Part shown: one piece after another, positions 1-64,000 of the stretch
Position numbering within the stretch: the first letter of the stretch is position 1
Layout of the letters: each line of letters starts with the position of its first letter
NCBI GenBank assembly: GCA_015501075.1
Contig: JADNYJ010000121.1
Location: 1-64,000 of the forward strand
Reading direction: 5' to 3'
Source of the DNA: Gymnopilus junonius
Taxonomy: Eukaryota > Basidiomycota > Agaricomycetes > Agaricales > Galerinaceae
Length of the DNA stretch: 64,000 nucleotides
Translations under genes and position numbers: made by a program
Notes under the pieces: generated by a model
Seen by the model: only the letters and a program-made list of their open reading frames with translations
Database searches by the model: none
What the model was told of the DNA's origin: nothing

Positions 1-662
1 CACGAGGTAAACACAACTCCACGGCAGGTATGCCAGGTCGCGGCTTCAGGCCGTCAGGATCGAGGCCCCCAGGATTTGACGACGACGACTCCATCTCCTG
101 CACAAGCCAAGGTTGTTCTTCGATTCAACGGGCACGACGACAGCGATGACACTAGCGATCAGGAAGTTGATCGAATTTCAACAGCTACTCACCGATCACA
201 GGTAGTCAGATACGACGGGATGTTGACGATGACAACAGCGACAATGAGACCCTGGATAATCAAGTTACGATTTTGGAGAAGAACCTCAAGAAGAACAAGC
301 GTCCACGCTCAGAGAAGACACATGGCGAGAGCTACAGCCAAAAGGAGGTAGTGTTCTCCTTAACGTACCCTGATCCTTCTCGCTCATTATACCATCAGAG
401 ACAGACCTTGAAAGCAGTGGAGAACAGACTAGTCCAGAGTCATCCCATCGCAGATGGAAGTCCGGATAAGAGGAGCGCCAATGCAACACCTACACCTCAA
501 CGAACGGAACGTGCTACCAGAGCCTCGGTCACGAAGCACGTAAGTTATCTTCCTAGTACATAAGTTCATTCTAATGCTTTTTCAAAGTCTTTGGACGTCA
601 ATAAACTACCCCTGAAGAAGAAAGCCAAAGTTACGAAGACCAAGAAGAATCCCAAGCCGTGA
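1..662 (+). CDS. 3' part of an unrecognised gene with a Lys-rich tail
   Basis: I do not recognise this gene. One frame is open from about 171 to 539; it has an Asp/Asn-rich stretch (DDDNSDNE) and then a basic, charged segment near 275-317 that could form a coiled coil. A 48-nt intron (540-587, donor GTAAGT) separates it from the last exon, 588-662, which keeps the frame and ends KKNPKP with TGA at 660-662. The join is phase 0. Another frame, 76-351, is also open upstream, so the 5' exons and the start are uncertain, and the window edge may cut the gene. The basic tail suggests a nuclear or nucleic-acid-binding protein; this is inference from composition only. Confidence 0.4.
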
Positions 663-890
663 GCTTTGCGCATTGCCGCCTGTATTTCTAGTTCGGGTGT
701 ATGTAAATTGCTTCATCAATGATATTATTGCGCAATCTATAGTGTGTGTGATGTGGGTATCTGAATTGTCGAGATGATTAGTCTAGGTTATCTGGCAGGA
801 ATGAGAAATAGATCATATTACATGACTCTATATGGGCACGGTGATAAGATGTACATAGCAAGACATTGTTATTTATTGGCGTCACTTCAT

Positions 891-1057
891 TACATTCCGG
901 TACATCGAACGACCGCTTACATTCCTATTTACCGAACGACTGCAATAACTCACGATACATTCCCATGCATTATCAGGTATCGGGAAACTGATTCTGTGCT
1001 GACTGCGGTGCTGCTATTTCTATGTACCTCAATGTAAGCCATCGTTCGATGTACTGC
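891..1057. repeat. Imperfect inverted repeat (fold-back)
   Basis: The arm at 891-925 (TACATTCC...GTACATCGAACGA...TTACATTCC) is complementary to 1031-1057 (AATGTAAGCCATCGTTCGATGTAC) with a few mismatches; the loop is about 105 nt. It may be the remains of a small fold-back element. Confidence 0.45.
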
Positions 1058-1162
1058 TATCCAGACATCGCAACCACAGCATGGAATGTAATTCATATAT
1101 GGGCACGCAAGGCTATATACCTGTCGGTCACTTTTTCTGATGCTTGTCCTAGCACCAGCCCG

Positions 1163-1247
1163 GACTCTGCCCTGCCCTGCCTCTGCCCTGCCCTTGCCCT
1201 GCCCTGCCCTGCCGCCCTCCTCTTGCCCTGCCCTGCCCTGCCCTCCA
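1163..1247. repeat. CCCTG microsatellite/minisatellite
   Basis: Short direct array of CCCTG units interrupted by CCTCTG and CTTG variants. The purine/pyrimidine strand bias produces long spurious open frames on both strands, which I did not annotate. Confidence 0.8.
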
Positions 1248-1536
1248 CCTGCCCTACCACCTGCCCTAGTCCTCAGAGGACCCGGCCCTACCCTAGTCCC
1301 CCCCACAGACGCCCCATAACCCTAAGTCGACTATTGTGCGTGAGGTACTACCTCCGCACGCCCTTCTTTCACTTATGGGATGCCTGGTGTGGCCTCTCGA
1401 CGGTGCGTAGCACGTCAGCTGGCTGCTACTGCCGCCTCCCCTGTTCTTTCTTCGTAGCTACATTTCGTGTATTAGATAGTTTGTAAATAATTTATCTACT
1501 GTTGAGGACTACTGTATACAACATTTCTACACCATA

Positions 1537-2959
1537 ATGACGCATAACCAGACTCTACCAACCATTCCTTGGACTGCAAACAAAAGCGAACTCATTTACA
1601 AACTCCTGACGGAATTGGCAAAGAAGGAGAACCATGTAGCCCTGTACGGTGTTCAGAAGGGCAATGTGAGTCTTTTACCATGATTATGTCATTTCTGATC
1701 ACGTTCCGAGCCCAGAAAACCATTGGATCGAGCAAAAGCAAGGTCCACAAGGAAATAGCCTCTGTGCTCTTTCCCGAGCTCTTTTCGGGCAACGAGGAGG
1801 TCCTCGCCTCTCGCGTTAAGGGAAAGATCGAAGAGTAAGTCATTCTTTTGTCTCGTCTTTATGTAATTTAATCTATGTGGTTCTCTAGTCTCTATTCGCG
1901 CTACAAAAAAGAGTTGAAGCGCATCACAGTCACAGGAGGCGGTATAGGTGGAAATGACGAGGACCCAGCACAATCTGAGTCCCAAGAAGATTCTGTGTCT
2001 TACTTCATCGGGGATGGGCCGGATGATGCTACACCAAGCAAGGCGCGAAATATATGGGGTGTACCTTTGTCTTATTGGTATTCTTATGATAAAGGGCTAA
2101 ATGTCTTTAGAAAAAATTAATAGAACCTTTCCTTTCTTTGCTGAGATGCATCGCTATCTATGCGGCCATCCAAATGCGATTCCGCCACTTGTCACAACAG
2201 GTGTCGGGCCTGCAGGGCTAGCGTTGTGCAGTTCCAACCAATCGGCGAGGAACCGCTGCAAGTTCTTGCCTCGATGGAACCGACGGAACCTCAACTGGTC
2301 ACCAATAACTCAGTTCCGCCAACTACGCCAGTCCATTCTTCTGCATCAGCGGAGCCTCCGAAGGCTACCCAGGTCCAGGTTACAGCAAAGAAGCATTCCG
2401 CTAAGGCATCATCTTTTGCGATCACTGATGCTGCTGTAGAAAAGGCAAAGTCGTCCATTCAGCATGTCCAGAAGAAGACCTTCGAGGAGCGGCTTGGTGA
2501 TGCAGCAGAGTATGTGCTCTTCTTTAATTTATATCTACTCGACATTGATATTTAAATTATCCAGGGCACATCTTGAACTTGCTAACGCCGGGAAGCTGCT
2601 GCACACCATCTAGATAAGCAGCGGTTGATTCTGGACCAAATTTCTCAGGTCAACAAGAAGCGCGATCAAATTCTTGCCTTCGTGACAGCGAACATCTATT
2701 CCGTCAGTAAAGCTAAGTGCCAGCTTCGTGAATTGGATGCTCAAGAGGCAGAATTACAGCGTGGTATCAAGCTCCTAAAGTTCGTTCACCTTCTCCTGCC
2801 TCATCCTCTTCTGTTCGACCTTCATCTCCTATTCAACCATCTTCTCCTCTTTTGCCTTCTTCTCCTCTCCATAATTTGTCCCCTGTTCAAGCACATAGCA
2901 TCGAGTGGGATATTGAGCATGGTGAATCACTTCCTCATACTGACAGTGATACCTTTTAA
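1537..2959 (+). pseudogene. Myb/SANT-like protein of a PIF/Harbinger element (decayed)
   Basis: PIF/Harbinger elements usually code for two proteins, a Myb/SANT-like DNA-binding protein and the DDE nuclease; this looks like the first. Exons: 1537-1665, 1716-1834, 1889-2058, then 2111 onward, with GT-AG introns of 50-55 nt and matching phases. The N-terminal part (IPWTANKSELIYKLL, then KVHKEIASVLFP and SRVKGKIEDLYSRYKKELKRI) has the spaced Trp/Phe and helices of a trihelix or SANT-like domain. A middle Ser/Thr/Pro linker, a coiled coil (about 2630-2780) and a Ser/Pro-rich tail ending at TAA 2957-2959 follow. The frame must change near 2215, 2590 and 2780 to keep reading protein-like sequence, so I call it broken. 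Its partner is the minus-strand transposase just downstream, in convergent orientation. Confidence 0.6.
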
Positions 2960-3006
2960 TCCATCCTCATTCATTTTCATTCTGCTTTTAACTACTTTTT
3001 AATTTT

Positions 3007-3110
3007 CTTTTATTCACTCATCATGCATCTCTTAATCATGGATACCCCAGTCGCTCTTTTATCTTTTATTCACTCATCATGCATCTCTTAATTATGGATA
3101 CCCCAGTTGC
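3007..3110. repeat. Tandem duplication, two 47-bp copies
   Basis: Copies at 3007-3053 and 3063-3109 (start CTTTTATTCACTCATC, contain ATGGATACCCCAG) differ at very few positions. They lie between the 3' ends of the two convergent Harbinger genes. Confidence 0.85.
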
Positions 3111-3159
3111 TTAATTATTACATGTTACAACCCTTGGTGGTAGGCTAGTAATTCCAGTG

Positions 3160-4445
3160 TTAATCTACGCCATTTGGCTTCTCCCAAGTCTTCTGCTTGA
3201 TTGAGCTCTTCTTCTTCTTGATCAAAATCATTGTGGCCTGCATCTTCAACTCATCTGCAGCAGTGTGAGATGCTACGAACTCTGCAGCTGAGTCAGGTCC
3301 TTCAACATCGATAATAAGGTTGTGAAGAATGATTGTGATCGTAATCCATCGGCAAGCCTCCTTGTGGTCATGATTGTTGAAGACATTGACCCGAAGACCA
3401 CGTAAACATTGAAACCATCCTTTAAGGGCACCCATGCAGTGCTCAGAGCGGACTTGGATATGAGATGCAGCTTTGTCAAAGATAGCATTTTCCTGGGATT
3501 GATGCAGCTGGTTCACGGTGAATCGGGAATTACTCGAGGTGAAAGGGTATATGCAGAATCAGCCCAAGCAAATTCTTCACCTTGGAACAGATAATCAGGA
3601 TTCTTGAATGCACAGGTATGCTCAAATGCAGCCGCATCATGGGCTGATCCTGTAAAACCAGGCGAATAATCACAATGCATAGATTGGATGGGACATTTCC
3701 AATCTAAATTACTTGGTCAGTTGGTCATGATAGCTTTAGTCCACAACGTACTTGAGCATTGAGACCATAATTTGATTTCCGAGTGTAATATGCATCTCCA
3801 TTGTGCCCTGGTTTGGCATAAAAGACAACAATTGTCCCATCATACATCAAATAGCCCTCTCGCCACAAACCCCGAAAGCCTAAATGATTGTCCATCCACT
3901 CCTTCTCTCTCTCCTTTTCTTCCTCTGTGAGTTGACGAACAAAAATGTCATGCAAAGACTCAATTGCCTCAAAACACCACCTTGTGTAATTTTCAATTGT
4001 CCCTTCTGAGACCCCCGTATTACGAGCTATATCTTCAAGGGAAGCTGCATTTCCAAATCGGCCCATTCTATAGAGTGTAATTGCAGCTGGACATCAACTG
4101 GAGCTTGAGCATTGTTTGAATTATTGGTGAAAACAGGATGATCTTTGATAAGAAGCAAGATGAACTCAAAAACATGGGGTGAAACACGTAACATATTGGT
4201 AAAACGGCCATGGTCCTCTGGATTCTGGGCATATTCCCATGCCAGGTGAAGGTTGCCAGCTTTTAAAACCTCTGGTCGGCCCGAAGGTATCGTGTTGTCT
4301 TGATTCCCTCTAAGATAGCAAGATCATGCTGGATCCACTCAACAATTGAATGAACATCATCTCCTGGTGGGTTGATAAGGTCCCTAATAGCCATAAACTT
4401 GATGTAGCTTTTTCGTAGATGTTCGTGATAATTTTCTCGAGGCAT
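3160..4445 (-). pseudogene. PIF/Harbinger DDE transposase (decayed)
   Basis: This encoded the transposase that cuts and joins a PIF/Harbinger element. Read from 4445 downward it shows the N-terminal helical part (MPRENYHEHLRKSYI), a helix-turn-helix segment (GNAASLEDIARNTGVSEGT), the first catalytic Asp in MYDGT (about 3830), the second in WADSAY (about 3560) and the catalytic Glu in RSEHCMGALKG (about 3440), followed by the basic C-terminal tail. One 47-nt intron (about 3719-3766) fits. The readable protein jumps frame near 4290, 4085, 3685 and 3525, with a stop near 3520, so no full-length enzyme can be made. All three catalytic residues can still be seen in separate frames. The family assignment is strong; the exact ends are inferred. 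Confidence 0.7.
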
Positions 4446-4659
4446 AATGGAAGGCAGAGAAGAGTTAAAGGACAGGAAAAAGAAAGATTATCTACGATAA
4501 TATCGCGCGGAAGGGAATGCCCGAGCCATGTGTGCTAAAAATAGAGTCACGGCATTACAACCTGCAACCGCGGATATGCAGATAAGCGTCGCTGATGGCT
4601 CAACTTTGAGCTCCCCTAATGTTTGCTCATTACTGAGTACTAAAACTAGTATATTCTAG

Positions 4660-5064
4660 GCCTATAGAGCTGTCGCACGTTGGAGCTCAGGCTCTTATGT
4701 GCAACCTCCTCACTCTTTCCTGGATTTCTCAGGTGACAATTGGGGTGACAGCGACAGGCGCAATCCCTCCGACGCCCCTCGCAACCTTCCTCCCTACACC
4801 ATTCAAGGCAAGAAGCCTATGCGGGAGATCGAACGTGTTGTTGAGAAGCTGAATGACAAGCAGTGGGAGGAAATCATGTCCGCCGCTCATGAAATGGCCG
4901 CTGGTAAGGGAAAAAAGAGGTCAAAGTCATTATCAGGTGACGATGCTTCCTCAGAAGCTGCTGGCAACATCAAGGAGGAGGAGAAGTTGGACTTTGAGCT
5001 TGAGGATGATGCTGCCACCAGTGCTGATGATATGGATACTACCGAGGACCTCAAAGAAGAGTGA
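4660..5064 (+). CDS. Unrecognised acidic C-terminal exon
   Basis: An open frame begins after a possible acceptor (TATATTCTAG, ending near 4659) and runs to TGA 5062-5064. It has no convincing ATG, so it is probably a last exon or a truncated gene. The protein has a short helical segment (MREIERVVEKLNDKQW), a basic patch (KGKKRSKS, a possible nuclear localisation signal) and an acidic tail (DFELEDDAATSADDMD). The upstream exons may have been separated by the Harbinger insertion, because the transposon pair ends just 5' of it. I do not recognise the family. Confidence 0.35.
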   Translation, partial: AYRAVARWSSGSYVQPPHSFLDFSGDNWGDSDRRNPSDAPRNLPPYTIQGKKPMREIERVVEKLNDKQWEEIMSAAHEMAAGKGKKRSKSLSGDDASSEAAGNIKEEEKLDFELEDDAATSADDMDTTEDLKEE

Positions 5065-6405
5065 GATGTGCTGTTCCCACTGTCGTAATACCAAATTGAA
5101 TTGATTTCACCCATCCTTTCGAGAAACTGAAATAATGATTTTCATAAATAGCTCATACAACTTTTCAGTCACTTCCAAGCCTGCAAAAGCACCAGAGCCT
5201 TTTGAAAGGATTCGGGACCTTCTTTTCAAAAGTTCCTGATGCTTTTGCACTTTTCAACTTGTGAAAGTACTGCAAGTCCCGAAAGTTCGGGGTGTATTTC
5301 TTCTGATGGAGGCCTCAAAGTCAATACCAAGCATGATTGTTAACGCCTTCAGTATTCATTTGTCTCCTTCACCATCTAGGCCAGTATCTCACCAACAACA
5401 CGTGACTCATTGTCTAATTTCAGGTAGTCTGTCACCCAAACTTAGAGCATCGCCGTCAACTCGGATAACAATTCCAGCAACTCAGTCAACATACGCTTTC
5501 ATCTTCTCATACAACCTCTCACTAACTCAATCGATTTTAGGGATCGCCTTTTCTTCCTTTGAGCAATATTGTCTCTGAATTTTATTTTCTCATTCCAGCG
5601 GATTTGGGGTGTTTTCGTACTAGGGACAGGTCTCAATTTCCGTGATTGGGCCAAGAGTCACGTAATCCTGCATTCATATAAGTAGTCTCGTACCCATCCG
5701 TTTTTGGTGATATTCATGAGAACCGCGCATGATGGCTAAAATTGATGGCGCGGACTATCACCAGAATGTCTGGTGCATTTGAACCGCGCAACCCCCCATT
5801 GTAACGGCACATGACTGTGTCACATCAATTTCCGTGATTGGGCCAAGAGTCATGTAATCCTGCATTCATAATATATACGAGGAGATATAGGACATTACGA
5901 GCTTTCATGGTCCTGGATGGCGTGACTGAAAGAAGTGACATAAGTCATCAGAATGCGAATTGATTTATTGGAGGCAAATATTCCGATGTCGAAATCCGAG
6001 CCAGAAGGCAAAAATAAAGCGAGGATGACCAATAGACAGTCTGCATGAGATTGTTAGCCATTAGATTGGTGCAGGATTGGCATGAAGAACATGCATGGAG
6101 AAGGAGAGATGCGTCAGCTATTCTTTCCTATTCAGATTTTGATCAATCAGTTTTTGATCAGAGAAACCTGCACATATGGCAGTTGCGACCAGACGACAAG
6201 TCGTTCTAAATGATGTCAGTCCTGATATTGTGTTCATTCTGCTCAACGCTCGATTTACATGAAGATACAGAAGTTCTCGGAGACGCATCATCCTTCTCTA
6301 GTTTGATGAGAGTTCACGACGATGGGGAGCGAGCCGGGAGAGCTGCTTTTAGGAGCCTGGCTTGCTACATGGTCGTGGGACTTGCCGGCTGTTGCCGAGC
6401 TTTGA
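5065..6405. other. Intergenic region with a hairpin and a spaced direct repeat
   Basis: No supported gene. Around 5180-5250 an imperfect hairpin pairs GCAAAAGCA with TGCTTTTGC. The 46-bp direct repeat is listed separately. Confidence 0.45.
5633..5870. repeat. Two 46-bp direct repeats 192 bp apart
   Basis: Copies at 5633-5678 and 5825-5870 (start TCAATTTCCGTGATTGG, end TGCATTCATA) differ at one position. Each contains ATTGG, the reverse of a CCAAT box, so a promoter or LTR remnant is possible but unproven. Confidence 0.8.
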
Positions 6406-7714
6406 ATGAGTGAGGTGACACAGCCACATCCTTACCTCTCACCAATGCCACATCCTTACCTCTCACCAATGCCACCACCGAAACGAAAATGCCAGTCCGG
6501 TTTAACTGGCATAGAACTAGCGATCGCCCTGGAAGCACTCAAGAATTTGGCTGCTAAAGCTCGCTTTGAGTTGAATACGAAGGTGGAGGGGGGACCAGAG
6601 TTGGAGTTGGATGATGATGAGGATGAAGGCACCGTTCTTTCACACATCGAAAAACTGACGGCACTCCTACAAGCAAGGGCTGACGGCCCACAGGTATGTG
6701 GAATTGACATTCCGGTTGCATCTGACTGACTCAGTGTGCTAGATTTATTCCTTCTCGGGGATGACTGGAGATCTTCTCGACGACTTGCAGGTCCGATTTA
6801 GTGGCATACTGAAACTGAAGGATGATGCTGCTAGCACTGTGGCCTTGAGTGACACCCTTGGAAACAATCAGCTCTGGTTCGCAACCACTCTCCTAACCCA
6901 TCTTCATTTCCTTGAAAATCTTGTTCCGCATTGTGTTTGTTTCGACTTTTCATCACTTGAAATGCTGGTTATAAGCTCACTGTATTTTCCTTCAGAACAA
7001 GTCCATGACATGTCTATGGATCAACGCATTTTTTTACCGGGTCTCTACCATGATTCCGAATCACCTGAAGATGGCTCTAATGTTCCCGCTGTCACCGTGT
7101 CGGACAACAGCCTGCACACAGTGTCAGGGTTCATTGATTTTACAGCCGTGGTGATGGACCCAGCGAAGTTGAGTGTGTTCTCCTTCTCTTCCATGTAGGC
7201 TTGTTCTCAGTTTTCTGCAGCCATTTTCCTAGAGCAGCCTGTCTTGTGGCCTGATGATATGATGTTGTTTGTCTCGGAAGCCAAGGATGTAACCAAAGAC
7301 CTTCAGAAGCACGTTCCTCAGGCAGTTTCGGAGATGCTTGCGTGCACCAGGTGTGCAAAGTGCAGTAGTATTCCCTCCAAATATGCCCTCATGCGCCTCA
7401 CTGCTGATTTTTAGGAAGAAGATTGTGAGGGGCGTTGTCACTGATGGACGAGAATGGATATACCTCATCCTTACCCTGCATGATGGCGATGGAACTGCCA
7501 CTTATGTTCGATCTGACAAGATCAACATCAGTGGGGGTGGGGGTTTTATGGCAGACCACCCCTCCCAAGCAGGGGTCTCCTTGATTTCTGCCATCCTTGC
7601 TCATTGGGTACACTGAGTGGTTCTTTGACTCAAAGAGTTGAACTAATCATCGATTGCCAGATCCTCCATAGTCACCAGCCGTTGGATGAAACCACTGATT
7701 TCTTTAAGTCATGA
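6406..7714 (+). pseudogene. Gene with a PD-(D/E)XK nuclease-like core, six exons, probably frameshifted
   Basis: Likely a member of a fungal lineage-expanded family with a restriction-endonuclease-like fold; substrate and role unknown. Exons: 6406-6693, 6743-6922, 6996-7172, 7221-7350, 7415-7607, 7661-7714. Exon 1 has a duplicated PHPYLSPM unit (24-bp tandem repeat at 6422-6469) and an acidic run. The core shows an Asp in SGFIDFTAVV (about 7130) and then LFVSEAK (about 7270), matching the D...ExK pattern, followed by VPQAVSEMLACT and DGREWIYLIL, typical of these fungal proteins. Intron 2 would use the weak donor GTTCCG. Exon 3 seems to start in one frame (WINAFFYRVS) and end in another, so a one-base deletion near 7080 is likely; an alternative splice could rescue it. 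The last two exons read cleanly to TGA 7712-7714. Confidence 0.55.
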
Positions 7715-8229
7715 GATGCCCCCTGCCACCCATTTTGTTATGCGAGAGTGCCAAGAATGTGTAGTAACTCATGAAATTCATACCTTTGTCTGTGAATCTT
7801 GTTCAACTCGATTTGAGATCTGTCAGTAGTTGAGTGTTACAGATCGCCAGCTTGGTGGCCAATGATCTTTGCCATGCACTGCTTCTCAACTTTCCGCTTG
7901 TCTGAATTTTCCATATCTTTTTGCATATTTGGATATATGTTATGTAGGCCTATTCATTTCCCAAAAAGCTAAGAGATTGGTGGTTGCGTTCTTCAGATAT
8001 TTTATCCTGAGCCACCTATTGGAATGTGAACTACATATTACATGCAGGTGTACCTAAATCAAGCTATACTGTGCAGAAAAAAACTCAACACGATGAATCA
8101 GCCCCTTCACAGGAAAAAGCTCGCTGCACAACAGACATGCCTGAGGGTGTAGCAGCACTGGAAACGATGCCTCTGAGATCTAACATAGGCCGAAAAAACA
8201 AAGTCGAGATGCAGGGTACATCCTACTAC

Positions 8230-8747
8230 CTATTTCTCCACCAGTGCTACTCCTGCTTCTGCTATTCCAGGCTCCAAGTTCGCTTTTCCCTGCGCCAGGA
8301 CATTTTCTTCCACGTCTTCTTCCATCTCAGCCATTCGCCTACTGCAATTGTGATGCTGACGCCCAGTTCGCCTGCCGTGCACCCTCTCCAGCTGCCATGT
8401 CACACTGTGGCTGTTAGAGCAGGTGGTGACCATCCTGCTGTCCCCGTCCCCTCTGCCTCTGCTTCTCGTGGGTCCCTACGCAGGCCCTCATTAGGATCCA
8501 CAGGGCTCTCGCCTACCTCCCCTGATTCCATTTCTGTCCCTTCCTCACCTGTACCTACCTCTTCCTTTTCCTCGCCGGATGCGTCTGGTATTGCACCGCC
8601 TAAACTGAGAATGGGGACGGGGATGGTGTATCGCTCATCCTCAGGCAAGATGTGTGTGCCCATGGCATTGTCATCATCCTCTATGACATCAGCGCTGTCC
8701 TCCCCCTCGGGGTCTATTGGGAGGGCAGGTGGGGTTGGGAAGCCCAT
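8230..8747 (-). CDS. Possible acidic disordered protein fragment
   Basis: The minus strand 8747-8400 is open and rich in Glu, Asp, Pro and Gly (EKEEVGTGEE, EDERYTIPVPIL). A second minus frame to 8230 continues in the same acidic style (MAEMEEDVEENVLAQGK). The plus strand of the same stretch is also open but gives low-complexity Ser/Pro sequence, so the strand choice is uncertain. No family recognised. Confidence 0.22.
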
Positions 8748-9640
8748 TGTGCTTTAGCTTTAGATGGCCTCTTTGGTTTTGTTTGGTGATTCATTACTAC
8801 CTACTTTCATTCTCTTTCATTCTTTTCCCTTCTGTGCATCTCATCTCTTTGATGTTCTTTTTCTTTTATGATCTACCATATACCACCTGGCACACACCAT
8901 CATTCTTTTTCATCTCAATGCAACTACAACAATATACTTACTACATTTCATTTGCTTCTATCATTTACTCTCCGTCTTTCAGCTTACTTCTGCCGTCTCC
9001 TCTCCGCTCATCGCTAGCCTATCTGTACAACCTTTTTTTTCTGCATAACCTCCCTGGAATTCTGACTCAACCTTTGACTTTTCTCTTTCACCTACTATGC
9101 CTTTTAGTGTATGTGGAATAATAGGAATGTTTTTTTCTGTTCATCTCGATGATCTTCGTCAATGATTGTTTTCTCTTTGTTCCAAATCATCTGTGTTCTG
9201 TTGGGTATAAGCAGGTTTCAGACAGGTGGTGTCACCTGAATCTGCACCTTCCTGCTCAGTGCTTATCTCTGCTTTCTACGAGAGCCAGTTGTCCTCCTTT
9301 TCTTCGGGAATTAGGCCTCGAGGCAAACAATTGCTCCAGGAAACCCACATAAGTAGATGATTGGGGGTGCAAACCCCAGATGCATTACACCTAGCTCGTG
9401 GATGAAATGCATTCATATGGACTGAAACCTGATAATGCAAGCTGGACTTGAAGGCGTATGTGTGGACGAATGTCTCCCACAAGTTGACGTTGGCTATGAC
9501 ATTCCAAAAGGCATTCCATACAGCTAACTGTAACTTGCATTAATAGAACTTTTAAGAATTGCATGGTTAATTCCTAATGATCATGGTACTTGGTATTTGT
9601 TGTCTGCATCAAGGGCACACCAGCATTAGAATTGGGTACC

Positions 9641-9645
9641 TAGTG
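9641..9645. repeat. Copia target-site duplication, left (TAGTG)
   Basis: TAGTG directly precedes the left LTR and is repeated exactly at 11900-11904 after the right LTR. Confidence 0.92.
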
Positions 9646-9846
9646 TGTTGGAAATATATGTAGAACTGAAATATAATTCCTTAAGCTTTAGGCCTCCTAC
9701 AGACGGCCTTTTATACATATCTACAAAGTATCTACTATGTTCTAGTGTTATCTACTAAATAGGATTACTAAGTCAATTACTAAGTTAATTACTAATTAAT
9801 ATGTTCTCGAATATCCTGGTTAATGCCGGACTGATCACTTCCGACA
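9646..9846 (-). repeat. 3' LTR of the Copia element
   Basis: 201 bp, starts TGTTGGAAATATATG and ends CTTCCGACA on the plus strand. The polypurine tract lies at 9847-9860. Confidence 0.92.
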
Positions 9847-9860
9847 CTCCCCTTCAATTT
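9847..9860 (-). promoter_or_regulatory. Polypurine tract of the Copia element
   Basis: Minus strand AAATTGAAGGGGAG directly abuts the 3' LTR, where plus-strand DNA synthesis of an LTR element is primed. Confidence 0.8.
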
Positions 9861-10451
9861 AGCATTCCTAAATATAAATCCATCAAAATATCGTCCAAAT
9901 GCAGAATTTAGACCGCAAACAATCCTTTGCACCCAGAGGGAACACTCAAGCATCCTCCGAAAATCCATCCAATTCAGTGAGGGAACACTTAAGCCATCCC
10001 CACTAAAATTTCCTTCCTAAACAGTATGCCCTGGCAGGATCACTGAAGACATCTGCCCTCCAAAATATATCTATCCCAATATAATTGTTGTCCCATCAAT
10101 AGTTGATCTTGTTTAATGAAATTGCATATGTCGATTTTTCATGCTCTGGCTCAGGTAACTCTTGTCCATCATTGGTTGTTTTTGCATGGCAATAGCATGC
10201 AATGTGTCCAGCATGTCTGCATCGGTAACATTCTTTTGATCTGTCATTTGATCCTTCCCGGTTGTCTCGATTTGGTCCTCAGCATGTTCCTGTCAGTCCT
10301 TTCCCATCAGAGTTCTTCACCATCAAAGTGGATTCCACTAGGGCTGGGTAAGATATTATTTGCAGCTGTCAGTATCATCAGATATTCCAGCTGACCTCTG
10401 TCATGTCAGAAACCCCTTGTTAATAACAGTTTTATATATATGTCATCAAGA

Positions 10452-10868
10452 TTACAGGTTGGAACTGGGTCCCTCGATGTCGACATTTAACAGCAATGCC
10501 TTCAACTTGGCATCATCGAGCTTGATGAACTCGGCAATGTCGAATCTGGTTGATGACCTGGTTATGGGTATGTCATCATCAAGGGCTGCATCTGCTTGAT
10601 CTGTTTTGGCTAAATCATATGGATCAGGTTGGTTGAAGAGCTCTTCCTCCAGGGCCTCAATGTCAGCCTCATTTGGTGCAATATTCTCGGTGTTGAGAAG
10701 ATCAAGGATAGTGGGTGCAGACTGAACTCGTTGAGCTGGGGCTTGGCCAGCAGGCATTGGTGTAGCAGGTATGTGGACACGAGCCTTGTGGGTCGACTTG
10801 CCATCCTCAAACCCTTTTGTGTAGAAGTCGTATAACTTGGCCAAATCTACAAAGTGTTCTGGGGTCAT
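10452..10868 (-). CDS. Unrecognised reading frame in place of pol in the Copia element
   Basis: About 138 residues from ATG at 10868, and the frame stays open about 20 codons further upstream, so the true start may be higher. The sequence is protein-like: a helical N-terminal part (MTPEHFVDLAKLYDFYTKGF), a Pro/Ala linker, an acidic helix (EADIEALEEELFNQPDPYD) and a C-terminal helical part (KLDDAKLKALLLNVDIEG). It has no retroviral zinc knuckle, no protease DSG motif and no integrase or reverse transcriptase motif. It may be captured host sequence or a diverged structural protein. I do not recognise it. Confidence 0.45.
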   Translation of the reverse strand: MTPEHFVDLAKLYDFYTKGFEDGKSTHKARVHIPATPMPAGQAPAQRVQSAPTILDLLNTENIAPNEADIEALEEELFNQPDPYDLAKTDQADAALDDDIPITRSSTRFDIAEFIKLDDAKLKALLLNVDIEGPSSNL

Positions 10869-11029
10869 GGAGCTGTGAAGGGCAGGGTTAAACCAACCCA
10901 GTTTGGATGCGGTTCGCTTGTCACAAATTTCAGAAGGTGAGATTGAGAATATTTTTTTAGCAGCATGCTACAACCTAAGTAATTCAGCACAGTATCAACT
11001 CATTCCACATCTGGTGGTCCCCCCTTTTG

Positions 11030-11590
11030 TCATTCTTCTTCAATAAGGGTGCTGGTGACATTGGCAAGTTTGAGGTCTTCCTTAGCCACAGTGAGTGATG
11101 CTGCAATGGATGCATAATCATTATCCAGATTAAATATGAGCACATCCATAATGTCTTCATCTGAAAGTGTAACCCCAATTGCTTTGAGCTTTGTGGTGAG
11201 ATCCGTGATGCCGTTTACATAATGTGACATCGGCAGGTTGGTGTTATGTGTGAAGGAATAAAATTGGCACTTTAGGGAGATGCGCGTCACATGGCTATTT
11301 TTCTCATAAATGTCCTTTAGTGTGGTCCAGGCTTTCGGTCTGGTTGTACAATCTTGGATATAGGTGTATTGGCTCAGATCAACAGTGAGCGCAATAGTTG
11401 TAAGTCCTTCTTCTGACTTCTTGTCCCAATCTCCCCTGTCTTTGATATCTTCTCTCTTTAATGTCCCTAGTACAACCTCCCAACATCCTTTAGCACGGAG
11501 TACCATGCTGATAGCAAACTTCCAGTTGTGGTAGTTTTGTCCATTGAGCTGAGTTATGTGCGCGAGATTATAGTAGCAGTCTGATGACAT
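11030..11590 (-). CDS. gag: Copia gag
   Basis: Structural protein that would form the virus-like particle. From ATG 11590 it starts MSSDCYYNLAHITQLNGQNY and continues with the conserved N-terminal gag pattern of Copia elements (LNG.NY..WKF, then KAWTTLKDIYEKN and LPMSHYVNGITDL). It ends at TGA 11030-11032 after LIEEE, short of the CCHC zinc knuckle that normally follows, so gag is C-terminally truncated; a CGA-to-TGA change is a possible cause. An in-frame extension upstream through the primer site to 11722 is probably not used. Confidence 0.75.
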   Translation of the reverse strand: MSSDCYYNLAHITQLNGQNYHNWKFAISMVLRAKGCWEVVLGTLKREDIKDRGDWDKKSEEGLTTIALTVDLSQYTYIQDCTTRPKAWTTLKDIYEKNSHVTRISLKCQFYSFTHNTNLPMSHYVNGITDLTTKLKAIGVTLSDEDIMDVLIFNLDNDYASIAASLTVAKEDLKLANVTSTLIEEE

Positions 11591-11686
11591 GGTGATAAGG
11601 TGTGAAGGTGTGATCCAGATAAGATAAGATAAGAGGAAAGTCACAGTGATTCCAGTAAAAGCAGTGAGTCTCTTTACTGGGGGCCG

Positions 11687-11698
11687 GGGCCCATAACC
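11687..11698 (-). promoter_or_regulatory. Primer-binding site of the Copia element
   Basis: Minus strand GGTTATGGGCCC immediately follows the 5' LTR. It matches the anticodon-loop region of initiator tRNA-Met used as a half-tRNA primer by copia-type elements. Confidence 0.75.
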
Positions 11699-11899
11699 TG
11701 TTGGAAATATATGTAGAACCAAAATATAATTCCTTAAGCTTTAGGCCTCCTACAGATGGCCTTTTATACATATCTACAAAGTATCTACTATGTTCTAGTG
11801 TTATCTACTAAATAGGATTACTAAGTCAATTACTAAGTTAATTACTAATTAATATGTTCTCGAATATCCTGGTTAATGCCGGATTGATCACTTCTGACA
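11699..11899 (-). repeat. 5' LTR of the Copia element
   Basis: 201 bp. Differs from the other LTR by T/C, G/A, C/T, C/T and C/T only. Carries the minus-strand promoter. Confidence 0.92.
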
Positions 11900-11904
11900 T
11901 AGTG
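11900..11904. repeat. Copia target-site duplication, right (TAGTG)
   Basis: Exact copy of 9641-9645. Removing one copy plus the element restores the pre-insertion site. Confidence 0.92.
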
Positions 11905-12000
11905 CCACATTTTTTTATTTATCGGCTGATGCTGGACTAACTAACTTGAACTCATCTAAATTTAGAATATGACATCATTTCCTCGCCCGTTTGCTTCCCC

Positions 12001-12618
12001 TCACCATTCCGGATGCCTGAACCGAGTTACAGTAGTAGTATTACCTGTAGTATCGAATGGTCCAAGAGATTGAGTGCCTAAGTTATTGATGCCATTATCT
12101 GCAGCATCATTTCTTGGCTTATGAAAGAATTGTCCCAATAAACTTTCAGGCAGAAGCTGGTTACTAGGATGTATTGCATCCGCTTTCTTCACCTGAATGC
12201 ATTGGCGAGATACTTGGTTAATTAAATCTTTGACATCCTGAGACTTAGGAGTGCTCGAAATTCTTTCTCTGACTGGTTCCGAGTAATTCCATCTGGGAAC
12301 CTTCCTCAAATAATTACCTTTCACAAGAAGGTATTGTTGTTCAAGTTCCTTCAAGCGAATATATTCTTCATCATCATTGTCTCCTTCAGGATAATCCCCG
12401 ACCAAAGACGCATCATTCTCAATTTGTGCATTATTAATTTGTTCATGTAGTGTGCACTGTATTTCCAGATAGTGATCAATCCAAGGGGTGTCCAAAGTGA
12501 ACGTTATCAAGAAAGAAGAGAGAGAGTCAAGAGAGAGAGTCAAGAGAGAGAGAGATAGTTGCGGAGAGTGTTGAGTCAAAAATATGAGACAGGGCATGAG
12601 TAACATGAGTCCCAGCAC
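12001..12618 (-). CDS. Unrecognised charged protein, partial
   Basis: A 205-codon minus frame. The first third comes from a GA-rich microsatellite (12520-12556) and is probably not coding. From about 12490 the protein becomes charged and mixed (YPEGDNDDEEYIRLKELEQQ, then LRKVPRWNYSEPVRERIS), with a likely coiled-coil stretch. No known domain. It ends at 12001 just beyond the Copia insertion site. Confidence 0.35.
   Translation of the reverse strand: MLGLMLLMPCLIFLTQHSPQLSLSLLTLSLDSLSSFLITFTLDTPWIDHYLEIQCTLHEQINNAQIENDASLVGDYPEGDNDDEEYIRLKELEQQYLLVKGNYLRKVPRWNYSEPVRERISSTPKSQDVKDLINQVSRQCIQVKKADAIHPSNQLLPESLLGQFFHKPRNDAADNGINNLGTQSLGPFDTTGNTTTVTRFRHPEW
12518..12558. repeat. AGAGAGTC/AGAG microsatellite
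   Basis: Purine-rich run built from AGAGAGTC repeats ending in AGAGAGAGAGAT. Confidence 0.75.
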
Positions 12619-13238
12619 ACTGAGAACCTCAAAAAAGCTGGATAAGTACTCAATTCAAGGTCGACTATCTACTACATCCTCGAGCTCTTTATATACTGTA
12701 AAATATACCTATGTAATACTAATTGTCTAATGAAGAAAAAGATAGAATATCACCGAAAAGATAAGATAATGATTACTTTCCATTCTGGGGTTGATATAAG
12801 TGACAACCATCACACATGGATTTCTGCTGCACCATCATCATGATCTCACCAGCAACATCACTTCCCTCACCCTCAGAACCACCTCCAAGTTCGAAATCGG
12901 GCCCTCAGAGCTCATGGCCACCTCCACCACATGCAAGTGAAGGATGAGATGAAGATGCCACCCAAGATGGAGAGGGAGGGTGAGGCAGTGATTAAATGAT
13001 TGGTGAGGATCAGAGGGTGGGTCTGGGCATAAGGCCTTAGGCTTAGGATTGGGGTGGATGATAAGTACAGTTGTTGCCATAGTTCAGTCAGGTAATATTT
13101 CATTCTTTGTTGTTGGTGATTTTGGGATGAGGAGCTGATATGGGCTCATATAGGTGCAGATTATTTGGTGCTTCCACCTTCTGCTTCTGCTGTATTAGCA
13201 GCTTCAACATTGTGCACATCACCACCTTTGCTGCCTCT

Positions 13239-13439
13239 ATGGTATCCAAGCCAGCAAGCAAGGCTAACGTGACAAGGAACTATCTCAACTGGATAACCCA
13301 GGTTCGTCTGTCCTTCTCTCCTTGTACTGCTTCTCTCCTCAGTCCCCTCTCCTTCTCTCCTTAGATACCCTGGGGACGTCATGAATCACATCCCCGAGAA
13401 CTTAATGCAATCCACTTCCAGTTCTCCATTTTGGGGAGG
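13239..13439 (+). CDS. Possible two-exon fragment, unrecognised
   Basis: ATG at 13239 opens a 21-codon exon (MVSKPASKANVTRNYLNWIT) that meets a possible donor at 13302 (GTTCGT). A strong pyrimidine tract and TTAG acceptor at 13364 lead in the same phase into 13365-13439 (IPWGRHESHPRELNAIHF). The downstream continuation could not be settled. No family recognised. Confidence 0.28.
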
Positions 13440-13734
13440 TATCAAAACATGCATGCTGTTTAGGATTTCCCATCAGGATGGGTGAAATGTGTCTTTCGGT
13501 CACTGGTAAGTTCCTTCTTTCATATCCTTTACCCACTGATCTGATATCCATAGTCAATGTCCACTAATAGTACTCATCAAGCAGCAATTTTCATAGCTAC
13601 CCCTTCATTCAGACTATTTACACCATTGGCCACTTCTGCCTAAATTGGCTTATTGGATATCCATACACACATCGACTCTGTGCAGACCTATACATTCTAA
13701 CCACCTTTCATGACATCCATCCCTCACACTACCA

Positions 13735-14046
13735 TCACAACTTGCATATCGCACTCGCGACATGGTGTAGCAACCATGCTTTCTTGTCTCCTCCCTCAGC
13801 ACATGCATAATGCTTCCACCACTTATTGTTGATCACCGTTTTGTCCAGCACCACTTCCACCCTGTCTCTCGCTTCACCCTCAGAAACAAAACCACTTATC
13901 AGAACCCAGTGTGTCCCCAATTCATATTTACCCTCCAAGAGGCTTTCTAATGCAATGTACCAAAGGTTTTGCGGCATCACAAACTGATTTATCAAACACC
14001 TACTTTGCAACCCCCAATTTTGAGTGGGCAATGGCAAACCCATCAA
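13735..14046 (-). CDS. Possible exon of an unrecognised gene
   Basis: A minus frame with mixed, protein-like composition (LLEGKYELGTHWVLIS, then SEGEARDRVEVVLDKTV and NKWWKHYACAEGG). No clear start or splice partners. It could be a gene remnant. Confidence 0.25.
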   Translation of the reverse strand: MMGLPLPTQNWGLQSRCLINQFVMPQNLWYIALESLLEGKYELGTHWVLISGFVSEGEARDRVEVVLDKTVINNKWWKHYACAEGGDKKAWLLHHVASAICKL

Positions 14047-14049
14047 TGC

Positions 14050-16650
14050 AGTCTCACCTCATGGACTATGCTTCCATGCTTGTACAATGAGGTTACAGTC
14101 TCAAAGCCATCGCTGGACCTTTGGGCATTGATAAGTTTAGGTAGTTTGTAGGTATGAAAAACAATATATATCCTTTTATTGAACCCAACAAATATCCCTG
14201 ACTTGTGTAAGTTCTGGGGAGTGTAAGTATCAATGTCTTTTAATTAAGTTCGCTTTTATGGGGTTTTACAATGAATTGTGGGGGCTCTTTGGATAAAGGA
14301 TCACTTTAATTGACTTTCTGGCTTGGAACTTCTCTAAACTTGAATAATCTCTTCTTGAGATAAACCTAGACTCTGGCTATGCTTTTGGACTGAAAGACTT
14401 CGTACTTTTGTAGCTGAGTGATGCTCTGTCTACTCCCAGCTACTCAACTAGGTCCTGACTTGAATAATAAAGCCTTTGCTTAATCTATCTCTATTCTGAG
14501 CTCAATTCTTAGTTTGTCTGAAGCTTCTTCGCTTTTATATCAATCAATTGTCTTTCTATTATCTCATTTAGAAGCCAGATGCTCAATTGTATTGGTATGA
14601 CTCAAGGGGTGCTGTCTGCTTGCTTTTCTACACTAATTCTACTGGGTTTTTATACTATTTTCCTGGGTGTCTTACTAAGCTAATTTGATAAGCACTGTGT
14701 AATTAATTATCTTGTCATTGGTCCGCTTCAGAGTGAGGGAAATTATGCCATTGGTTGGGCATATTCATCAAGCGCTGAATATTTATCTCATTGCCTTTTA
14801 AGGCATTTTATCGGATTAATATTCCTGCTGTTGCGATCTTGCAATGGCTGGTACATTATAGCATTTTTAATATTTTATCTACCTCGCAGAGGATTTGTCT
14901 GAGCCCTCAGGGGCTTGCTAATGTGTCTAGGATAGATGTATTCTTATTAGTTTTACAAGGTAGCATGAGGGGACAAGCATCCTTGTGTCGCGTCTTCGTA
15001 TTACCAAAAATAGCATCTGCTCCAATGTCAATCATCGTGGATCATTCCATTTCCGGTTACATTCCTCCGGATGATAAAAATAGATTACACCGCTTCGGAG
15101 TAATTGACTTGTTTGGTCTGTCATTCTGCATTTCTATATCAGGTCAAAGGTCATTCCCATTGTCTGTGCATGTCTCTGCACTCCCTTGGTAGTGATTTTG
15201 AATAAACTCGAGGCCCCTACTAGTGGGTAAGGACTGTAGTAATTCACTTGTGTATCTTATAATAAATGATTAATGATTACTAGGTGATCATAATCATTAT
15301 ATCTTCTGATATTAAGCTTTAAATGTTTTAATATGGTTTTCTCGAGTATATTCGGGATGTTTAAGCTCGGGAAGGCTATCAACAACCTATATTAATTTAT
15401 AGAGATGGTCAAAAATAATGGGGATGGCCCGTTTTCAGACATAGCTGTGTAACGGTCTCATCAGTGAGGTAAAATGAAATTCACAATTTGAATTCAGTTT
15501 TTTTGTAAGTGTCTGATTTAAGCAGCTATTTTCTCATGCTCAAAAGCAGCATACTTAGGTTGGACATCCTCTCCATTGATGTGAAATCCATCACTGGTGT
15601 CTTCACGGTTGGGCGGTGTAAAATGTGGCATCCTTGCATTGAGCAAAGAGTCATGTGATACTCTCGCCTGCTAGTATCTAGGCCGAATTTGAAATTTCTT
15701 GTGAGTATCCATTTCAAGCCACTTATTTACCCATCTCAAAAGCACAACAAGCATGTAATCCATGCTCTCCATCAGCCATGAAGCTGTGGCTGGTGTTGTC
15801 ACTGTTCCATGGCATGAAATGCAGATGGCCAAATATATGGATTTGCAAACTCGAATGTCCTGTGAGTGTCGATTTTGAGTCACTAATATCTCAGCCATGG
15901 TGGCTAGAATTCTATATGAACTAGCAGGGCCTTGGCAGACTTGTGCATGGATGTAGGCTGCCTATAGGCAGCAGCCCACTGGCAGATGCACCCACACAGC
16001 CTGTAGGGATCAGCTGACATGGCGGACCAATGCCAAACAATGACCAACATGCCCGCCAAATGTGCTGGTGTGCTTGGTTGATGTGCTGCTCATCATGGCA
16101 GGCACCATTTGGTGTGGGGAAAGTCCCAGAGCATCGGGATTATTTTTCTCTACCCAAATCCGTCGAGTGCACACCACCACGAGAGTCAGGAGGGATGGAT
16201 TGGGAGAGGGGGATTTGGATGTCATTTAAAAATAGATATGACCTTCGGGGTAGGCAATCCAAAATAGATGACAGCAGATGATAGGACTTCGGAATGTCAC
16301 AGATTTCTCAGAATGACATCACCGTACCTGGTCCTTCATCCCGAGCTCGGCTCTGCATCCCGCCTTCCATCCTGCCCCCTCCCCTGCCCAGAAACATGTG
16401 CATGCATATTTCATGCATTTCCACACCTATTTCTTTATTTTTTTTTGTAGATTCATGTACCTACATGTAATTTTAAGTTATTCATAGGTTTCCAATCCTG
16501 TATGTGCCAATATAAGCTCACTATGTGTCGAATACTGTGATGACGTGTCCTTGTTGATTAGATCATGTGACCTATAGTTGAACTTTGGCCTCATCCTCGA
16601 GTAGCAAGGGGTATACTCCTACAAAATATTGTACTACAACTTCTAATAAA
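14050..16650. other. AT-rich region without a supported gene
   Basis: Frames are short and low complexity. 14,140-15,200 has the look of a decayed LTR or element end, but I found no partner copy. At 15,690-15,735 and 15,855-15,900 a weak direct repeat (TTGTGAGTATCC / CTGTGAGTGTCG) is visible. The right part flanks the KDZ gene and probably contains that transposon's 3' end, but no terminal repeat could be matched. Confidence 0.35.
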
Positions 16651-16751
16651 ACTAAAGAAAAGTACACAAGATCAAGGAATTTTGCAGGGCACAGGAAAGC
16701 AATGTAAGTTTACAGAAAAAAAGAGGGAGGAGCCCCCATCGAAGTTGTAGC

Positions 16752-19700
16752 CTACAATCCATCATCATACTTATTGCAATCATCATCAGGATGGAAGGAG
16801 TCTTCGAGTTCCTCTTCTTCATCATCATCATCATCTCCATCACTGCCGGTGATGCCATCATGATTGTGCTCACTGCCACTGCCTTCTCCAGCCGTCTCCG
16901 TGCCTCTGGCTTCCTGGGCAACTTGATTGCCCTTATCTGACTTGATGGAAGGTTCTGCAGCTGATGGATCAGGGGGTTCAGCATGTGCAGGTGTGGTGAA
17001 GGTTGATGGGGAAGTTGTGGGGGTGCCGGCCAAGGGGTTGTGCCAGAGAGATTGGAAACAAAGTACAAGTGATTTGTAGAGTGCAGATTGGGAGTGGGCA
17101 TAGGACATAAGGGCATCAGTTAGTGCTGCGTCCATGATCCTCCATGGGCCTTGTTCCTTCCACCAATGGGCACGCCAGTTGAGGAATGCAATTGTATGTC
17201 GCATTTCCTCTCGAAGCAGAAGCACTTCTTCTTCACATCTGGCAGCATGAGCACGGCTCTTTGCCCACTCAGAGTGTAGGATGTCCTCTGTCGCATTCTC
17301 CGGATCATCTGTCACCTTCACTGTCCTCCAAATCCATGATAAGGTGTGCCGAGTCTCCCCAGTTCCATCCCGCTGGCTCTGTTCTTCACGGAAAAGGGTG
17401 AAGTCATCAGTTTGACTAGCACCTCTGATAGGCAAAGGGTGGGTCACTACTTGGCATTGGCTATCCTCCAGTGTACTGGGCCTACCTTGACAAGGTCGAA
17501 GGTGGTCTGGATCTTGATACCCATGAACATCTGTGTCACTGAGGACCTGCAACTCCTGCTCCCAATCCCCAGGTCCAGAAAGACTCACCTTTGCAGCACG
17601 AGCTGTCTAGTATTTCTCAGCTGCAACCTTCGCCTTCTCATGCACACGGTCTATGATTTCCCAAGAGTGAGTCCCTTCCCATTGGCCCTGCAGGTTCTTA
17701 TTCTTGAACATGATGAGCCTCGACTTGATTTTCAGGATGTTTCAAAGGGCTTTCAGGGCGTCATGGCATTGCACAGTCCATAATTTCTCCTCAATTACCA
17801 GTAAACCTTCAAAGCAGACATGGGCATGGTGACTTGTGGGAATCTGAGATAGCAGCCAGAGCTTGTGAGAATTGGGATGAGTGGCGACAGTGGAAAGGTC
17901 TTCTCCTGCTGCCTGGCAATCAACTTTGAACTAGAGGAGGCCTGGAAGATATATGGGAACCAGCTGCTCCCATGCATGTATCCGAGCAGTCAGCTGGTTT
18001 CTTTGCTCTGTAAGCCTGCTCTCCTTGTGATTGGTCGCGTTCGAGGCTACAGTCTTGGCCAGGTGACATATACGACATCTGTCAAAGTAAGTAATTAGAA
18101 GAAAATATGTGAAAATCGGATAGACTAGACATACTGAGATTCCTCTATCTCCAGCACAAGCACTATGAATGCATGGGCACTCATCTCATGTAAAGAGATC
18201 CTGCCCTCCTTCAACCTCTTCGCCTCTGCAGCTGTGAGTTCCTTCTTCACCTGCACTTCAGTAATAACTGCATGAAACATCAATTACATAGAACGACAGC
18301 CAGCCACAGCAGAAAGCCATACCTGCACCCTCTGTCTCATATGGGTTCTTGCTCCGCTTTGGAAAGCCATCCTTCTCCCAAACCATACACATCTCCTCCC
18401 ACTTCTGTACTAGAGCTGCATCCAGAGAGGCTGTGAGGCTGCGGTGGCCTTCTGACTGGACATTGTGATCGGCAATGGCGGCACAGTATTTACACAGCAG
18501 TGACTTGCCCATGCCCACATATTTTTGCCAATTCCAGAATGCGAAGTGGTCGTCCAACACATCTTGATGCGAACCTGGCCCTTGGGTCTTTGTTGAGTTA
18601 CCAAGAGCATTGTGGGCTGACCACACCCACTCAGGGCACTCAAGGTCAGATATGCCAATGCCTGGGATGAAGTTGAGAGAGAATTGTTCATGGTCAGGGG
18701 CGTTATGCATTGGTTCATGTAGTTTGGGGATGGCAGGGGTCAGCGATGTCGAAGGAGGTAGTTCAAGGCCTGGTGGCCAATTATCAGCCATGCATGACTG
18801 TAGATTCTTGAACCACTGGCAGACTATGTCATAGCTGATGAGGATATGGCATAACAGCATGAAACGAAGAGCAGAAGCAAAGACGTAGTCCATGCTGGAA
18901 TAACTGAGGGGATGCATTAGTGATGTGCAGTTGAAAGCAAGGATAGCACATACTGTTCGCCTTTTGGTAGATTTCCTATCCCAAGCGGCAGAACCATCTC
19001 AGACCTCCTGCAGAAAACCCCACCTATGCCCGTTGTTTGTAAGCCCTGAGAAAAATGCATGTTGGCCTGAGCAAGGGCTTGGAATCCAACACAGGTGCTA
19101 ATCTAGGATGGTGTTTAGTAATCAACTGAAGCTACAAGATAGAAAGCTTACATCCTGGTCATTCATTCGAGAAAGGATGAATTGTTCGTAATGCTCTCTG
19201 GGCACCATGTAAGCCCAGCTGATGCCAAGGCCAGGGACTTGGGAGTAGCTCAAGACAAGCTGGTTCTTCAGGCGGAAGTTGGCATCCATTGCAATGAACT
19301 GCATATAGAGGTAGCTATAGGGAAAACAGTCAGTTTTAGCAGTCTAAGGAATTGAAATAAGATGTACCTTGTGTCCAGTGATGCATGCTCCCATCCCTCA
19401 GGAAGATTTATGCCTGGATGAGGGCATGATGGGCAGCACAAAGCCAGCCCACCAAGCACTGTACCCTCTGCTCCCAATGGATCATGACCACAGCCAGCCC
19501 ACTTCAGAAGCTTGAGATGATGCCATTGCAAAACCATGCAGAAGAGGGAACAATAGCAAGGTTTTGGAGGGTTGAGGCCCATGTTATCCAACAGCTTCTC
19601 GATTGCCCTATAGAAGTCGTAGGTCAAGGCTTTCATCATAAGAGCAAGCTTGTGGAGGAGGTTGAGGAGGTCGAAAGTTGCGCATGTCTTGACGATTAAC

Positions 19701-20606
19701 TGGGAGGCAGGGTATAGGCAGCAATGAAGTAGTTGAATGTGTTGAGGTAAGGCATGGCTGCAACTGCAGTAGTTGATAGAAACATCATGGATACTGTTGA
19801 TGTGAAGCACAAGCATGGATGCATGGCAGGGCTGAGGGTTTGAGCAGTGAAGACCAGCATGGTTGAGCTGAATAGCCAGTCCTAGGGACTTGAGAGAAAC
19901 CGGAATGAAACAAGAGCCATCCCAGGGCTAGAAATAATCAGAAACAATATTACAGTGAACTGAGTGCACTTTACTTGAATCCGATGGAAAGGCTGGGTTC
20001 TGTGGCAACGGATACAGCAAAATCGGTATGTCAGGTCAGGTATGAAGCATTCATTGCAGTGGTATTGAGGGAGTCCAGGATCCGTAGCATGGTGGGCAAT
20101 ACAATCTGGACATCGCTCCTCTTTCAAGAAATCTCCATGGCCAGAAAAGTGGCAGATTTCATCGAGGTAGGTGGCATGGTGTAATTCTTTCCAAATGACA
20201 TGAGGGCGTTTCTGTGAGGTGATCAAATATATTTCATGCTGAAGGTGTCATCATAACTTACAGAGACCTTGGTTTTTGGCTCCTTTGCCTTGTCAGCTGT
20301 CGACAGGTCGGGTTCTTCTTCCAGGACATCCTGCTCTAAAAGGAGGTTGTATAGAAGACCATCTGGATCCAGTGCATATTCAAGATCATCGAGTGGAGCC
20401 CAAGTTTCGGCATCCCTCCACTTGTCATTGGACTGTTGCACCACATGCGCCGTCAGTGCAGGAGCAGTTGTGCCACCACCCAATTGTCGAACTTGGCCTT
20501 CTCTGCTGTAAACGTTGAAATAATCATCATTGGTGAGAGGGATGAGATCGTGATGAGAGCCACCTTCTGCAGCTGTGCGAGCACATTTGCTAGGCCTGCT
20601 GGACAT
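16752..20606 (-). pseudogene. KDZ transposase with CxC2-type cysteine cluster (decayed)
   Basis: KDZ (Kyakuja-Dileera-Zisupton) transposases move large DNA transposons and are expanded in Agaricomycetes. From ATG 20606 the gene reads through several short introns (first donor at 20261). A cysteine cluster follows (CPDC...CNECF...CCIRCHR, about 20,110-20,000), then LHCSNPQPC and a helical region. Catalytic acids: Asp in AMDANF (about 19,285), Asp in YDIVCQ (about 18,828) and Glu in DLECPEWVW (about 18,640), with the family pattern GNSTKTQGPGS and VLDDHFAFWNW after it. The C-terminal helical part (LREEMRHTIAFLNWRAHWW) and an acidic tail end at 16752. Three in-frame stops break it: TAG 17931-17933, TGA 17742-17744 and TAG 17607-17609, all in one frame and otherwise family-like. 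Its neighbour, head to head, is the TET/JBP-like gene. Confidence 0.85.
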
Positions 20607-21059
20607 GGCGAAGGAGGATGAATGATTTCATAGCACAGGTAATTAATAATTGGCAGCTGTTACCAGGCCGTTACTCATGCGAGGGCACACACAGTGTGTC
20701 TGTCACATGACTCAGCATCAACAACTTTCTTTTCATTGAACAATGAAATGCTTACCCATACCTATGCCTATACATGGTACATTTGACTTCACTTTGTTTA
20801 TCAACCTCTTTCTTTCCTTTGCATTGAGCAAGTTTGGTGGGCCTGATGTGCTCATTCTGAGTACTCGAGGTTCTACTGAATAAGCCCATTTGGGTTGTAT
20901 GTGAAGAGGAGGCCTTGTATACCAGAAATACTCAAGCTTGGGAATATGCTGTGCCTGAGGCCTTCTGTTCCACTCAACTTTTCATACTATAATCTTTTCC
21001 TTCCCTCTAGCAATATTGATGACTAGCTCAAAACACCATTTTCAGGTACTCTAGATGAT
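20607..21059. promoter_or_regulatory. Divergent promoter region between KDZ and TET/JBP-like genes
   Basis: About 450 bp without reading frames separate the two divergent starts. It should hold both promoters. The AT-rich centre (about 20,740-20,830) is the most promoter-like part; no specific motif is claimed. Confidence 0.4.
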
Positions 21060-22906
21060 ATGAAGGTGGCAGCCCTGCCCGATGTAAGTAGCCTTTTGCT
21101 ATGAACACCTTCATCACTAATTTGGTCATACAGTATGAGGAAAGTGATGGGATGACTCCACCATGGATGGGTTGCTGCATGGCCCTTCATGATGACACTT
21201 TCAGTTTTCAAAGTCTCATCCAGGAGCGTGTCCTCCATGCACTCAAAGAAGACCTTTATGACAATTTATTTAGCCTTTCCCCCCTGTCAAGCCTCGAATC
21301 TAGCCCTGCAGCTATGCCAGCATCATCGCAGCCTTCCTCTCCCACCATTCCTCCATGAACTCTACCTTTGACTTGTGACACTGACCCATTCTCATATGGT
21401 GACCCCTCCCCCCTCTCCCCTCTTCCAATTCCGACACCTGGCTGTACTGCAGTTCCTCTATCCTTGCCACCTTCGACCCCTGTGTTTCACCAATTGGCAT
21501 TGCCCTTGGACCATGGGCTGCCTATGCCTAGCCCAAACACACAGGCATCAAGTGAACCACCATCAACCACTGTGGACACCCAGGTTCAATGGCCCCCTCC
21601 TGACTTGACAACAGCATCTCAGCCTTCGCATGCTAAAGGAAAGGACACCGCTGCAGCCAAGAAACGCAAGAAGAACAAGAAGGATGCTGGAAAAGCAAGC
21701 CGTCTAAACAAGTGGCTCAAGCAAACCAATGATCTCTTCGGAAACAGGCCACCTCTGCCCACTGCTTTGGAGAAAGCCACGTCAGCAAGCGACCTGATTT
21801 ACACTGCAATGGATACCAAATGAGCCAAAGTCACATCCATGGCCTTTAAGGCCCTTGATTGTGACTCGCTGCCTATGAAGATATACTGCTTGGAAGATCT
21901 GGTTGGGGAGGGTTCAGATAAGAACTTTGACTTGCAGGAATAGGATGGAGTGTAAGTGCTATGTTATGATGACCTTAAACTATGCTAACTTTGGTTACAG
22001 AACTCCGATTGCCATCACTGACCAGGACGGCCACATCATCGCCATCCTTGCAGGCTGCCCCGGTGATCCTACTTGGGAAGAAGTTTTGCAGAGGGTGGAA
22101 GAGCTCCTTCAGGATATGCAATGGACCTGTTGTGTTCCAAATGGCTCGGACAAGCACTGCAGAGGTGTGTTCACCACCCTCCAGTGTGGCTTCTCCCATG
22201 GGGGTGGGCAGGAGCAGCCCCAGAACCATGCTAATAACAAGACAAATAAGCAGGTGCTTCACCACTTGAACTCATCAGAGCCTATGAGGTGTATTGCTGG
22301 ATTTGGATCCTGTAAGTACCTTTGACATTGAGGTGCATCAGCACACTTACTTCTCTTTTTACTACCTTAGCTGTTCTTCAGTCATGGGCACCCAAGCTAC
22401 ATGCCTACTATGTTGAAAAGCTGGGATCTCTGCAGTGTCATGAACCCAGCCTCAAATGCCCCTTCCAAAACAGCATCTTCCCCACTGTGATGTACAACTT
22501 AGGCCCGCAAACTGTTTGCTACCCACACATTGACACTGCCAACCTTCCTTTTGGTCTCTGTGCTATTACTGCACTTGGGTCCTTTAACTCGAAGAAAGGC
22601 AGCCATTTGGTTCTATGGGAGTGTGGGCTCATGATCAAGTTTCTGGCCAGTTCAACAATCTTAGTGCCCTCTGCTATCATCCACCATTCCAACATCACCA
22701 TCTCTCCCTTTGAAACTCGCTTCTCTGCCACACAATATGCTGCCAGAGGCCTTTTCCATTGGGTAGATCACAAGTTCCAGAAGACAGTGTCCTACAGGGC
22801 ATCATTGAGCCCCGAGGGGCTGGAGAACTTGGACAAGGAGAATGCCCAGCACTGGGCCTTTGGACTTTCACTCTTGCCCTGCCTACCTTCTGCTAGCACA
22901 TCTTGA
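21060..22906 (+). pseudogene. TET/JBP-like 2-oxoglutarate/Fe(II) dioxygenase linked to KDZ (decayed)
   Basis: TET/JBP enzymes oxidise 5-methylcytosine or thymine in DNA. Basidiomycete genomes have expanded families linked to KDZ transposons (established: Iyer and colleagues, 2014). Exons: 21060-21083, 21134-21957, about 22003-22312, 22372-22906. The N-terminal third is disordered, with a basic patch (KKRKKNKKDAG). The C-terminal double-stranded beta-helix domain has the iron-binding HxD in CYPHIDTAN (22526-22534), the distal His in AIIHHSN (about 22680) and the 2-oxoglutarate-binding Arg in FETRFSATQY (about 22712). In-frame stops at 21356-21358 (TGA), 21821-21823 (TGA) and about 21942-21944 (TAG) break it, while family-like sequence continues after each. 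The start is uncertain because the frame stays open upstream to 21027. Confidence 0.7.
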
Positions 22907-23836
22907 CAAGTTTCATAGTAGTTTTACCTGTACCATTGCATTGATACACATGGCTTTATTTGCTTGAATATGTATCCTGGTGAATAAGACAATGAAGCCA
23001 CCTCAGGTGCATTTTTGAGCTGCACCTTGAATGCATGGTGATCTCATGAATGCAGTGAGAAGACAGCCCAACTCAATGGTGAATTTTGCATACTGTGCCC
23101 TCCAAAAAACCTCAGTTGGGTCTTAGATAGGAGTAATAGCCTTCTATAAGTAATCTTGTAAAGCATAGTTGAGCAAAAGTCAATGCTTGCTGTGCTACAT
23201 GAAGTATGATGTAGGCATCATCTTAATGCACTTACCATGCCTTGTAGCAACATTGCTACCAAACTAATTTTTGTAACTTTTTTTTTTTCAATTTGGTCTT
23301 GAGTAAAGTTGTTTAGTCCAACATTCTTTGCTTTATTTTATGCTAATTGTCAGTATTTCCTTCTCCTAGCTCCCAAGATCCTCAAAAGAAAAATCAATGC
23401 ACTTGTTTTAGTGGGCCACTGCTTTGCGTGGCAGGACGATGCTTTTCCTGCTTTATGAAAGCAGTGGTAGAGCATTGGGAGAATGCTATATAGTTACTCT
23501 GTATTAATTATACTATAGTAAGATGTTGATTACAATAAAACAACACACACTTAGAGAAAAATCAGAAAATGGAGATAGTGGTGGGAGGGGCAGTGACATC
23601 AGATCCTACAACCACACCATGTGCAACCATATTGTGATGAATGGGGTTGGCATTAGTAAGTCCATTATCATAGATGCACAATACCCTGTCTTATTGAGTG
23701 ATTTATTGTACTTGAACTTCTGATATCAATTGTTGCTTATCTGGGTCTGTAAAACATTTATAATACAAAGATGCAATCCACAATATATCTGTGTGAATGG
23801 CTACAATAGAAACCCACATCAGAGAGCTCAAGAATT
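22907..23836. other. Intergenic, AT-rich, with one hairpin
   Basis: No gene. A hairpin at 23416-23467 pairs CCACTGCTTT with AAAGCAGTGG. The 3' end of the KDZ/TET unit may lie here, but no terminal inverted repeat was matched. Confidence 0.4.
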
Positions 23837-24419
23837 AGTGTTTGAGAGTTAGCTTAGTTAACTGGAAATTAACCAAGACCTAACCTGGCCCTACCTGCAA
23901 ATAACTGGACCATGGTTAGTGGTTAGCCTAGTTTGAACTTCAACTAACAGGTCTTTTTGCAGTTATGAGACTGGTAAGTGACTGATTAAGACCAGTTCAT
24001 GTGCATCCCTAATTCTACCCATCAAAACAACCCCAATATCATATTTTTAGGCCAAAAACGCATTAAGTTATGCTAAAAACTGTGAAATATCAGCCAAAAG
24101 AGTAGATTACTAGTTAAAAATTCATAACTCAGCCATTTCTTAACCAAATTTAATGTTATTGAGGTCGTTTTGAAGCTTACAAAAACTACAACAAGTTATC
24201 CTGAGTGACAAAGATGCAATTACCAATGGTTATAGCTGGTTATGACCTGTTTTTAATATTTCAGTCTTAACCTGTTAGTAACTGTGGTTAACAGTTTTTT
24301 GCAGTTATTTTCAGTCTGGTTAGGTTATTTTGGGTCTGGGAAGAAAGCCTAACCAGTCTTGGTTTCAGTTAGCCACCCTGGGACCCCAGAAACCAGACCT
24401 CACTAGACCTTCAAACACT
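23837..24419. mobile_element. Fold-back MITE-like element
   Basis: 583 bp with inverted ends AGTGTTTGA / TCAAACACT. Inside the ends the left arm (TTAACCAAGACCTAACC) pairs loosely with the right arm (GGTTAGGTTA...CTTGGTTTCAG). The sequence is dominated by TAACC/GGTTA motifs in both orientations. An imperfect 8-bp flank (CAAGAATT vs TGAGAATT, offset by two bases on the right) may be a degraded hAT-like duplication. No coding capacity. Confidence 0.45.
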
Positions 24420-24447
24420 ACTGAGAATTGCATCAGGGAGCTTGAGT

Positions 24448-24455
24448 CATCAAAG
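24448..24455. repeat. hAT target-site duplication, left (CATCAAAG)
   Basis: Exact 8-bp match to 25179-25186, the length expected for hAT elements. Confidence 0.92.
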
Positions 24456-25178
24456 TAAGGCTCCAACCATTTTCGTTTATTTACCATTTATAAACATTTT
24501 CTAGGGTTTTCTTTATCATTTAGTTTACGGAGCCCCAAAACAGTAAATAAATGTTTATAAATGGAAGTATATAGCCCTTATTCGGCATCATCAGCATACA
24601 GGACTCTAAGACATTGACATTCATGTATGTGCTAGAGGCCAGTATGGCCCTCATTGCCATGAGCAATGAAAAAGAACTAAGAAAGGAGAAGGCGGGGTAT
24701 TCCAGTACCCCTACCATGATCTCTCAATTCTGAGCCACAGCACTCAATATTTACTAATGGTTTTAGGTGCACAGCATTGAATTTCCTGTCATTGCAAAGA
24801 TGGCTCAGGATATTCTTGTTATTCCGGCCACTGGCACCTCTGTTGAACACCTTTTCTTGAAGTCTCATCATCTTTGTACTGATATGTGCTCATCACTTCA
24901 AGCTCCAATGATTACTAAGGCTATGCTTTCAAAGTTGTGGATTAAGGACAGTCTTTTCAAGGTTAAATAATGGCTCAGTCTTCATGGCAGCTGCTTCTGT
25001 GACTTGTTGTGATAGTCTACTTGTAGTATATAGCCTTCTGAACCTGTTCCATGCCTATAAAAATATTCCGAATTAAATACTATTTAATAACTGTTTAAAA
25101 TGGTATTAAACTGTTTATTTACTGTTTCCATTTAGTTTACCAAGATTTGTAAATGAAAACTAAATGGTTGGAGCCTTA
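24456..25178 (+). mobile_element. Short hAT element with perfect ends
   Basis: 723 bp bounded by 17-bp inverted repeats starting TAAGGCTCCAACCATTT and flanked by the exact 8-bp duplication CATCAAAG. It keeps only the C-terminal dimerisation part of a hAT transposase (24767-24970), so it is an internally deleted, non-autonomous copy. It sits in the repeat zone between the fold-back element and the palindrome clusters. Confidence 0.92.
24767..24970 (+). pseudogene. hAT transposase C-terminal dimerisation domain remnant
   Basis: About 67 codons with the typical hAT C-terminal pattern: FPVIAKMAQDILVIPATGTS (the conserved A..IL.IP.TS block), then a segment matching the SVER-F block with VEHLF, and LQAPMITKAMLSKLWI. 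Normally about 80 residues close a 600-800 residue enzyme; the BED finger and the RNase H-like catalytic part are absent. Ends at TAA 24968-24970. Confidence 0.75.
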
Positions 25179-25186
25179 CATCAAAG
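25179..25186. repeat. hAT target-site duplication, right (CATCAAAG)
   Basis: Exact copy of 24448-24455. Confidence 0.92.
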
Positions 25187-25572
25187 ATCTTGAGAAATAA
25201 ACAGCAGTGATTCACTAAGAGAATTTGACTTTGCAGTTCAAAAATTTTGCACTTAATAACCACATAATGGAGTTAGGGGACTTCACCAGAGTGCTTGAGA
25301 ACCACATCAATTTCTTTGATAACCACATATCAGTAGGTTGTTAAAAGCAAGTAACCTTCTAGTTTATTACATTGAGACACACCTATGGAATGAGGTTACC
25401 AGAAGCAAATTTTGTCTTTCATATAACCTGAATATCAAGATTGATGAAAGAATTTCCTCATATTGTGGGTGACCTTTCCAAAATAGGCAGTGTATGGAAT
25501 GGGATGGAAGTATTCCCTGCACCTCCCAGATGCTCATACTATATTTACATGACCTAGTTGATTTGTTTATGT

Positions 25573-26122
25573 AATCAGTTCCAAAACCCCGATTACTTAG
25601 CCATCAACTGCTATGCTTATATAATTGGGTTTTCAGACATGATTACTTAAGCAGGCTCAATAATGAGAACAATTAAGTAATCGGGTCAAAAAACCCAATT
25701 ACTTAAGCAAACCACTTGATAAATATAATTAAGCAATTGGGTACAGTGCTGCCACCTTGTATGGGAGTAGCATTTCTGAATTCAAGGATGTCTGTCCATT
25801 TAAATTCATTTGACAGGAAAGTGTTTATATGCCACTCAACACTACCACAGTTCCAGTCAAGCACAGCAATGATGACCTTTGTTTTAAATTGTTCAGTTTT
25901 GTCTGCTTTGTTGCAGATGAAATGGCATCAAATACCAATCTGAGTAAAGTATACATTTATTATCTAGGCAAAATTTATATTTGTCAATACAATCATACTG
26001 GACAATACAATTACCAAGTATCCAATGGCTAGTTAATTATAAGTCACCCTAATTATAGATAAATCACTTAAACACCAATAAATTGCTTAAGTAATCGGGT
26101 TTTTGGACTTGATTACTTAAGC
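25573..26122. repeat. Cluster of AAGTAATCGGG-type palindromes
   Basis: About five copies of a 30-35-bp imperfect palindrome, consensus TTAAGTAATCGGGTTTTT plus GATTACTTAAG, at about 25,573-25,606, 25,620-25,655, 25,672-25,710, 25,722-25,745 and 26,088-26,122. A diverged direct duplication of flanking sequence also occurs here (25,790-25,890 resembles 26,225-26,330). Non-coding; possibly subterminal repeats of a lost element. Confidence 0.55.
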
Positions 26123-26329
26123 TAAATAATTGATGGATATGAATGTAGCAAAGTAATCATGTTCAGCATACCAACCTACCCACCTTACCTGTAAATAGAA
26201 ATGCTGAACCCAACAAGGATTGTCCACCTGACAAGAATATTTGATATGTCCACTCACTGACACTACATTTCCAATCAAGCACAACAAGGATGACCTTCAT
26301 CTTCAATTACAGCATAGATAAAACCTATG

Positions 26330-26940
26330 TGCTATATAATAACACCTACTAACCCACCCCACACTGGATTGATAGAACATTTCACTTAAACAAAGGTCAG
26401 GGTGTTACTATAACACAATTGTCCCAGAAAGCATGATTACCAAGCATTCTGGCTAATAAAAATCCTGGCCAATTATAGCCACCTCAGCTAAACAGCCAGC
26501 AAATGCCCAGCAAGAATGTAAAAATAAAACACAAAGGAATGTAGATCAAATATAAAATACAGGAATTACACATTATAGTCATTTACAAACTAAAACTATA
26601 GTGCAAGCACACAGAATACAGTACAGCATCGCCACAGTGATCAGACTGGCCAGTTCTAATAATAGAAAGTACCGGATATGTCCCACCCAAGCACACCATT
26701 TGCTCTGATTGCAGAAATGTTGAGATGCTGTGTGATGGCCAGGCGTTTCATCAAGGTCCTCCTAAAAGAACGAAGTTTTACTTACATAAAAGCATCGTAA
26801 TTCATTATGAGCTGACTTGTCTTGCAGGAGCCTGTAGCCTAAGTGAGGGAGACCCTCGGGCTAGGTCCGTAATACCGTAAAAGCCACCAATATTTCCCTT
26901 GCATAATAATCCTTCCCGGAATAATGCAGTACCTCTCATT
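26330..26940. other. No gene seen
   Basis: AT-rich to mixed sequence with only short frames and no convincing repeat partner. Confidence 0.4.
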
Positions 26941-26968
26941 AATGTTGTGAAGCTGTAGTCACACACAT

Positions 26969-27106
26969 GAGGTTCTTAGAACCTCGTCTGTGCAAGTGCA
27001 GTTCAATGCCACAAGTATGTAAGCACACGAGGACAGATCGCACCTTGATTGTGCATCTACTTCTGCAGTTGAGCTGTAGTTGCACAGACGAGGTTATAAG
27101 AACCTC
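26969..27106. repeat. Inverted repeat made of two nested palindromes
   Basis: Arms of about 42 bp (26969-27009 and 27065-27106). Each arm begins with its own palindrome: GAGGTTCTTAGAACCTC is perfect on the left, and GAGGTTATAAGAACCTC lies on the right. The arms share TCTGTGCAA and a GCAGTTCA-like segment. About 55 bp lie between them. Confidence 0.7.
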
Positions 27107-27189
27107 GCGCAGGCATCCACTGAGGGCGTTCTCATTCATAAAATGTAGAATGTATGTAATTTATACTACTTACGATACAACGTACGTAT

Positions 27190-28262
27190 GAGATGATATA
27201 TCAAAAAACAAAAAGCGAAAATCCTCCATCTCGCCGTTGCAGGTGAGGAAGGAGGAGACGGACGGTACTGGCATGTCTGGCTGAACAGATCTGCCAAAGG
27301 GCCTTCAAGCAGCGGCAGCAGCTCATTAGACCCACAACAAGCAGCATGCAGGTCCTGAGGACCATGCATGAGCTTCAAAGCCACCATCTCACCTGCAAAG
27401 AGGAAGACGGCGGCGACGAAGAAGAATTGGCATGTCTGGTTGAACAGACGTGCCAGAGGTACGACAAGCTGCGGGAGCGACTCGTCAAACCTCTTGTGCA
27501 TGTAGAAAAGCAACATACAGAGGTGAAACCTCTACATGAGCTACGATGCTGCCGTCTCACGAGAGGGGCAGTGATGAAAAGAAAACTGGGTTATCTGGTT
27601 GAGCATACACCCCAGATGGCGAATGTTCAGCAGCAGCTGCACGTTCAAGCAGTCCCAACCCCAAAAACAGTGCCAGGCAAGGGGTTGAGCCCTTGCCTGG
27701 GTGAAGACCTCTGCGGCTCGCACTTGCAAGCGAGGGAGGCACGAAACCAGTGCATCTGCTCAACCAGATGCGCTGTTGGGCAAATGTGCCACTGCCGTGA
27801 CATGTTTGTGCCCGCCGTTCCATGAAAAAGGCACCTAGCAAGAGTTGTATAGGACATGAAACCTCCATCTCGCCCTTGCAAGCAAGGGAGGGGGAAAAAA
27901 CAGGGGCAACGGGTAGGAAATGGGGAATGGCAGCACGTGGTGGTCGAGGTATACCTATAGGAGGACGTAGGTAATTAGTTAGTAATGAAAAAAGAATAAA
28001 AGAAGAAAAAAAGGTCGTGAGCTCATCCCGCACCTTACCTGGGTGGAAATCAGGATGTCTGGATCATCCAGACGTACGAGGTGTCCGCACCCACCGCTGC
28101 CGCGACATGTTCAAGGCCGTCGTTCCACGAAAAAACCACCAGGCAGGGGTTAGACCCCATAACCAGGTGGAAGATCTCCACCTCGCATTTGCAAGCGAGG
28201 GAGGGGCAGAGATGGAGGCAGTGGCAGGAGGTGCTAACGATGAACCTGGGAAAGGGTGTGGA
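27190..28262. repeat. GC-rich array of palindromic units outside the left CACTA arm
   Basis: Diverged units built from several 25-35-bp palindromes. One type is CTCCATCTCGC...TTGCAAGCGAGGGAGG (near 27,227; 27,709; 27,861; 28,168). Another is GTCTGGTTGAACAGAC (27,268; 27,432; 27,593; 28,055). A third is GGCAAGGGGTTGAGCCCTTG (27,678; 28,143). A fourth starts CG(T/C)GACATGTT and continues to GTTCCA(T/C)GAAAAA (27,797; 28,104). The first type recurs at 48.8-49.5 kb. Long frames here follow the repeats and are not convincing proteins. Confidence 0.65.
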
Positions 28263-28268
28263 CACATG

Positions 28269-28788
28269 CACTGCGGGGGTTTACCAATATAGAGGGGTTT
28301 AATATTTGAGTTGACCAGGAGATTGAGCATTTCAAATACGCAAATCCATGCATAAAAATTTAGTATTTTAAATGCCCAACAATATATGCAAAATTTATCC
28401 ATTTGAAATCCTCATGACAATATCTAGGACTGAAGTAGCAGTTTGAGCCTTTCAAATGCAAATTTCCTCAGACTCGCCTTTCATATTTGAAATATGTCCG
28501 AAAAGAGATAATTATTTAGCATTTGAAACCCAGATTATTTGACCAGTGTGCCGAGTATTGCAAATCAAAGTGAACCTACGGAAATTTTCCGAATTTCAGA
28601 TACAGTGTGACATGCGGAATTTCTAAGGATGGGATTCTGTATTTCAAATGCTAAAGTTTTTAGCAGCAATCGCCCACTCATCGCCCACTCATCGCCCACT
28701 CATTGCCCGGTCAGTGCCCACAGCCACCTTGCCTGTGGGCACTTAGTTTTCAGCTGTCGCCCCTTGACTACCCATATACCACTTATAC
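28269..28788. repeat. Left terminal inverted arm of the CACTA-like element
   Basis: About 520 bp matching the reverse complement of 49710-50299. It contains about nine copies of a TTTCAAATGC/GCATTTGAAA motif and, at 28,668-28,705, a tandem TCGCCCACTCA repeat. CACTA elements bind their transposase through such subterminal repeats. Confidence 0.9.
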
Positions 28789-28861
28789 TCAACTCCTGCT
28801 CATGGACAATAGCAAGAAAAACATTCATTGATGAAAATATGTACAATTAAATAAATCCCTA

Positions 28862-31800
28862 TCACTCCATAAGAAAATCTGCCTGCAATGACTCAAGATA
28901 TGAAATGACTGCGACATTCATTTTTGCCATCAGCTTGGGCGACTGTCGATTGAACTGCATTTGATTACGCCACTGATGGCTGTTGAGAGGTACTGCATCC
29001 CCCGAAAGTATGGCATTGCAGTGGCGGATGAACCATTCCTCACATTCTTCAGTCCATGCATTGACATTGAGGCCACTGCCATTCCATATTGATGCTCGGG
29101 GCCACCAGGACATGATGGCTGTTTGGTCTAGAGCAAATTTATATGAGAAAGTGGATTAGAGACAGAACAAGATAACATACCGCTTTTCCAGTGTACACAT
29201 GGTAGGTGCCGCACATGAGATCCGAGATACTTTCTATTAGCTGATCATCCACCATATGGCGCCCGTTCTGATCTATGAAAACAGCCTGCTGTCCGTCAAG
29301 CGTGCTCTGAGATGGACCTTCAAAGACGACAAAATTTGGCAGAATCTCTCTGGCCAAACGAGCAACAATTCCTCCATAGCATAGAGCAATACAGCATTCG
29401 GGTGTGGAGAGAACAACTTCATCTCTGAGTGCCTCATACCATGCATAGTCCGCAAGATCAAACATATAATTAATATTGTAAGCACCAAGAAGAGGAGTTG
29501 AGGTTCGTGGAGGGAGGTTTCGAGGAAGAGACCTGGAAACAGGAGCGAGAGTGCGGAAAGGAATTCCATGGTCTACAAGATATTCGAGGACATCCAGTTC
29601 AGAAGGGCCCAGACATCGACGTATAATCTCCAAAGCAATCATCGGGTAAACAGCAATGTACCACAATCCTACTGCATCTTTCCGTGGGCGTAAGAGACAC
29701 TTTGGTATACCGTCAAAGTATCTGATTTCAATCCAAAAGTGGACTTCCTGGATGCATTTCAGTGCACAATTATTACCCAGGCTCAGATCCCAGTATTTCC
29801 CAGGCACATCGTGGAATGGTCGCTCAGAGGAAGAAAGTACGTGTAGAAAGTCAGCTACCAGAGGCTGTTCAGTTTCCGAGTTGGCAAGCCTATTTCCACC
29901 CATGGAATAGAGCACGGTTTTCCATGTTTTGAACCTGTGATTTCCGGTGTCTGCAAAATGGTCAGAAAGGCCAGCTTCGCGAGCCTCATCGGCCGTGTAG
30001 CCATAGCGGTAAAACATCAGTTCATCAAAGGTATCCTGTGTGGCAAGGGTTGGAATAGTTGATGCCAAAGGAGTAAGGGCAAGGACATCATCTCTCGAGG
30101 CCGTAAACAGATCCAAGTCATGATCCTCATCCTCTCTCAAAGCATCTTCAGAGTGGTGGCCATGGTCTTCCAAAGTATCTTTGGAGGTAACGATATCCTC
30201 GATGAGAGGTGCCAACTCCGACGCAGACATAGTAGGAGGTCCGTCAGCTGCAAGAAGCACAGAATCAGTACCCTTTTTGTTGATGTCTTCTCCTTGAGCC
30301 AATTTTGAAGGTGCGCCTGACATAATATCGTGCAGAATATGTTCGTCGACCTCCATATCTGAATCATGATTGAGGGCAATGGTAGTCAGAGATGGCAGAT
30401 GATCACAAGGGATTTCAATCGCAGTGCCAGGAACCGACCGAATGGAGGTTAACTCTTCGTCGGGGACTGGCTCTGCTTGACTATAAGGAGCAGAGTTCTT
30501 TGTGGCTGCTTGAGGAGCGGAAAACAGCTGGTTGGAAGGTATAAAGGGAGAAAAGTCATCAGACTCTGAGTCCGAGTCCCATTCCTTCTGATTAGACGTG
30601 AAAGTCTCTTTGTCTTCATTTGGATCGAAACTCCATTCAGAGCAGCAATCCCATTCCTTGTCGAATGAGTCAAAGAATTTCTGATCATTTGGGATGGTGG
30701 CCCATTCCTGCTCAATCTGTCCTTGGGTCATGATTGTGCGAACACGAAAACCCGAGTTGTCTGCCTTTTCCCAAGTATAAACTTTTGGTCCTCGCTTTCC
30801 CAGTGTAGGCTTATGAACTTGCTGTTTTAAGGAGTGGAGATGCTCAGCTCTCTTTGCCTGAGTCTCCTTGAGCCGCCGAAGTGCATGGTTTTCTTTGCGC
30901 CACTGAAAGAAGGCGCGCATTGTCTCTCCTGGACGCTGATGAGTATTAGGCTTTACCAGAGGAAAAGAGTCGAGGGAAACGCTAGGAAAATGAGTGGCTG
31001 GCCTTGTCAAGCTGGAAATATTCTGGCTTGCACGGAGCTGCGGAATAAGTGGTCAGGCCCATGACAATGAATTATTGAGGGTGAAAGGAGGGCGACCCCA
31101 GAATAGCCAAATCGGAATCTGGGCTTCAATCATGTGAGGCACCAATACAGCCCATGCACATGTAGTCACATCGACAATACACCCCAGGTGCTTTATATGA
31201 GGACTGACGAAGGGCTCGATGCATCGAATCCACTCTCGATGGACATTTATGCCAGCATTTTCGAAGACTGTGGCCAATGAAATATTAAAGTGTGGATTGG
31301 AAGGGTCGACCTGACAAAGGGTAATGAGAAAGGCCATGTAGCTCATGTATATGACAAAAGTGCTAATAGATTCTGTAATGGTGGTATGTGCTGCCACCTC
31401 ACTCTTGTGCACTTCAAAATATCCAAAGGACCCAGGCTTCTCGGGGACGTTCCAAAGACCTTTAGATCGGGGGCAGGTCTTGAACACATGTACAGACAAT
31501 GCATGAGCAGCAGCCCGTGATGTCTGCTCAAAATTTTTCCAAAGTTTCTGGACCTTGCGGGGAAGATGCCAGCCATATCTATCATGTTCAAGATGCATCT
31601 GGTCTATGGGGGTCCCAAACCATGATTTGAAAGGACCGATGAGGGGAGCAGCAGGTAGGAATGCCAGATATGGATATGAGGCCAGCGACCAGCGGCAGTT
31701 GCGGCACTCAGATGGCAATGACAACAGGGAGGAGTTGGAAGGAGGATGGATCTGTGGAGGAGGATTACGTGAATTGGGAGAGGTGAAATAGAGGCCAGAG

Positions 31801-31990
31801 TTAGAAAATTCGAATTCGGCGGAAAATGACCGTGCAGGCTGAGGCCAAGAAGCTATCAGAAGCACGTAGTGAGTATGGATAAAAAATGCCAAACAGTGCA
31901 CATACTCATGATGTCCAATGGTAGTGTATAGGATAGAGATCGGGCAAAGGAAAGGCCAAGAATGCCAAAGTTTTCATCACAAAACCTGCA
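28862..31990 (-). pseudogene. Large CACTA-linked protein of unknown function (broken)
   Basis: Reads outward toward the left arm. Exons on the minus strand: about 31,975-31,906 (ends LDIM), 31,852-29,181 and 29,127-28,862, with 53-nt introns at 31,905-31,853 and 29,180-29,128. The protein is about 1,000 residues: SWPQPARS, a tryptophan-rich segment (FKSWFGTPIDQ, WHLPRKVQKLWKNF), a helical hydrophobic part, an acidic disordered middle, and a conserved C-terminal half (YRYGYTADEAREAG, CCIALCYGGIVARLAREILP, SWWPRASIWNGSGLN). It resembles a widespread Agaricomycete hypothetical protein found near transposons; no enzyme motif is visible. Breaks: in-frame TGA at 31053-31055, and exon 3 joins out of phase by one base. 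The start is inferred. Confidence 0.6.
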
Positions 31991-32357
31991 AAGAAGTTCA
32001 AATCAGTGGTCGAGGAGTCCAGAAAATCTGAGTAACTGGCACCAACTTTGCCGTTACACAACATGCAAAGCTCGCCAGAAAAAGTCCACAAAATGATGAG
32101 TGAGGAGAGGTCTACTTTGCTGTTACACAACACGCAAAGCCGACAGATAGGGACTGGGTACACAACACGCGAAGCTGACAGATAGGGACCAGGAAGAGAG
32201 AAAAAAGTTGAAGGTTGACTTGTCTACTTTGCTGTTACACAACATGCAAAGCCGACAGATAGGGACTGGGTACAATGCGAAGCCGACAGATAGGGACCAG
32301 GATAGATATGACAGAGAGAAAAAAAGTCGACTTTGCCATTACACAACCTGCAAAGTC
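31973..32357. repeat. Left cluster of CTTTGC...GCAAAG palindromes
   Basis: Copies at 32047-32075, 32109-32140, 32226-32256 and 32329-32357, each CTTTGC(C/T)GTTACACAAC then TGCAAAG or CGCAAAG, plus partial copies at 31,973-31,996 and 32,160-32,178. They are interleaved with CCGACAGATAGGGAC repeats. They lie directly upstream of the minus-strand CACTA-linked gene, in the opposite orientation to the right cluster. Confidence 0.85.
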
Positions 32358-32544
32358 GATTCTGGAGAGGAGATGTAGCAACTTGAACTGCTGTCGACCG
32401 CACAGGATAACAGGGAGCAGCCAAACAATCTGCAGCCAAACAGCCTGCAGCCAAACAGGAGACCACCAAATACAGATCTGATTCCAACTCCGCATCATCG
32501 CGTCATCGCCAACAATTCTCCCTCTCCTTCCTCATTTTCAGGTG

Positions 32545-32840
32545 CCCAATTCATATGGATTGCTCCGATGAATCAGGGCCAATGCTCTATGCTTCCTCCT
32601 CTGGCTCATGTCCCAACCAAGACCCAGGATTCGTATGCAGTGCTGTGACGAATCTTGCACTCATTATTTCTGCCCTCTTTGGTCCTCTTTCACCAGCTCA
32701 TGTCTCAACCAAGACCCAGGATTTGTACGCAGTGCTGCGACGAATCTCACGGCCAATTTTCTATGCTCTTTGGTTCTCTTTCACTGGCCCATGCCTCTAC
32801 TAAGACCTAGGATTCGTACGGAGTGCTCCAATGAATCTGT
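32545..32840. repeat. Left cluster of GATTCAT...ATGAATC palindromes
   Basis: Four copies at 32545-32580, 32628-32655, 32719-32748 and 32811-32840, the last three in a roughly 92-bp tandem repeat (each preceded by CCAAGACCCAGGA or a variant). The first copy, ATTCATATGGATTGCTCC, is the reverse complement of the right-side consensus. Confidence 0.8.
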
Positions 32841-33032
32841 CAGTCATTTTCAACTCAGATATTTTCCTTGTTCCTTATACTTCTAATGCAAACTTGCATT
32901 CCTTGATGGTACGTTTTATGAGCACTCTGTAGATGTTAATGCTGGATCTAATCAGGAATATAGAATTACGCCTTCCTTCTCCTTCTCGCCTAGCCTTCCC
33001 CTTGCGGTCTGAACAGCTTTCTCGAACCCTCA

Positions 33033-36000
33033 TCACTCATCGTCATCAATCCAGATTTTCATCCAATTCAATTTCTCCTTTGAGATTTCGAAGTCGTCTT
33101 TGATGATGTGAGGCAATCCCTTGAGCCACTCTTGGTCGTATAGAATCTTTGGGAGTCCTTGGATTTCAGGATGCCTAGATTCACCAACATCTCCTCTCTG
33201 CGTCCTCCTGAGAGGCTTGGATCCCTTTTTGGAGAACAGATGTGCATCTTTCCTCTGCGCGTTGAGGATTTCCATCTCTTTTGACATTTCTTGTCTCCAT
33301 GGCATAGCATTGACACGATAAACCACCTGACCTGCGGCATCGACTTCACTTTCATCAGAGCTCATCCCACCTTCGCCAAGGAGTTCTATCACATGTAGCA
33401 ACCATTCCCAAATGAAGCGATCTTTTGCCCCCTGATCCTTCTTGATTGAGATCATCCATTGAAGTGTTTCCTTTCGCCGGGCAAATCTCTGCAATAGGCA
33501 TCTGTCGTCATTCGTTTTGCAATGCACATTCACAAGGAACTTACAGCTAGCCATCTCGTTGTGGCGCATGCCACCTTCTCTGCGTTGTCACGTTCGATGG
33601 CCATCCACTCTTCGATTTCACTTGGACATTCAACTTCACCATCCTCCTTGACTTTGGGCTGCGCCTTTCTCCAAATCCACCTTAAATGTTCCAATCGTTG
33701 AATGACGAGTTCCTGGATATAATCATTTGAGCATTCGGTCAATGATTCAAATTTATCGTCCTTGTCTTCTTCCCAGTAGTGTCTGACTACCTCAACCATG
33801 AGCTTGATGATGGCCTTATTCCAATTGCTCGTCAGTTTGTGCCACAAGTCAATATGAAGGTCCTCCAGATCTGGGCCTTTCTCATCATCATCCATAAATT
33901 CCTCAAGCTCTTCATCCTGCATTGCCACATGGCTGACGAACTCCTCATCTCTATCAAACTGGAATTTGTCTTTGAAGGTGTCATGGACCAGCTCCTGGTG
34001 TGATTAAGTATCAGCATATCCTCACCTGGCAGACGAAACTCATGCAATATAAACGTCTTTGTGACTTCATTTCGGTTGCCTTTTCTTTCATCAATTTTTC
34101 ATTCGGCTTCTTCTGCCTCTTGCAATGAGGGGTGTTATTACCACTGCTATTCCTGGGTGAAGATGACTGAGCCTGTATGGCATTCTTGAAGACTTCCCCT
34201 AACAATTTTGTCATGGTTCTCATCATGAGAGGGGCATCTAACTTCTCTTCACTACCATCACTGCTGGAGTCTTCATCCGGAGGGGTCGAGTGGTGTTTCA
34301 TTTTCTGTTTACCCTTGCCTTTTGATTTAGATGGGGTGCATATTTGCGTATCTTCGCCTCCATCAGATTTCATGGAATCATCGCCATTGTCTTCACGGTC
34401 ATTGCCCCTCGCCCATTATTGCCTCTTACTTCCGGTACCACAGCTCTTGCCACTTCTTCATCTGATGCCATATCCACATCTTCATCGCCATTTTGAACAA
34501 TATCCTTTTTACTGGCTGTCTGTTTGTCAGATCTTTTTCGACTTCTGCCTACAGAACAGATATACATTTATCAGAATCAATCAATTTATTTGTCTCATAT
34601 GAAGGACTTCACCTCGCTTTCAGAATCTGGCACTTCCTCCTCTACAGCATGAAGAAATTGCCACTGCTTATGGAAAGTGTGGTGCCTGAGGGTTTGCCAT
34701 GGTCCATTGTTCCAAGGCAAAGGTCTGACACTTCCTCGCCATGGTGTCAGCTCAGAGGCGACGTCGTCATCTCCATCTGCAGTATCACGAGGCCTTTTCC
34801 TTGCTTTGTCAGAGGATTCCTCAGCTGGCTGGCTTCTGGCATGGCTTGCATTCCGATTCGACGAGGACATGGCTGGTTGCTTAGCATCAGATTGATGGGA
34901 GGGTCCAGGGTGAGGTGCAGTGGTTTTCGATGAGGACGTGGCTGGTCCATCAGATTGACGGGAGGGGCCAGGGCGAGATTCAGCGGTTTTCGATGAGGGC
35001 ATGGCTGGTTCATCAGATTGATGGGAGGGGCTAGGATGAGGTTCAGCGGCTTTCATTCTGTTGCTAGAGGATTTTTTGGGTGTATTAACGCCTTTCTTGG
35101 TTGCAAGAGCCTGACGTATCGATAAGACCATGGCCTGAATCAACAAAAGAAATATTACCTCTTTGTCAGCGCGATACTCCCTCCGTTTTGTTCGTTGAAG
35201 CTGTGCAGCATCCTGGGCCTCTTTCTCAGCCTGCGTGAAATCATAAGTGGCAGCTCTGCAATTGTTGATTACCGTGGTCACACCTGTTGACGTTCAGCCT
35301 CTATCCCACTACCTGACCTTGCCCATTCATCCAATTCCTTTCGCAACTTCACAAGCTCCACCTCAAGATATTCATTGGCTTTCTTGCACTTGTCGAGCTC
35401 CTTTCGTGATGCTGTGGCCTCTTGCTTGAGGGTCTCGATGGTCTCATTCTGAATCTGCAGTTCCTTTTGCAGATCTGCACCCTGGGTGATAATTTTGTTC
35501 TTCGTGTCAACTTCTTCCAGTTTAGCAATTTGTCCTTCGAGGCTCGGTAAAACTTCTTCTTCCAGTTGAGCAATCTGTGCTTCGAGGCTCTGTAAAGAAG
35601 GTGAGGACAATGGATGACAGGTGATGATGAAATGCTAACGTGTATTTTCTCTGTGTTGTCCTCTTCTCTAGACCTCATTTCTTCCTGAAGTGTAAAATTG
35701 TGGTCCTGGATGGATTGTGCCGATTCCTTTTGGGTGTGAACGACGCAGCAAAATATACATTAAATCTGATGACCTACCACCTTCAAGTGCTCCACCTTTT
35801 TATCAAAGGACGACTTTGTTCATTGAAGTTCCTCTTCAAGCTCCTACGTAAGTTGAATTTAGTCGATTCTTCTGAAGCACCGAATAACTTACTGTCTTTT
35901 CAGCATCCCACACTCTTTGTCCCTCTTCAGCGGCCTTCCGCATGTCTTCCACCTTCTGCTTCAGCTTCTCGATATTCTGCTGGAGGCTCTTTTTGCCATC

Positions 36001-36960
36001 GCCCAAACTTGTTATCTCGGCATCCTTAACTTCCAACGTTGTTATCACTACCTCCAGATCCTTCGCATTGTTCTGCAATTCCTCCTTGAGAACAGCCTTT
36101 TCAGTTATCACTGCCTGCAGATCCTTCTCTCTGTTCTGCAATTCCTCCTTGAGAGCAGCCTTTTCTTGTTGGAGACCTCTGATAATGCTGTCGGTGAACT
36201 GGCTGTACAAAGCGGAGTGCTCCCTGTACTCCTTGATGACTCTCCCTTCTGCTGACGCTGCCAGTCAGTTTGCTTTCTGGATAGGAATCCAGTTCATTGC
36301 CTCGGACATAAAGGGCTTCTTTGACTCAGATGCCTCTGATTTTCTCTTCTTACTACTTCGCTCTGCCTGAATCTGCTCATCGTTGTCCCGATTTGCTGAT
36401 CTTTTTGCCTCGGTTGACGAGCTGCTGCTTGCGGAGGTGTCCAGATTCTCTGCCCAGTTCGGGTTCGGCATTTGGAAAGCAACAGATTGATGTGGTGCTT
36501 CAACAGGCTTTGTCAAGTCCCCCCAGTTTGGCGTCATTGATTCCCCCCAAGGCTGGTGAAAGGCGCCAGGAGTGAATTGAAAATGAATCTGCTCATGGTC
36601 TCATTGGATGGTTTCCTCTGGCAATGAACGAGTCTCAGTGCGAGGAGTGCTCATGCCATCTGAGCTGGGTTTATTGGAGGCGGACTGGGCAGAGTCAGTC
36701 TCCCACTGGGCTTGCAGTTCATCAGAGGGGCTAGGCAAGAATAACGGTGTGCGCTGCCGTGAATTAAGGGTGTATTGTTGCGTAAGAGTCTCCTCCTCAT
36801 CGGCCATGTACTGTGATCGCCGATCGGGATGAGGGGATGTCTCCGACTCATTGGCACTGTGATACTGAGATCGCCCGTCATCATCGTCCATTTCCTCATC
36901 GACATCCGCGGGTGCTGCAGTCAAAGAGGCGCCACTATTAACGGTGCTCTGATTCTCCAT
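33033..36960 (-). pseudogene. Coiled-coil protein of an abundant Agaricomycete hypothetical family (broken)
   Basis: Start ATG 36960 (MENQSTVNSGASLTAAP), chosen because sequence above it looks like leader. The layout is an acidic disordered N-terminus, a basic patch (RSSKKRKSEAS, possible nuclear signal), a long coiled coil (about 36,240-35,290), a Pro/Ser tandem repeat region (34,870-35,050; units like HPSPSHQSDEPAM), a second acidic/basic region, and the conserved C-terminal block. That block has DDLW-like acidic helices (EKGPDLEDLHIDLWHKL), WRKAQPKV, then EGGMSSDESE, VNAMPWRQEM and GLPKILYDQEWL. Two in-frame TGA codons (36601-36603, 36265-36267) interrupt otherwise continuous sequence. Frame changes occur near 34,590, 34,410 (a GGGG run) and 33,540. 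Function unknown. Confidence 0.55.
34865..35055. repeat. Tandem repeat of about 63-72 bp inside the coiled-coil gene
   Basis: Three diverged units, each containing CATCAGATTGA(C/T)GGGAGGG and GTTTTCGATGAGG or a close variant. In the protein they give Ser/Pro/His repeats. Confidence 0.7.
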
Positions 36961-38522
36961 AACTTTGGAAAATGGTGGAGAGATATCAAGTGAGAAAATG
37001 AGTGCCTTTCTTTGGGGACCGAGGTGCACTCGACTTTGCCATTTGCCATAAAAGGTAAGCCACATGTCGGTATAAATACCATTGATGCATGAAAGGGCGT
37101 TTCTTTTACAGATTTCCCTCTTATCTTCGGGTTCCACTCTGTTATCCACCACCATCTGGTCTTTCTAGCATGCCTAATACCTGCCTTTTCGTCGAATACA
37201 CCCCCCAGGCCAGTGCTCATCATCCAGCTTTTCATCCCACCCTGACACTGTCACTTTCAGGCTATTGAAGGCAGAGTCCGAGCTCGTCTTTATTCCCGAA
37301 ATTTCCCCAGGCCCTGCATGGTACACATTGCAATGAGGCAGCCAGATCGCCGCCGCTGCCAAGCGCGATATGCATTTGCTGAAAACGTCTTAGGCTTTCA
37401 GCAATTACAGCCATTTGTCCATAATTGCCTTGTTACCATTAAAGAAGGACGACATTTCTACAAGTTCATGGTCTTTTTCAAGTGGCACCATCTCTTGCCA
37501 CCAAACCCATGCCTCCAGAATTTAATGATGGGTGTTCCAGTCTTGCGATCCGATGTTGTGGTAATGAGTGTCGGGATAAACGCTGCATATGTCAACATGA
37601 AAGGGCGCAATGCTACACTTGCAGACTGGCTGATAAAATGGTGCACTCTGGAAGTTTTGTATCAAATAACTTAACTAACATATCCTTGCCTAGCTTTGCA
37701 CGTAACGCTCACCTTAGACGCAAGCACGTCCCGGTGAAACTGTACTATCAAAAGTAGACTTAACTGTTTGTATTCTGTATACACCATGTAAAACATTGTA
37801 TCCTTTCTCTCTTGAATGCTGCATCGGCAATACGAGGACCATATTGAACTAAGTAGAGGCTTGAATTGCTTGGTGGACTTGAGATGCTTAAACCTTGGCT
37901 GCAGGATGAGGGATGTATGGGTAAGGTACAAAATGCATACCTATAGAATGAGAAAGAATGTAGCTATCTAACCATGTAATTTTTGAGAGTCTCTCAGGGG
38001 TAATAAGTATACTTGGTGATGATATTTTGCAAGTGATGAAGTTGAGAATGTCGGGCCTGGTTACCGAGTTTACCGACCTGCTAAATATGACCAAGCTCCA
38101 AAGATTGCTGCAAAGACTGCATTTTCAGACATTTACCTAAGCTCCAAAATATTGATAATTGCATTCTAGCTGCTCATAGCTTTAGTACAAATGTTTGATC
38201 TCGATCGTAGGTGCAGCGATAGTCACTTTATAGGATAAAAACAAACATCCAAAGATTTTGCTCAGTTTTGATGTGACCAAGGGGTCTGATTGAAACGAGT
38301 CCCGTAATCGGGTCCAGGTAAATTTAGGGATGTTTTTGTACTTTAGTTACCTGGCAGAGTCCAGTTTGAGGTGCTAAAAATCAGTTTACATTGCTAGGAT
38401 TATGCTACATACAACAGGTTAGGTACGTCTAAGCTATGGACATAAGAACTAGTAAAAGCTACAATAAGTCTAATCTATCTATGAGACTAGAGGCCAAGAA
38501 AAGAATTTTGAACATTTCAAAT
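36961..38522. other. Core region without a supported gene
   Basis: Short frames only. 37,318-37,674 (+) is open but its composition is not convincing. The mid-point of the mirrored palindrome architecture (about 38.2 kb) falls here. Confidence 0.35.
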
Positions 38523-39407
38523 TTAACCTGATGCTTTGGCCTTCCCTTTTGCGATCATCGCCTTTCCAACCTTAGCAAGCTTTTCATTTTTCTTATGACG
38601 AGCGCACCCGAAGTATACTTGAGGTCGAGGCGGATCAAGTCAATGACCGGCCAGGAATCAGCATAATCTTGGAGTACCAGGAACTTCTGGCAAGCCTGAT
38701 CATGAAGAGATTGTCAGCGATGAAATATAGATGAAGTAGTAGGACTTACTAAGGTTCGAACATTGACAAGTCCAGTGAGCGACTGGGATGAGAAGTTCTT
38801 TGTTGGATCAAGGTGCTCCTCCACAAGCTTCTTCACATAAGTCTAGAATAACAGGTGAAGACTAAACGATATGGTAGTGCATTAAATAAATCTGAACATA
38901 CTTTAATGGACTGATACTTCTTCGCCTCCCAGCCAAGTGCTTGCTCGAGGTTGTATCCTCCATGACCATGTCTTCCTGCTTCGCCGTCTGGTTTGGGATC
39001 AGCCCACTGGTGTCATGATCAATTGCACGGGCCTCTTCATCTTCCTCATCTGAATCCAGACCCTCCAGACTTGAGTCTGACGATAAGTCTGACTCAAGAT
39101 CTTTCTGTTCTACCTCCATCTTCGCATGCTGGGATGTGGATGTATTCTTGAAGGGCGACGGAGCTGGCTTTTGATGGGACAGAGGAGTAATCTCCCTGGA
39201 AGGTGTCTTGTACGGACTGAAGCGAACATGATTGGTTTGTGAGCGTCGAAGAGATGCTGGCACAGAGCCTGGGCCTAGTTCTTCCTGTGCCAGGAGCCTC
39301 GGTGATGGATAGGCTTTGCCGATCTCTGTTTGGGCAAGGAGATTTGGTGCTGTAGGTGGAGGAGTATATGGCTCAAAAAAAGGGGAAATATCCTTGAAAG
39401 ATGGCAT
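38523..39407 (-). CDS. Unrecognised protein with disordered N-terminus and helical C-terminus
   Basis: ATG 39407 opens MPSFKDISPFFEPYTPPP; then comes a Pro/Ser-rich disordered region and an acidic stretch (LSSDSSLEGLDSDEEDEEAR). A frame change or unseen intron near 39,000 leads to the conserved-looking helical part (NLEQALGWEAKKYQSIKTY), a 53-nt intron (38,901-38,844), KLVEEHLDPTKNF, a second intron (about 38,750-38,697) and CQKFLVLQDYADSWPVIDLI. The end is a Lys-rich tail (RHKKNEKLAKVGKAM) that again needs a one-base frame change, stopping at 38523-38525. I do not recognise the family. It may be decayed. Confidence 0.4.
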
Positions 39408-39462
39408 TGTTGAGACAAATGAATGTTGAGGGAAAACTAGTGACAGCCCGCGTTAAGATAGT

Positions 39463-39734
39463 CAAGGACGAATTGATAGGTTTGACAATGAATGAGGGTG
39501 GCATGAGTGATGGATGTGTGCTCATCAGATGTGCAAGGGAATGTCAGAGACCACTAAGTGGCTGAGGCGGACCTGCGCTGGGAAAATGAACCAAGGATGA
39601 ATTGATAGGTTGGATACTGGTGGCACGAATAATGAATGAGGGTGGCACGAATGGTGGACGCGTGCTCGTCAGACGTGCAAAGGAATGTTGTAGGCCACTA
39701 AGTGGCTGAGGCGGACCTGCGCTGGGAAAATGAA
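39463..39734. repeat. Tandem duplication of about 130 bp
   Basis: Copies at about 39463-39588 and 39593-39734 share AATTGATAGGTT at the start and CACTAAGTGGCTGAGGCGGA...GCGCTGGGAAAATGAA at the end, near identical. It lies between the divergent starts of the unrecognised gene (39407, -) and the WD40 gene (39952, +), so it may be a duplicated promoter segment. Confidence 0.85.
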
Positions 39735-39951
39735 TGTGTGATAGCAGAGACGGCTGCCTGAGGCGACGTTGAACCTGCAAGAGTGATGATAGTATGAAGG
39801 AAAGATATGAGATGCGAAGAGAGAGAGGAGCACATGCTGCTTTATGAATGGGGAATGTCACGAGGCCATGGCATGGCCTTGAACATGGCTGTGTTATTAT
39901 ATATACCGAACAGGGGCCCGTGGTATCAAAGGGTGCCACTCATCCCTCGAT

Positions 39952-41494
39952 ATGTTCACCTCCATCCTGGCATTATTTGACAGGTGTTCTCATCTGATCG
40001 CAACCCTTCATGGACACACTGGCCCAGTGGTTAGCTTAGCCATATTGCCAAACGGAAAATTCTTGGCGAGCGGAGGTGGGCGATAATATATACCCATCTG
40101 ATATCAACTCACACAATCCATCAAGGAGCCGAAGGGATCAAGATATGGAGTCTCGGGACAGCGAAAGAGATTCCAGTTGGAGAACAGCCATTCTATAAAC
40201 GAAGCCAAGTGGCCTGCATCTGCTGGATCATGTGTAGAAATGAGGTTACAGACATGCTGTGTTATGGAAATGCCCTGGGCTGTCTAGTCTTTCTGCAATA
40301 TCATGCAAATGAAGTGATTGCCTTTGTTCAGATCTCTATCAAGCCTCTGATCTTAATGCGATATTCAGGACCGGTTTGAAACCATATTTTCGGCACATCT
40401 TGCCAGAGGAGCAGAAATCACATCCATAGCAGTTGATATGTCAAGAGGCTCAACGAGGATTGCCACTGGGACACGGGACCGGTGCGTGCAGGCCTGGACC
40501 TTCGACTCCGGTTCCAGAAAGCTTGTGTCGGTCTTTTCGAAGGAGAACAAGGGTGAAATAGAGATGGTGCCAAAGGCCTTGGCTTTTGACACCAATGAAG
40601 AGCGCGACTTGTTCATCTTTGGGCTTTACGATGGTGGCCTGTAAGTTTCCTGACCAAATATAATGTGCTATGCATCTGATCACGATTAGATACAAGAACG
40701 GGGGGAAAGATGGCCGGAATATTTCAAAGCATCAGCTGGGTTCACAAGTGTGAGGCCTTGAACTCTGCCAAGTATTTGAGAAATTGCTGACCCCAACATT
40801 AGAGGCAATGCAGCTGTGGATATGGATCGTAGAATTTGCATAGTAGATAACATCCAAAACGGCTTTGATCTCTACAAGATGGAAACCGGACTCTTCATCA
40901 AAACTTTCATCACAAAGGATGCTGTCAAAACACATCCAAAAGGCATTGCATTTGGAGATAAATCGCGTTTGGTCATAGGGGGGAGCGATCATGGCCATGT
41001 TTACATTTTTGACAGGAAGACGGGACGCATTCTCAAGAGCTTGAGGCATGCAAAACGGGGTGGTGCGGAAACCCTTGCAGTAAGCTCTCAGTCAATGTTT
41101 CATCACAGTCGAGGAAATTAATTCGGCCTTATAGGTACATGACATGGAAAATGGGAACGTGCTGATTGCCACCGCATCTGCGACATCCTCATCTGGGCCA
41201 GGGAACATATTGGTATGGCAATGGAAATCGGAAGACAAGCGCGGACTTGCTAGTGAAGGGTGGACGCTGCTGAAAGTGATAGATGTCCTCTTCAAGGTAG
41301 TTGTTCTCCTAGCAGCAGCAGCATACTTCGTACAACAGGGCCAGCAGATGGCAGCAAATATGGCCAGAAGGACAGACGATAGCAACTCAGAAATGATGGT
41401 CGAGCATGTACATCAAGTGGACAACCGAGGAGTAAGAAGGGTAGTGGACCATCTGCAGAAGATGAGTGATGTGGGCAAGGTGATTGATGGCTAA
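39952..41494 (+). CDS. WD40-repeat protein with C-terminal membrane segment (apparently intact cargo)
   Basis: WD40 proteins form beta-propellers for protein contacts. Exons that keep one frame: 39952-40075, 40126-40325, 40369-40640, 40690-40749, about 40801-41081 and about 41135-41494. It starts MFTSILALFDRCSHLIATLHG. The first blade is clear (HGHTGPVVSLAILPNGKFLA, then EGIKIWSL), followed by blades with RGSTRIATGTRDRCVQAWTF, GIAFGDKSRLVIGGSDHGHV and NVLIATASATSSSG...ILVWQW. Near the end VIDVLFKVVVLLAAAAYF is a single membrane span, then a charged tail. Intron 2 uses the rare donor GTTCAG. No stop or frameshift is seen, unlike every other large gene between the CACTA arms. Confidence 0.7.
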
Positions 41495-41805
41495 AGAGGG
41501 TTGTAAGTACGGGGAACATGCATAATGGAAATGATGCAGGCAAGACGTTGCCTGACTTGTTAGTGGATGCGCATGCACACCACGGGCAGGAGGTGAATAG
41601 GGAAATACGCATCGTCCGTAACTTGTAAGTTGGGCAAAGTAGATACCGAATAGATATTGAACTGGATAGTGAGGTATAGATTAGGCTACGTAAGTTGTTG
41701 AGATGTGAAAAAGGCTTACAGAATACTATCGGAACATGGTCTGGCATCACCAGAAAAACCTACGAGATCTGAAAGCTTGCGCAGACCTCAAAAAAACGAA
41801 CACTG

Positions 41806-44003
41806 GCAGGTGGATTCATCAACATGCTTTCACCACCTCCGCAGCTTAGATTCATGGGAGAAATCCAAATGAATCCAAGGCCTCGATTCAGCGGAGCACT
41901 CCTGCTGAACCAAGGGAGAGAAGTGCCAGTATGCAAAGGGACCTGAGGGGAGAGATAGAAGAAAGAAAATTCAGTTGGGTGGGTCACATGTCACGTGATT
42001 CAGAGATATGGGGACAATCACATTTTACAATGCTGAACGGTAACAACGACAATGAGAGACTTCGGAATAGACGCAAAAGCGCCTTGACCTGCACGCACTA
42101 CTTTTTAGTAGGAGAAACCAGCAGCTCGAAGTCAAAACTTACAAGAAAATCCAAATTTACAGATATGCGCAGATATTTGCATTTTACACTGCCGAACAGT
42201 GGCTACATCTGTCACAGCTTCAAGAACAACGGAGGAGATAAGTGACCTGCTTATTGTGCTTTTGAGAGGGAGAAATAAGCAGCTTGAATAGGGCACTTAC
42301 AATAAAATTCCAATTCAATCTACGGTGAGAGCATCATGTGACTAACATCTTAAACCCACGAGGAAATTACATTTTACAAAGCTGAAGGACGATGACGCGT
42401 GGTGGGCTTCAGATCAACGGAGAGCAGGTCTGAGTTCTCCTCCTCCAGCGTATCAACCACACGTTCCTCGGTCATTGTTGAGAGTGGGCCTGTCGAAGTT
42501 GGAGGTAGCAGTGTCATTGATAACAGAGGCTCGTCAGCAGTGGGGTTGTTCAAAGCTTGACAATTAGAACTTAGTAATGAGGGTGCAGATTGTCAGGAAG
42601 AGACAGGAGATTCATCGGCGCAATCCAGATGAATCCGGGAGATGAGGTAGCAAGGCCGTCCTCAGGGTTGGGTTGAGTGGGCGACGACGTTGCGGGCACA
42701 CTGTTAGAATTCAGGGAGATGAGGTAAGTAGGCTGACTAGGCCGTCCTCCGAACACTATGTTATTGGTGGAAGATGTCGGGATTGGGTTGAGTGGGCAAC
42801 GACATGGCGGGGACACTGTTAGCATTCAGTTAAACACTGCTGCTCCATAAGGTAATCCAGGCAGTTAGTGGGTCAAGATGAAACCTTCAAATCAAAGGGT
42901 TGAGGCTGAATTGAGAAGCTCGATGTCCCACTGATGACTGGATCCTGGGGATGAAGGAGTAACAAACATTGAGAGGGTAGGATGTGTGTGCAGAATCCAC
43001 GCCGCTCCGAACAATGTAGTTCATAGAAATTTGAAGTAGTCACGTCTTTCGAGGCTGGGTGATATGCAAAAGAGTTGAAGTGAGCCAAGACAGGAGGAAA
43101 AAGGTTCATTGGAGCAATCCAAATGAACCTGAGCAATGAGGTGACAAGGTTGTCCTCTAAACTTTATTGCTGGCGAATATTGCAAAGAGACGACCAAGTC
43201 CACGCGGCTCCGAACAACACAGCTCATACGAATTTGAAGCAGTCGATGTAGGCGATGACGTCGAAATGGTGTATATGGGCGATCATCTCCTCCCACTTTA
43301 GACCCTCTATGGTAGGATAACCGCGTGGCGGCGGGGTGCATAAGGTGTTGGCATCCGGGGGGGGACAGGTGCAGCTGGGTCCTGGATTTCGGCGGAGGAG
43401 GTAGCATGACCGGGGCTGTCAGTGCAGTGGCCCTAACATACTCCGCTATCGCTTCCTCGGCGTTAGAGGCGGTGGCGACAATGGTGGTCATAGAGGGGAG
43501 TCCAGCAGGGGCGGCGGCGATGCTGTGGACAATGACTGTTTCCTCCACGACGGGGGCGCTAAGCTGCATCATCTGGAACTGGGCTGGAGTGGGGTGAGGA
43601 GCATGTCTAAACACTTTATGACCTGTCTGACCTTGTACAGCGTCTATTTCCATTCCATCCTCTGAGTTCGCAGCCGCCTCGTCAGGCTGTGCGCCATTGG
43701 CAGTGGTCAGGACAGCAGCAGGTGCAGGCAGGGTCTTCGTGGCAGCCGGGGCGAAGGATGGTTGCGGGAAGAGTTTGCGGTCAGGCACCGATTTGCCTTT
43801 CTCCTGCGTGGAGGTGAGGAGGGTAGCAGGTCCAGCAGCAGGGGTCGACTTCGGCGCAAGAAATTCTGGGTTTGTCTCCAGGCAGCGTGGAGAGAGAACA
43901 TTGCGGGAAGGGTTGGTGTCCAGTCAGAATTCACTGTAACAGTAAAGATGAATAGAGGAAAGTTACGACTCCAGATTCATCGGAGCAATCCATATGAATC
44001 TGG
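41806..44003. repeat. Right cluster of GATTCAT...ATGAATC palindromes and local duplications
   Basis: Palindromes at 41847-41881, 41881-41914, 42606-42640, 43087-43120 and 43973-44003. The consensus is GATTCATCGGAGCAATCC followed by ATGAATC. Between them are direct duplications: 42,640-42,715 resembles 42,720-42,830 (GTTGAGTGGGC...CACTGTTAG), and 42,995-43,035 resembles 43,196-43,240 (CCACGC(C/G)GCTCCGAACAA). Mirror image of 32,545-32,840. Confidence 0.8.
43300..43900 (-). CDS. Ala/Pro-rich fragment, unrecognised
   Basis: A minus frame open from about 43,925 to 43,300 with Ala, Pro and Thr-rich sequence (APAATKTLPAPAAVLTTANG) and a short ordered-looking part (NAEEAIAEYVRATALTAPVM). Below about 43,360 the frame runs into palindromic repeats and is not coding-like. 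No ATG is favoured. Possibly the remnant of another cargo gene. Confidence 0.3.
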
Positions 44004-44182
44004 AGGGAGGGAGAATTGGAAGCGGCAAGAGAGAGCATATTGACCCACGACAGTCCGACGTCACAACACATTGTTTGGTATCATCATCTGTCACAAATAA
44101 TTGGCTGATGAGCTCACGACTCAGACGATTAACCCTAAGTACGCTCACCCTTCCATACCATATCTTCTCTAAAGTCCATACC

Positions 44183-44556
44183 AGGCTTTGCGTGTTGTGC
44201 AACTGCAAAGTCTGCCTGCATCTCGATCTCTCACACCCCGCGCCATATACGGTATCTCTCTGCTTAGGTTTTGCATGTTGTGAAATGGCAAAACCTCTCT
44301 ACTTCGCTATCTGCTGCGGCCCTCTCTGGTTTCTCCTCGATCTCTCACACCCCACCCTATACGGCATACCTCTACTCAGGTTTTGCATGTTGTGAAACAG
44401 CAAAACTTGTCTACTTAACTATCTGCTGCGGCCCTCTCTGGTTTCTCTCTGATCTGGTTTTGCTCGTTGTGCAATGGCAAAAGCTGTCCTAGTTACTTGA
44501 TTCTACATAACGTGGTCTGCCCTCAGGCTTTGCTTGTTGTGTGACGGCAAAGTCTG
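44183..44556. repeat. Right cluster of CTTTGC...GCAAAG palindromes
   Basis: Five copies at 44183-44213, 44262-44293, 44377-44409, 44455-44486 and 44524-44556, consensus GG(C/T)TTTGC.TGTTGTG then GCAAA(G/A). They are the reverse complement of the left cluster, interleaved with CTATCTGCTGCGGCCCTCTC repeats, and sit directly upstream of the transposase gene. Confidence 0.88.
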
Positions 44557-44720
44557 CATTTTCTTGCCTTCTCTGAAGGACTATTCATCAAAGCCAGAAT
44601 TCTGTGCGCGATTATCGATATTGGTCTACTCTCTAATATCTACTGATTATAACTCTGGTCTGTCATCTCTTTCTCCATTCCGTTGATATTGAATGATTCA
44701 ATTTTTGGCTAGCTATATAT

Positions 44721-47700
44721 ATGCCATCGCGTGGTGGAACATACGAATGCCTTTGCAGGCTTTGTACCGAGGGATCTGCTCCTGGTCCCGATGGCAAACC
44801 CAGAGGCAAAGTCCTCCCCCTATCACAGAAAGCAGCACATTTGGCCCGTCTCACCGCTTCCAATGAAGCGCTCAGGCAGGCAGCTGTAGTCGATGCCCGA
44901 CTGAGGCCTTCAAATCACTTTCGCTCATTGATAACACTCACATCCCAATGTCATCCATCAGTGGTACACCTGCGCGTTCAACACAACAAGCCAGGTCTGT
45001 TTCTCTCATTCGCCCTCCGAAGAGTGAGCGTAGCAAGTATACCAAAACGGCGCATGCCATATTGGATGTAGTTGATCAACGCATAAAGGCTTGCGCGGCC
45101 AAGCTCAATGAGTCTCCCTCAGTTGAGACCCTGGACTTTGCTGGAGATGAAGCTATTCACCTTCAGGTCTTATTCAATAACGTGAAGCATTCCGTGGGAT
45201 CCATAACAGCTCGAAAAGATGGCATTGGGCCGAGCTCTCGAAGCTTCATGAGCGAGTCAGCAAATTACGAGAGCTGCATCCCGACGAAGAGAAAACTTTA
45301 GAATATGACTCCAGTAAGTCACTATACTCCTTGGGCACTTTGACAAAAATTAATCCTTACCCCGTAGGTGACCACTTTAATTTCACAGTCGATAGCTACC
45401 ACCCTCTAGCTCAGATTGCAATGTTCATCGTCATTGTCGGATTCGTGATGATGAGTTTGAGTCGGCGTATGAGCGAGCTCCTCCTTGGACTCTTGTCAAT
45501 TTCGGTCACTTGGTCCTTTAACAGTGGGCCTAAAGATCTGAAATCACTGTCTGAGTACATTCTCAAGCAAATACCTCGAACTCTGGAGACTGTGTTGATG
45601 AAGTTCGCACTGGATGGTAAAACGACTATCTTCGCGGTCTGTCCAAAGTGTCATTACACCTATGCCCCTACATTTCCTCCAGGTTCAGATGAGCCTGTGT
45701 ATCCTGAATGCTGCAGCAATCATCCTTTTCCTGATTCCGATGTATGCAATGCAAAATTGCTGTCTGGGAAAGTGCCACTCAAGACTTTTGTCTATCCCCA
45801 TTTTCATGACTATGTGGCAGGCCTGCTCTCACGCAGCAATTTGGAGAATATGATAGACCGCTCTTGCGATGATGTGATGGATTCACTGAGGAATGGAGAA
45901 ACTATACACCAAGTGTCTGATGTGTTTGACGCCAAATTCATCCGTGATTTCAAAGGCCCAGATACCACACATCTTTTTGTCGACAGGCCGATACTGAGGC
46001 ACGCCTTCTTTTTGCTTTCAATTTTGACTTCTTCGCTGTTGAAGGGATGAAAGTGAGGGGTGCTTCTGCCTCCTGCGGAATTCTCAGTGCAGCATGTTTG
46101 AATCTTCCTCTCAGCATCCGATATAAGCCAGAATATATGTACATTTGCATTATTCCGGGTCCTGATGAGCCTCACTTGACAGAGGTCAATCATTACATAC
46201 GCCCATTCATTGACGACCTTCTCATTTCATGGGAAAGAGGTGTTTGGTATTCACAGACAGCGAACTATCCTCAAGGGAGAATGACCGCAGTGCTGCAATA
46301 TTGGGTGTTTGTGACCTTCCAGCTGCGCGAAAAGTCAGCCAGTTGGCAGGGCATTCTAGTAACCACTATTGTTCAAGATGTCGCTGTTTTGATCAGTCCA
46401 CCGTAAACAGGACTGACATTGATTCCTACGACTGGCTTCCAAAGGATCGTAAGGACGTTCTTGAATGTGCTGAAGAATGGAAACAGGCAGCTTCAGCGAA
46501 GGATCAGGAGAAGCTATTTAAAGCTTACGGTGTTCGCTGGTCAGAGCTATGGCATCTTCCATACTGGGAACCCAGTCGTACACTCGCTGTTGATGTGATG
46601 CATTGCGGATTTGAAGGTTGTGTGCAGCATCATTTCCGGGATGTTCTGGGTCTCACTCAAGCCAAGGCTGAGGAAAAGGCTGAAATTGCGACATCTTTTG
46701 AGTATGACTTCAAAATGCCCGATAAGGCCTATATAACTAAGGAGAAGCTGGATCAGGAAGACTTGAAAGATATTGCTGCCATCCATAAACTGCTTGTCTC
46801 TCCACGGCAAGCTTTGGAAGGTGATGACGATATTGAGGAGAACCTTGGGCGTCTGACTACTTCCCTCTCATGCAGAAGGTGGAAAGCCCTTGCCTTTGTC
46901 TCTGACAGTGTTGGTGCTAGGCCAGCTGTTCCACCAAGATTCACTAGCAAGCGTTATACAAAAGACCATTATGCAGGAGGACTTACGAATTGGGTATGTT
47001 TTTTATTGCCAGCTTTGGTTCCAAATCTGAATTGTGTCCCTCAGCGTCGTTCTTTTCCACTTCTTCCATGCTCCGAGTCTACTGTCTCAAAATTTGCCAC
47101 TGTTCAAGTCATGAATCGTATCAGAGACGTTATACGAGATACTGATACTCCATCCTGGATATCCTCTGTCCCCTACAATTTTGGGCATGCAGCAGCTGGT
47201 TCCCTGAAAGCAGATGAATGGCGTACAATGGCTATTGTTTACCTTCCGATTGCTCTTGTGAGTATGTGGGGAGAAGGAACAACACACGCAACACCACCTA
47301 TTGCCTCTTCCTTCCGTGAAGTCTTGGATCATACAATGGATTTGGTTTCTGCCATGTCTCTTGTGGGTATGCGTACCATGACAGAGCGCCGCATGTCTGC
47401 ATATCATCGCTATATTACTTCCTGGGTCAGAAGGCTCCCGGAACTTCATCCTGGTATTAGGGGACGTGTCAACAACCACATGGCTATTCATATATATGAC
47501 TTCCTCCATCTGTTTGGTCCAGTCCGTTCTTGGTGGTGTTTCCCATTTGAGCACCTAGTGGGTCAATTACAGCGTATTCCTACTAACCACAAGTTCGGTA
47601 TGTAAAAGATATTACCTTGATAATTTCAGAGCTAATTATTAGAGCAGGTGAACTGGAAAATACCATGTTGACGTCCTTCAATCGAACTGGAAAGCTCAAG

Positions 47701-48300
47701 CGATGGCTTATCCATCCGGAGCGCCCTTCAATCATAAAAGAATGTGAGGCAATATTTGACAAGGCTTTTGGATTAGGTTTGGAAGATGCACTTGACGATG
47801 ATCTGTTTTTCACAAACACTTTCAATCCGACTCCTGCAAGTTTGAGAAAGCTTCTACCTGATCGCAAAATAGGCCTTCGAGCATGTCATTGTTACGATGG
47901 AACTATATTTGCACGGGCCAGTACCCATGTTGGAAACAGTCTTGTTCTTTATTTCCCTGACGGTGACCACTCAAGTCCCGCTATACCAGCATCCATTGAA
48001 TATATTGTCATGCGGGAGACCCTCAAAATAGTCTATGTTGTTCGTCGGCAGCTTACAGCTGCACCTGGGATTATAGATCCCTTCTGCTTTTATCCTGATT
48101 TCCCTGCCAAGATTTATTCTCCAAAACTCTCTGACACTCTGGAGGTTATTGAGCCAGAATGGATTATGTCTCACTATGCTCGCTGGAAACTGGATAATGA
48201 CAGAACAGTTGTTTTGACACTTTCACGGGTGCGTACTTCTAAGTTCTCTTAAGATTTATTCCATTTTCTCAAATTTCAATCTACACTTTGATAGGATTGA
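44721..48300 (+). pseudogene. CACTA (Tnp2-like) transposase, multiply frameshifted
   Basis: Would cut and rejoin the CACTA element. ATG 44721 (MPSRGGTYECLCRLC) gives an N-terminal Cys cluster. A coiled coil (SKLHERVSKLRELHPDEE) precedes an intron at 45315-45367. Next comes a zinc-binding segment (VCPKCHYTYAP then YPECC), the FDFFAVEG Asp block, LNLPLSIRYKPEY, GPDEPHLTEVNHYIRPF, CDLPAARK, the Asp of VDVMHCGFEGCVQHHF, and LKADEWRTMAIVYLPIAL. Late introns: 46994-47044, about 47599-47630 and 48229-48294; the last exon is only GAT TGA (48295-48300), giving the ending LSRD. The readable protein changes frame near 44,905, 45,220, 45,990 and 46,285, so it is inactive unless the assembly is wrong. It reads toward the right arm. 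Confidence 0.75.
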
Positions 48301-48798
48301 GTACCTAGTATATCCTTGTATTTCTTCGAATATCATGTTTCTTTGTGACAAATGCAAGTGGGTCAACTGGTCACTTCTCAAGTAAAAGAAAAAGGCGAAG
48401 TACTCGTCTATAAAAGATAAAATGTAACAGATGAACTACTGTGTGCCACAGCACGCACCGGGCAAGTCACGGTCACTACTGAGCCGGTCCCCGGAGCGCC
48501 ACTACTGGGCCAAAACGCATTTGCAGAAGACCTCCACCACGCAGCGTCCTCCTCTCCCTCCTCCTCTCTATCAAGCAACGAAAATGACGGCCAAACAGGG
48601 AGATGACAAGGCAAAACCCAGTTAATGGGAGGCTCGCTGAGGTACGTCAAGAAGGCAGCGTCGCGATGACAGTCATTATCGCGATGCTGCCCTCATTTAA
48701 ATCTCTACGTTCATTCGTTGAAACTGATATATCGTACTACAGATCTTTTGCTGGGGCCCCCAGAAAACGTCGCTATGGCGCTTTTGTGCCCGTACCAC
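48301..48798. other. Spacer between transposase and palindrome array
   Basis: No gene. Holds the transposase 3' region and then GC-rich sequence leading into the palindromes. Confidence 0.4.
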
Positions 48799-49490
48799 CT
48801 CCCTCGCTTGCAAACGCGAGTCGGAGGTGGTACTTTCTTTATCCTCGCCCACCGACGCCTCACCCGCCTCCCTTCTTTTCCAATGCAGGGAGCGGGTGCT
48901 CTTCTCGCATCGGACTTCGCCTACGCCCCTCTTTCCACCCCCCTCTCTCTGGGAGTCAATATGGAGGCAGCGCTCTCTTACCCCACACCACCCGCCATCT
49001 CCTCTCCATCGCATGCAAAAGCGAAATGGAGTTGCTTCCTTTGACGCCGCCACCATCTCTTTCCCTCCTCCCTCGTACAGTGCGAGCCGGAGGCAGTGAC
49101 TATTACCCGCCACCACCCTGCTTCCTTCCACCTCTCTCGTGCAAGCATGACTTGGGGTTCTGTTTCTCCCCACCCAGTCCCCCCTCCCTTGCTTGCAAAT
49201 GCGAGACAGAGGTGGTTTTCTCCTCGTCTTAGGCCACCCCTATGCCATCGTCCCTCCACCTCCCTCGTATAACCACGAGACGGAGGTGGAAACCGTTTTT
49301 GTCTTCTGCTGCCGTCACCATCCCTACCGTCGTACCTCCCTCTTGTAGACAAGAGTCGGAGGCCCTCATATCTGCCGCCTTCCCCTTCCCCCTCCCTTCC
49401 TCTCTCGCAGCATGCGCTGGACGCAAGGACCTGTGGGTTTGCACAGCTGCTGCCGCTCGCGACCCACCTCTCGTGCCAATGCGAGGCGGT
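48799..49490. repeat. GC-rich palindrome array inside the right CACTA arm
   Basis: About seven to nine imperfect 33-35-bp palindromes, consensus CACCTCCCTCGCTTGCAA then CGCGAGTCGGAGGTGG. They lie at 48799-48836, 49068-49094, 49129-49160, 49182-49216, 49253-49291, 49335-49365 and 49466-49490, spaced 50-130 bp. Related units occur at 27.2-28.2 kb outside the left arm. Overlapping open frames on both strands follow the repeat and are not annotated. Confidence 0.75.
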
Positions 49491-49709
49491 TCATTCTTCG
49501 TCACACTGCCATTGTCGCCTTCGCCGCTTCAAGCTCCTTTCCACTGGGTAGTGATTTTCTATTATCTATTCTTTTACTTGTATTTTATAATTTTAGCTCA
49601 ATAAAATGATTTACTCCAAATTTCAAGGAACCCGAAAACTGGAGAGCAACTAAGGATGTCTGAGAGCACTGACAACTGAGATCTAAGTGACCTTGCCTGT
49701 GGGCACGGT

Positions 49710-50299
49710 GTAAGTGGCATATGTGTAGTCAAGGGGTGACAGCTGAAAATTAAGTGCCCACAGGCAAGGTGGCTGCGGGCACTGACCGGGCAACAAGTGG
49801 GCAACGAGTGGGCGATGAGCGGGCGATTGCTGCTAAAAACTTTAGCATTTGAAATACAGAATCCTATCCTTAGAAATTCCGCATGTCACACTGTATTTGA
49901 AATTCAGAAAATTTCCGTAGGTTCACTTTGATTTGAAATACTCGGCACACTGGTCAAATAATCTGGGTTTCAAATGCTAAATAATTATCTCTTTTCGGAC
50001 GTATTTCAAATACTCGGCACACTGGCCAAATAATCTGGGTTTCAAATCCTAAATAATTATCTCTCTTCGGACGTATTTCAAATATGAAAGGCGAGTCTGA
50101 GGAAATTTGCATTTGAAATGCTCAAACTGCTACTTCAGTCCTAGATATTGTCACGAGGATTTCAAATGGATAAATTTTGCATATATTGTTGGGCATTTAA
50201 AATACTAAATTTTTATGCATGGATTTGCGTATTTGAAATGCTCAATCTCCTGGTCAACTCAAATATTAAACCCCTCTATATTGGTAAACCCCCGCAGTG
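49710..50299. repeat. Right terminal inverted arm of the CACTA-like element
   Basis: Reverse complement of 28269-28788, ending CCCCCGCAGTG at 50299. It is longer than the left arm because a segment of about 73 bp is tandemly duplicated (about 49,925-49,998 and 49,999-50,071; both contain CTCGGCACACTGG and TAATCTGGGTTTCAAAT). Confidence 0.9.
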
Positions 50300-50315
50300 T
50301 ACAGTGCTTTGCATA

Positions 50316-51025
50316 CTATGATTTGTCGGGAGTTTGAAACGATGGGGAGTTTGAAACGACCCCGCTCCTGCCTCTCTACCTCACTCCTTTGCTCTAGAAA
50401 AAATCACATAAATACTAGACCTTCTGGCCTTTAAGATGGTGTAGAAATTTTCTCAGAGAATGCTCTGGATGAGAAAGATATCGGACAGATGAGAAGTTCT
50501 TTACATCAAAGCAGTCAATGTAATGAGATCATTAGTTAGATCTAGCCAGATCCTAAGGAGCGGTCATGCCAAAATTTTACAGGCAGTTTCAGTACCTTTA
50601 GGCGAGCATCCGTGCCAAATTTCATGTCAATTCTCGCAGTATTGCATTCAGAAAACCTGGAGGACCATTCAGAGTCCAATCCAGAGTGACAGACGTGATG
50701 AACATTCAAGCTCCGCTTAGACCTTCTATTTACTGTGGGCAGCACTGATGCTACTGCCAGCATGCCGTCTATTTGGCTTGTCAGCGAAACTTCAAATGAA
50801 CCGTGACTGCTATGTGACTCTCATTTCAATCTCCCCATCCTTTCATTTTTGAGACGCGGAAATGCTTCTGTTGCTTGCACTTTCAACTTTTCATTAAAAA
50901 AACTTTACAAATCTAAAGAGAATGTAAAGTTGTACATCTCTGTAAAATTTTAGCTCTCCAGAGCATGTCCAAAATTTGATATTGATTTTTCTATGTTTCC
51001 GTTTCAAACTCCCGACAAATCATAG
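50316..51025. mobile_element. Tc1/mariner-type MITE with TA duplication
   Basis: Perfect inverted ends: 50316-50340 (CTATGATTTGTCGGGAG...) and 51001-51025 (...CTCCCGACAAATCATAG), flanked on both sides by TA, the Tc1/mariner target. 710 bp, no transposase frame. The left end repeats GGGAGTTTGAAACGA just inside. It begins only 16 bp after the CACTA right arm. Confidence 0.88.
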
Positions 51026-51129
51026 TAATTCTGTGAAAACCAAAAGTTTTAAAATTCTACACGTGACTTCTGTGCCTGACCAAACAAAGGCGATACTGAT
51101 TAGATTGATTGGCATTACGATCCTTTGCA

Positions 51130-51459
51130 ATGACTGCTGAAGTATCCGACGACTTGAAAGAGTGTATCGTACATTGGTACAATGTCAAATTACTAACTAT
51201 GGAGGAAATCAGGGACTGTTCAGGCTGTTCTATTGGTCTAGTCCACAAAGTCATCTCAAACTATTGAGACATTCGACAAGTCTGGAATCCATTCAAGCAT
51301 CAGACTGGCCATCCACCTATTATTTCTCAGTGCACTCCTGGATGCAAATCCATCCATATATCTTGACGAGATGCAACAAAAGTTGAGGGATATCCGTGAA
51401 GTTCACATCTCCATTCCAATGATTTCGCGTGCATTGCATCAAATCAATCTATCTCGCAC
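51130..51459 (+). pseudogene. Tc1/mariner transposase N-terminal remnant
   Basis: ATG 51130 gives MTAEVSDDLKECIVHWYNVK, then a helix-turn-helix (LTMEEIRDCSGCSIGLVHKV), the typical paired DNA-binding start of fungal Tc1/mariner transposases. A TGA at about 51265 and a frame change near 51,330 interrupt it. The second helix region (NPSIYLDEMQQKLRDIREVH and ISRALHQINLSR) reads in another frame. The DDE catalytic domain is missing. It lies about 100 bp beyond the MITE, but the MITE's own ends exclude it. Confidence 0.65.
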
Positions 51460-52852
51460 ACTCTCTTTCGTCCTCCCATCTTGGTTTAAGCCCGGCGACC
51501 ACTTTGAAATGGAGAGGTCACTAGATCATTTGATTGAATGAGACAGTATCTTGAGAAGTCTGCGGTTGGATGAAACAATTGTTAGAGACAGGGACCTTAT
51601 CAGCAGACTTATAGCAATATCGAGCTTGACGCAGAATTCAAATTGGAAGGCAGCAGGAGACGTAGTCGCGGAGGTGAACAACGTCGAGCACTGATCAGAT
51701 CTAAAATCGAAGCTGAGTCATTTGTTTGGCTGGGGCTCACGGTCACCTGATCGCATTTAGAATGAATCGATTTTCACGGAAATATGCAAAGCACTGTAAG
51801 GTAGACTGCATACGTTCTGGTACCGTGTCATGTGATCCGTGTGACGCTTTCTGCACAATTTGGCAGGGAAATTTCAGTATTTCGAATGGGGCACCGTCAA
51901 ATTTGGGTCAAATCAAAATTGGTCTTCGCCAAAAGTAGCATTACTTTGATAGGTAAAAATTGTTGAAGACAGATTCTTCAAAAAGTCCGCCAAAAAAGTG
52001 CCCCATTCAGCTGAAGTGCACGCGTCACCTAATTAGTAAACTCCATCGCGACGCGTCGCGTCATGCTGCTGCCTCCTACTCATGTGTCTACTAAACTAAA
52101 ATCGTAAGTATTCAAATATAATTCACATAATATGGCTATGGTGGTCAAAACTAATTAATTTTGCAAAGCAATGCCCTGGAAAAGAGAGAGGATTGAGGAA
52201 AGGGAGGACCAGCTATGTCTACTTACTGACAGGTACTTCATGGCTTCATTAGTCGATTTATTTTTCAAGTTTTAGATAATAATGCAGATTAAGAGTCTTC
52301 AAGTCAGTTCTTGAGCCTTAAGGGCATCCCAGAAGTGCTAGGGCATGATATCAGATTGCGTCAAGCCAAATATTGGCGCGATGTCACGTTAGGTAACTCC
52401 ACGTGATAGGGTACCAGAACGTATGCAGTCTACCTTATTACTATATTAACTGAAGATTACGAATTACAAGGACGCATAATATAACCTTACAGCCAGTCGC
52501 TCAGGCTTGCTATGAGTACGGGAAAAGTGCCTGTAGTCCCAGCGATCACCGGACGTGGACAAATTCCCTCAGTATAGGTTTGGTTGGGCAGTCAATATAG
52601 TCGACTGATCCATGGAGATGATGGTCATGGGCCAAGCGCATTAGCAAGGCTTGAAGATTGACTCGAGGTCGCATACGGAGGGAATCTTCCAGTCAAATAA
52701 GTGTACGTATGTGATGGAATGAAGGGATTCCTAGGAATGGAATCAGGTCATCGACCGATTAGCCTTGGATATAGACGGTTTAACGTACGAGTAGTAATCG
52801 CCGCCGTCCCCCATGTATAATCTCCGGTAACCCCAGTTATATAAAAATCTAA
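51460..52852. other. No supported gene
   Basis: Short frames only. Contains the 14-bp perfect palindrome CGCGACGCGTCGCG at 52047-52060. The sequence changes style here from transposon-rich to the more GC-balanced right-hand region. Confidence 0.4.
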
Positions 52853-53880
52853 TTGAGAGCCATAAAGACGAGTGAAATGGCGAGAATACAATTTTATAAA
52901 GACTTACAACATATATTCGTTGAAATGAGGTTGAGTGGCGGAGAGTCCTTGATAATAGATAGATGGAACCGTATAATTATAATACGGATGGGACATGATC
53001 TGGTAAAGAGGTGTGAAAGGAAAATTCATGATGGTGAGGATCGCCACGGGGTCGTAGTGAATGTGGTTGAGGGCAGAGGGAGAAAGTTCCACACAGCCTG
53101 TCTTCTTTATACCCTCGGATGCGCAAACAACAATGAATAGACAAGGGGACCATGTTACTGAATTAAGAATACGCGTTATTATCCTGCGCGTCGGCGGGCC
53201 AGTCGGTAATTGCCGTATATAGAACAATGCCAAGTTATCCACACAAACATTGCGGTTTTCAGACATGCCTGTACATGTTTAAAGATACGAGAGTATAAAG
53301 GTAGAAATCTATTCATATTCGAGGGCAGAACCAGCGTCACTTCAGAGAGCGAAAAGGGAGTTGGAGGACATAAACATATGCGCGTGACAAACAGCACGTT
53401 ACGCGACGCGTTCGTGACACAAAGTCACAGATCCAAGGCGAAGCCACTCCGCCAAAATTTTGACTTCAGCAGAACAGCAGGTAACACTGAGGGTGATCGG
53501 AGGCTGCTCAATCATAGGAAGGGGTTATTGGAAGGTTTTAAAACAAGAACATTGATTTGGATTGGCGCCGATGGGGGTGAATGTCGATATGACGGGTATT
53601 TGGGCCTTCAAGTTGATGCCCAAGACACCTTGAAACACGAGAATCGGGAATGAGAGAAGGGAAGAACGGAGAATCAATGATTCTCGTTCACCAGACGGCC
53701 GTAGCTGTTCTCCGATAGTCCTACTACTGGTACGATAGTGCTTAACGACGAGAAGGACGAACACACCCATGGTAGCTCCCCGAGTCCAACCGCACAAGTT
53801 TCGTAAGGAGCAGTGCATAGAGGACAAGTATGAACGTATGTTACATATTAGAGCTGAAGCGGGAACAGGAGGCGAAGTCT
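52853..53880. other. Unassigned; possible minus-strand exons
   Basis: Minus frames at 52904-53266 and 53525-53827 have mixed composition, the second with a possible membrane span (GVFVLLVV near 53,765). I could not connect them into a gene. Confidence 0.25.
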
Positions 53881-56165
53881 AAAGAGGAAGAGGAAGCAAT
53901 AAGAGTCGCAGGTGAGTGAGGCGGATGAAAGAGTGGTCGGAGTAGAGCAACAGAGCTAGGAATGGGACTTCAACGTTTCAACCTTGGATTCCAAGCTCCC
54001 TGTTGCCGTTGGCGATGATCGAGGTCCATTAGAAATTGATAATCGATAAATCACAATGGCGCATAGGTGACTCGGTTATCCTGGACCCGTTTTCTGAATT
54101 GCAGTAACATATAAGACCTGAAGTTGAAACAGCAGCGGGCAATCGTGGTTGTGGTTCTCGTTTTGCCGGTGCGCAAATCCCAAGCCGCCCATACTCTCGT
54201 GTGATATAGGAGCAGAATATGGAAAGAGTCAACAATGATTAACTCCGACTGCCAAGACCCTTTGAGCGAGTGGTCTACAAAGTCGTCCTGTGGACCAAAA
54301 TTTCAAGGCTTCGGATAGCCAGAAAGAAGGGTGGTGAGGTACGCCTGAAGAATTGCGACCTCCACGTATATTTCACAGGCTTCATGCTTCAAAGATTCAG
54401 CTTGAATTTCCGATCTCGCCAACGGTTGGAATTATCTGAAACAAGCCGTCAACGCTCTTCGCAGAAGAGCTTGAGATCAGAAATTAACTCTACCTTTCAG
54501 GTGCATAGAGTAGAGTCCCAAATGACTTCCTCGGCACAATGAAAGGTATAATACCAGGGCCCCCTAGACATGACGCACAATATAAAATGACGACGAAACC
54601 ACTTATTCGCAATGTCGGTGATGATTGAAGTGTACTGGGGTCCGTGAGATGATTGATAGGCGATAAATATCGATGGCGCATTGGTGGCCCAGTTGTACCT
54701 GAAGAGGAAGAGGATTTGAGAGGAGTCGCGGATGAATGGTGCACGAGGTTGATGAAGGTCGGAGTAGTAGAGCTAGGAACAAGGCTCCGGCGTCGAAATA
54801 CAAGCCTGACGTTACACTTGGCGGGGACTGCGATGTACGTTGGTACACGAGATGATTGAGATAACAGCAGCGGCAATCATGCTTGTAATTGATTCTCCTT
54901 CTTTGCCCTTTCGTTTTTCCGAGGAATAAACACTCCCATAACCCAAGCTGCCCTCGTCCCTCCTCCGATATAGGTGCAGAAGATGCAAAATGAGAGAACC
55001 ATCCAGTCATCCACTCTGCTACTCAGCGAGAAAGAGGCGGCACTGTCAGCCTGTTGCGTAACAAGATTTCAAAGCTCCAGAGTCAGGATACAAGGTTACT
55101 CCATGATCGACATACCTCCATGTCAAGAACCACCGCTGCTCGCTATGGTTGTTTAGCTTGAAGAATATGAGAGGTAGGACGAGAAGCGGGACCAAAAGTT
55201 TGACCCTCCAGCAGCCAGTGGGTGGATTATCAAAAACGTATCATCGGGTCGGCCACATAAGAACCACCAATATAAACCATCACTTGAGAGCGTAAAGGCT
55301 AAGTATGGCCCTGGGGACACTGGATGTAACTGTCTGTGGTGAATACGGAAAGATCGAACCGAGGAGGAAGGCGAGCGCCATCGTCAAAGGCAGGGTATGG
55401 GGAAAAGATGGGCGAAAGTGAGGAAGAGGCTGGAAGAGGTAAGGAAAAGGGCAGGCGGTAGGGCAGGATGTGGACGGAGAGATGTATATCCAAATGCCAC
55501 ACATTGAAGAGATCCATGAGCCCGAGTACAATTGCACCTATGACCACTTATCAGTGGCCATCATCTCATAGCTCCGACAGCTGCTATAAGGTCTGGACTA
55601 AAGAGACGGTCTAATCAGCACGAGAAAGAAAGAATCACGAAGAGAGCCTGACCTGTAAGTACAGCAGTCCCTGATAGTCAAACGACGGGCAGATTCTACA
55701 CCATGCCAGCGACTGCGAACAGGATGAGCTGCGCTGTAGCCAAGGGTAAACGAGGGGTCGTAGTCGCCCTTGACAGCTTCAAATCGTCATGGAGGAAAGA
55801 AGTCAACGAGGTTAGGGTACTCCTAATCGTCCTGACTAATCCAGTTCTTGTTCGGGACCCGAGTGCGCGCTGCGGAAATCAGATCCACCAGCAGAAGGTT
55901 CTTCTAATCGTCCAGATGAATACGAAAGGCAGCCTCATGTTATGGCGGAGAAGTGAAAACGTACAAGGCAGTGGACTCGAGTCAACGACTGGGTGTGTTG
56001 AAGTCGAACTTCAACGTTTCAACCGGTAAGTACAGTGCCCGAACACCGGTGCCCGAGGGTTGCCGATGGCTAAGCAGATTAACCTTTCGATGATGCTACC
56101 GGAGAAATAGCGCCCACAGAAAGAGGTCAACACCAGTCGCCCGGCAGAGCGAGGTTAGGCTATCC
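53880..56165. repeat. Segmental duplication, copy A
   Basis: 55,080-56,165 matches 62,670-63,990 along most of its length at roughly 80 percent or better by eye (shared runs such as GAGAGCGTAAAGGCTAAGTA at 55,288/62,880 and TTCTTGTTCGGGACCCGAGT at 55,846/63,665). 54,330-54,640 matches 61,650-61,960. Shorter units beginning GAAGAGGAAGAGGA near 53,885, 54,700, 62,020 and 62,215 are internal repeats. Minus frames around 55,280-55,547 have a counterpart at 62,874-63,110, but the copies differ by a frame change, so coding is doubtful. Confidence 0.7.
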
Positions 56166-56619
56166 ACAGCGTTATTGAAAGCTGGACTGTCGACATTGCG
56201 CCCTAGGAGAGTTCAGTGGAGTGATCCGCCATGCCAAAACTGGAGAGGAAATGGGTCTATTGAAGAAAAAGAGAAATCGTTGGCTGCTGTATGGTCCCTG
56301 TGTGTTCATGGAACAAAGAGATCCGTATGTTTGGTTCTGGGTGTAAGTCGGAGATAGACACACAGATTTAGGCCCAAGATCCATGGAGTTATTGGGAAAG
56401 CACGAATCAGGACCGTAAGAACTGAGGGCCTGATCAAATTCAAGCAATTTGAGTAATTTCCAATTTAGGGCTATTCATATACGTGCAGAATGGTGGAGTA
56501 CATGCTCCGGTGAAGTCACGGCAGCTTGACACGCGTTCATCTTGTCATCATCAGAAAGTGCGCCGCTGGCCATGCACAACATGAGCCAATTATATCTGTA
56601 GAGTAGTTTCTGATGACTG

Positions 56620-56930
56620 GTGCTGTTCGAACCTTCTTTCAGAGATGATAGACATAAAGCCACATTTGTTTTCGTTTTCAGAGAGGCCCGTTTACACCCT
56701 GTTAGTAAACCGTTTGTGGAGCTTTCATTTTCATCAGTGATCCCTGCTGTTTATTTCAAACCGCAGGAGCCAGAATTTTCAACTCTAAGGAACCTGGAGA
56801 TGATCTGTGATCGATTGCAAGGCTCCAATGGCCCCCAACTGCACATGGTTTAAATTTCCGCAGTGACACTCCCTTGGAAGCGCCTGAATTTGGATTTTTT
56901 CAGGGTGGAGGTTTCCACCCATGCAACATG
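56620..56930 (+). pseudogene. F-box/LRR-like fragment
   Basis: A short plus frame (PSFRDDRHKATFVFVFREAR, LRNLEMICDRLQGSN) ends at TAA near 56,853, and the sequence beyond it reads VTLPWKRLNLDFFRVEVS. The leucine and tryptophan spacing resembles the repeat part of Agaricomycete F-box proteins. No F-box is visible, so this is a fragment at best. Confidence 0.3.
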
Positions 56931-57573
56931 GTAAAACAGTTATGTCGGTGGGTAAGAAATCATTGTCACTTATCTGCCTTGCTTACATCGATGGCTCCGT
57001 GAAACGACACCTTCCGATGCAGACCCATCTATGGTATCAAGGTGAGACCAGCTAATGCCCCAAAGAGACACGAAGGTCAATTTACATCACGTTTTCTGCA
57101 CTACAGGGCCTATGATCTTTATATACGCACTCCAGGTGAAGGCGTTAAAAATAGGTTCAATCTACATGGAATCGACACCTTCAGGAGCGGAAAAAGGGAT
57201 AGGAGTATAAAAGCAATTTCAAAATTTGGAGAGCATGTAAGTTAGAATGACGGGATGAGGAGCCGGGATAAAAGTTAAACTGTTTTACGGGTCCAGTGGA
57301 AATAACTTCACCCTCAGAATGGATGCGACAGAGCAAGATGGAACGATAATTTCAGGAAAGATGTGCATACAAGGAACACTTGGAGAGATGAAGGTATTCC
57401 GTCTTCTGATTTTCTTCCTCGTCCTCGATTTTTTGGCCCTTGCACCTGCAGACTAGTTGATTGCGAGTGATGAAAGAACGCAAGAAATATACGCCTGTAA
57501 CGTGCTATAGTTACGTTAAATTAATCATGTATCATAAAATAACTATACCCGTACCTGTTACTCATTAGGCTTG

Positions 57574-57919
57574 TTATTTAACAAAATATTGCATTGTCAT
57601 CCCCATGCGCAAAGGCCCTATTGCTTCCCGGCATTGGGTTAAACAAAAGTCGACGTCCTCATAGTGATCGTAAAACTGAAACTATCGCTCCAACGCAAAT
57701 TTGATAAGAGATGCGAAGACTTACATATTTCAAGCGAGGATGATTCCCAGACTGTCGAATAATTGTCTCCCTCGTAATCATTACAAACCGAAAGTAGCGG
57801 ATATTGGTCAAATCACGTTCCTCCAGGGAATCCTCTCTCAGGTAATGGTCGTCAATCCTGTTGAAAATGTAATTGGGTACACCGGGGGTACCACTATAGG
57901 GATAAAAAGTCTCGGCCAT
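57574..57919 (-). CDS. Small two-exon gene, unrecognised
   Basis: ATG 57919 starts MAETFYPYSGTPGVPNYIFN. Exon 1 is 57919-57725 (65 codons), a 49-nt intron (57724-57676, GTAAGT...TTTCAG) follows, and exon 2 is 57675-57574 (33 codons and TAA). The joined frame is phase 0 and free of stops. The protein is about 98 residues, with a charged N-terminal half and two Cys near the end (VDFCLTQCREAIG). It lies 42 bp downstream of the ubiquitin-like gene on the same strand and could instead be that gene's 3' exons, although I found no in-phase join. Confidence 0.45.
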
Positions 57920-57961
57920 GGATATCTGGAAGTTGACTTCGCAGGAGGGACTACAATACAG

Positions 57962-59308
57962 TCAACACAGCACGCTGATCTCTTCCGGAATCTCACCAGT
58001 TGGCAGAAAATTCTTCCCCAACGTCAAGAATATGTGAACGACATCTAGGGCATTTAAATTGTCTTGAAGGACCCATGCTGCCTTGCAATATAAGAGCCAT
58101 GCGTATTGTAATTCCTGAGTGAATATAGTCCCACGAATTCTTTTTGAACACCCCATCACCGTCTTGGCTTTCTTTACAGTCCCCTTTATAAAAATGAAAA
58201 TCGATCTTTCCTCGTTGGACAAATAGTGGAGTAACTTGACCCTATTGGCGTCACCCTGGAACAATGCCAGCAAAGTTTTGTCAAATTGCTAATAAACGGT
58301 GAGTTGGAGGAATGGTAAGACACGAAATGAAATAAACACCTCGTACGATCCACAGAAATCAAGAGGAACCGAATATTCCGTCCCAGTCGGGTCTATCACT
58401 TTCACGACACCACTAGGAACACGATTCAACTGCGTCGACGAGGCCATAAATTTTTGGAGCTTAACATTTAGATCCGTGAGCTCATTTTCGACGTGAACGA
58501 CCCCTAACACCTGGATTTCGGACAAATCGGAAGACGATCTCAAGCGGAAACATTACGCAAATCACTCACTGAAAATTCTTGCAAGTAGTACTCGATGTCT
58601 TTGGAACATTGGATGAGATCCTGCATGACTTGCGCGTTCTTAGATATCTTGAGTGGCAGCATTTTCAGTAAAATGTCGAGGATATCTCCTAGTCGCCTAG
58701 ATGTAAAGGTGAGTGTTTTGATAAACCCTGACGGGCCGATACTCTCACTTTGTAAGTTGAGTTCTCAGATTTTCAATTGAGACTAGGTTGATTGTTGTCG
58801 TGTTCAAATGATATTCCAAGATCGCTAGTTTGGTCGTAAGATTCTGAACGGCCCGTTTATTGCGGTCTCTTTGCTTTTGGCGCAAGGTGAACGAAGGGAA
58901 AGAAAGCGATCATGAGGTACTCACATTCAAGGTATTTAATACACCCAATAGACTGCAAACTACCGCGTTCAATGCAGATCCAGCCAGAGGAACACCACCA
59001 ACGACGGGTTGTAAGAGGCTCAGGCCGAAAGTAGCGCATTCCCGAATTTGAGTAGATACCGTCGTATCACTGTTCGTAGTCTGGCTTTGGCTGTTGTAAA
59101 TTGTGATAGCAGACTGGGATTCATCGGCAGAAGATGGTGATGGTCCGAAGACGTTCGATGGACCAGGCGATTCTTGATTTACTGCACAGATTTGGGTTAG
59201 ATAACGTTAAATTTGCCTTTAGAAGGAAGCCGTACCGATCTGACAACTCTCTACCCCTCGACGCCGAATCTTGGTCACTTTCGCCAGAGTTTTAATTGCG
59301 AGCATCAT
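57962..59308 (-). CDS. Ubiquitin-like-domain protein of Agaricomycete type, apparently intact
   Basis: Start ATG 59308 (two adjacent ATGs; MMLAIKTLAKVTKI). Exons: 59308-59236, 59181-58925, 58873 to about 58,765, about 58,707-58,580, about 58,520-58,342, about 58,288-57,962. Introns are 51-59 nt with consistent phases and no internal stop. The N-terminal part is Ser/Thr-rich, then a hydrophobic helical stretch (LSLLQPVVGGVPLAGSALNA), further helices (NLTTKLAILEYHLNTTTINL, LLKMLPLKISKNAQVMQDL) and the ubiquitin-like part (VVKVIDPTGTEYSVPLDFC, QFDKTLLALFQGD). This pattern is common in large Agaricomycete families related to NLR-type proteins; the biological role is unknown. It ends at TGA 57962-57964. 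Confidence 0.6.
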
Positions 59309-59562
59309 CTCGTCACAAGGGTATTGAAGCAGCTATACCCGAGAGATGGATGAAAACCAGAGCTACAGATGTATTCGGAAAACAAGGACGCACCTATCCC
59401 ACGAGTACCCACAACGCAGTGCTCGACGTCACCTGCCCGAATCAAAGTGTTGTACTCTGAACATAATGAGGACCTGTCTGGAACCACGTCAATGTATAAT
59501 TATCGCAAGTCGAAGAAGGAAAGTGTGGGCCGATTGAATGGCCGACCGGGTAGAGTAGGAAC

Positions 59563-60061
59563 GCACCTAAGGTTGCCGTATGTCGGTTTCAACTACGTGC
59601 TCCGATAATGAGGAGAAGCCGTTCATTGTTTGAATGCGCTATGGTGCTGTCGAAGCGGGCGATTGGATTGGAGAGAGGGGGGCGTTCACCGCTCATCTGG
59701 TTCAGAGGATCTCACGGTCCCGCATCGCCTTCCTCATAGCGGTTCTTAGCTAATGCCTCCAAAGATTAATCAAGTAAAATGAGGACCCAGAACGGAAAGA
59801 AACCTTATTAAATAGGCGCACAACATGAATGGGAGGGGCGGGATAAACCAGTTGCATATATCGACGCCTAGAAACATTCTACGAGAGAAGTGCACCTAAG
59901 GTTGCCGTATGTCGGTTTCAACTACGTGCTCCGATAATGAGGAGAAGCGGTTCATTGTTTGAAGGCGCTATGCTGCTGTCGAAGCGGGCGATTGGTTGGG
60001 AGAGGGCGTTCACCGCTCATCTGGCTCAGAGGATCCCACGGTCCCGTATCGCCTTCCTCAT
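59563..60061. repeat. Two 170-175-bp direct repeats upstream of the ubiquitin-like gene
   Basis: Copies at 59563-59737 and 59892-60061 (start GCACCTAAGGTTGCCGTATG, end CGCCTTCCTCAT) are about 90 percent identical or better. They lie 250-750 bp upstream of the minus-strand start at 59308, so this may be a duplicated promoter or terminator segment. Confidence 0.85.
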
Positions 60062-60202
60062 GACCTTAAATTGGCTCAAGAATTGAGCTGGCCAGGGATA
60101 TCGTGTATTGTCTGAACAGCGGAGTTTTTCTGAAGGTTAAGCATCGTGGTTGGGAGAGAGAGAGGAGAATAATGAAATGCTGTTAAAGGTGCTGTTGTGT
60201 GC

Positions 60203-61382
60203 TTAGCGACGGGGCGGCTCGTGGGAAATCGGAAGTTGAAACGCTCTGGAGTCTGAAGCTTGCCGTACAGTGTACTGGTAACTGCGCCCAAAAAAGTAGA
60301 GAAATAAAGAACAACAATCATACTTCTCCCAACGATCAGGCAGCTCAGAATTCATTGCTGTTTTGAGTTGAGAATCAAATCGCAACACTTCTCCTGACAC
60401 GTAATATTCAAGTCCAAACTAGCCCGCAAGATGGGAAGAAGACTTGCAAATCCTCCTTGTCAATGACCTGGCCAGGAAGGCATGAAAAATTAAACTGGAC
60501 ATTGTTCAAAACCATCGCTGATGATGAATTATCTCGGAAAGTGGTAAAAACACCAGTGGTACATAGTTCAATATCAGAGGACGCGATATGAATTATGAGA
60601 GAATGCAGGTAGGTCAGGAAGTAGGCATCCCGCTCCTGTTCCAAAGCGAATATAGGCAGAGGATGACCAAGAGAGCCAATACACAAAATGCCTCCATGGG
60701 TTCCGGTAATAACTCAAGCAGTTCCAGGATTTCTTCAACCGACAGCCACATCTTTTCAACAGGGGTAAAAGCTCTGGACTTGGAAGACTTCTCGAGTTCA
60801 TGCCGATTTACAGTTTCTATAATGTCTGAAGAGTGAGATTGTCGAATAACTTCCTCCCAGCATTTCAACTATTTATATGCAGATCAATTTCTTGGAGTGG
60901 GAGCGAGTGCGAACCAAATGCGACAGGCTTTCCTGTAAGTCCCCAATATTGCGAAGCCAGCAAAGTTCCAGACATTTTGCTTGTTGTTGAAGGAGCTCTA
61001 AATAGTCAACCACCTCAAGACCTCCGGCGCTGACCCTAGTGACCTTGCTCCATGAAATGGAGGCAGATTCAAGGAGCCTATTCGGAAGACGAACGTTGGC
61101 AGGTTCAGGAAGGACGCTCTTCATATTAAATATGCCACTTTTACTCGGTAACCGATGCAACCTTTGTGAGAGGAGGCTCAGATTACGGAGCATAGGGCAC
61201 TGATCTGACTTCAAAGGACTGATAAATTCGTGAATAAGAGTCACAAAAAAACTAACCTGGTTTACAAAACCCAAGCGGAAGGCCCTTGACTGTCGGGATA
61301 GATACAACGGAGCAATGTGGAATGGTGATTGGAGGAAATATTCATATACACGGAAAAAGCGATGAGAAAATGGATTCCGCAT
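60203..61382 (-). pseudogene. F-box/LRR-like gene, N-terminus missing
   Basis: From ATG 61382 an exon (MRNPFSHRFFRVYEYF) leads through a possible 41-nt intron (61,258-61,218) into CPMLRNLSLLSQRLHRLPSK, SISWSKVTRVSAGGLEVVDY and AKCLELCWLRNI, spaced like the leucine-rich part of Agaricomycete F-box proteins. Lower down, SPELLPLLKRCGCRLKK (about 60,770) and FNFSCLPGQVIDKEDLQVF (about 60,470) continue it in other frames, and the last exon ends FQLPISHEPPRR with TAA near 60,205. No F-box motif precedes it. The frame changes suggest decay or unrecognised introns. Confidence 0.4.
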
Positions 61383-61639
61383 TTTAATTCTCCTCCTGCT
61401 CCTTGACTTCTTAGGACTTACAGTTGTAAACTAGACGAACATTAGAGATTGAAATCGGATCAGATCTAATTTCGCCTCCCGGATGGATAACGTCAGGGTT
61501 TATTACAGGCTATGGAAAAAAAGCGTGCCAAGCATGCACTGGCGTGCCGAGCGTGCCACGCCACAAGGGAGGCTATTAATTCTCCACAACATAATAAGTA
61601 TCTACCAAGTAATTATTCTACCATCTTATCTGTGTTTCA

Positions 61640-63990
61640 AGGTTTCGGCAGGGTAGTGAGGTACGCCTAGAGTATTGTGAAATCCACGTATATTTCTGGC
61701 TTCGATCTCCAAACTTCAGAGATTTGTCTTGAATTTTCGCTCGGGTCAACGGGTGCAAGTATATGGAACAAATTGTCAATGCTCATCGCACAAGAGGTTT
61801 AGATTGACTCTACCTTTCAGTTACATGGAGTGGAAGGCTCAACCGCCAAATGACTTCTTCGGGAAAGTGAAAGGTATAATACCAGGGCTCTCTAGACATG
61901 CCAAACAATATCCCATGATGACAAAACCACTTATCCACCACGTCGGAGGTGATTGAGGTGTACGAGATGATTGATAGTCGGTACGTATGGATAGCGCATT
62001 GCTGGCTCAGTTATCCTTGAAGAGGAAGAGGATTCAAGAGGAGTCACATGGTGAAGGGTGCACGAGGTCGATGAAGGTCGGAGTAGCGTAATAGAGCTGG
62101 GAATAGGACTCCAACGGCGTATTCTAAACTCTAGGTTGCTGTCGGCGGCGACTGAGGTGTACGTTGGCCCATGAGATAATTGTTAATCGAGCGCGTTGGT
62201 GACTCAGTTGTCCTTGAAGAGGAAGAGGATTCAATAGGAGTCACAGGTGTGTGAGGTCGATGAAGGCAATCAAACTCCGGAGTCCCAGCAAGAAAGGTGG
62301 TGAGATACGCCTAGCGGATTGCGGAACCCCCTACAGTTCTTGCTTCAGTCTTCAAGGCTTCAGAAAGACACCCTTTTCTGCGACTTGAGCTTTGGCTCTC
62401 GCTATATAGTAAAACTATCTGGAACAAATCGTCAACGTTCATCATAGAAGAACTCCTGGTCGGAAAGCCCTACCTTACAGTTGCATAGAGTAAATTTATC
62501 GAATCCAAAACGACTTCCTCGGCAAGGCGAAAGGAGCAACACCAGGACCCACCGGACACGGCGTATATTGACGTTTGTTGAAGACATGACCGCGAGTGTA
62601 TTTATAAGTAACGAAGAGGGGAGGTTCCTCGAAGAATCTACGCCTAGGCCCTGAAGAATGACGGTAAGGCAGACTCAGGATACAAGGTACTCCATGATCT
62701 ACGTACCACCATGTCAACAACCACTGCTACCCGATATGGTCGGTTAACTTGAAGAATGTGGCAGATAAGATGAGAAGTGGGACCAAAAGTTCAACCCTCC
62801 AACAGCCAACCGGTGCCTACATTATCAAAAACATATCACCGGGTCAGCCATAGAAGAGCCCCAATGAGAACCATCACTTGAGAGCGTAAAGGCTAAGTAT
62901 GGCCCTGGGGACACCGCATGAAATTGTCTGCGATGAAAACGGAAAGATCGAGCTGAAAAGGAATTCCAGCGCCATCGTCAAAGGCACGCTATGGGGAAGA
63001 GAGGGAAGAAAGAGAGAAGAAGCCGGAAGAGGAAAGGAAAAGGGAAGGTGGTAGGGCAGGGCGTGGACGGAGAGATGTACATCCAAACGCCACATATTGA
63101 AGAGACCCATCTGCCCAAGTAAATTGCACTTATCAATGGCGATATCATGGTATGGCTCCGACAGCTGCTATGGATTCTGGGCTAGAGAGACAGTCTAATC
63201 AGCACCAGAAAGTACAGAATCATGAAGAGAGCCTGACCTGCAAGTACAACAGCCCCTGATAGCCAAACGACGGGCAGATTCTAGACCATGGCGGCGACTG
63301 CGAACAGGCTGAGCGGCGCCGTAGGCCAAGGATAAATGAGCGGTCCTAGTCACCCTTGACAGCTTCAAATCGACATGGAGGGTAGAATTCAACGAGGTTG
63401 GGGTACGATGGCGTCAGTGCTCAGCTGAAGAGTAGGTGTGTCAGTGAATTAAGCATCTCGGGGTGGGTATGGGGGCATATGATGGATCCTCCTTTCTCCC
63501 CTCGTCTGCGGCCTTCGGGCTACATGTGGGTTCTTGGGGGAAAGAAAGGATCATTTCAGCGACATGAAGGAAAGAAAAGAGGGGATGTTCTAGGAGTCAC
63601 CTACTTTCAACCTTCTACATATATGTTCTGACTCACGCCCTCCTATCGTCGTGACTAATCCAGTTCTTGTTCGGGACCCGAGTGCGCGCTGCGGAACTAA
63701 GATCCACCAGCAGAAGGATTTCAGATCGTCCAGGTGAATACGAAAGGCAGCCACATGTTATGGCGGAGAAGAGATAACGTACAAGTCGGTGAACTCGAGC
63801 CAACGACTCGGTGTGAGCAGCATGAAGTTAAAATTTAATCAGAGTACAGTGCCTGACCAGTGCCCGAGGTCTTGCCGAAGGGGCATTTGCCGAAGGCTAT
63901 ACATCAAATCAACAGATTAACCTTCGATGACGGATTTGGTGAGAAATAGCGCCCACAGAAAGAGGTCAACAGCAGGAGTCGGCAGAGCAA
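61640..63990. repeat. Segmental duplication, copy B
   Basis: Counterpart of 53,880-56,165. It includes a second partial copy of the GAGGTACGCCTAG-type segment (61,655 and 62,298) and inserts of about 220 bp relative to copy A near 63,430-63,640. The copy continues to the window edge. Confidence 0.7.
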
Positions 63991-64000
63991 GGAACTGTCG

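Follow-up and report, generated by a model that had tools for sequence, protein, structure and literature searches.

In fungi, EnSpm elements have CAC..GTG ends and 3-bp duplications according to the parts of Kojima 2025 used here (PMC12730594), and CNIRT6 of Cryptococcus, an element of about 7.5 kb whose ends begin with CACTG, carries a single long gene and has inverted repeats of 24 bp (PMC12810828). Large CACTA elements are already known. For plant En/Spm, Tam1 and soybean Tgmt*, sizes of 17-20 kb, subterminal repeats to which a second protein binds and a 3-bp duplication have been described; Tgmt* has 13-bp ends and one complex gene giving rise to a transposase and a presumed binding protein (PMC2613891). 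CACTA elements such as En/Spm need the transposase and one DNA-binding protein (PMC2613891). Enlarged EnSpm families of 16-20 kb with 4-5 ORFs from the red alga Chondrus crispus are cited in PMC6431247. Mushrooms also harbour DNA transposons of the Plavaka and KDZ groups, some of which have a TET/JBP gene in addition; PlavakaA has TGT..ACA ends, PlavakaB has CATCA..TGATG ends and Zisupton makes 8-bp duplications (PMC12730594). Starships are giant many-gene fungal elements with a tyrosine recombinase captain, eight of which have been reported from the basidiomycete Tremella fuciformis (PMC13066641). Our literature search found no conserved multi-gene fungal CACTA lineage with a beta-propeller.

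Here, we analysed a window of 64,000 nucleotides of Gymnopilus junonius DNA, in which the interval 28,269-50,299 proves to be a genuine mobile element. Very probably it is a 22-kb fungal EnSpm/CACTA DNA transposon from a lineage whose core of several genes is conserved. Its arms and genes are given below; the gene models, made with a simple splice finder, are rough, and several terminal exons are probably wrong.

28269-28860, + strand: left terminal arm; inverted-repeat part 28269-28788; begins CACTGCGGGGG and has ATTTGAAAT subterminal motifs
28865-31973, - strand: G1, large gene adjoining the left arm; main ORF 29142-31052, more ORFs at 31056-31973 and 28865-29155; exon borders approximate
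33036-37164, - strand: G2, multi-exon gene; middle probably coiled-coil, conserved C-terminal part 33036-34003; exon borders approximate
37396-37638, + strand: G3, short reading frame; 64% identity in family B; possibly part of a small gene
38571-39452, - strand: G4, small gene; conserved in family B
40035-41491, + strand: G5, WD40 beta-propeller gene; conserved hydrophobic helix near the C-terminus
44693-48252, + strand: G7, EnSpm/CACTA-type transposase; frame broken in this copy as assembled
49708-50299, - strand: right terminal arm; mirrors the left arm, with a 72-bp tandem duplication

The inverted CACTA-type arms claimed by the first-pass annotation are present over 28269-28788 and 49708-50299 in two pairings, of 28269-28565 with 50003-50299 (297 nt, 97%) and of 28484-28788 with 49708-50012 (305 nt, 95%). 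Its placement of a transposase next to the right arm and of a large gene next to the left, G1, for which we found no convincing Pfam match, was confirmed as well. Both ends of the window copy read CACTGCGGGGGTTTACCAAT. Two further copies, C45 and C478, start at the identical base of CACTGCGGGGG and lie in unrelated flanks; the 72-bp tandem duplication of the window right arm occurs also in the C45 left arm and is absent from the window left arm. All comparisons were made within one genome, represented by a 58-Mb assembly. The C45 copy is collinear with window positions 28269-43340 (98.1% over 15,063 aligned bases) and the C478 copy with 28269-34447 (about 6 kb, 96-97%), so that identities for the two span 96-98%. 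Both run off contig ends; no second complete copy of this family, termed A, is assembled, and the assembly holds three of its left ends and one right end. The shared left boundary and the collinear interior, which in both copies stops at a contig end, support the giant CACTA-type transposon of about 22 kb that had been proposed. A lack of other copies, solo arms or unrelated pairings had been named as outcomes speaking against it; copies were found and none of these occurred. No compact copy with two genes was identified among the loci other than the 16 with a transposase match alone.

A sister family, B, shares gene content and gene order with the window, its proteins being 26-82% identical, and its transposase DNA is about 70% alike to that of family A. 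It is represented by four left and four right ends, all of CAC..GTG type and situated on eight contigs, none of which holds both ends of one copy; in C113, a member of this family, gene order follows that of the window for about 20 kb. The terminal pattern CACNNCGGGRGTTTAC has exactly 12 matches without mismatch in the 58-Mb assembly, each of them an end of family A or B. With one mismatch permitted, 12 extra matches appeared, which are uninformative because the reversed pattern, searched as a control at the same tolerance, gave 33. On the inner side of all 12 ends lie genes of the element, recognised in family A by DNA and in family B by the transposase at right ends and G1 at left ends. This, together with the C45 copy, in which the same end is followed by 15 kb of the same interior elsewhere in the genome, already refutes the idea that host genes came to be enclosed by chance between two separate CACTA insertions of opposite orientation. 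We regard that idea as having next to no chance of being right, even though it would accommodate the missing target duplication of the window copy.

At the family B ends, three of the four left-end triplets have an exact counterpart at a right end for k=3 and none for k=4 to 8, a result reached in 13 of 20,000 trials with random genomic triplets; the fourth left end (GGA) has no exact partner. These pairs, whose ends lie on different contigs, suggest 3-bp target duplications in family B. The window copy has no target duplication of its own, a weakness that the first-pass annotation had rightly flagged:

28266-28268, no strand: left flanking triplet ATG; no match to the right flank
50300-50302, no strand: right flanking triplet TAC; equals the left flank of C45

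Since the right triplet is that of the C45 left flank, the window copy may join two insertions, through assembly or recombination, and the absent duplication is best read as its two ends deriving from two insertions. In the fullest form of this explanation, which concerns the window copy alone and leaves the existence of the element untouched, the left end up to about 43.2 kb would be one insertion and the right end another, that of C45, joined by the assembler within a repeat or by recombination between copies. We give it an even chance. The left flanks of family A read ATG in the window, TAC in C45 and CGG in C478, so that only C45 fits the right flank; a match of the right triplet to one of three left flanks has a chance probability of about 5% (3 in 64 at equal base frequencies), which tempers the argument. 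Three left ends face one right end in family A, the C45 copy ends inside the element and matches the window throughout its final 156 bases, which follow the last difference, at 43184, and the eight ends of family B likewise lie on eight separate contigs. Against a composite, counts of CpG loss show no copy switch between 28.3 and 43.2 kb; any join would thus lie further right, where no second copy is assembled for comparison. The empty site that had been envisaged was sought with both flanks and not found among the candidates scored (40 of 145 and 40 of 90). The nearest 1.45 kb of the left flank has no other copy, and a high-copy repeat lies beyond it; in the right flank high-copy repeats begin 13 bp outside the element end, and no allelic place was seen among the scored candidates.

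The first-pass annotation had described the genes between the arms as host-like cargo. An element of this kind, a giant CACTA transposon with recently captured ordinary host genes, would be in keeping with the large size, the host-like appearance of the WD40 gene and two of the 20 WD40 matches outside the 11 family A and B contigs (C56 and C142), whose clusters hold no other core gene. The reading is nevertheless already contradicted, and we consider it very improbable, as family B repeats this gene set and its order at high or saturated dS. Between family A and C113, proteins change slowly relative to silent sites: the WD40 gene evolves as slowly as the transposase (dN 0.207, with dS beyond estimation, vs 0.217, with dS 1.85), and dN is 0.31 for G3 (dS 2.04), 0.30 for G4, 0.37 for the N-terminal 268 codons of G1 and 0.48 for G2 (dS beyond estimation for the latter three), all values being taken on segments findable by tblastn and hence biased toward conserved parts. 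In far more diverged relatives, at least two of G1, G2, the WD40 gene and the transposase are clustered at another 22 loci, five of which have the complete set of four. This count uses one row per locus (24 of 38, 38 of 70, 34 of 43 and 19 of 29 rows of the four gene searches), and the omitted rows are more exons or pieces of the same loci. Outside the 11 contigs, 14 of the 20 WD40 matches lie within 20 kb of a G1 match and 13 within 20 kb of a transposase match, where uniform placement in 58 Mb would predict 0.47 and 0.52, respectively. Single-gene clusters make up 36 of the 65, and 16 of them, outside families A and B, hold the transposase alone. The shared gene order in family B and the clustering in diverged relatives thus point to an old conserved core instead of captured cargo: judged by sequence comparison, the additional genes appear to belong to the core of the element and to have long travelled with it.

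The class assignment follows from the transposase motifs, the termini and the 3-bp target duplications. All 12 ends of families A and B are of the form 5'-CAC..GTG-3'; 3-bp duplications are indicated by the family B end pairs, with the window copy itself lacking one (ATG vs TAC). The reiterated subterminal motif is ATTTGAAAT, found 4 and 8 times in the arms of family A, once in the 20.8-kb interior and once in 42 kb of flanks; in family B it is weak (2 in 703 bp of right end). The transposase is of the DDE type with C(2)C and H(3-4)H between the second D and the E: in the window we located D (46020-46046), D (46310-46324), C(2)C (46370-46390), H(3)H (47477-47500) and E (47540-47557), in the same order as in C113, with catalytic residues assigned by motif and not by structure. 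The window frame shifts at least three times where that of C113 runs on. The family B transposase reaches PF02992 (Tnp2) with E 1.4e-6 and 28.1 bits (cut-off 28.6), and the main exon of the window transposase has no match to this model. This score just under the cut-off, a weak Plavaka match of a window piece and the long arms of family A would suit a placement outside EnSpm proper, as a superfamily of its own within the wider CMC group with the multi-gene core as its defining feature. Such a placement appears unlikely to us, as CAC..GTG ends and 3-bp duplications are those of fungal EnSpm in the cited parts of PMC12730594, where Plavaka ends differ. Plavaka membership itself was rejected on ends that are neither TGT..ACA nor CATCA..TGATG and on the PF18759 match (E 0.035, 13.7 bits vs a cut-off of 26.3), KDZ membership on the lack of a PF18758 match in the element transposase, and Starship membership on the lack of a tyrosine recombinase domain among 21 family A and B protein queries to Pfam. 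PF18758 (KDZ transposase) is matched by a different gene in the window.

But, what does a cut-and-paste element gain in a lineage that keeps at least four genes together, with a propeller as conserved as the transposase? The transposase would cut the element at CAC..GTG and paste it elsewhere, and a second element protein, G1 or G2, is predicted to bind the ATTTGAAAT repeats that crowd the arms, a role likened to that of TnpA, which binds subterminal repeats in maize En/Spm. As for the WD40 propeller, it carries a hydrophobic helix towards the C-terminus and may serve as a scaffold tying the complex to a membrane or host factor. Propellers with a C-terminal membrane helix are the architecture of Sec12/PREB; we considered such an origin, and no molecule of either name occurs in the PDB lists (54 sequences to E 0.01; 51 to E 0.001). 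Matches of the WD40 protein in the PDB sequence search were Tako8, WDR5 and further propellers, which reflects the general fold. A part of G1 and the transposase exon had no PDB sequence match up to E 1, and structures of two G1 pieces predicted from single sequences had mean pLDDT values of 40.7 and 36.4. The extra genes would be parts of the element's own machinery, or of its defence against silencing, and not passengers. With a slight preference over the contrary, we suggest that a fungal EnSpm lineage, once an element with one or two genes, became a machine of several proteins whose genes, at least four in number (G1, G2, the membrane-anchored WD40 propeller and the transposase), are inherited together and were kept through deep divergence in at least two gene orders, and that transposition or escape from silencing depends on the WD40 protein and G1/G2. 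The core genes provide a defined set for functional tests, and 'host-like' genes annotated between transposon ends in mushrooms may be element genes.

As in the fungal EnSpm/CACTA elements of the cited reports (PMC12730594, PMC12810828), the ends are CAC..GTG and the DDE transposase has C(2)C and H motifs. In contrast to CNIRT6 as presented there, the element measures 22 kb, its arms are 500-590 bp long and a minimum of six reading frames are conserved. None of the ends and duplications given for Plavaka and Zisupton in the corresponding part of PMC12730594 fits it. It differs from plant En/Spm, Tam1 and Tgmt* by its WD40 gene, which goes unmentioned for these in the sections of PMC2613891 on which we draw. 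The Chondrus crispus EnSpm families, although of another lineage, are likewise large and have more ORFs than the usual one or two, a likeness in size and ORF number. Starship cargo varies between copies; unlike Starships, the element described here combines a DDE transposase with a constant gene set.

The long inverted arms that the first-pass annotation had described at the borders of the 22-kb interval (28269-50299) were confirmed: positions 28269-28788 and 49708-50299 mirror each other at 95-97% identity, and CACTGCGGGGGTTTACCAAT is the terminal sequence at both the left and the right end. When the assembly (58.0 Mb, 898 contigs, here C-numbers; the window is the beginning of C26) was searched with the arm sequence, as that annotation had asked, we found the left arm at two further loci, C45:91145 and C478:6540. 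Both copies start at exactly the first base of the window element, and the flanks of all three are mutually unrelated. The C45 copy is collinear with the window over 15 kb up to window position 43340, the contig end (14,783 of 15,063 aligned bases identical, 98.1%; 72, 90, 3 and 1,132 extra bases in C45; 17 one-base gaps), and the C478 copy up to 34447, again the end of its contig. Since the copies begin identically and run collinear, the interval is mobile as one unit, at least for the part left of 43 kb. Of this family (family A), the assembly contains three left ends and a single right end, the right halves of the C45 and C478 copies being unassembled. The genes of the element and further domains in the window are:

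11033-11722, minus strand: Copia-type gag domain (E 3e-30)
18261-18917 and 19271-19816, minus strand: KDZ transposase and CxC2 cysteine cluster (E 1e-31 and E 9e-25)
28865-31973, minus strand: G1, large gene beside the left arm
33036-37164, minus strand: G2, multi-exon gene
37396-37638, plus strand: G3, short reading frame, possibly part of a small gene
38571-39452, minus strand: G4, small gene
40035-41491, plus strand: WD40 gene (propeller models, best E 3e-12 in family B, a diverged sister family)
44693-48252, plus strand: transposase (PF02992, Tnp2; half a bit below cut-off in family B, E 1.4e-6)

The KDZ/CxC2 region (18261-19816) probably represents another DNA transposon within the window; together with the gene structure, it also points to a fungal origin of the DNA. 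A high-copy repeat at 25500-26815 has long matches of 89-98% identity at at least about 30 sites (40 of 145 candidates scored). Another repeat, about 715 bp long and bounded by 28-bp inverted ends (50313-51027), starts 13 bp beyond the element's right end; it is present at at least about 30 genomic sites (40 of 90 candidates scored) and is followed by additional repeats. At window position 38347, the C45 copy carries a 1,130-bp insertion whose termini (CATCAG..CTGATG) and TA duplication fit PlavakaB as described in PMC12730594. Local repeats occupy the gap between G1 and G2 (32110-32359 and 32601-32850), where C45 has 90 more bases and C478 seems to hold additional repeat units.

Comparison of the window with C45 yielded a dN/dS of 0.51 (2,100 codons, transposase excluded), with values of 0.20 for WD40, 0.25 for G4, 0.58 for G2 and 0.60 for G1, and two changes without dS for G3; the recent copies are therefore partly decaying. 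Of the changes private to one copy within the first 6 kb, CpG transitions (C to T or G to A) make up 76 of 92 in the window, 22 of 55 in C45 and 38 of 74 in C478. Across 28269-43340, inter-copy differences are largely CpG losses and strongly one-sided (175 in the window versus 47 in C45, with 58 other differences). Such a pattern would be expected from methylated DNA, and its one-sidedness points to unequal methylation of the copies.

The window transposase region also matches C113, C288, C148 and C546 at 70-71% DNA identity, each with the right end CACATCGGGAGTTTAC at the expected position. Left ends of this family B (CACACCGGGAGTTTAC) were found on C682, C169, C92 and C29, and G1 adjoins each of them. 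C113 holds an almost complete interior in the gene order of the window: transposase, WD40, G4, G3, G2 and the beginning of G1. As the two ends of family B are alike over just 69 bp (88%), the long arms are particular to family A.

The window copy shows no target duplication of its own. In family B, the left ends are preceded by the triplets GGA, TGA, AGA and TTA, and the right ends are followed by AGA, TGA, TTA and TGA; all left-end triplets except GGA thus have an exact right-end partner (3/4), and lengths 4 to 8 gave zero matching pairs. Random triplets from the contigs paired equally well in 13 of 20,000 trials. In family A, the left flanks are ATG (window), TAC (C45) and CGG (C478), and the sole right flank is TAC, so that the window right end pairs with the C45 left end. 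We read the window copy as a possible composite of two insertions, joined by the assembler or by inter-copy recombination; a chance match would produce the shared TAC in about 3 of 64 cases. A scan of CpG losses from 28.3 to 43.2 kb revealed no switch of copy, so any composite join would lie within 43184-50299.

The transposases of both families share the ordered motif series D, D, C(2)C, H(3)H, E. The window transposase as assembled does not look intact, because its frame shifts near 45231, 46285 and 47603-47629, where that of C113 is uninterrupted; breaks also occur in C288, C148 and C546. The WD40 protein of family B reaches 31.8 bits with PF00400 (cut-off 27), that of family A matched zero propeller models in Pfam at their own cut-off, and in both a hydrophobic helix follows the propeller. 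Pfam gave weak coiled-coil family matches for the middle of G2, all below cut-off, and no convincing match for G1, G3 and G4. ORFs at 42571-43923 have no counterpart in family B. Between family A and C113, protein change is slow relative to silent change in all six genes: transposase (dN 0.217, dS 1.85, 829 codons), G3 (dN 0.31, dS 2.04, 80 codons) and, with dS beyond estimation, WD40 (dN 0.207, 336 codons), G4 (dN 0.30, 92 codons), G1 (dN 0.37, 268 codons) and G2 (dN 0.48, 622 codons), the segments being those found by tblastn and hence biased toward conserved parts. The WD40 gene and the transposase are equally conserved.

Protein searches of this one genome with WD40, transposase, G1 and G2, the four core genes, gave many clustered matches beyond families A and B at roughly 26-53% identity; all counts are lower bounds. 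At least two core genes occur in 29 of at least 65 clusters, 22 of these outside both families. All four lie together at at least six loci (window, C77, C114, C270, C61, C893), the first four with identical order and orientation (G1-, G2-, WD40+, transposase+), C61 and C893 with a different order. The order G1-, WD40+, transposase- was seen in diverged relatives on C61, C893, C87 and C145, with G2, where found (C61, C893), beyond the transposase. On contigs outside families A and B, WD40 matches have G1 within 20 kb in 14 of 20 cases (0.47 expected) and a transposase in 13 of 20 (0.52 expected), and G2 matches have G1 in 7 of 12 (0.28 expected). Single-gene-kind clusters make up 36 of 65, including 16 with a non-A/B transposase; either some relatives lack the core or it escaped the search.

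The two arms contain 4 and 8 copies of ATTTGAAAT, the 20.8-kb interior one copy and 42 kb of flanks another one. In the outer right arm, a 287-bp stretch holds five copies of TTTGAAA (2,000 shuffles: mean 0.11, maximum 2). The subterminal motif is weak in family B. Three copies of a motif near TTTGCAAGCGAGGG lie in the left flank (27723-28188, plus strand) and three inverted ones inside the element by the right arm (48814-49199, minus strand), with none elsewhere in the window at up to 2 mismatches. The repeated motifs of the arms resemble the binding sites of maize TnpA, the second CACTA protein, as described in PMC2613891. In the proposed mechanism, the transposase would perform cut-and-paste, G1 or G2 may encode the protein sitting on the ATTTGAAAT repeats, and the WD40 protein could be a scaffold, perhaps at a membrane.

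Size by itself is not new, because Tam1 (17 kb) and Tgmt* (20.5 kb; PMC2613891) and the Chondrus EnSpm families (16-20 kb, 4-5 ORFs; PMC6431247) are comparably large. Mushroom Tnp2-type elements were reported in 2006 (PMC1636069), CNIRT6 starts with CACTG and has one gene in 7.5 kb (PMC12810828), and Kojima described fungal EnSpm elements with CAC..GTG ends, 3-bp duplications and, in some, a TET/JBP gene (PMC12730594). Titles and abstract starts among the full-text matches listed (a scope excluding Repbase entries, subscription journals and supplements) named no fungal CACTA lineage with WD40 and further core genes; comparable elements may already be present in some repeat library. We file the element as an EnSpm/CACTA variant that is new against the literature searched.
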